Positions 1 to 29,308 of a stretch of 29,308 nt of DNA are shown here, piece after piece. The notes under the pieces are model-generated. The model was not told where the DNA came from. It made no database searches and saw nothing but the letters and a program-made list of their open reading frames with translations. How positions within the stretch are numbered: position 1 is the first letter of the stretch; every line of letters begins with the position of its first letter. Origin of the DNA: Baffinella frigidus (lineage: Eukaryota > Cryptophyceae > Cryptomonadales > Baffinellaceae); NCBI GenBank assembly GCA_026770585.1, contig MU646815.1:171257-200564 (forward strand). Direction: 5' to 3'. A program made the translations under genes and the position numbers.

Positions 1-164
<164 letters not shown>

Positions 165-186
165 TTCGGGGGTGTAGGGTTCGGAC

Positions 187-232
187 CGCGAAGCCCGCCT
201 GGTAGACGTCAGCGCACGCGACGGTCACATGC
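187..232 (-). CDS. TRM61: TRM61 exon 8
   Basis: 46 nt. It encodes [15 protein letters not shown] after completing a split Arg codon (AG from exon 7 plus G). It matches the WVTVRTQDVCRSGFG block of family members. The acceptor is ataccag and the donor gtccga. The next exon lies off the window. Confidence 0.88.
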
Positions 233-3200
233 CTGGTATTTGGGGTTTAGGGTTCAGGGTTCAGGGTTTGGGGTTTGGGGTTTGGGGTTTTGGGGTTTGG
301 GGTTTAGGGTTTAGGGTTCAGGGGTTTGGGGTTTGGGGTTTGGGGTGTGGTGTTTGGGGTGTGGGGTTTGGTGTTGGGTGTTTCGGGGTTCGTGTTTCGT
401 GTTTCGTGTTTCGTGTTTCGGGTTCCGTGTTCCGTGTTTCGGGTTCCGGGTTTCGGGTTTCGGGTCCCGGGTTTCGTATTTCGTGTTTAGGTTAGGGGCC
501 GCGCGCCTCTGCATCCCGTGCCGTTTGACCTCCTCCTGGGCCTGCTCCACCCTCTGTCCCCCGACACCATGTTTCAGCGCCCGGCATGAAATATGGGGGT
601 GTATTTATGGGACGTGGCTGGTACTAATTGTGGACACGCCCGTACTAAATTGAGACGCGACACTTTTTGGACCAGGGCGAGAGACGCGCCCGGCCCACTC
701 GAGAATGCTATAGGGGGCCTATTTAAAACCGAACATATAAAGTCTTGACTACTCGAATGCTCAAATTTGTTCCAGGATAAGAGAAAAGTAACCACGCGCC
801 TGGTATAATTTTTACCGGGTAAGCGGTTACTTTACCTTATCCTGGTACACATATTCACAACTTTTTTTTCCTCTTGGGCCTGCTCCACCCTCTGTCCCCC
901 GACACACGTTTCAGGGATTCGGGTGTAGGGTTTTGGGGTGTGGGGGGTGGGTTTTGGGTTTTGGGGTGGGGGGGGTGTGGTATAGGGTTCCGGGTTTAAG
1001 AATTCTGGTTTCAGGTTTCGGGTTTCGGGTTTCGGTTTCGGGTTCCGGATTTTCGGGTTTCGGTTTCGGGTTTCAGGTTTCGGGTTCCGAATTTTCGGGT
1101 TTCGGTTTCGGGTTTTGGTTTCGGGTTCCAGGTTCCGGGTTCCGGGTTTCGGTTTCGGGTTTCAGGATCCGGCTTCCGGGTTTTCGGGTTCCGGCTGCGG
1201 GTGTCGGGATTCGAGTTTCGGACCGGGTTTCGGGTTTCGGGTTTCGGGTTTTGGGTTTCGGGTTTCGGGGTTCGGGGTTCGGGGTTCGGACCGGCTGGTG
1301 GAAGGCATAGGAAAGAGACGAGACCACGAGAGGTTCGGTGTTTGGTGTTTAGATTTGGCGCTTGGTGTTTGGTGTTTGATGTTTGGTGTTTTTGGTGTTG
1401 GGGGTGTCGGGGTTCGGACCGGCTGGTAAAGTCGAATGAAATAGACGAGAATATTTTTGCTAAATATACGTATATTGGACAAGTTAAGTAAAGCGCGTCA
1501 AACTTCGGAGTCGTATAGGGTTCGGACCGGCTGGTGGAAGTCGAATGAGTAGACGTGGCCGGTCGGCCCCACAAGACGCCCCATCGAGTGTGTCATCGAC
1601 CCTGACCCCGTCCCGCTCTCGATCCCAATCTGTTTCCGAGTTTCGGGTTTCGGGTTTCGGGTTTCGGGTTTCGGGTTTCGGGTTTCGGGTTTCGGGTTTC
1701 GGATTTCGGGTTTCGGGTTTCGGGTTTCGGGTTTGGAACCGGTTGGTGTTTCGGGCTTCGGGTCGCAAAGGGGGCCATTTCAAAAATGAAATGAAATTTA
1801 TAACGTGGTTGTATGATGTTGTACTGAGACCCCCCGGAAGTTTCGACAGGCCACGCCAGGTCATTTGTCAGAATTTTAGTTCGAAGTCGAAGTCTTTTTT
1901 AAAAAAATGTACCCGGATTCAAAAAAAATGTATTCGGAACGGACGTGAAAAGGACGAACCGTCGCATATGGCCGGATCAGTACGTACCATTTTGTCCCAC
2001 GAAACGAACCGTTGCGTCCTGAAATTCTGACAAATGACCGGCCGTGGTTTCTACGCGACAACCCCCAAACCCCTGAACCCCAACTTCTAAATCCCAAAAC
2101 CAACCAGGCTGCAGCCGAGCAGCGTGACATTTCTCACGGATTTCTCACGGCATGAACCGAACCCGGTTTGAGCCCGCTTTTCTAAAGCGGGGTAGAACCG
2201 TAGGGAAGTCTGGGTTGTACATCTCCTCGGTCCATCCACACGAAATCCCTTCGTAGCCCGATGTGTGGCTTGAATCATTAAAGCACGCCAAGGTGGACCC
2301 GGGCTGCGAAGGGATTTTCGGCCCGAATCGGGCCACCTTGCCGTTACCGTATCCGTAGGAACCCCCCTATGTCCCTACGGGATTGCCTGGGAAAGGGTGT
2401 AAGGATTATTCACTGGTGGGTTATTCACGAAATCCCTTCGTAGCCCGCTGTGTGTCATGCAAAAAGCGAACGCCAGCGAGGTACTTAGAGCCTACGGATT
2501 GCCTACGGTAGGAGCCCCCCTCCTACGACTTTTAAAGACCTTTTTGTTTTAAACGTCGTAGGAGGAGGGGGGGTTCCTACCGTAGGCTAAGGGGTCCGCT
2601 GGCCTTAGCTTTTCGCATTATGTGGACGGGAGCGTCGCATTCCACTAACCCTCGCCAGGTCATAAGTCGGATTTACTACGCCATCTACGGCTAAACTTTA
2701 CTACGCCATCTACGGCTAAAGTTGATTCTCGCCCGGAAAACACGCCAAAAGTGTTGGGAATTGGAGCTCTTTGCTGCCGCTAAAACGTTTTTGTGTACCA
2801 CGAAACACTTTTAGCGCGAAACGTTGCGTAAGAAATTCCCACTTACGACATGGCGTGGCCAACCCACACAGCGGGCTACGAAGGGATTTTCGGGCTCTGA
2901 GAGCCGGAGTTTCCGTTACCTTATCCGTAGGAACCCCGCTCTGCCCCTACGGGTTGCCTACCGTAGGGTCCTAGGTCTTATCGCTTAGGGGTTATTCGAA
3001 ATCCCTTCGAAGTCCGCTGTGTGGGGTGTGATTGGTGATTCATATCCCGCAGAAACGTGACCAGGCCCGCCCGTGACTGGCACAAATGTTTACAACCCCA
3101 CATGTAAAATACCCCACTTTCTGGCCTCAAGAGGTGGTAGGGCGTACCGATCCCGGTTTGAGCTGCATGCGGAGCAGGATCGCCTACCGTAGGGTCCTAG

Positions 3201-6200
3201 GTCTTATCGCTTAGAGGTTATTCGAAATCCCTTCGAAGTCCGCTGTGTGGGTACATATGTTGGGAGAAATCAAAACCCAAAGGACCTTGTTGGGGGTGGT
3301 AATTGGTTTAATTAGGATTCATAAGTAAAATTACCTATGCCATGGTAATTTCTCCTATGATTGGAGGCGGCAACGTACCGATCCCGGTTTGAGCTGCATG
3401 CGGAGAAGGATCGCTGAAATGTCGGGGTTGTAGATGATCTGCATTGTTTCGGTTTCGGGTTTCAGGTTTCGGGGTTCGGTTTCGGGTTTCAGGTTTCGGG
3501 TTCCGGGTTTCGGGGTCCGGGTTTCGGTTTCGGGTGATCGCTGAAATGTCGGGGTTGTAGATAATCTGCATTGAGGTTGCGGGGTTCGGTTTCGGGGTTC
3601 GGTTTCGGGTTCCGGGTTCCGGGTTCCGGGTTTCGGGTTCCGGGTTTCGGTTTCGGGTGATCGCCGAAATGTCGGGGTTGCAGACAATCTGGATTGAGGT
3701 TTCGGGTGTCAGGTTTCGGGGTTCGGTTTCGGGTTTCAGGTTTCGGTTTCGGGGTTCGGTTTCGGGTTTCAGGTTTCAGGTTTCGGTTTCGGGTTCCGGT
3801 TTCGGGTGATCGCCGAAATGTCGGGGTTGTAGATGATCTGCATTGAGGTTTGGGGTTTTCTATATTGAGATTTGGGGTTTGCGGATTGGGGTTGAGGGTT
3901 GAGGGTTGAGGGTTTGGGGTTTGGAGTTTTGGGGTTTGAGGTTTTGGGGTTTGAGGATTGGGGTTGAGGGTTGAGGGTTGAGGGTTTGGGGTTTGGGGTG
4001 TGGGGTTTGAGGTTTAGGGTTTGGGGTTTAGGGATGAGCGTTTAGGGATTGGGGAACAGGGTTTCGGGTTTAGGGTGTAGGGTTTAAGGTTTAGGGTTTA
4101 GGGTTTAAGGTTTAGGGTTTAGGGTTTGGGGTGTGAAGTTTGGGGGTTGTGAGTGAGGGATTCGGGTTCAGGGTTTAGGGTTTATAGTTTAAGGTTGAGG
4201 GTTAAGGGTTTAAAGAAGACGAAAGAAGAACGGTGCGGGAGCTTTCCACGCCAGTTCATTACTGGGAATTTCAGAACGCAACGTTTCATTTCGTGGTACT
4301 AAATGGTACGTAGCCACCATCGATTTCGCAGCTACTCGTCTTTTCCACGTCCGATCTGGATACAAAATTTCGGATCCGGGTACATTTTTAAAAAAAGACT
4401 TGTAGCTGGAATTCCGACTTACAACCTGGCGTGGCTACTGCAAACCCTTGGCTTGACCTGTCAATCTATTCCATTCAAAACGAATTTGGGTTTAAAAAGC
4501 AGTTTTTGGTACTAAAAAAAGATAAAAGCGTTTTTAAACGATAATTTGAGGGGAGTTTGAATTTCCCTAAGGCGGAAATTGGAGCCGTTTGCCACCGATT
4601 TCGTGCTAGGGGGGGCTGTGGAGTTTCAGTAGCCACCAAACCCCGATGTTAGCTTCCTCGATTTCCGCCTGGCAAGCTCCGAATTCGAGGCTAACGCCCC
4701 CGAAACCCGCCTGGAACCCACAAAGCCAGAACCACGGTCTGGTCAACTTCGGAGGGCTCGTGCGGGATGTCGCGACCTTGATAGCGAAAGGATCTGAAAT
4801 TAGATTTGTAAAGTGGCTCGTGTGACTTTTAGCCCCTCGAGTTTTATTATTTGTACCAGAACGAGCCACTTTACCAATCTAATTCCAGATCCTGGTACTA
4901 CCACGCAGGGCCCTTCGAGGGGTATTCCAGGGTCGTTCTTGGAGCCATTGCGTCGTTCTTGGAGCCGTTTTCTTCAAAAAATGACTTTTGGATGCCATTT
5001 TCCCTTAAAAATTGACTTTTGAATACCCCCCCAAGAGCCCTCCGTGGAACCTGCGAGCGGTGCGGAAGCGACTTCGAAATCACTAGCAAAGGATTTCGAC
5101 CCCCGTTTGAGGTCTCAAGTGGCGTCGCGTGGTGGCACTGTGAACCTGCGACCTAGGACCCTACGGTAGGCAATCCGTAGGAGCATAGGGGGGGTTCCTA
5201 CGGACAAGGTAACGGAAAGGTGGCCCGATTTGGGCCGAAAATCCCTTCGTAGCCCGCTGTGTGGGTGGAACCACTCGAGGCTAGAAATGTGACTATTTTA
5301 AAACAGAGCTTCTTTTACAAGTAAAAAAACAAGAGATGTGTAGTAATTTTCACACAGATAGGGGCGTTTGGTCACGTATCTGGGGGAATTCCCCCAGTAT
5401 CGTGACCAAGCCTGCCCGTGACTGGTACTAAATTCAACAACCCCACATTTAAAATACTCCCTCTTCCAGCCTCGAGTGGAACCTGCGTGCGGTGCGGCAG
5501 CGACTCCGTCCAGAGCTCCGGGCTCGGGCGCAGCACTCGGCCGCAGCTGTGTGGCCTGGTTCAGTTATCGCCCCGGCACAAACCCTGCCCGGGTTCAGTC
5601 AACCGTCTTACTGGGGAGCCTACGCGTCAACTTTTGGGGCGTCGCGTCAACTTTTGGGGCTTGATTTCGTCAACTTTTGGGGCTTAATTGGCAGGTACTG
5701 GGAGAGTCCCACACCCCCTGACCAACCCGGGCAGGGTCCGGAAACCCCTTCGTAGCCCGCTGTGTGGGCGGAACCTGCGTGCGGTGCGGAAGCGACTCCG
5801 TCCAGAGCTCCGGGCTCGGCCGCAGCACCATCACGAACCCTGCGTGGGATGTACGGTTTGGGGTGTGGGGTTTGGGGGTTGGGGTTGGATTTTGGGGGTT
5901 TGGGTTTGGGGTTTGGGGTTTGGGGTTTGGGGTTTGGGGTTGGGGGTTTGGGGTTTGGGGTTTAGGGTTTAGGATTGGGGTTGGATTTTGGGGTTAGGGG
6001 ATAGGGGATGGGGTTTGAAGTTTGGGTTTTGGGGGTTCAGGGTGTGTGGTTAATGGTTTATGGTTTATGGTGTGTTGTTTATGATTTATGGTTTATGGTT
6101 TATGGTTTATGGTCTATGGTTTTGGGGTCTAGGGACAAAGCTCAACACCTCAGGAGTTCAGGGTGTGTGGTGTACGGTTTATGGTTTCTGGTGTGTGGTT

Positions 6201-8760
6201 TCTGGTTTCTGGTTTCTGGTTTATGGTTTGGGTTCTAGGGACAAAGCTCAACACCTCAGCACACACCACCAGCCCTGGGAGGTTGCTCAAATAGTGGGCT
6301 GGAACATTTTCGATTCACCTGGACAGACCCCCCAGATCAGGGGGGCTGGCAAAAGTTGACCCAGCGCCTCAGTGCAAAATCAACTTTTGGGATTTTTGTT
6401 CCAGAGCACAACTTGAGCCTCAGCAGACAGGATGTAAACCCACCCGGTGGGCTACGAAGGTTTCGTTGACCCTGGATTCCAGGGTGTAACGTGACCAAAT
6501 TGCACCAGCAAATCCTTAAAAGTTGATTGCCTCAAGGCAAGTTGACTTTTGATGAAATGCAGGTTGACTTTTGAAAGGCAGGTTGACTTTTGATGAAAGG
6601 TTCGTAGTCCACCGAGTGGATCATGTGGCCGGAGGAGACCTTTAGAGTTTAGGGTTGAGGGTTGAGGGTTTAGAGTTTAGGGTTTAGGCTTTAGGCTTTA
6701 GGATTAGGGTTTAGGGTTGAGGGTTTAGGGTTTTGGGGGGAGACCTTTTCTGTCGCGGCTGAAGACCTTGGTCCCAAACCTGTTTTAGGGTTTGGGGGTT
6801 TAGGGTTTAGGGTTTAGGGTTTAGGGTTTAGGGTTTAGGGTTTAGGGTTTAGGATTCAGGATTTAGGGTTTAGGGTTTAGGGTTTAGGGTTTAGGATTCA
6901 GGATTTAGGGTTTAGGGTTCAGGGCTTAGGTTTTAGGTTTTAGGTTTAGGGTTTAGGTCCAGGGTTTAATTTTTAGGGTTTGGGCCTTGGTCTCAAACCT
7001 GCCACCAGGGCAATGCCACCAGGGCCCCAAAACGACTTTCTGGGCCACTTTTATCCGGGGAAACCTATTTTCCTTCCATTACCTGGCGACGAATATTACC
7101 GCACAATTCGTCCTTACTAGTAATAATAAAGCATCTGTGTAGTAATTTTCGTTACCAGGAAATGAAAGAAAAACAGGTTTCCCCGGATAAATTCCCGTAA
7201 TAAAGGGGACCCTTTTTCAGTCCCTTGGTTTGTACCACCTGCCCTCAGAGCGGGAGCAACCCCTAAACCCTAACGCCTCAACCCAAACCGCCTTTTTCGG
7301 GTCCATGAATCCTGGGGTGTTGGATACGAATGAGTCAGCTTGGGAGTGAGAAAGAGCCCGGTCTCGCCAAATTGGCGAGAACCAGTAGTCTGAGAGAGAG
7401 AGAGCTACGCTAGACCCGAGGGGAGGCAATCGCAAGAGTCAACTTAACCCTCGAGTTAACTTTTGCCAACTTTCACGGATTTCGTGGAACTTGCCCTTAC
7501 GTCAACTTTTGACTGACCACCATCACGTCGAAAGTGGCTAGGAGTTGCTCCCACTTCGCACCACCGACCACTCGAGGCTAAAAGGGGACCATTTTAAATG
7601 TGGGGTTGTTAAATTTAGTACCTGTCACGGGCAGGCTTGGTCACGTACCTGCGGGATATCCGGTACGTGACCAAACGTCCCTATTCGTATGAAAATTACT
7701 ACACATTTCTTTCCCCCCCTTCACTTGTAAAAGAAGCTCTGTTTTAAAATGGTCACATTTCTAGCCTCGAGTGGAACCCTCAGGGTTTGATCAAATCGAC
7801 GATTTTCGATTCCAGATTCCATCCAGCCCTGGAGCCATTTCCGTCGGATTCCGACGGAATCCTGGTGAAACGCCCAGGCCTAAAATTGACGATTCGAGCG
7901 GCCCGTGAGGATTGGTGGAAGCCGGGCCCGCGGCCGGTCTTCCGCAGTCAACTCTGATCACTCCGCGACGCCCGAATGCGGGTCTTCAGCCGCGATAGAA
8001 TCGACTGTCGGATACTGCTGGTACAAATCCCGAACGCCCTACCACCAACCCTGACAACTTGGGCAAATCGAAAAAGTCAAAAACACCAAACCCCCTTGGA
8101 GGCCGTCGGAATCCGACGGCCTTCAAGGGGCCGTCGGAATCCGACGGCCTTCAAGGGGATTTTTGGAGCCATTTTTCGATTTGCCCAGACTGTGAGGGTT
8201 GGTGGTAACGACTGCCGGATACTATTCGCCGAGGCGAATAGTCCTGAGGGGAAGAGGGAACCTCGAGCCCTCAAAAGCACATCGCCATTTCCAATCCCCT
8301 CAATTTGCACTTGGGATCGTCGAATCCCAACGAGCTGTGGTACAGATCGAGAGGATTGATAAAAGGCGATTTGATCCCGCTCTTAGGTCTGTTAGGAGCT
8401 GGGGGAGGACTTTGTAGCGAGAAGCTCGTCGTGGAGGAAGGACCCATGCTTGTTCTGCAGGATCTTGCCCTTCTCGAGATAGCATGTCTGCGCAACAGCC
8501 CCGGCGTTCAGCGCTGCATCGCGCCATGTGGAGCACGAGGGATTCGTGTGGGTCTGGCGTCAGGGAGATGGCTTGCTCTCACGATCGAATCGCCGGATTC
8601 GCGATTCAGGTTGTGTGGATTGTGCACGATTCTAGACGGGGCGGCGGACCTGCAGCGAAGCGTGTCCCTGGCTGAGAATGACGAGATCTCCCTCTTCGGG
8701 CTTCTCTCTGCTCCCTACCTCTCTCGCCTCGCCGCCCGGCGCCAGGGATGTGTGAAGCAT
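187..8760 (-). CDS. TRM61: tRNA (adenine-58-N1)-methyltransferase catalytic subunit, partial gene of 8 exons
   Basis: Span of a minus-strand gene; the exons are listed separately. The family methylates N1 of adenine 58 in the tRNA T-loop, using S-adenosylmethionine, as a complex of TRM61 with the non-catalytic TRM6. The joined exons give about 181 residues, colinear with the family almost without gaps: EGDLVIL start, [59 protein letters not shown] (SAM-binding motif I), [24 protein letters not shown]. Every junction keeps frame with AG acceptors; seven donors are GT and one is GC. The rest of the Rossmann domain, including the region that normally carries D-x-P-x-P-W, lies beyond position 1. 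Introns reach about 2.5 kb and carry foldback elements and TTTAGGG-like arrays. What is seen is strong family homology. The function is inferred from the family, and the start codon is uncertain. Confidence 0.92.
236..506. repeat. GGGTTT/GGGTTTC minisatellite in TRM61 intron 7
   Basis: Degenerate TTTAGGG-like heptamers (GGGTTTG, GGGTTTA, GTTTCGG, GTTTCGT) fill the intron between exons 7 and 8. On the transcribed strand they read as CCCAAAC/CCCGAAAC. ORFs rich in Gly-Phe-Arg-Val here are artefacts of the repeat. Confidence 0.9.
507..553 (-). CDS. TRM61: TRM61 exon 7
   Basis: 47 nt encoding [15 protein letters not shown] plus two bases of an Arg codon. It continues FHQP from exon 6 and aligns without gap to FHQQRAEKAREEFQEH of the family. 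The acceptor is gggggacag. The donor is GC type (AG|gcgcgc), which is required because only that cut restores the frame into exon 8. Confidence 0.88.
772..845. repeat. foldback repeat, arms CCAGGATAAG
   Basis: Imperfect hairpin: CCAGGATAAG...AAAGTAACC pairs with GGTTACTTT..CTTATCCTGG. The arms are about 25 bp, in TRM61 intron 6. The flanking 583-870 holds AT-rich unique sequence without a gene. Confidence 0.7.
871..891 (-). pseudogene. copy of the 5' edge of TRM61 exon 7
   Basis: Repeats the acceptor gggggacag and the first 21 nt of exon 7 (RVEQAQE) with one silent change, then runs into a poly-A-like tract. It lies upstream of the intact exon in transcript order. About 15 bp of the preceding intron is also copied. 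Confidence 0.85.
911..1290. repeat. TTTCGGG-type minisatellite
   Basis: Heptamers GGGTTTC and relatives with GGGTTCC and GGTTTC variants, in TRM61 intron 6. The transcribed strand reads CCCGAAA. No gene. Confidence 0.9.
1292..1325 (-). pseudogene. second copy of the 3' edge of TRM61 exon 6
   Basis: Minus strand reads a degenerate version of the exon 6 end, finishing CTTCCACCAGCCG followed by the same gtccgaacc donor. It lies downstream of the intact exon. Confidence 0.75.
1420..1450 (-). pseudogene. first copy of the 3' edge of TRM61 exon 6
   Basis: Minus strand reads VYFIRLYQP followed by donor gtccgaacc, a diverged copy of VYSFDFHQP. Together with the copy near 1292 it shows that the exon end plus the intron start was duplicated twice. 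Confidence 0.82.
1528..1629 (-). CDS. TRM61: TRM61 exon 6, SAM-binding motif I
   Basis: 102 nt, 34 codons. It encodes [14 protein letters not shown] and then [23 protein letters not shown] is the glycine-rich loop that binds S-adenosylmethionine in this family, and GHVYSFDFH corresponds to GHLHTVEFH with the acidic residue that contacts the ribose. The acceptor is ggaaacag and the donor gtccga; phase 0 at both ends. This is the most diagnostic exon of the gene. Confidence 0.95.
1638..1735. repeat. pure GGGTTTC heptamer array
   Basis: About 14 near-perfect GGGTTTC units, a one-base variant of the telomere-type heptamer. It ends directly at the acceptor of TRM61 exon 6 on the transcribed strand (CCCGAAA...cag). 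Confidence 0.93.
1854..2047. mobile_element. foldback element, CCACGCCAGGT family copy 1
   Basis: Terminal inverted repeats: CCACGCCAGGTCATTTGTCAG pairs with CTGACAAATGACCGGCCGTGG. About 195 bp, no ORF. Related copies lie at 2651-2860 and 4245-4442. Confidence 0.75.
2226..2460. mobile_element. fragments of the CCACACAGCGGGCTACGAAGG element
   Basis: Broken pieces of the foldback family best preserved at 2864-3024 and 13288-13450: one end at 2233-2267, an inverted half at 2308-2395, and another end at 2425-2456. Non-coding. Confidence 0.75.
2501..2587. repeat. hairpin with CCTACGGTAGG arms
   Basis: GCCTACGGTAGGAGCC...CTCCTACGAC pairs with GTCGTAGGAGG...TTCCTACCGTAGGC. It contains the CTACCGTAG palindrome shared by several families in the window. 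Confidence 0.8.
2651..2860. mobile_element. foldback element, CCACGCCAGGT family copy 2
   Basis: Arms CGCCAGGTCATAAG and CTTACGACATGGCG. The interior has a direct duplication of TTTACTACGCCATCTACGGC. Non-coding. Confidence 0.65.
2864..3024. mobile_element. CCACACAGCGGGCTACGAAGG foldback element, complete
   Basis: About 160 bp. It begins CCACACAGCGGGCTACGAAG, ends CTTCGAAGTCCGCTGTGTGG, and contains TTGCCTACCGTAGGGTCCTA. A second near-complete copy is at 13288-13450; partial copies are at 3181-3250, 5151-5264, 24810-24880, 25190-25320 and 25341-25503. Confidence 0.85.
3148..3182 (-). pseudogene. copy of the 3' half of TRM61 exon 5
   Basis: Minus strand reads [12 protein letters not shown] and then donor gtacgc, almost identical to exon 5. 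It lies downstream of the intact exon in transcript order and is followed by a truncated element (3181-3250). Confidence 0.9.
3379..3438 (-). CDS. TRM61: TRM61 exon 5
   Basis: 60 nt, 20 codons: [14 protein letters not shown] followed by QLKPGS. It aligns with [20 protein letters not shown] of the family and joins HRTQ of exon 4 in phase 0. The acceptor is acaatgcag and the donor gtacgt. Three copies of its first ten codons lie upstream and one copy of its second half downstream, so splicing has a choice of four near-identical acceptors. Confidence 0.94.
3536..3844 (-). pseudogene. three tandem copies of the 5' half of TRM61 exon 5
   Basis: Exon-start copies at 3536-3565, 3659-3688 and 3808-3837. 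Each reads [10 protein letters not shown] or a one-residue variant, and each is preceded on the minus strand by a cag or a close variant. They are spaced about 125-150 bp apart by TTTCGGG-type heptamers. The whole looks like a satellite, but its conserved 30-nt core is exon sequence. Confidence 0.92.
3845..4215. repeat. TTTAGGG/TTTGGGG telomere-like array
   Basis: Mixed GGGTTTA, GGGTTTG and GGGTTGA units in TRM61 intron 4, G-rich on the plus strand and therefore C-rich in the transcript. No gene. Confidence 0.92.
4245..4442. mobile_element. foldback element, CCACGCCAGGT family copy 3
   Basis: Arms CCACGCCAGTTCATT and acaacCTGGCGTGGC. The interior includes GGTACTAAATGGTAC and a T-rich stretch like copy 1. 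The following 4443-4790 is non-coding and I assign nothing in it. Confidence 0.65.
4790..4892. mobile_element. small foldback element, GGATCTG termini
   Basis: GGATCTGAAATTAGATT..AAAGTGGCTCG pairs with CGAGCCACTTTACCAATCTAATTCCAGATCC. About 100 bp, no ORF. Confidence 0.75.
4908..5041. mobile_element. foldback element, GGGCCCTT...AATACCCC family copy 1
   Basis: Starts GGGCCCTTCGAGGGGTATTCC and ends GAATACCCCCCCAAGAGCCC. It has two copies of CGTTCTTGGAGCC and ends in a TTGACTTTTGAATACCCC block. A second copy is at 21430-21545. Confidence 0.75.
5051..5072 (-). pseudogene. short copy of the 3' edge of TRM61 exon 4
   Basis: Minus strand reads SLPHRSQ followed by donor gttcca. It lies downstream of the intact exon, as do all 3'-edge copies in this gene. 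Confidence 0.85.
5151..5264. mobile_element. CCACACAGCGGGCTACGAAGG element, partial, inverted
   Basis: Contains CCTAGGACCCTACGGTAGGC, the TTCCTACGGACAAGGTAACGG block and the end CGTAGCCCGCTGTGTGG. It directly abuts the copied exon 4 edge. Confidence 0.85.
5271..5479. mobile_element. CCACTCGAGGCT foldback element, copy 1
   Basis: 209 bp with terminal repeats CCACTCGAGGCT/AGCCTCGAGTGG and interior TGTGTAGTAATTTTCACACA and TTTGGTCACGTATCTGG. It is flanked by AA on both sides. The related locus near 5768 carries the uninterrupted sequence GGAACCTGCGTGC, which fits a 2-bp target duplication. Five copies occur in the window. Confidence 0.92.
5483..5533 (-). pseudogene. copy of TRM61 exon 4 lacking its 5' end
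   Basis: Minus strand reads [17 protein letters not shown] with donor gtt, 51 nt and two silent changes. It lacks the GGFVMV codons. The foldback element at 5271 sits 3 bp after the donor. Its amino acids are unchanged, so it diverged only at synonymous sites or is recent. Confidence 0.92.
5556..5694 (+). repeat. dispersed 140-160-bp repeat with CGTCAACTTTTGGGG units, copy 1
   Basis: Begins TGGTTCAGTTATCGCCCCGG, contains three CGTCAACTTTTGGGG units and ends in ggcag. A copy at 25644-25805 ends exactly at an exon acceptor of the aminopeptidase gene. No inverted repeats are seen. Confidence 0.88.
5775..5839 (-). CDS. TRM61: TRM61 exon 4
   Basis: 65 nt: completes a Gly codon and then encodes [21 protein letters not shown]. 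It matches [21 protein letters not shown] of the family almost residue for residue. The acceptor is ccacgcag and the donor gttccg. The upstream intron is CCCAAAC repeat on the transcribed strand. Confidence 0.95.
5851..6240. repeat. GGGTTTG and GGTTTATG minisatellites
   Basis: GGGTTTG heptamers (5851-6040) pass into GGTTTATG/GGTTTCTG octamers (6050-6235). GACAAAGCTCAACACCTCAG recurs at 6133 and 6238. Intron 3 of TRM61; no gene. Confidence 0.88.
6280..6430. other. intron sequence with a fragment of the GGCTCAAATAGTG element
   Basis: TTGCTCAAATAGTGGGCTGG followed by ATTTTCGATTCACCTGGA resembles one arm of the element complete at 20701-20841. It is followed by AAAAGTTGAC...ATCAACTTTTGGG, a loose inverted pair. 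Non-coding. Confidence 0.6.
6440..6619. mobile_element. CCAC(A/C)CGGTGGGCTACGAAGG foldback element, copy 1
   Basis: Starts CCACCCGGTGGGCTACGAAG and ends CGTAGTCCACCGAGTGG. The interior has three AGGTTGACTTTTGA blocks. Copy 2 is at 26703-26841; half-copies are at 28676 and 28908. Confidence 0.85.
6639..6646 (-). pseudogene. possible copy of the 3' edge of TRM61 exon 3
   Basis: Minus strand reads AAAG followed by gtctcctcc, as at the exon 3 donor. It is too short to be sure alone, but its placement fits the pattern of 3'-edge copies downstream. Confidence 0.45.
6647..6970. repeat. TTTAGGG telomere-type array
   Basis: Interrupted at 6745-6779 by exon 3. The stretch 6790-6850 is nearly perfect TTTAGGG. 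The array is G-rich on the plus strand and flanks exon 3 on both sides, so the exon is embedded in telomere-like DNA. Confidence 0.95.
6745..6779 (-). CDS. TRM61: TRM61 exon 3 (35 nt)
   Basis: 35 nt: G, then [11 protein letters not shown], then G. It completes Lys from exon 2 (AA+G) and opens the Gly codon finished by exon 4 (G+GG). FGTKVFS corresponds to the FGSKV signature of the family. The acceptor is ttaaaacag and the donor gtctcc. Its phases fit both neighbours exactly, which is the main reason to trust so short an exon. Confidence 0.9.
6982..6998 (-). pseudogene. copy of the 5' edge of TRM61 exon 3
   Basis: Minus strand reads ggtggcag followed by GTTTGAGACCAAGG, a copy of the acceptor and the FGTK codons with one change. 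It lies upstream of the intact exon. Confidence 0.75.
7051..7190. mobile_element. TTATCCGGGGAAACCT foldback element, copy 1
   Basis: Starts TTATCCGGGGAAACCTATTT and ends AGGTTTCCCCGGATAA. The interior carries GTGTAGTAATTTTCG near a central ACTAGTAATAAT. Copy 2 is at 20951-21090. Confidence 0.9.
7191..7567. other. TRM61 intron 2 sequence, no gene seen
   Basis: Low-repeat sequence with a short GTCTCGCCAAATTGGCGAGAA hairpin, a GAGAGAGAGAG tract and several GTCAACTTTTG-like motifs (7440-7520). An open minus-strand frame here has no recognisable domain and is interrupted by these motifs. Confidence 0.7.
7568..7774. mobile_element. CCACTCGAGGCT foldback element, copy 2 (reversed)
   Basis: Same family as 5271-5479, opposite internal orientation: TGGGGTTGTTAAATTTAGTAC first and GAAAATTACTACACA later. 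The flanks are GA and AA, so the duplication is not perfect here. Confidence 0.92.
7775..8041. other. TRM61 intron 2 sequence, no gene seen
   Basis: Contains a compact hairpin of TCCGTCGGA/TCCGACGGA at 7839-7862 and GC-rich unique DNA. No exon of either gene is recognised. Confidence 0.65.
8042..8205. mobile_element. CCACCAACCCT foldback element, copy 1
   Basis: Ends CCACCAACCCTGACAACTTG and AGGGTTGGTGG, flanked by TA on both sides. The interior has a tandem GCCGTCGGAATCCGACGGCC. Copy 2 is at 9624-9791 with a different centre. Confidence 0.9.
8411..8487 (-). CDS. TRM61: TRM61 exon 2
   Basis: 77 nt encoding [15 protein letters not shown] then [10 protein letters not shown] plus AA of a Lys codon. 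It aligns without gap to the [21 protein letters not shown] part of the family. The acceptor is gttgcgcag and the donor gtcctc. A 232-codon plus-strand ORF (8305-9003) overlaps it but is an antisense shadow. Confidence 0.9.
8650..8760 (-). CDS. TRM61: TRM61 exon 1 (start uncertain)
   Basis: Encodes [16 protein letters not shown] before donor gtccgc, matching IKEGDTAILSLGHGAM at the very N-terminus of the family. The nearest in-frame ATG is at 8760 and gives [16 protein letters not shown] before the conserved block. The frame stays open to an ATG at 8958, so a longer N-terminal extension is possible. The nearest start is chosen because family members begin close to this block. Confidence 0.85.
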
Positions 8761-9130
8761 GCCACGATCGATTTCACGTGCTGGATAGATTCTCAGGTGA
8801 CGAGCCTCATCTTGACTTTCGGTCGCAGCTCGGGACAGCAACTGAGAGCGTGGATCCTCAGAGGGAGCGTGCAGCAGCATGGAGAACAAGGTGGCGGGCC
8901 CAGCCCCGAAATCCCGCGCCGAAATCCGGATTTCTTCCGCGCCCCGTGCAACCACCAACCCACCACCACTGAAACAAGATTAACCATAACTGTCACCACA
9001 TAGAGCGCAGGATGGGCATGGCGGCTGCCTGCTCGCACACGTGATCGCAGACCCCGAACCCCGTTCCATCACCCGCAACCCTGCTGCCCCCCCCCCCGCC
9101 GCCGCCGCAACCCCCTCACCGCCCATCCAG
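8761..9130. promoter_or_regulatory. candidate bidirectional promoter between TRM61 and aminopeptidase P
   Basis: The only DNA between the first exons of two head-to-head genes. It is nearly free of the heptamer arrays and foldbacks that fill the rest of the window, and it includes a C-run with CCGCCGCCGCC at 9086-9109. No TATA box is evident. The inference rests on gene layout alone. Confidence 0.5.
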
Positions 9131-9183
9131 ATGAGTGTAGCTGCAACCCCCCGCATCATCCGAGCCCTGCAACTCACAACCAG
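9131..9183 (+). other. possible N-terminal coding segment, frame-shifted relative to the next exon
   Basis: ATG at 9131 opens MSVAATPRIIRALQLTT, which resembles an aminopeptidase P N-terminus, but it is one frame off from the conserved block starting at 9184 and has no obvious donor. It could be a base-level error, an unrecognised tiny intron or chance. Confidence 0.3.
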
Positions 9184-9264
9184 GACAAGGTGGCGGCGGT
9201 GCGCGCCTGGCTGGCCAAGGAAGGCTTCGCGGCTCTGATCGTGGGGTCGGAGGACGCTCACCAG
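9184..9264 (+). CDS. XPNPEP1: aminopeptidase P exon A
   Basis: 81 nt: [15 protein letters not shown] then [12 protein letters not shown]. It matches the family start (AYIIPSGDAHQSEYI). The acceptor would be acaaccag. The donor is CAG|gccctc, a weak GC-type site, but the next exon must begin with Ser-Glu-Tyr in phase 0, which fixes the cut after CAG. If the real start codon lies in an earlier exon, it is not recognised. Confidence 0.85.
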
Positions 9265-12200
9265 GCCCTCCACCCGCCCTCTGACGTCAAGTGTTTCACT
9301 CGTTTGGCCAACCACCGATTTTATGGGGGCTACCAGGGTTTACCGATTTCTGAACCCGCGTGCAAACCCGCGAGAAAACGAGGCTGCTAGTTGACGTCAG
9401 AGGGGGCTTTTGGTGGCTTGGACGGGCGTGGGGCGGCGGCAGCCACATCCGTTGGCCTGCGAGGACCGAGAGGGAACCCGGGTCCATTTTTTTACTTTAC
9501 AAAACCTCAGGCTGCGACGCAACATAAAAGGGTGCAGCCGTGTGGCGTGTTTATGGTACACACCACCAGAATGACCTCCCGCTAGGTCCCGCTCCGACAC
9601 CGCCTCGGCGGGGGTGCATGCATCCACCAGCCCTCACGGTTTGGGCAAATGGGAAATTACGTACAAATTTTAAAACTCTAAACACCCTGCCTTTGGAGTT
9701 TTAAAAATAACCGACGTCGGAATCCGACTTCATCCCAGGGCGTTACGTACCGCCAAACTCGATCATTTGCCCAAACCGTGAGGGTTGGTGGATGGCGGCC
9801 GTGTTCGTAGAGCGTTTCCGGTAATTGTTGTCCGTTTTGGATTTCCGGTTTTCCGGTTTTCCGGTTTTCATTTGTACCAGAAGTGTCCATTTAAAATGTT
9901 TTACGACCTTGACAACATTTTAAAAAACCGGAAAACCGGAAAACCGGAGGTCCTGACAACAATTACCGCAAACGCTCTAGTAACAAACGTCTCTCTTTAG
10001 AACAACTCTATGCAAGAATCTGAACTCGTGTGCCCTGGCTGGGGGTGCGCCTCCCACGTGGCTCAAATAGTGCTCTGGAAGGTCTTTGATTTTGCCTTGG
10101 ATCGGGGTCACAAGGTAAATCGAAAACGCCCCAGAGCTCTATTTGAGCCGCCTCAAAGGGCTAGTGGTTGTGCCATGGTGTCTTCCCCCCCCATGCCTCT
10201 CATGCTCTCCCCACCTTGAACCGTCCCTTACCGCACGGGAGCGGTTCCCACTGCTCGCTGTCCCTTACCGCATGGGACAGCCGTGGGACAACCGTCCCTT
10301 ACCGCATGGGAGCAGTTGGCGCTGCTCGCTTACCGCATGGGAGCAGTTCGCAGCCTTGGGCTAGTGGTCCTTGTGAGCCGTGGTGGTAGTCATCAAGATC
10401 TCTCGCGCGGACCTACTGAACCTTAAACCCTACACCCTAAACCCTAAACCCTGAACCCTTAACCCTATACAGAGCGAGTACGTGGCTGATGCGGACCGCC
10501 GCCGCGAGTGGGTAAACCCTAAACCCTAAACCCTGAACCCTGAACCCTGAACCCTAAACCCCAAACCCCAAACCCCAAACCCTAGACCCTAAACCCTAAA
10601 CCGCCGCGACTAGATGCTCCGCCGCCCCCATCACCCTTTTCTAGCTGAACCTTTTTACAAAATTTGGTTAAAATTTAGCCAAGATTTAGTTTTTTACACA
10701 TCAAGGATTCAGAAACTGGTTCGTGGAGCTTTGAAGTCTCCCGTTGTAGGCATGTGTATTGTCGAAATGGGTTTCGCGCGGAATCGAGGTCAGGTCAGGA
10801 AATCAGGAAAAAATCCAAAAACTGACTTTTATGCTATTTTAGGCATGGTTTTAATCTCAAAATAGCATGTCCCACCCATAAGATACACAAAAAGGCGAAA
10901 AAATGAAAAATGTTGCTGACCTGACCTCGATTTTTTCCGCTCGGAGCCCATTTCGACAATACCATAAATGTCTCCAGAAGCGTGTCTGACAGCAACCCCC
11001 CTTTTCTGACGACCGGTGCCTTATCCATTACACTGCCAGGCCGGAGATTTTGTAAAAGTCAATTCACCCACAAAATGTGTCAACTTAGAAACGAGGTACC
11101 CAGATTAGGTACTTCGAAAATCGATTGTCGCCTTGAGTTGACTTATACAAAAACTCCGCCCTGGCAGTGCATTAGGCCACCGACGTACCAAAAAGAGGAG
11201 CTGTCCACACCTGGACGGCCTTGTATGTATACTACTCTCACCCCCAGTCGGTGTTCCCCGAACAACGGATATGGATATATGAGATTTATTGAGACACGCT
11301 GTGTATATATACGACTCTCATCTTTCAACGCCTTATCCACACAAGATCTGACGTGGTTGACTTAAGGATTCAAGTAATTTCCCTTGAAAGATGTCAAAAG
11401 TGGATGTGTTGAGCATCCTGGCGTGGGCAGGTGTCTGGATTCTCGGGATCGGCTGGCACTGCAGTGATCTCAGCCAAGGTCCACTTTTGACATGTTTCAT
11501 CCGCTTTTGTCGTCTTTCTGGGGAAAGCTCCTGAATACTTAAGTCAACGACGCCAGATCTGGTGTGGATAAGGCGTCAGCGAAGGTGCAACGCCAGAGGG
11601 CTCGAAACATCCACCTTTGACATCTTTCAGGGGAAAGCTCCCCCATACTTAAGTCAACGACGCCAGATCGCTGTCTGTCGAACCTTTCCCGATTGCTCGG
11701 GGGCATATTTTGCACCGGGAAAGGAATTTACAGTAGATCTAGTGGTCTCAGCGAAGGTGCGTGCCCCCCCCCCTCGCGAGGGGCGGGGGTGGGGTCTCTC
11801 TCTCTCCTCTCCCTAAACCCTAAACCCTAATCCTGGTAGGGGTTAGGGTAACCCCAACCCCTACCGGTAATATCGCACCATTGGCATCGCAAAGGAGGCC
11901 TCGCACCTCCATATAATGTATTTGTTAAGGGTGTAGAGCGTTTGCGGTAATTGTTGTCCGTTTTGGACGTGCGGTTTTCCGGTTTTCCGGTTTTCATTTG
12001 TACCAGAAGTGTCCATTTAAAATGTTTTACGGCCGTTACAACATTTTAAAAAACCGGAAAACCAGAAAACCGCACGTCCAAAACGGACAACAATTACCGC
12101 AAACGCTCTACACGCCGACCAAAATGATGTATTTGTTAAGGGAGTATGCGCCGACCAACAAGATGTATTTGTTAAGGGTGTATCCCTTAAGTGGCGAGCT

Positions 12201-15200
12201 GGTCAAATTTGACCCGCAAGAGGTCCTAGGCAGGTCCTAGGTCCCTACTGTAGGGCGTATGAGCCTACTGGGCACTCAAGGGATACCCCTTAACTTCAAA
12301 CCCCTGGTCCCTATACTGCAACCCCTCTGACACGCGTCTGGCTGGGAGGGTTTTCACCAAGTGTGCCATCCTCAGGGTGGAAACCACCCTTGACAAAGAC
12401 CCTGAGCCATACACCCTAACCCCCAAACCGTAAAATCCTAACCCCGAACCCTAAACCGTAACCCCTAAACCATAACCCCTAAATCCTGCACCACACACCC
12501 CACACCCCACACCCCAAACCCTAAACTCTAAACCCTAAACTGCAGGGCGCATACCTTTGGACAGATGGCCGCTATCTTCTTCAGGTCTCCTCTCCTTAAC
12601 CCTAAACGCCTAAACCCTAATCCCTAAACCCTAAACCCTAAACCCTAAACCCTAAACGCCTTGACTCCAAACCCTAACCTAAACCCCAAACCCTAAACCC
12701 AAACCTAAACCCCAAACCCTAAACCCTAACCTACACCCCAAACCCTAAACCCTAACCCCAAAACCTCAAACACCAAACCCTAAACCTTATACCCTATACC
12801 CAAAACCCTAACCTAACCCCCAATCCATGAACCCTAACCTGCACACCAAACCCTAAACCCTAACCTAAACCCCAAACCCTAAACCCCAACCTGAACCCCA
12901 AACCATAAACCCTAACCTAAGCCATAAATCCCGAACCCTCAACCCTAACCTAGACAATAAACCCCAAATTCCAAAACTTAACCTCAAAACCCTAAACCCT
13001 AAACCCTAAACCCTAAACCCTAAACCCTAAACCCTAAGCCCTGACCAGACTTGGACGAGGTCGGAGCCCAAACTCTACGCCCAAACCCCAAACCCTAAAC
13101 CCAAACATCGAAACCCCTTCCTGACCCTGCAAACAGGGAAGTACACAATCTGGTCCCGCGGTCCATTAAACCCTAAACCCTAACCCGTAAGCGGATACGC
13201 TATAGGACCCTACGGTAGACCCTGCCGCCCACAGAATGCCACCGTCAGCCACCTTGGAGAGATTTCCAATAGTCTACTAGCCGCCAGCCACACAGCGGGC
13301 TACGAAGGGCATTTCGGCCGATTTTGGGCCAAGTTTCCGTTACCTTATCCATAGGAACACCCCCTATGCCCCTACGGATTGCCTACCGTAGGGTCGTAGG
13401 TCTTATCGCTTAAGGGTTATTCAGAAACCCCTTCGGAGTCCGCTGTGTGGACACTCAACCCTGAACCCTAAACCTTAAACCCTCAACAGGCAAAGCAGCA
13501 ATGCGACCCCGCGAACTGGGAAGTGCACCAGCTGGTAACCCTAAACCCTAAACCTTGAACCCTAAACCCTCAACCCTAAACACTAAACACTAAACACTAA
13601 ACCTCAACCCTAAACCCTCAACTCCAAACCCTACACCCTAAACCCTGCACCCTAAACCCCAAACCCCAAACCCCAAACCCCAAACCCCAAACCCCAAACC
13701 CCAAACCCCAAACCCCAAACCCCAAACTCCAAACCCCAAACTCCAAACCCTACACCCCNNNNNNNNNNNNNNNNNNNNNNNNNNNNNNNNNNNNNNNNNN
13801 NNNCAAACCCCAAACTCCAAACCCCAAACCCTAAACCCTAAAACCTGAACCCCAAACCCCAAACCCCAAACCCCAAACCCGAAACCCGAAACCCGAAACC
13901 CAAGGTTCCGCGGCAATCATCGCTTGCCGCGCACCTCTGCGGGGAGATCCCGGCCAACTCCAAGGTCTGGACCCGTGTGTCCAATACCCACCCCGGTAGT
14001 GAACGCGGTCGTGACCTGGTGTACAACACACCTCCTGGTAGTGAACCTGTGTGTCGGACACACCTCTGCGGCGAGATCCCGGCCAACTCCCAAGGTCGTG
14101 ACCCGTGTGTCCAACATCCACCCTGGTAGTGAACGCGGTCGTGACCCGTGTTTCCAACCTGGGCGCCGTCTCACTGGCGACCGAGGACCTTTTCGCCTTG
14201 AATCCAAGCTGAAATTCCGGTTAGGTTGGAGGGCAATGGATAAGATTCTAGTACAAATTGTTTAGATGGACTATATCCGTGACGCCCCCGGTGGCTGCTA
14301 AGTGGGGCGACCGCCTTGCCGGCGGCCGCCATAGTTAGTACCACCCATAATTTCATCCCGTCAGGTATTTGATTTAAATGGTCCCGAATGCACGAAATTT
14401 ACTACACGTTTGTCACGTCCAGCCCTTATCATTACTAGTAGGACAAACGTGCAGTAAATTTTGTGCATTCCGGGGACTCCGAACCATTTAAATCAAATAC
14501 CTGACGGGATGAAATTAGTACAACGCATCCAACAATTCGAACCACGAATCCAGCAATTTAATCGCGGAGAGTATTTCACTCAAATACTATCTGGCACCGA
14601 AAATTACTACACACCGGCCTTTTTCAGTCACGTCCGTGTAGTAACTTTCGTTGCAAATCGGATCGGAGATCCCCGAAATCGTAGTTGTCTCAAATACTCG
14701 TCCGGATGAAATTAGAACCACGCATCCAACCGACAGTACCACGCATCCAACAAATCGTACCACGCACCCAACAAACAAAACCACGAATCCAACAATTTAA
14801 TAGGGTAACGGCCTGAAAATGGGGTAGTTAGGCATACGGCATTGCCTAGGACCTCCTACCGTAGGCCGAGACTTTTTGGTCCTAGGATCCCTCGGCCTGC
14901 GGTAGGAGGTCCTGGGCAATACCGTATGCCTAACTACCCCATTTTCAGGCCGTTAGCCTATGAAAATCGTACCACGAATCCAACGATTCGTACCACTAAA
15001 CTCAACGGACCGTTCCGCTCAGCCCGCGCGTTCCAATTTCCTAAAGCCATGCTTCCTTTCGGATCACATTCAGGCCCCCACATTTAGGTCCCTTAGGTTC
15101 TTCGAGCTCCCAACATTGGCGGACACCGGAAACCCGAGGGGGGCCTGAATGTGATCCGGATCGCGTTTAGCTCTCCAGTGCAGAGGCTCGTGAAGAGGGG

Positions 15201-18200
15201 ATACAGGGTGGTTCTCACCATAGGGCCCTGGGCATAGGCCTACCGTAGGGTCCTGGGAGGAGGCGGTTTCGTATGCGCGAGGTACCCCTGTAGGCCTATG
15301 CTCTCGAGCGAGGTCACAAGCCTTCACACCGGAAACCCGAGGGGGGCCTGAATGTGATCCGAAAGGAAGCATGGCTTCTCTGCAGAATGAGTTCCGGTGT
15401 CGGCCTATGGTGGGAGTTAAAAGAACCTAACGAACCTAAAGGACCCCCTGATCCCAGGTGGCGGTAGATGCGTGCCAACAATTCGTACCACGCATCCAAC
15501 TAGTGGTGCCACGCATCCAGTCATGAGTTCCACGAATCCAACAGTTCGCGCCATGTCATCTCGTCAGACATCGTTCCTTTGTTTGGTGGGCTTCTCATCT
15601 GAACCCCGCGCCACTTCCAGGTGGCGGTAGATGCGTGGATGCTGCCCCTGGGCGCCTCCCGCCTGATCGGAGAACGCCTCTCCAAGGGCGGGCATGCGCT
15701 CGTCCCGCTGAAGACGTCGGTGGTCGATGCGCTGTGGACGGACCAGCCTTCTGCGCCGTGCTCCAAAGTGAGTGACGCGCCCGGATTTCCTAGGGGGGTG
15801 AATAGATTAGTTTGCGAAGCGTCCAGCCCTGAAACTCCTGAAGCGGATCAAATCGCCTCTACGCTCCAAAAAAGTCTAAAAAGGGGGTACGAAATCAAAA
15901 AAGGGGGTGAGGTAGAGGCGATTTGATCCGCTTCAGGTCCAAAAACAGGAGTCAGGGCTGGACGCTTCCGTAACGAAGATGGACGGACCAGTCTTCCCCG
16001 CCGTGCTCGAAAGTGAGCCTCTTCGCAGAATGCGTTCTGCGAGCGTGTCGAGGGTTGAGGGTTTTGATGGGTTGGGTTGAGCCACACAGCGGGCTACGAA
16101 GGGATGTGCTAGTGCCCCTGAAGACGTCGGTGGTCGATGCGGTGTTAGTCACGAAACTTCGAACTTTGAGGTGGGTTTAGCTACGGAATTTCCTACCGTA
16201 GGAAGTAGACAATTCCGTAGGGCCATAGGACTAATTTGGTTTTTAGTCCTATGGCCCTACGGAATTGTCTACTTCCTACGGTAGGAAATTCCGTAGCTAG
16301 ACCCACCTCAAAGTTCGAAGTTTCGCAATGAGTGTGGACGGACCAGCCGTCCCCGTCGTGCTCCAAAGTGAGCCACTACTCTCCACACCGACAAGAACAA
16401 GAAGAAGAATTATCAAACAAGATCAAGAAGAAGAAGCATGTGTACCCGCATCCGGAAATTTGTATTCGGATCGGGTTTTGACGGTTGAGGGTTGAGCCAC
16501 GTAGCGGGCTACGAAGGGATTCGCCACACAGCGGGCTACGAGGGGATTCGCTCGTCCCGCTGCAGACGTCGGTGGTCGATGCTTACTTGGTTATCAGCAG
16601 CCTACGGTAGCAAACCTCTAGGGACCTAGGGATTTCCTAGGGGGGTGAATACATGGACGGACCAGCCTTCCGTAGTCTATGCGCTGACTTCGGTGGTCGA
16701 TGCGCGGTGGACGGCTCAGCCTTCACCCCCGTGCTCCAAAGTGAGCAATGCGCCCTACGAGAGTGAAGCGTTTAGGGTTTAGGGTCCAGGTTGCGAGTCC
16801 TGAAGTGATTATATTCGTTTGTCCAGCTCCCGATTAGTACCAGGGGTAAAAGTCGGTTCAGATCCCTATTACCAAAATCGGTTCGGATCCCTATTAAAAA
16901 TCGGTTCAGATCCCTATTATTTGTAAACGCTCTACATATCGCGAGCGGGTTGCGAACCAGCCACTTAGCAGGCACTGTAGACTTCGGGAAACGGTCCATC
17001 AAAACGATTCCAGTACGAATCGTATCCATTGCACTGCCAGGGCGGAGTTTTTGTGTTAGTCAACTCACTTGCGAGAGTGTAGTAAAGAAGTACCCATCAC
17101 GGGTACCTCGTTTCTAAGTTGACAAATTTTGTGGGTGAGTTGACTTTTACAAAATATCCGGCCTGGCAATGCATTGCTGTGGATCCCAACCGGACTCTCG
17201 CCGGGAAATCGGGGCGAAACGGTCCACGGTGCCTGCTAAGTGGTAGAGCGCTGTGCAGAGAAGTTGACCACGGGAAATAAAGGAAACTCGAGAAATTGGA
17301 GCCATTTTGTCAACTTTTGAGAAAATTAGTGCCATGAATTTCTCAAAAGTGGACATCAACGGCTCCAATTTTCCCATTTTCCCATTTTCCAGTGGCCAAC
17401 TTCTCTGCACAGCGCTCTATCCTCAGAGGTGAAATCTATCGCTGAACAGGAATGGTTGCTGCTCGTATGGATGTTTGATTTGATTCGTGGGGGGTTGATG
17501 GGAACCCTCAACCCTAAACCATAAACCATAAACCATAAAACACAAAACATAAAACATAACCTACAAACCATAAACCATGAACCGGAAACCATAAACCATA
17601 AACCATAAACCATAAACCATAAACCCCAAAACCCAAACCGTAAACCATAAACCATAAACCATAAACCATAAACCCTAAACCCTAAACCCCAAACCCCAAA
17701 CCTTGAACAGGTGTTCATCCACCCTCTCTCGCTCGCCTCCGTCACCCCGCAGGTGTGCTACGCATTGTGCCACAACTGTACCCCGTGTCGGCCGCTCATA
17801 CGAGCATTTTCCGGATGGATTCTAACTCCACCTCCTACAAGGAGCTCTTTGTAGGAGGTAGACAAGGCCCCAGTTTCGGACCGCTCGCCTCCGTCACCCC
17901 GCAGGTGCCTGGACCTCACTACTGCAAAGCCACAGGGGGGGTTTCAGTTTCTCTGGACACGACACTGTTGTTGCCTTTTGACGGTTTTTGGTCATGTCCT
18001 TGGGGCAGAAATTGCCTTTTGAGGTGAAAATGGCTGCAAAGTAGCGGAAGCAAATGCTTCCGCTACTTTTTGAAACTTCCCCTGGGGCTTTCCAGTAGCA
18101 CTGTTACTTCTTAAGTTAACAGAGGTTCCACTTTTGCTTTGAGACGTTCCACTCTCGACGTTTGTCTCGGTGGGCCGCGCAGGTGCCTGGAACCCCACTC

Positions 18201-21200
18201 TAACTAGAAAAGGCCCCAGTTTCGGACCCTTTGAGTAAGCCGTGAACAGGTGTTCATCCACCCCACTCCCATCCCCGGAAACGATACAGAAATACTGCTC
18301 TCTTAAGTTGATTATCCCAGGAAAACAAGCCACTTTGGGCGTGTTTGGGGGTTGACACGCCAAAAGTGGCTTGTTTTCAAGGGAGAATCAACTTTAGAAA
18401 ACAGTATTTTTATATCGATTGCGGAGATAAACTCGTGCCGAAGCCTTCGGCACCCCGCAGGTGCCTGGAACCCCACTCTAACTAGAAAAGGCCCCAGTCC
18501 ACACGAGGCTACCTATGCGAACAGAGGCTACCTATGCGAACAGAGGCTACCTATGCGAACACTCTCGCTGGCCTCCGTCACCCCGCAGGTACCTGGTTGG
18601 GATCCATTTTGCAAAAGGGTTTAGGGTTTAGGGTTTGGAGTTCAGGTCAATTCACCCACAAAATCTGTCAACTTAGAAACGAGGTACCCCTCAGGTGTCT
18701 GGAGCCCCACTCTAACTAGAAAAGGCCCCAGTTTTGGACCCCTTGATTAAGTCCAAACGTCGATTCCTGGTACGAATTTTAAAACTCCAGGATTTTTAAA
18801 ACTCATTTGATGGTCAAGTGATGGTCAAAATCCCGTAATGTTGACTGTTTTTTTTCAGGGGGGAGGCGAGCGAGGAACCCCACTCTCATCTCCGGAAACG
18901 ATACAAAAATACTGTTTTCTTAAGTTGATTATCCCAGGAAAACAAGCCACTTTTGGCGTGTTTGGGGGTTGACACGCCAAAAGTAGCTGGTTTCAACTTT
19001 AGAAAACTGTATTTTTATATCGATTGCGGAGATAAACTCGTGCCGAATCAAATCAACTGGCAGGGTCCGGGGTTTACGGTTTACGGCTTACGGTTTACGG
19101 TTTAGGGTTTAGGGTTTAAGGTTTAGGGTTTAGTGTTAATGGTGTAGGTACTAGGGTTTAGGGTTCAGGGTTTAGGGTTCAGGGTGTAGGTTGTAGAGTT
19201 TCAGCTTTAACAAACTCCCACGAATCCATGCACCCCGCCTACATCAACTCGAATCAAAAGGTTAGGGTTGACGGTTTACGGTCACCGATAACCCCCCACG
19301 AATCAAATGATGAAATGCACACACGCTTCGTGACTCACACACACGCTTCGTAACTCGAACACACACGTGACATATGCACACACGCTTCGTGCCAAATACA
19401 CACACGCCGCGTGACATGTTTACACATGCCACTCGAGGCTGGAAGTGGGAGTATTTTAAATGTGGGATTGTTAAATTTAGTACCAGTCGCGGGCAGGCTT
19501 GGTCACGTCACTGGGGGGATTCCCCAGGAACGTGAACGAACAACCCTATTTGTGTGAAAATTACTGCACCCACTTTTTTTTTCTCCACTTGTAAAAGAAT
19601 CACAGTTTTAAAATAGTCACATTTCTAGCCTCGAGTGGTGCGCGTCCGAAAACAGGAGAAAATCGCGAAAGTAAGGGAGGCGCTGGCCACGGCGGGCGCG
19701 GACGCGCTGGTCGTGTCCCATAAGCACACACGCACGTGACATAGTACACACACGCCTCGTGACATATGCACACGCGTACGTGACAAATACACACACACAC
19801 ACGTGACATAAGCACACACGCCTCGTGACTCCGCGTGACATATGCACACATGCGACTCCCCAAACAGGAGAAAATCGCGAAAGTCAGGGAGGCGCTGGCG
19901 AAGGCGGGCGCGGACGCGCTGGTCGTGTCCTCTCTTGACGACGTCAGTCCCCCAAACCCTCCCTACGACACTTTCAAGGCCCCCGGATTCCGAGGGTCAC
20001 GTGATCAGATTTGTACCAAAAAATGCCGTCGAGTCAACTTTTTCGTGGAAAGTTGACAACGTGATTCGGGGAAAGTTGACGCGGTGGAGAAGGCGGGCGC
20101 GGACGCGCTGGTCGTGTCCTCTCTTGACGACGTCTCCCCCCCCACACACCCCACCTCTCCACTTAGCAGTGACTGCCGCCAATCTCCCCCGGATTTATGG
20201 GTCATAGCAAATTGAATAGGAAGATTCACTAGGGACTAAATAATTTTACTTATGCTTCCTAATTAAATTTAACCAGGCGGCCTAACCGAAAAGTTGATTT
20301 ACTATGGACTCCCCTCCAGGGTGGGCTGGTCGTGTCCTCTCTTGATGACATCCGTCCCCCCCCCCCACCCCTATCCCTTAAGTGGCGGACGGGCGATTAA
20401 TCGCCCTAACTCGCCCTAGGCAGGTCCTAGGGCCCTACCGTAGGGCGTATGAACCTACTCGCCACTTAAGAGATAGGCTATAGGCAACGAGGAACTCGAA
20501 ATTTATGAATATTTTCTTCGGATTGTACCGGGAATGGTCACGTACCTCCCCGGATATCCGGGGAGTTAGGTTCACCTTAGCGTTCTAGGAGGGAAGAGAG
20601 AGATCCCTGGATGGATAGATACTTCGACAGGGGGTGATATAATTTGATATGATTCGATTTGAAGAGATCCGCACACCCAAACACAACATCCCGCGCCAGA
20701 CCACTAGCCACTGGAGGTGGCTCAAATAGTGCTCTGGGGCATTTTCGATTTACCTTGGATCGGGGTCTTATCCGACCCCGATCCAAGGTAAAATCGAAGA
20801 CCTTGCAGGGCACTATTTGAGCCACTTGGGATGGCTAGTGGGAGTGTTGGAAGGGGTCGCCAAACCTCAATCCCCCGAGAGGATCAAGAGAAATGATTTG
20901 CTTGTGGCATATTTGAGCGTCAAATATGACGACCCTTCACGGAGCCACCCTTATCCGGGGAAACCTATTTTTCTTTCATTTGATGGCAACGAAAATTACT
21001 ACACAATTCGTTCTTATTAGTAATATTAAAGCATTTGTGTAGTAATTTCCGTTGCCATCAAATGAAAGAAAGATAGGCTTCCCCGGATGAACCCCCTCCA
21101 GCAGTCTGGCGTCGCTACGCTTGCCAGCACGCAGGTTTATCTCCGCAATCGATATAAAAATACTGTTTTCTAAAGTTGATTCTCCCTTGAAAACAAGCCA

Positions 21201-23977
21201 CTTTTGGCTTGTCAACCCCCAAACACGCCAAAAGTGGCTTGTTTTCCTGGGATAATCAACTTAAGAAATCCGTGCTGGCAACATTCGCCTCGCACCCAGT
21301 CAGTTCGATATGGTTTAATAAAATTAAACCAATCAAATTAAACTAATTCAACTAGTTTTATTCTTTTTGAAATCTGTGTATTAACTATATGTGCACATAT
21401 TACGAGCATATATCCCGTGTATCCACACAGGGCTCTTCGGTGGGGTATTCCAGGTGCGTTCTTGGAGCCGTTTGTACGGTCGTTTGTCCATTTTTGGCCG
21501 AAAACACATCAAAATTGACTTTTGAAATACCCCTCCCAAGGGCCCTGGGCGGTAACTAGATGTACACATTCTACAAGGTCATCGTGTACTTATATTCTGC
21601 TTTAGGCCTCAACCCTAAATCCTAAACCAGATTGCGTGGCTGCGCAACATCCACGCCTGAAACTGGTCAAATGTCAAAGTGGTCAAATCCACTTAGCGCG
21701 GGAGACATCCCCTTCAACCCTGGTGTATCTCCCACTGATGAGATTCGCGCCAGATCTGTCGAGATCTGGCGATATTTCTCCAGATCTGACGAGATCACAC
21801 GAGATTCACTCCAGATCACACGAGATCACACGAAATTCCCGCGAGATCTGACGAGATTCACCCCAGATCTGACGAGATTTCTCCAGATTTGCGCGAGATC
21901 TGACGAGATCCGCACCTCAGATCGCGTGGCTACTCAACATCCGCGCGGGCGACATCCCCTTCAACCCCGTCGTGATCCCCTACTGACGAGATTCGCCCCA
22001 GATCACACGAGATTTCTCCAGATTCGCGCGAGATCTGACGAGATCACACGAGATCCCTGCGAGATCTGAAAAGATTCACCCCAGATCTGTCGAGATCTGT
22101 CGAGATCTGACGAGATCCGCACCTCAGATCGCGTGGCTGCTGAACATCCGCGCGGGCGACATCCCCTTCAACCCCGTCGTTATCTCCTACTGCATCATCG
22201 CCCCGGCCGAAGCCACGTCCTTCTACATCGACCCTGCCAAACTCGACGGTGATTTTGCCAGGGTCGGGTCGGGCGGAAATCTGACGAAAATGCGCCGTTT
22301 TGTGTCATCTTATGGGTGGGGGATGCTATCTTGTCATCAATCTCACGCATGAGATAGCATACAACTTCAGCTTCTCGAATTTGCCCACCCGACCCGGGAT
22401 CCAAGCCAACCCGAATTCTACAATATGTACATATAGCCCTCCTCCTAATGATTCGTTTTGATATTCCTGCAGGTTATGAGCCTCCCCACACACACAGTGG
22501 CAATCGCAAAAGTCAACTCCCCCTCACGCACCGTCAACTTTTGGCGGAATCCAGTAGAGCGCTTCAGATTGGTCCGTTTATTTTCGCGGTACTAACTCAC
22601 AAGTGCTTGATACAGAGAAATCTCGGTATCCGACTTTTCGACAGGAGGCGTGGAAGTTGCTGGGGGTCTGGGAAGGGGGAAAGCGAAGTTTATTAAGTTG
22701 GTAAACCGACGGCACACGCTAGGGGGGGAGATCATCGAGACTCATGAGCGGGACGACTCAATTTAAACCGTGTTTTTGCTATCTTGGGATGGGTTTTCGT
22801 GTATATTAAAGCTGTGTCGAAGCTAATCTAGCAAAATAAGAGAGTCACCACCCTTAAGATAGCATAAAAGGCGGTTTAAATTGAGTCGTCCCGCACACTA
22901 AGACGCAGGGCGAAACTTCGGCGGAAGTTTCCTTCGAAGCTGACTGTGTGGTTTGCAATTCAAAATGATATGCGGGTGCAGGTACAGCGTTTGCGGTAAT
23001 TGTTGTCCGTTTTTCAAAATCGAGTTTTCGAGTTTGGGGACGTTTTAAAATATTGTAACGGACGTAAAACATTTTAAATGGACACTTCAGGTACAAACGA
23101 AAACTTGAAGAGCGCGGCCCACCGAGACAAAAGTCGAGAGTGGAACGTCTCAAAGCAAAAGTGGAACCTCTGTTAACTTAGGAAGTAACAGTGGAAAACT
23201 CGAAAACTCGAACTCGAAAACGGACAACAATTACCGCAAACGCTCTAGGTTTGAGTTGGGGCGCTTCTTCACCCCTGACACCCGAAACAGAGGAGGTTTC
23301 GAAGTTGAGCGTTTGCGGTTTTTGCTATCTTATGGGTCGTTTTGCTATCTTATGGGTCGTTTTTGCTATCTTATGGGTCGTTTTTGCTATCTTATGGGTC
23401 GTTTTTGCTATCTTATGGGTCGTTTTTGCTACCCGCTCTTGACCAACCGCCAAATTATGTACCAAGTCCTGACCAACCGCTCAAAAGGCTACGGGGTAGA
23501 GCGTTTGCGGTAATTGTTGTCCGTTTTCCAGATGACGATTTATACCAGGGGTACAAATCGGTTCAGATCCCTATTAATCGGTGCAGATCCCTAATACCAT
23601 CGGTTCAGATCCCTATTACCATCGGTTCAGATCCCTATTACCATCGGGTCAGATCCCTATTACCATCGGTTCAGATCCCTATTACCATCGGGTCAGATCC
23701 CTATTACCATCGGTTCAGATCCCTATTACCATCGGGTCAGATCCCTATTACCATCGGTTCAGATGCGGCATCACTATCCTGCGCCCCAAGGCCCTAGGGT
23801 GTATGTTCATCCCGCAAGATAACTGAATCACTTCCTGATCAGTAGGAGTTTGAACAGGAGAAACTACTTAGTTCATTGCGAATTTAAGTAGGCCTCCGAA
23901 TTAAATGAAAACGCTTATTAGGGAACTGATTCAGTTATCTTTCGAGATGACTGTGCTGCACGCCCCGCCCCCTCGTG

Positions 23978-24022
<45 letters not shown>

Positions 24023-27000
24023 ATATTTATATATATAATATGTATAAATATATATGTATATATACATATCTATATACATACATAATACAATCTGTCTGGC
24101 CCCGCAGGGATGTGCCCCACCCCCCCCCCTACCCATACGCCTTCTGGCTGCAGGCTCGGCAGGGTGACATCCACTTAGCAGCGGCCGAGTTCCTTTTCAC
24201 CTTGAATTCAAGGTGAAATTCCGGTTAGGTTCCAGGGCAAAGGATAATATTCTAGTACCAATCGTGTACATGGACTGTATGCGTGAAGCTCCCGGTGGCT
24301 GCTGAGTGGTAAGCGAGATGTTCGTAACCCCCGACACACTCAACAGAGGAGGTCTCGGCCAGACAGATCCTGTACTATGCAAAGCTAATAGGGTAACGGC
24401 CTGAAAATGGGGTAGTTAGGCCTACGGCAGTGCCTAGGACCTCCTACCGTAGGCCGAGATTTTTTGGTCCTAGGATCCCTCGGCCTACGGTAGGAGGTCC
24501 TATGCAATGCCGTATGCCTAACTACCCCATTTTCAGGCCGTGAGCCTATGAAAGCGAACTCCCCTATGTCCCTACGGATTGCCTACCGTAGGGTCCTAGG
24601 TCTGATCGCTGAGGGGTGTACAGCTGAGGCGATTGTTCACCCACGATTCCCAAAACAGAGGAGGTTTCGAAGTACCTCGCGGGTTGCGGCATCACTGTCC
24701 GGCCGTATCAGGCAAGAGGCCCCCTCCCTTGACCTGACCGTTCCAACGGCGACCACAGAACGAAACAAAATCAGACAAAACCAAAGCCTCAGAAAGCTTC
24801 AAGAAGCCTCCTCACATAGCGGGCTACCAAGGGATTTCCGGCCCAAATCGGGCCACCTTTCCGTTACCGTATCCGTAGGCCGTACCAGGCACGCACCCCA
24901 CCCCTCTCGACTCTTCTCGTTTTTTCTGCAACAATGATGAAGATTATTTGATGCCCATAAAACCGCGAAATCCTGGTTACACAGCTAGAGCGCTGTGCAG
25001 AGAATTTGGCCACCGGAAAATGGGAAAATGGGGAAATTGGAGCCATTTTGTCCACTTTTGAGAATTTCATGTTACTAAATTTCTCAAATGTTGACAGAAT
25101 GGCTCCAATTTCTCGATTTCCCATTATTTCCCGTGGCCAACTTCTCTGCACAGCGCTCTACGTTCCTTGCTTTTCCTGCTGCAAGACTTCCCGCACAGCG
25201 GACTTTCCGTTACCTTATCCGTAGGAACCCCCCTATGTCCCTACGGGTTGCCTACCGTAGGGTCCTATGGTCTTATCGTTTAGGGCTTATTCAATATCCC
25301 TTTGAGGGGATTTTTCAATAACCCCTGAGCGAGACCGCAGGTCCACACAGCAGACGTCGAAGGGATTTTGAATAACCCTTAAGCGATACGACCTACGACC
25401 CTACGGTAAGCAATCCGTAGGGACATGGGGGGGGTTCCTACGGATAAGGTAACGGAAACTCGGCCCGAAATGGGCCGAATGTCCCTTCGTAGCCCGCTGT
25501 GTGTAGGGTGTAGGGTGTAGGGTGTAGGGTGTAGGGTGTATGGTAGGGTGTAGGGTGTAGGGTGTATGGTAGGGTGTATGGTGTAGGGTTTAGGGTGTAG
25601 GGTGTGGGGTGTAGGGTGCAGGATTGTGTGGCTTTCGCGGCCCCTGGTTCAGTTACCGCCCCGGTACAGACCCTGACCCGGTTCAGTCAACCGTCTTACT
25701 GGGGAGTCTACGCGTCAACTTTTGGGGCGTCGCGTCAACTTTTGGGGGTTGATTTCGTCAACTTTTGGGACTTAATTTCGTCAACTTTGGGGCTCTTGTT
25801 CGCAGGCGATCGGCGAGGATCTCAAGGCTTTGGCGCTCGCCAAAACCCGGGTGACCCTCCTGAACCCCCTCGCTTTGCCTGGTACCACACGAGGCTACCT
25901 ATGCGAACAGAATAAATGTCGATTGTAAACGTGTGTAGTAATTTTCAGATGAAAAGCAGCGACTTTACACAGGTCCGACCGCTCAGCGGGCGGAAACGTA
26001 ATTATTTGCCCACACAACTTTAAAAGCCCGTTTTATTCTGTTCGCCTGGGTAGCCTCGTGTGGTACAGGGCTTTGGCTTTGGCGCCAAAGCCTTGAGATC
26101 CTCGCCTGCCGTACGGCCCTCTCCTCGCGAAAAGTCAAAAGCAAGACCTCGATTTCTCGGTGGTGCTCTCCCCATCTTACATATCCCCTTGATAGGTTCA
26201 AACCTAGGGGTGTCCCACACGAGGCTACCCAGGCGAACAGAATAAAACCCGGGGGCTGTATAAGTAGGCCTATCCATAAGTGATTTATAACCGACCGACC
26301 GCTGAGCGGTCGGTCACGTGATCATTTCCCTACAAAACTTTAAAAGTCCCTTTTGTTCTGTTCGCATGGGTAGCCTCGTGTGGTCTCCTGAACTCTAAAC
26401 GATATAGTACGAGTGCATGTTCCGTATATTCCATATAGTTAATCTTCCGTATATAGTGTATATTCGTATATTCCATATAGCGCATTCACCCACCAGCAAC
26501 CCGTTGCAGCTTATAACCGGGTCGGGTACTGTAGTAAATTTCAGTTAAACCGGACATATCTGTCCGTATCTCCCGTCAGCAATTCCGAGGCCCCTAGGAA
26601 ATCCTACCGCAGGGTCCTACGAATAACCCCCCCAAAAAAATGTTCCCGGATTCTTGCAAGGATCCGGTAATAGCTGTGCTACGGGTTACTTGTGGACCCT
26701 ATCCACACGGTGGGCTACGAGGGTTTCGTTGACCCTGGATTCCAGGGTGATACATGACCAACTTGCATAAAAAAAAACCGTCAAGTTAATTGTCTTCAGG
26801 CAAGTTGACTTTTGATGAAAGGCTCGTAGTCCACCGTGTGGAGGTTCTTTTAACTCCCACCATAGGCGGACAGTGGAACTGGTTCTGGTCAGGGTGGTTC
26901 TCCCGGGTTGAACGGAAGTGTCTGAGGCGAAATCGGCCACTCTGTAAGGCCAAATGACCATCCTCAGATAGCGAGGGGGCAAATGGATCGGGTATTTATT

Positions 27001-29250
27001 GGATTCAGTGCCCATATGGGCACTGAATCCCCCACAACCACACGAGGCTACCTATGCGAATAGAATAAATGTCGATTGTAAACGTGTGCAGTAATTTTCA
27101 GATGAAAAGCAGCGACTTTACACAAGTCGCGCCGCTCAGCGGCGCGACACGTGACCATTTCCCCCCACAAAACCCTAAAACTCCCTTTTATTCTGTTCGA
27201 ATAGGTAGCCTCGTGTGGAAGTTGGACATGACTCGTACTATTTTTTGAATTTGTACCCGAATTAAAAAGATCCGTTTGCCCCCTCGCTATCCGAGCAAGG
27301 TTAGGGTTTGGGGTGCAGGTTAGGGTTCATGGATTGGGGGTTAGGTTAGGGTTTAGGGTATAGGGTATAAGGTTTGGGGTTTAGGGTTTCAGGTTCATGG
27401 CTTAGGGTGTAGGGTTCAGGGTGTAGGGTGTAGGGTGTAGGGTGTAGGGTGTAGGGTGTAGGGTGTAGGGTGTAGTAGGGTGTAAAGTGTAGGGTGTAGG
27501 GTGTAGGGTGTAGGGTGTAGCGTACCTCCTGGGGGTCTGTCCGACCGCGGACCCTTTCTGGTGGTGACCCAAGTTGTTTTCCAACAGGGCACACCGTGTT
27601 TTTCAATGGTGGCAACTTTTGACAAATGTGGCCACATTGGTTTTTCCATGTTGACGATGCCGATAGCTAAACCACTCGAGGCTGGAAATGTGACTATTTC
27701 AAAACAGGGATTCTTTTACAAGTGAAGAAAAAAAAGTAGGTGTAGTAATGTTCACACAAATAGGGGCGTTTGGTCACGTATCTGACAGAAATATGTCAGA
27801 TACGTGACCAAGCCTGCCCGTGACTGGTACTAAATTGAACAACCCCGCATTTAAAATACTCCCTCTTCCAGCCTCGAGTGGAACGGCGTCTCTAAACCCA
27901 AAACCCCGAAACCTTCTAAACCCTAAACCCCTAAACCCTGACCCCCTAAACTTCTAAACCCTAAACCCCTATACTCCTCGAAACCCTGAACCCCTAAACT
28001 TCTAAACCCTAAACCCTAAACTCTGAACCCTAATGAAAGGTGATAGTGGATCCATCGGCCGTGGCCCAGGACAAAGGTGGCCACTTTTGACAAAGATGGC
28101 CACATTGGTTTGATCGTGGCTACATTTTTTTTTCAAAACGTGGCAAAAGTTGACGATACCGACAGCTGAGACGAAGGCGTCTGACAGGAGATCCCGTTGA
28201 TCTCGTCTATTTCCCTCAAGTGGCCAGTAGGCGCATACGCCCTACCGTAGGGCCCTAGGACCTGCCTAGGACCTCTTCGTGGTCAATTTTGACCGGCTGG
28301 CCACTTAAGGGATAGTCTATCGAACCCTCTAAACCCCAACCCCTGGAAGGTGATGGTGGACCCGGCCACTCGAGGCTAGAAATGGGACCATTTCAAAACA
28401 GGGATTCTTTTACAAGTGAAGAAAAAACAAGATATGTGTAGTAAATTTCACACAAATAGGGGCGTTTGGTCACGTATCTGGGGTCACGTATCTGGGGTTG
28501 ACCCCAGATACGTGACCAAATCCGCCCGTGACTGGTACTAAATTTAACAACCCCACATTTAAAATACTCCCTCTTTCAGCCTCGAGTGGGGACCCGGCGC
28601 GGTGCTCCTGGGCCGGGCCGCCCAGGATAAATGTGGCCACTTTTGACGAATGTGGCCTCTTTTGTTCGAACCCCTACCACACGGTGGCCTACGGACCCTT
28701 CATCTAACGTCAACTTGCCTGAAGACAATTAAGTTTACGAATTTTTTTAGTTAGGGTCCTGATTAAGCTTCGTCCAACTCCTATGAGCACATAGGGACCC
28801 TAAAACCAAAACCCAAATGGAAGGTGATGGTGGACCCGGCGCGCTGCTCCTGTCAGGACAAATGTGGCCACTTTTGACGATAACTGTGGCCACATTTGTT
28901 CGAACCCCTACCACACGGTGGACTACGAACCTTTCATCAAAAGTCAACCTGCCTTGATGCAATGAAATTTCAGGATTTTCTGGCGCAGTTTGTCCATATA
29001 GTCTGTCGAACCTCTCAACCCCAACCCCTGCAAGGTGATGGTGGACCCTGCGTGCTGCTCCTGCCAGGACAAACGTGGCCACTTTTGACAAATGTGGCCA
29101 GTCGCAAATGTGGCCAGTCAGGGCCCTTAACCTTGGTCCAACTCCTCTGAGCACATAGGGACCCTGAAGCCCAACCCCCAATGGTAGGTGATGGTGGACC
29201 CGGCGCGCTGCTCCTGGGCCGTGGCCCAGACTCTCACAGACCCCCATGAG
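9184..29250 (+). CDS. XPNPEP1: Xaa-Pro aminopeptidase (aminopeptidase P), partial gene of 13 exons
   Basis: Span of a plus-strand gene; the exons are listed separately. Aminopeptidase P removes the N-terminal residue from peptides with proline in second position. The cytosolic eukaryotic form has two creatinase-like N-terminal domains and a C-terminal metal-binding M24 pita-bread domain. The visible 858 nt (286 codons) are colinear with the family: [156 protein letters not shown]. Eleven of twelve introns are phase 0. The metal ligands and catalytic domain lie beyond 29308. The first codons are unresolved. Function is inferred from the family. Confidence 0.93.
9276..9406. mobile_element. foldback element with CCCTCTGACGTCAA arms
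   Basis: GCCCTCTGACGTCAA pairs with TTGACGTCAGAGGGGGC. About 130 bp, starting 11 bp after exon A. Non-coding. Confidence 0.8.
9624..9791. mobile_element. CCACCAACCCT foldback element, copy 2
   Basis: CCACCAGCCCTCACGGTTTG at the left pairs with AAACCGTGAGGGTTGGTGG at the right, flanked by AT on both sides. The long arms include GGGCAAAT; the centre differs from copy 1. Confidence 0.93.
9808..9979. mobile_element. TAGAGCGTTTGCGG foldback element, copy 1
   Basis: Ends TAGAGCGTTTCCGGTAATTG and CAATTACCGCAAACGCTCTA. The inner arms are CCGGTTTTCCGG repeats; the centre is TGTCCATTTAAAATGTTTTA. TA at each end suggests mariner-like TA insertion. Related copies are at 11934, 22983 and 23497. Confidence 0.92.
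10048..10167. mobile_element. GGCTCAAATAGTG foldback element, copy 1 (damaged)
   Basis: GTGGCTCAAATAGTGCTCTGG pairs with CCAGAGCTCTATTTGAGCC. The right end GGCTAGTGG is kept; the left CCACTAGCC end is lost. The intact copy is at 20701-20841. Confidence 0.85.
10220..10345. repeat. short tandem repeat with CCTTACCGCATGGGAGCAG units
   Basis: Four to five imperfect units containing TTACCGCATGGGA with spacing of roughly 25-45 bp, between the damaged foldback and the telomere-like array of intron A. Confidence 0.8.
10420..10605. repeat. CCCTAAA telomere-type array around exon B
   Basis: CCCTAAA/CCCTGAA units occupy both sides of exon B (10473-10511). The donor of exon B is the first base of the array (gtaaaccctaaa). 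Orientation is C-rich on the sense strand. Confidence 0.95.
10473..10511 (+). CDS. XPNPEP1: aminopeptidase P exon B (39 nt)
   Basis: Thirteen codons, [13 protein letters not shown], colinear with SEYIAPCDCRRAF of the family. The acceptor is accctatacag and the donor gtaaac. Phase 0 on both sides. The exon lies inside a telomere-type array. Confidence 0.92.
10606..11028. other. intron B sequence, partly inverted repeat
   Basis: GTCGAAATGGG..GAATCGAGGTCAGGTCAG (10760-10800) pairs loosely with CTGACCTGACCTCGATT..CCCATTTCGAC (10917-10960), giving a foldback of about 200 bp. No exon recognised. Confidence 0.65.
11029..11174. mobile_element. TGCACTGCCAGG foldback element, copy 1
   Basis: CACTGCCAGGCCGGAG..TTTTGTAAAAGTCAA pairs with TTGACTTATACAAAAACTCCGCCCTGGCAGTG. 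A second copy is nested at 17029-17175, and a partial one lies near 18636-18690. Confidence 0.85.
11330..11575. repeat. inverted repeat whose arms enclose exon C
   Basis: GCCTTATCCACACAAGATCT..GACTTAAGG at the left pairs with CTTAAGTC..AGATCTGGTGTGGATAAGGC at the right. Inner arms GATGTCAAAAGTGGA (11389-11403) and TCCACTTTTGACATG (11480-11494) also pair. The right inner arm starts at the donor of exon C. Confidence 0.85.
11431..11478 (+). CDS. XPNPEP1: aminopeptidase P exon C
   Basis: Sixteen codons, [16 protein letters not shown], matching VSGFDGSAGTAIITEE of domain I. The acceptor is gtgggcag and the donor gtccac. Phase 0. The exon sits in the loop of a 246-bp inverted repeat, so the pre-mRNA could fold around it. 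Confidence 0.94.
11568..11756 (+). pseudogene. two copies of the 3' edge of exon C
   Basis: At 11731-11756, CAGTAGATCTAGTGGTCTCA with GCGAAG and donor gtgcg is a diverged TAVISAK end. At 11568-11576 only TCAGCGAAG plus gtgc remains. Both are downstream of the intact exon. Confidence 0.6.
11934..12110. mobile_element. TAGAGCGTTTGCGG foldback element, copy 2
   Basis: Complete, 177 bp, ends TAGAGCGTTTGCGGTAATTG/CAATTACCGCAAACGCTCTA. It interrupts a minisatellite whose other units read GTATTTGTTAAGGG(A/T)GTA with GCGCCGACC following. The empty unit has one TA, confirming TA target duplication. Confidence 0.93.
12181..12285. mobile_element. TATCCCTTAAGTGGC foldback element, copy 1
   Basis: TATCCCTTAAGTGGC at the left and CACTCAAGGGATA at the right, with GGTCAAATTTGACC and CCTAGGCAGGTCCTAGG inside. 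Other copies are at 20372-20475 and 28208-28314. Confidence 0.85.
12410..13060. repeat. CCCTAAA telomere-like array around exon D
   Basis: CCCTAAA with CCCCAAA, CCCTAAC and CACCCCA variants on both sides of exon D, C-rich on the sense strand. No other gene content. Confidence 0.95.
12546..12584 (+). CDS. XPNPEP1: aminopeptidase P exon D (39 nt)
   Basis: Thirteen codons, [22 protein letters not shown] is a hallmark of the first creatinase-like domain of aminopeptidase P. The acceptor is ctaaactgcag and the donor gtctcc. Phase 0. Confidence 0.95.
13123..13152 (+). pseudogene. degenerate copy of the 3' part of exon E
   Basis: Reads [10 protein letters not shown] followed by donor gtcccg; the intact exon reads [10 protein letters not shown]. 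It lies upstream of the intact exon, an exception to the polarity rule. Replacement of the conserved Trp argues that it is not used. Confidence 0.88.
13288..13450. mobile_element. CCACACAGCGGGCTACGAAGG foldback element, near-complete
   Basis: Starts CCACACAGCGGGCTACGAAG and ends GGAGTCCGCTGTGTGG, with GCCTACCGTAGGGTCGTAGG inside. 163 bp. Confidence 0.9.
13490..13534 (+). CDS. XPNPEP1: aminopeptidase P exon E
   Basis: Fifteen codons, [15 protein letters not shown], aligned with AAKQMDSNWTLMKM. The acceptor is ccctcaacag and the donor gtaacc. Both flanking introns begin or end in CCCTAAA repeats. Confidence 0.92.
13759..13803. other. assembly gap of 45 N
   Basis: Run of undetermined bases inside the CCCCAAA array between exons E and F. 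Its true length is unknown. Confidence 0.99.
13905..13964 (+). CDS. XPNPEP1: aminopeptidase P exon F
   Basis: Twenty codons, [20 protein letters not shown], corresponding to TPTQEDWLVSVLPEGSR at the end of domain I. The acceptor is gaaacccaag and the donor gtctgg. The loop before VPRQ is about four residues shorter than usual, so a micro-exon could be hidden in the gapped intron. Confidence 0.85.
14061..14094 (+). pseudogene. copy of the 3' part of exon F
   Basis: Repeats [10 protein letters not shown] with an extra C before the AAG|gtcgtg donor, which breaks the frame. The intervening 13965-14060 holds repeated CGTGTGTCCAA..CACCC..GGTAGTGAAC units, also duplicated downstream to 14150. Confidence 0.88.
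14171..14305. mobile_element. CCACTTAGCAGC-type foldback element, copy 1
   Basis: Left end TCACTGGCGACCGAGGACC, right end GGTGGCTGCTAAGTGG. The interior TGAAATTCCGGTTAGGTT and ATTCTAGTAC is shared with 24171-24309. Confidence 0.75.
14350..14514. mobile_element. foldback element, TTCATCCCGTCAGGTATTTG arms
   Basis: Near-perfect 50-bp arms: TTCATCCCGTCAGGTATTTG pairs with CAAATACCTGACGGGATGAA, and CGAAATTTACTACACG pairs with CGTGCAGTAAATTTTG. Non-coding. Confidence 0.92.
14515..14800. repeat. CCACGAATCCAACAATT dispersed short repeat
   Basis: Motif GTACCACGCATCCAACAA and variants recur at 14521-14560, 14715-14790, 14960-15000 and 15475-15550. Between them a hairpin (14565-14710) contains GAAAATTACTACACA and TGTAGTAACTTTC. 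Confidence 0.85.
14801..14960. mobile_element. TAGGGTAACGGCC foldback element, copy 1
   Basis: 160 bp, nearly all paired. It contains CCTCCTACCGTAGGCCGAG and TCGGCCTGCGGTAGGAGG around GGTCCTAGGATCC. Copy 2 is at 24389-24548. TA lies at each end. Confidence 0.95.
15045..15435. mobile_element. composite inverted repeat with AGCCATGCTTCC arms
   Basis: AGCCATGCTTCCTTTCGGAT at 15045 pairs with 15341-15376, and GGGGGGCCTGAATGTGATCC occurs twice. An internal CTACCGTAGGGTCCTGGG hairpin lies at 15220-15300. The right end (GTGGGAGTTAAAAGAACC) recurs inverted at 26845. Confidence 0.8.
15458..15473 (+). pseudogene. copy of the 5' edge of exon G
   Basis: tcccag followed by GTGGCGGTAGATGCGT, identical to the start of exon G, then the CCAACAATTCG repeat. 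It lies upstream of the intact exon. Confidence 0.88.
15621..15767 (+). CDS. XPNPEP1: aminopeptidase P exon G, largest exon
   Basis: 147 nt, 49 codons: [49 protein letters not shown]. It covers the start of domain II (VGVDPLIIP and GHHLIPVKENLVDKIWTDRP in the family). The acceptor is acttccag; the donor gtgagt is the strongest in the gene. At least six fragments of this exon lie in the two neighbouring introns. Confidence 0.96.
15816..15968. mobile_element. foldback element, GAAGCGTCCAGCCCTGA arms
   Basis: GAAGCGTCCAGCCCTGA pairs with TCAGGGCTGGACGCTTC, and CGGATCAAATCGCCTCTAC pairs with GTAGAGGCGATTTGATCCG. Its right end lies directly before a copied exon G edge. Confidence 0.92.
15980..16012 (+). 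pseudogene. exon G 3'-edge copy 1
   Basis: TGGACGGACCAGTCTTCCCC and on to CGAAA with donor gtgagc: a diverged [11 protein letters not shown]. Confidence 0.88.
16106..16367 (+). pseudogene. exon G 3'-half copy 2, split by a foldback element
   Basis: Left piece 16106-16140 reads [11 protein letters not shown]; right piece 16333-16367 reads [11 protein letters not shown] with donor gtgagc. Between them sits the hairpin at 16152-16325. It is therefore an exon copy interrupted after duplication. A 24-bp end of the CCACACAGCGGGC element abuts its left side. Confidence 0.9.
16152..16325. mobile_element. near-perfect hairpin, CGAAACTTCGAACTTTGAGG arms
   Basis: Two arms of about 82 bp around GACTAATTTGGTTTTTAGTC, nearly identical. 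It contains CCTACCGTAGGAAGTAG. The arms have hardly diverged, so it is recent or is kept uniform by gene conversion. Confidence 0.95.
16490..16740 (+). pseudogene. further exon G fragments
   Basis: 16549-16582 copies [11 protein letters not shown] (with AAG to CAG); 16653-16671 copies WTDQPS; 16686-16740 copies [18 protein letters not shown] with donor gtgagc. The first is preceded by a double CCACACAGCGGGCTACG end (16496-16546), like the fragment at 16106, showing duplication of the whole junction. Confidence 0.85.
16850..16935. mobile_element. right end of a TAGAGCG element with CGGTTCAGATCCCTATTA units
   Basis: Three CGGTTCAGATCCCTATTA units and the terminus GTAAACGCTCTA. It matches the left end seen at 23497, which carries the same 22-bp tandem repeats. 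Confidence 0.75.
16961..17243. mobile_element. CCACTTAGCAGG element containing a nested element
   Basis: Ends CCACTTAGCAGGCAC and GTGCCTGCTAAGTGG; inner arms CGGGAAACGGTCCA and GGGGCGAAACGGTCCA are arranged as remnants. The TGCACTGCCAGG element at 17029-17175 is nested inside. Confidence 0.8.
17029..17175. mobile_element. TGCACTGCCAGG foldback element, copy 2 (nested)
   Basis: TTGCACTGCCAGGGCGGAG pairs with CCGGCCTGGCAATGCA. It shares AACGAGGTACC, AAGTTGACA and CACAAAATTTG-type blocks with 11029-11174. Confidence 0.88.
17244..17419. mobile_element. TAGAGCGCTGTGCAGAG foldback element, copy 1
   Basis: Ends TAGAGCGCTGTGCAGAGAAG and CTTCTCTGCACAGCGCTCTA, with AATTGGAGCCATTTTGTC inner arms. It directly abuts the preceding element. 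Copy 2 is at 24986-25160. Confidence 0.95.
17502..17705. repeat. AACCATAAACCATA / CCCTAAA array
   Basis: ACCATAA heptamers pass into CCCTAAA and CCCCAAA immediately before the exon H acceptor. C-rich on the sense strand. Confidence 0.92.
17711..17752 (+). CDS. XPNPEP1: aminopeptidase P exon H
   Basis: Fourteen codons, [14 protein letters not shown], matching the PVFVHPLKYAG-type linker before the second helix of domain II. The acceptor is ccttgaacag and the donor gtgtgc. Phase 0. Several edge copies follow. Confidence 0.85.
18095..18180. repeat. 86-bp segment shared in inverted form with 23112-23195
   Basis: TTAACAGAGGTTCCACTTTT, GCTTTGAGACGTTCCACTCT and CGGTGGGCCGC recur on the other strand inside the foldback element at 22983-23247. 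Confidence 0.85.
18285..18440. mobile_element. AACAAGCCACTTTTGGCGTG foldback element, copy 1
   Basis: CAGGAAAACAAGCCACTT pairs with AAGTGGCTTGTTTTC, followed by CTTTAGAAAACAGTATTTT and TATCGATTGCGGAGATAAAC. Copies are at 18893-19046 and, inverted, at 21133-21270. Confidence 0.92.
18499..18561 (+). mobile_element. tandemly repeated end of the CCACACGAGGCTACC element
   Basis: CCACACGAGGCT, then three units of AGGCTACCTATGCGAACAG, then directly the exon H copy at 18562. Only the left terminus of the element family is present, repeated in tandem. Confidence 0.9.
18617..18760. other. mosaic intron H sequence
   Basis: Short TTTAGGG run, a fragment of the TGCACTGCCAGG element (CAACTTAGAAACGAGGTACC), and another GGAGCCCCACTCTAACTAG with GGCCCCAGTTTTGGACC unit. 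No exon. Confidence 0.75.
18893..19046. mobile_element. AACAAGCCACTTTTGGCGTG foldback element, copy 2
   Basis: Shares the full structure and the 3' tail TTGCGGAGATAAACTCGTGC with copy 1, slightly truncated in the second arm. Confidence 0.92.
19065..19200. repeat. TTTAGGG/TTTACGG array, G-rich on the sense strand
   Basis: TTTACGG and TTTAGGG heptamers. This is one of the arrays in the aminopeptidase gene with reversed polarity relative to 10.4-17.7 kb. Confidence 0.92.
19300..19428. repeat. CACACACGCTTCGTGAC minisatellite, block 1
   Basis: Units of about 20 bp with core ACACACGC(T/C)TCGTGAC. Block 2 (19719-19855) lies on the other side of the first exon I copy. Confidence 0.9.
19429..19638. 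mobile_element. CCACTCGAGGCT foldback element, copy 3 (reversed)
   Basis: Complete, flanked by TG on both sides. The related unfilled junction at 19846-19867 reads ACACATGCGACTCC, so a 2-bp duplication is supported. It inserted about 17 bp before an exon I copy. Confidence 0.94.
19656..19718 (+). pseudogene. copy of the 5' two thirds of exon I
   Basis: aaaacag followed by [20 protein letters not shown] and S, then broken off into the CACACACG minisatellite. No donor. It is upstream of the intact exon. Confidence 0.94.
19719..19855. repeat. CACACACGCCTCGTGACAT minisatellite, block 2
   Basis: About seven degenerate 20-bp units, ending just before the exon I acceptor. Minus-strand ORFs of Cys-His-Val composition here are artefacts. 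Confidence 0.92.
19868..19942 (+). CDS. XPNPEP1: aminopeptidase P exon I
   Basis: Twenty-five codons: [20 protein letters not shown] then SSLDD. It aligns with DKVADLRLKMAERNVMWFVVTALDE. Of four copies in this region only this one has both an acceptor (ccaaacag) and a good donor (gtcagt), and it joins exon J in phase 0 to make SLDD|IAWLL. Confidence 0.94.
20090..20131 (+). pseudogene. copy of the 3' half of exon I
   Basis: [14 protein letters not shown] followed by gtctcc. The amino acid sequence is unchanged. Downstream of the intact exon. Confidence 0.93.
20323..20350 (+). pseudogene. second copy of the 3' edge of exon I
   Basis: GLVVSSLDD with GATGAC instead of GACGAC, followed by atccgt, so the donor is lost. 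Confidence 0.9.
20372..20475. mobile_element. TATCCCTTAAGTGGC foldback element, copy 2
   Basis: TATCCCTTAAGTGGCG and CGCCACTTAAGAGATA. The interior is GGCAGGTCCTAGGGCCCTAC with CGTAGGGCG. Confidence 0.93.
20701..20841. mobile_element. CCACTAGCC / GGCTCAAATAGTG foldback element, complete
   Basis: Ends CCACTAGCCA and TGGCTAGTGG, flanked by GA on both sides. The long inner arms are built on TTACCTTGGATCGGGGTC. 141 bp. Confidence 0.94.
20951..21090. mobile_element. TTATCCGGGGAAACCT foldback element, copy 2
   Basis: Better preserved than 7051-7190: arms of about 60 bp including TTTCATTTGATGGCAACG and AAAATTACTACACAA. Confidence 0.95.
21133..21270. mobile_element. AACAAGCCACTTTTGGCGTG foldback element, copy 3 (inverted)
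   Basis: Begins TTTATCTCCGCAATCGATAT, which is the tail of copies 1 and 2 on the other strand, followed by both arms. Confidence 0.94.
21430..21545. mobile_element. GGGCTCTT...AATACCCC foldback element, copy 2
   Basis: Shares GGGGTATTCCAGG, GCGTTCTTGGAGCCGTTT and TTGACTTTTGAAATACCCC with 4908-5041. The flanking 21300-21429 is AT-rich and has nothing recognised. Confidence 0.85.
21631..21745 (+). pseudogene. degenerate copy 1 of exon J 5' part
   Basis: ccag followed by IAWLRNIHA and a stop; after about 36 bp of unrelated sequence the text resumes [10 protein letters not shown]. Inactivated by the stop. Confidence 0.88.
21750..22120. repeat. CAGATCTGACGAGAT minisatellite
   Basis: Imperfect 15-16-bp units with CGAGAT(C/T)(T/C) core, on both sides of exon J copy 2. 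It ends at the acceptor of the intact exon J. Confidence 0.92.
21921..21983 (+). pseudogene. copy 2 of exon J 5' half
   Basis: cctcag followed by [19 protein letters not shown] then PY and an immediate TGA. Nearly identical to the intact exon, so its acceptor may still compete. Confidence 0.94.
22128..22248 (+). CDS. XPNPEP1: aminopeptidase P exon J
   Basis: 121 nt: [40 protein letters not shown] plus G. It is strongly conserved with [24 protein letters not shown] of domain II. The acceptor is gcacctcag and the donor gtgatt; phase 1, completed by AG of exon K to Glu. It is the third and only complete copy. Confidence 0.96.
22253..22400. repeat. imperfect foldback after exon J
   Basis: GGTCGGGTCGGGCGGAAAT pairs loosely with AATTTGCCCACCCGACCC. 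It begins at the exon J donor. Confidence 0.6.
22748..22894. mobile_element. foldback element, GCGGGACGACTCAATTTAAA arms
   Basis: GCGGGACGACTCAATTTAAACCG pairs with CGGTTTAAATTGAGTCGTCCCGC, and TTTTGCTATCTT pairs with AAGATAGCATAA. TTTTGCTATCTTATGGGTC units recur at 23310-23432. Confidence 0.93.
22983..23247. mobile_element. TAGAGCGTTTGCGG foldback element, copy 3 with insert
   Basis: Left end TACAGCGTTTGCGGTAATTG, right end CAATTACCGCAAACGCTCTA. The centre carries an extra segment (23112-23195) shared with intron H. Confidence 0.9.
23310..23432. repeat. 21-bp tandem repeat, TTTTGCTATCTTATGGGTC
   Basis: Five to six nearly identical units without spacers. The unit derives from the interior of the hairpin at 22748-22894. 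Confidence 0.95.
23497..23764. repeat. TAGAGCG element end with alternating 22-bp tandem repeat
   Basis: Starts TAGAGCGTTTGCGGTAATTG, then ten CGG(T/G)TCAGATCCCTATTA-type units. From unit 4 they alternate CGGTTC and CGGGTC, a 44-bp higher-order dimer. Confidence 0.93.
23978..24093. repeat. AT/GT microsatellite
   Basis: (TA)n, then (TG)n, then TA-rich, in intron J. Tyr-Ile and Thr-His ORFs across it are artefacts. Confidence 0.97.
24171..24309. mobile_element. CCACTTAGCAGC foldback element, copy 2
   Basis: CCACTTAGCAGC at the left and GGCTGCTGAGTGG at the right, with CACCTTGAATTCAAGGTG palindrome and TGAAATTCCGGTTAGGTT inside. Confidence 0.85.
24347..24360 (+). pseudogene. exon K 5'-edge copy 2
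   Basis: actcaacag followed by AGGAGGTCTCGGCC, a diverged exon start, upstream of the intact exon. Confidence 0.75.
24389..24548. mobile_element. TAGGGTAACGGCC foldback element, copy 2
   Basis: 160 bp, about 95 percent alike to 14801-14960 by eye. Near-perfect hairpin with CCTACCGTAGG cores, flanked by TA at each end. Confidence 0.96.
24555..24880. mobile_element. fragments of the CCACACAGCGGGC element around exon K
   Basis: 24555-24620 (CCTATGTCCCTACGGATTGC and GTCTGATCGCTGAGGGGT) lies just before exon K. 24812-24880 (CACATAGCGGGCTACCAAGG ... TATCCGTAGG) lies after it. Exon K thus appears embedded between element halves. Confidence 0.8.
24659..24711 (+). CDS. XPNPEP1: aminopeptidase P exon K
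   Basis: 53 nt: completes Glu with the G of exon J and then encodes [17 protein letters not shown], matching VAEHL...GVEVRPY of the family. The acceptor is cccaaaacag. The donor is GC type, CAG|gcaaga, close to the GC-AG consensus. Phase 0 into exon L. Confidence 0.93.
24986..25160. mobile_element. TAGAGCGCTGTGCAGAG foldback element, copy 2
   Basis: Ends TAGAGCGCTGTGCAGAGAAT and CTTCTCTGCACAGCGCTCTA. The interior is the same as 17244-17419. Confidence 0.95.
25190..25503. mobile_element. two head-to-head CCACACAGCGGGC elements
   Basis: 25190-25320 runs forward (TTTCCGTTACCTTATCCG ... TTATTCAATATCCCTTT). 25341-25503 runs in reverse (CCACACAGCAGACGTCGAAG ... TAGCCCGCTGTGTG). Each has GCCTACCGTAGGGTC or its complement. 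Confidence 0.9.
25500..25620. repeat. GGGTGTA heptamer array
   Basis: TAGGGTG units with occasional TATGG, G-rich on the sense strand of the aminopeptidase gene. Confidence 0.95.
25644..25805 (+). repeat. dispersed CGTCAACTTTTGGGG repeat, copy 2, ending at a splice acceptor
   Basis: Same sequence as 5556-5694 (GGTTCAGTTACCGCCCCGG, CAACCGTCTTACTGGGGAG, CGTCAACTTTTGGGG units). Its last bases cttgttcgcag are the acceptor of exon L. Confidence 0.92.
25806..25850 (+). CDS. XPNPEP1: aminopeptidase P exon L
   Basis: Fifteen codons, [15 protein letters not shown], corresponding to SILSELKALCADLSPREK. The acceptor is ttgttcgcag and the donor gtgacc. Phase 0. A partial inverted copy lies at 26075-26107. 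Confidence 0.92.
25885..26063. mobile_element. CCACACGAGGCTACC foldback element, copy 1
   Basis: CCACACGAGGCTACCTATGC and GGGTAGCCTCGTGTGG, flanked by TA on both sides. The interior has GTGTAGTAATTTTCAGATG and ACCGCTCAGCGG. Confidence 0.95.
26075..26107 (-). pseudogene. inverted partial copy of exon L
   Basis: Minus strand reads ggcag followed by GCGAGGATCTCAAGGCTTTG and GCGCCAAAG; GCGATCGGCGAGGATCTC.. is the intact start. This is the only exon copy I see in reverse orientation. It starts 11 bp after a foldback element. Confidence 0.82.
26215..26383. mobile_element. CCACACGAGGCTACC foldback element, copy 2
   Basis: CCACACGAGGCTACCCAGGC and GGGTAGCCTCGTGTGG, flanked by TC on both sides. The centre is CCGACCGCTGAGCGGTCGG. 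Confidence 0.95.
26384..26700. other. intron L sequence, no gene seen
   Basis: Contains TTCCATATAG/TTCCGTATAT direct repeats (26420-26480), a GTAGTAAATTTCAG motif and a broken CCTACCGCAGGGTCCTACG block. No exon recognised. Confidence 0.65.
26703..26841. mobile_element. CCACACGGTGGGCTACGAGGG foldback element, copy 2
   Basis: CCACACGGTGGGCTACGAGG and GTAGTCCACCGTGTGG, with GACCCTGGATTCCAGGGT hairpin and AAGTTGACTTTTGATGAAAG inside. Confidence 0.95.
26965..27294. mobile_element. foldback element GATAGCGAGGGGGCAAA, interrupted by a nested element
   Basis: GATAGCGAGGGGGCAAATGG at the left pairs with CCGTTTGCCCCCTCGCTATC at the right. The CCACACGAGGCTACC element at 27038-27218 sits inside. Left-hand sequence 26845-26940 matches the inverted right end of 15045-15435. 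Confidence 0.88.
27038..27218. mobile_element. CCACACGAGGCTACC foldback element, copy 3 (nested)
   Basis: Flanked by AA on both sides. The interior is almost the same as copy 1, with a CGCCGCTCAGCGGCG centre. Confidence 0.95.
27299..27520. repeat. TTTAGGG and GGGTGTA array
   Basis: Degenerate TTTAGGG (27299-27400), then nearly pure TAGGGTG (27410-27520), G-rich on the sense strand. The opposite-strand Tyr-Thr-Leu-His-Pro ORFs are artefacts. Confidence 0.95.
27672..27881. mobile_element. CCACTCGAGGCT foldback element, copy 4
   Basis: Complete 210 bp, flanked by AA on both sides. The centre is TATCTGACAGAAATATGTCAG. Confidence 0.96.
27890..28035. repeat. CCCTAAA/TTCTAAA array
   Basis: CCCTAAA and CTTCTAAAC units, C-rich on the sense strand, directly before the first exon M copy. 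Confidence 0.93.
28040..28072 (+). pseudogene. exon M copy 1
   Basis: gaaag followed by [11 protein letters not shown]: the start and AVAQ parts of the exon with the RCSW codons deleted. Confidence 0.88.
28208..28314. mobile_element. TATCCCTTAAGTGGC foldback element, copy 3 (inverted)
   Basis: TTTCCCTCAAGTGGCC and GGCCACTTAAGGGATA. The interior matches 12181-12285 on the other strand (GGTCAATTTTGACC). Confidence 0.93.
28350..28616 (+). pseudogene. exon M copy 2, split by a CCACTCGAGGCT element
   Basis: VMVDP at 28350-28365, then the element, then GGACCCGGCGCGGTGCTCCT resuming DPARCSW at 28590-28616. The element duplicated GGACCCGG. Confidence 0.94.
28366..28589. mobile_element. CCACTCGAGGCT foldback element, copy 5
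   Basis: 224 bp, with an internal duplication of GGTCACGTATCTGGGG. The 8-bp sequence GGACCCGG occurs on both sides, and sister exon M copies have it once. The other copies of this family show 2-bp duplications. Confidence 0.96.
28620..28820. other. intron L sequence with repeated GTGGCCACTTTTGAC motif
   Basis: Block AAATGTGGCCACTTTTGACG followed by half of a CCACACGGTGGGC element and CCAACTCCT..GAGCACATAGG. The same order recurs at 28855-29000 and 29070-29165, so exon M copies travel with this block. Confidence 0.85.
28824..28852 (+). pseudogene. exon M copy 3
   Basis: gaag followed by VMVDPARCS then TCAGGACAAATGTGG. 5' part only. Confidence 0.93.
29035..29063 (+). pseudogene. exon M copy 4
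   Basis: gcaag followed by VMVDPACCS then CCAGGACAAACGTGG. 5' part only. Confidence 0.93.
29188..29250 (+). CDS. XPNPEP1: aminopeptidase P exon M
   Basis: Twenty-one codons: [17 protein letters not shown] then DPHE. It aligns with VWVSDKASYAVSETI of domain II and follows KTR of exon L in phase 0. The acceptor is aatggtag and the donor gtacta. It is the last and only complete copy after four truncated ones. The rest of the gene continues beyond the window. Confidence 0.93.
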
Positions 29251-29308
29251 GTACTACTACCCACGCCCCCTCCCCCCCCAGTAGCACCACTTCTTTCGAG
29301 CACCAGAT

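Follow-up and report, generated by a model that had tools for sequence, protein, structure and literature searches.

The window analysed here, a stretch of 29.3 kb, is the terminal part of its contig in a 382-Mb eukaryotic assembly. It carries two genes in divergent orientation: one, on the minus strand, is TRM61-like, and the other, on the plus strand, encodes an Xaa-Pro aminopeptidase. Introns of both contain broken pieces of the exons next to them. The locus raises the question of how such pieces arise, why they lie where they do relative to the intact exon and why complete copies are missing.

Gene models and transcript support

The boundaries of the 21 exons in the window, 8 in the TRM61-like gene (T1 to T8) and 13 in the aminopeptidase gene (A to M), were set by hand, and the spliced frames of both genes are open. 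The TRM61-like gene was located by tblastn with human TRMT61A, and its 8 exons join into a single open frame. The 13 aminopeptidase exons encode 286 aa, and 286 of 286 residues are identical within P0196, a transcript-derived 630-aa protein with entries from MMETSP, where it is a transcript ORF, and from JGI. This match shows that the intact aminopeptidase exons are spliced and that the broken copies are not part of P0196. On another contig, the CCT1 protein P0076 (MMETSP) is rebuilt over 552/552 residues from 18 exons by an aligner that permits only GT or GC to AG introns; among the matches listed, its best species-named match is Hemiselmis tepida (80%), which points to a cryptophyte as the source of the genome. 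The half-exon pieces are absent from both transcript-derived proteins compared (P0196 and P0076). GC donors, read by eye, follow exons A (9264), K (24711) and T7 (513); among the 17 introns of CCT1, one has a donor of this type. A 45-base N run at 13759-13803 is an assembly gap inside a simple repeat.

The features of the two genes are as follows, with the evidence, or the match to the exon, in brackets.

TRM61-like gene
187..232, minus, exon T8, intact (frame)
513..553, minus, exon T7, intact, GC donor (frame)
869..899, minus, 5'-edge copy of T7, upstream (96.8%)
1284..1304, minus, 3'-edge copy of T6, downstream (100%)
1412..1447, minus, 3'-edge copy of T6, downstream (89%)
1528..1629, minus, exon T6, intact (tblastn and frame)
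3143..3183, minus, 3'-edge copy of T5, downstream (97.6%)
3379..3438, minus, exon T5, intact (tblastn and frame)
3536..3573, minus, 5'-edge copy of T5, upstream (97.4%)
3659..3696, minus, 5'-edge copy of T5, upstream (86.8%)
3808..3845, minus, 5'-edge copy of T5, upstream (97.4%)
5046..5076, minus, 3'-edge copy of T4, downstream (93.5%)
5478..5536, minus, 3'-edge copy of T4, downstream (96.6%)
5775..5839, minus, exon T4, intact (tblastn and frame)
6745..6779, minus, exon T3, intact (frame)
7981..8000, plus, inverted piece of T3 (95%)
8411..8487, minus, exon T2, intact (frame)
8650..8761, minus, exon T1, putative start (frame)

Aminopeptidase gene
9184..9264, plus, exon A, GC donor (P0196)
10473..10511, plus, exon B (P0196)
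11431..11478, plus, exon C (P0196)
12546..12584, plus, exon D (P0196)
13123..13154, plus, 3'-edge copy of E, upstream, exception (81%)
13490..13534, plus, exon E (P0196)
13905..13964, plus, exon F (P0196)
14061..14097, plus, 3'-edge copy of F, intron flank duplicated too (alignment)
15454..15474, plus, 5'-edge copy of G, upstream (100%)
15621..15767, plus, exon G (P0196)
15980..16017, plus, 3'-edge copy of G (89%)
16101..16145, plus, piece of G (71-115), first half of a hairpin-split copy (87%; split by eye)
16333..16372, plus, 3'-edge piece of G (113-152), second half of the hairpin-split copy (90%)
16542..16582, plus, piece of G (70-110) (93%)
16686..16745, plus, 3'-edge copy of G (88%)
17711..17752, plus, exon H (P0196)
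17882..17907, plus, 3'-edge copy of H (100%)
18243..18263, plus, 5'-edge copy of H, downstream, exception (100%)
18562..18590, plus, 3'-edge copy of H (96.6%)
19650..19718, plus, 5'-edge copy of I, upstream (95.7%)
19868..19942, plus, exon I (P0196)
20078..20134, plus, 3'-edge copy of I (94.7%)
20325..20357, plus, 3'-edge copy of I (90.9%)
21628..21656, plus, 5'-edge copy of J (86%)
21696..21737, plus, piece of J (23-65) (86%)
21913..21985, plus, 5'-edge copy of J, intron flank duplicated too (94.5%)
22128..22248, plus, exon J (P0196)
23285..23305, plus, 5'-edge copy of K (100%)
24659..24711, plus, exon K, GC donor (P0196)
25806..25850, plus, exon L (P0196)
26082..26106, minus, inverted piece of L, 25 nt, exception (100%)
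28344..28366, plus, 5'-edge copy of M, first half, hairpin-split (95.7%; split by eye)
28590..28625, plus, copy of M, second half of the hairpin-split copy (88.9%)
28816..28852, plus, 5'-edge copy of M, intron flank duplicated too (97%)
29033..29063, plus, 5'-edge copy of M (93.5%)
29188..29250, plus, exon M (P0196)

Partial exon copies in the window

All exons were searched by one procedure (blastn, E ≤ 1e-3, at most 4 kb away, at least 11 nt of exon). Copies are found for 14 of the 21 exons, 12 with direct copies and two (L and T3) with inverted copies only, where a reading of the sequence alone (hereafter the sequence-only reading) had counted at least 11. If the same TRM61 numbering is assumed, the exons it had named are recovered save for two whose copies are too short, exon 3 of TRM61 (17 nt, E 0.012) and exon C of the aminopeptidase (18 nt, E 0.056). 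It had also claimed a polarity, with 5'-edge pieces upstream and 3'-edge pieces downstream of the intact exon, and this holds for 25 of 27 direct edge copies (14 of 16 when counted by exon edge). The two direct edge copies on the wrong side belong to E (a 3' piece upstream) and H (a 5' piece downstream); these and the inverted piece of L (25 nt, 100%) are the exceptions listed before, and all three are real. At the threshold used, the pieces of L and T3 are the only two inverted pieces in the window, and a weaker inverted 3' piece of exon M is seen at 27522-27540 (E 0.002).

The statement that such copies fill the introns is too strong. Aligned exon pieces total about 1.2 kb (summed alignment lengths), a small fraction of the introns, and the remainder is made up of hairpins and other repeats, arrays of simple sequence and sequence without an assigned class, a weak division into classes given a comparison set that is mostly N, with about 36 kb of real letters.

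Copies in five further genes

The same search covers 37 exons of five further genes, 35 of them in CCT1, CCT4, CCT6 and CCT3 and two in locus L020, which presumably encodes a glutaminyl-peptide cyclotransferase-like protein. The CCT exons were located with human proteins, and their ends are approximate. This set is independent of the earlier finding and not wholly blind, as 10 chaperonin exons and one L020 copy had been seen before. Copies, none of them inverted, accompany 16 of the 37 exons, and every one of the 23 edge copies falls on the predicted side (p = 2.4e-7; 17/17 by exon edge). With exact exon ends, CCT1 gives 6/6 direct edge copies on that side. The proposal that two unrelated genes reflect a wider habit is thus borne out in each of the five further genes (2 to 17 exons each), and the edge-copy pattern spans seven genes on five contigs, including that of the window. 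An inverted copy of the first CCT1 exon lies 2.3 kb upstream of it (G000:C94:453129-453216, 91.6% over 83 nt).

Pooled over 58 exons of the seven genes, there are 58 direct and 2 inverted copies. Counted per exon edge, the predicted side holds 31 of 33, and the internal pieces (8/8) lie on the side of the exon half from which they derive. The direct copies have a median identity of 91.4% (range 74.5-100) and a median distance of 217 bp, and they include 13-65 nt of exon (median 30). None of the 48 predicted-side direct edge pieces exceeds 65 nt of exon, also where the exon itself is 100-228 nt long.

Misjoined haplotypes or reads could place such pieces beside an exon, and the N run in the window does indicate gaps in the assembly. 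However, the copies have diverged from their exons to the extent given above, some are cut by hairpin elements (by eye) and the same polarity is found on five contigs; an assembly artefact is extremely improbable. The splice site itself is mostly preserved, with AG or GT retained in 28 of the 31 edge copies whose alignment spans it, as would be expected of functional decoy sites maintained by selection. Young copies would show the same, though, and only copies that align across the site enter the count. The copies also occur in unrelated housekeeping genes and vary in number and identity, and we regard decoy function as very unlikely.

As a gauge of chance matches, the 58 exons were compared with the other loci, which supply about 83 kb of real letters in addition to the window; they give 4 matches, all between chaperonin paralogue loci. 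Exons thus match their own locus or chaperonin paralogues, which upholds, for the sequence compared, the earlier statement that introners do not explain the copies. Within this sequence, where the same unit is not found at many unrelated introns, we reject a derivation of the exon pieces from introners or another dispersed source.

Extent of the proposed duplicated units

If an exon piece came with its neighboring intron, homology should continue past the exon edge. In 27 of 48 pairs, the adjoining intronic sequence outscores all mismatched controls, and in 21 it does not. Rank alone would give 1 or 2 of 48 (an estimate based on how many controls there are), and simple-sequence arrays shared along the locus may account for some of the 27 high scores. 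Among 13 pairs picked for display, the duplicated intron is plain in several. Units with an intron part are found at exons F and J, at C6:8877-9005 and at L020:6204-6275, and the aligned columns number 98 at exon F, 206 at exon J and 74 in C6. Three of the 13 (exon I, exon T4 and C39:2243) have little or no intron homology past the edge, and in two (C94:11643 and C1202:6577) the intron part is of low complexity. Judged by the nearest copies, the units would measure 80 to 355 bp, with two longer ones (593 and 1369) and a median of 193; decay has obscured the intronic breakpoints. The sequence-only reading had invoked repeated tandem duplication. A side and orientation seen nearly without exception support it, and the flanks do so in 27 of 48 pairs.

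The pieces could instead be long target-site duplications, if a mobile hairpin element or filler DNA enters a staggered break across an exon edge and fill-in duplicates 20-65 bp of that edge beyond the insert. The exon pieces are indeed short (median 30, maximum 65 nt) and near the edge, the contiguous intron homology adjoining the edge is often short (median 8 nt), and some pieces abut hairpin elements, such as both T4 copies and intact T4. Against this, the flank exceeds all controls in the 27 pairs, some duplicated-intron units are visible, and the sole cleanly readable element insertion in a copy, that of exon M, carries an 8-bp repeat only (by eye). We find this explanation quite unlikely. 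A transposable element with a target-site duplication of constant length is rejected, as the pieces vary from 13 to 65 nt and the hairpins are separate and cut some copies (by eye).

No full-length copy, that is, an extra exon with both splice sites, was found by blastn within 4 kb for any of the 58 exons. If units of the size above were placed uniformly, the fraction of visible events with a whole-exon copy would be 0.54, and under this simple placement model the chance of zero full copies over 31 independent events is about 3.5e-11. The exonic breakpoints also crowd toward the exon edge more than a uniform distribution would (31 edges, mean percentile 0.30, p = 5e-5). This edge bias is the main weakness of the simple model, and it implies either selection against long half-exons too or biased duplication.

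Exons compared with intron segments

Length-matched, non-satellite intron segments (300) serve as a control. Direct copies within 4 kb are found for 28 of 58 exons and 96 of 300 segments. As many as 63 of these 96 segments have inverted copies as well, a mark of mobile repeats, and 33 have direct copies only; inverted copies are found for 2 of the 58 exons. Within 400 bp, the counts are 26/58 for exons and 44/300 for segments. In CCT1, copies accompany 6 of 17 exons and 0 of 37 control segments.

The greater frequency of direct copies in exons, the CCT1 contrast and breakpoints near the edges may also be read as duplication targeted to exon edges, for example by transcription, R-loops or chromatin, and thus non-random along the gene. 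The excess is nevertheless partly expected, because slow change of exons keeps old duplications recognizable, while copies of intron by intron would decay on both sides. Some local duplications in the window also involve intron only (for example 10219-10342 and 11498-11669). Edge targeting as the explanation is unlikely.

Hairpin elements and other repeats

The window introns are rich in hairpin and dispersed repeats, some of which cut exon copies. By eye, a hairpin lies between the exon G pieces 71-115 and 113-152, and a CCACTCGAGG...CCTCGAGTGG element that has an 8-bp repeat interrupts a copy of exon M. The hairpin is a passenger in the split G and M copies, because the element arrived after the duplication. 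The T4 copies merely abut an element, and either order of arrival may apply there.

A MITE-like hairpin family with ends CCACTCGAGGCT and AGCCTCGAGTGG (by eye) is found at 27672-27881, 28366-28589 and 19429-19638. A second repeat family with the end CACACAGCGGGCTACGAAGGG occurs at 2242-2268, 2430-2454, 5239-5263, 13286-13309 and 16080-16103, and is also matched in other pieces of this genome. Long arrays of 7-bp units (TTTAGGG or GGGTTTC type) lie in introns at 239-465, 985-1289, 3865-4212, 12594-13042 and elsewhere, with related arrays on many contigs.

Proposed model for the origin of half-exons

The half-exons are probably leftovers of frequent local tandem duplication with one breakpoint inside the exon. 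A unit of roughly 80 to 350 bp, with one end in the intron and the other in the exon, would be duplicated head to tail, perhaps by replication slippage, template switching or break repair. The exon would stay whole, a front piece with its acceptor would be left upstream or a back piece with its donor downstream, and the intron on the duplicated side would lengthen by the length of the unit. Subsequent events could then extend the pieces into arrays, cut them by hairpin elements and mutate them.

The polarity had been attributed earlier to selection keeping one intact copy. Such selection is not needed for it, since tandem duplication with one exonic breakpoint always leaves the exon intact. 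Selection would be required for the lack of full-length copies, because complete extra exons would presumably be spliced in. Copies with both splice sites would be purged and a half-exon with one site ignored, as exon definition predicts. Half-exon duplication may in this way contribute to intron growth genome-wide. A stronger version, which we hold only tentatively, is that introns grow mainly by constant edge-copying tandem duplication and that the two-site need of the spliceosome decides the survivors, so that half-exons accumulate and whole exons are purged. A bias of duplication targeted to exon edges may add to that process, and may also contribute to the exon excess over intron segments.

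Because exons change slowly, they mark local duplications here that could not otherwise be traced, and their one-sided copies provide a direct assay of duplication within introns. The missing full-length copies amount to a natural experiment on exon recognition outside animals and plants. If the stronger version holds, past duplication events can be read from an intron, and half-exons put exon definition to a natural test in a protist. Gene predictors that rely on exon homology may call half-exons as exons.

Comparison with known systems

To our knowledge, non-transposon routes of intron lengthening are poorly documented. Among the open-access papers listed, a set that leaves most subscription journals outside and gives no proof of absence, we recognized no prior report of one-sided half-exon copies. 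Whole-exon tandem duplication also places duplicated exon material beside the exon; here, in contrast, no full-length copy is found for 58 exons.

Tandem duplication is described as a route to new introns in the available part of PMC3443670. Intron gain by tandem genomic duplication, as given there and in the accessible text on the potato RdRp case (PMC4974935), is alike in its short exon-involving tandem duplication and exon-derived intronic sequence; it differs in that the unit here spans an existing splice site and that there are many events per gene. Where the intron flank is co-duplicated (27/48), an existing intron grows and none is created, and intron birth by AGGT duplication is rejected for those 27 of 48 pairs. 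Introner elements, in the portions available of PMC9860276 and of the Amoebophrya study PMC7789003, likewise load introns with inverted-repeat hairpin elements, whereas the copied material here is local exon, not found at unrelated loci among the approximately 83 kb compared. In the same portion of PMC7789003, direct repeats at the exon-intron boundaries of Amoebophrya are 3-5 nt long, compared with 13-65 nt of exon here. Intron gain by double-strand break repair in Daphnia, to the extent that it is described in the available part of PMC3443670, also leaves direct repeats around intronic sequence, but here as much as 65 nt of exon is part of the repeat, and the repeats lie to one side of the exon.
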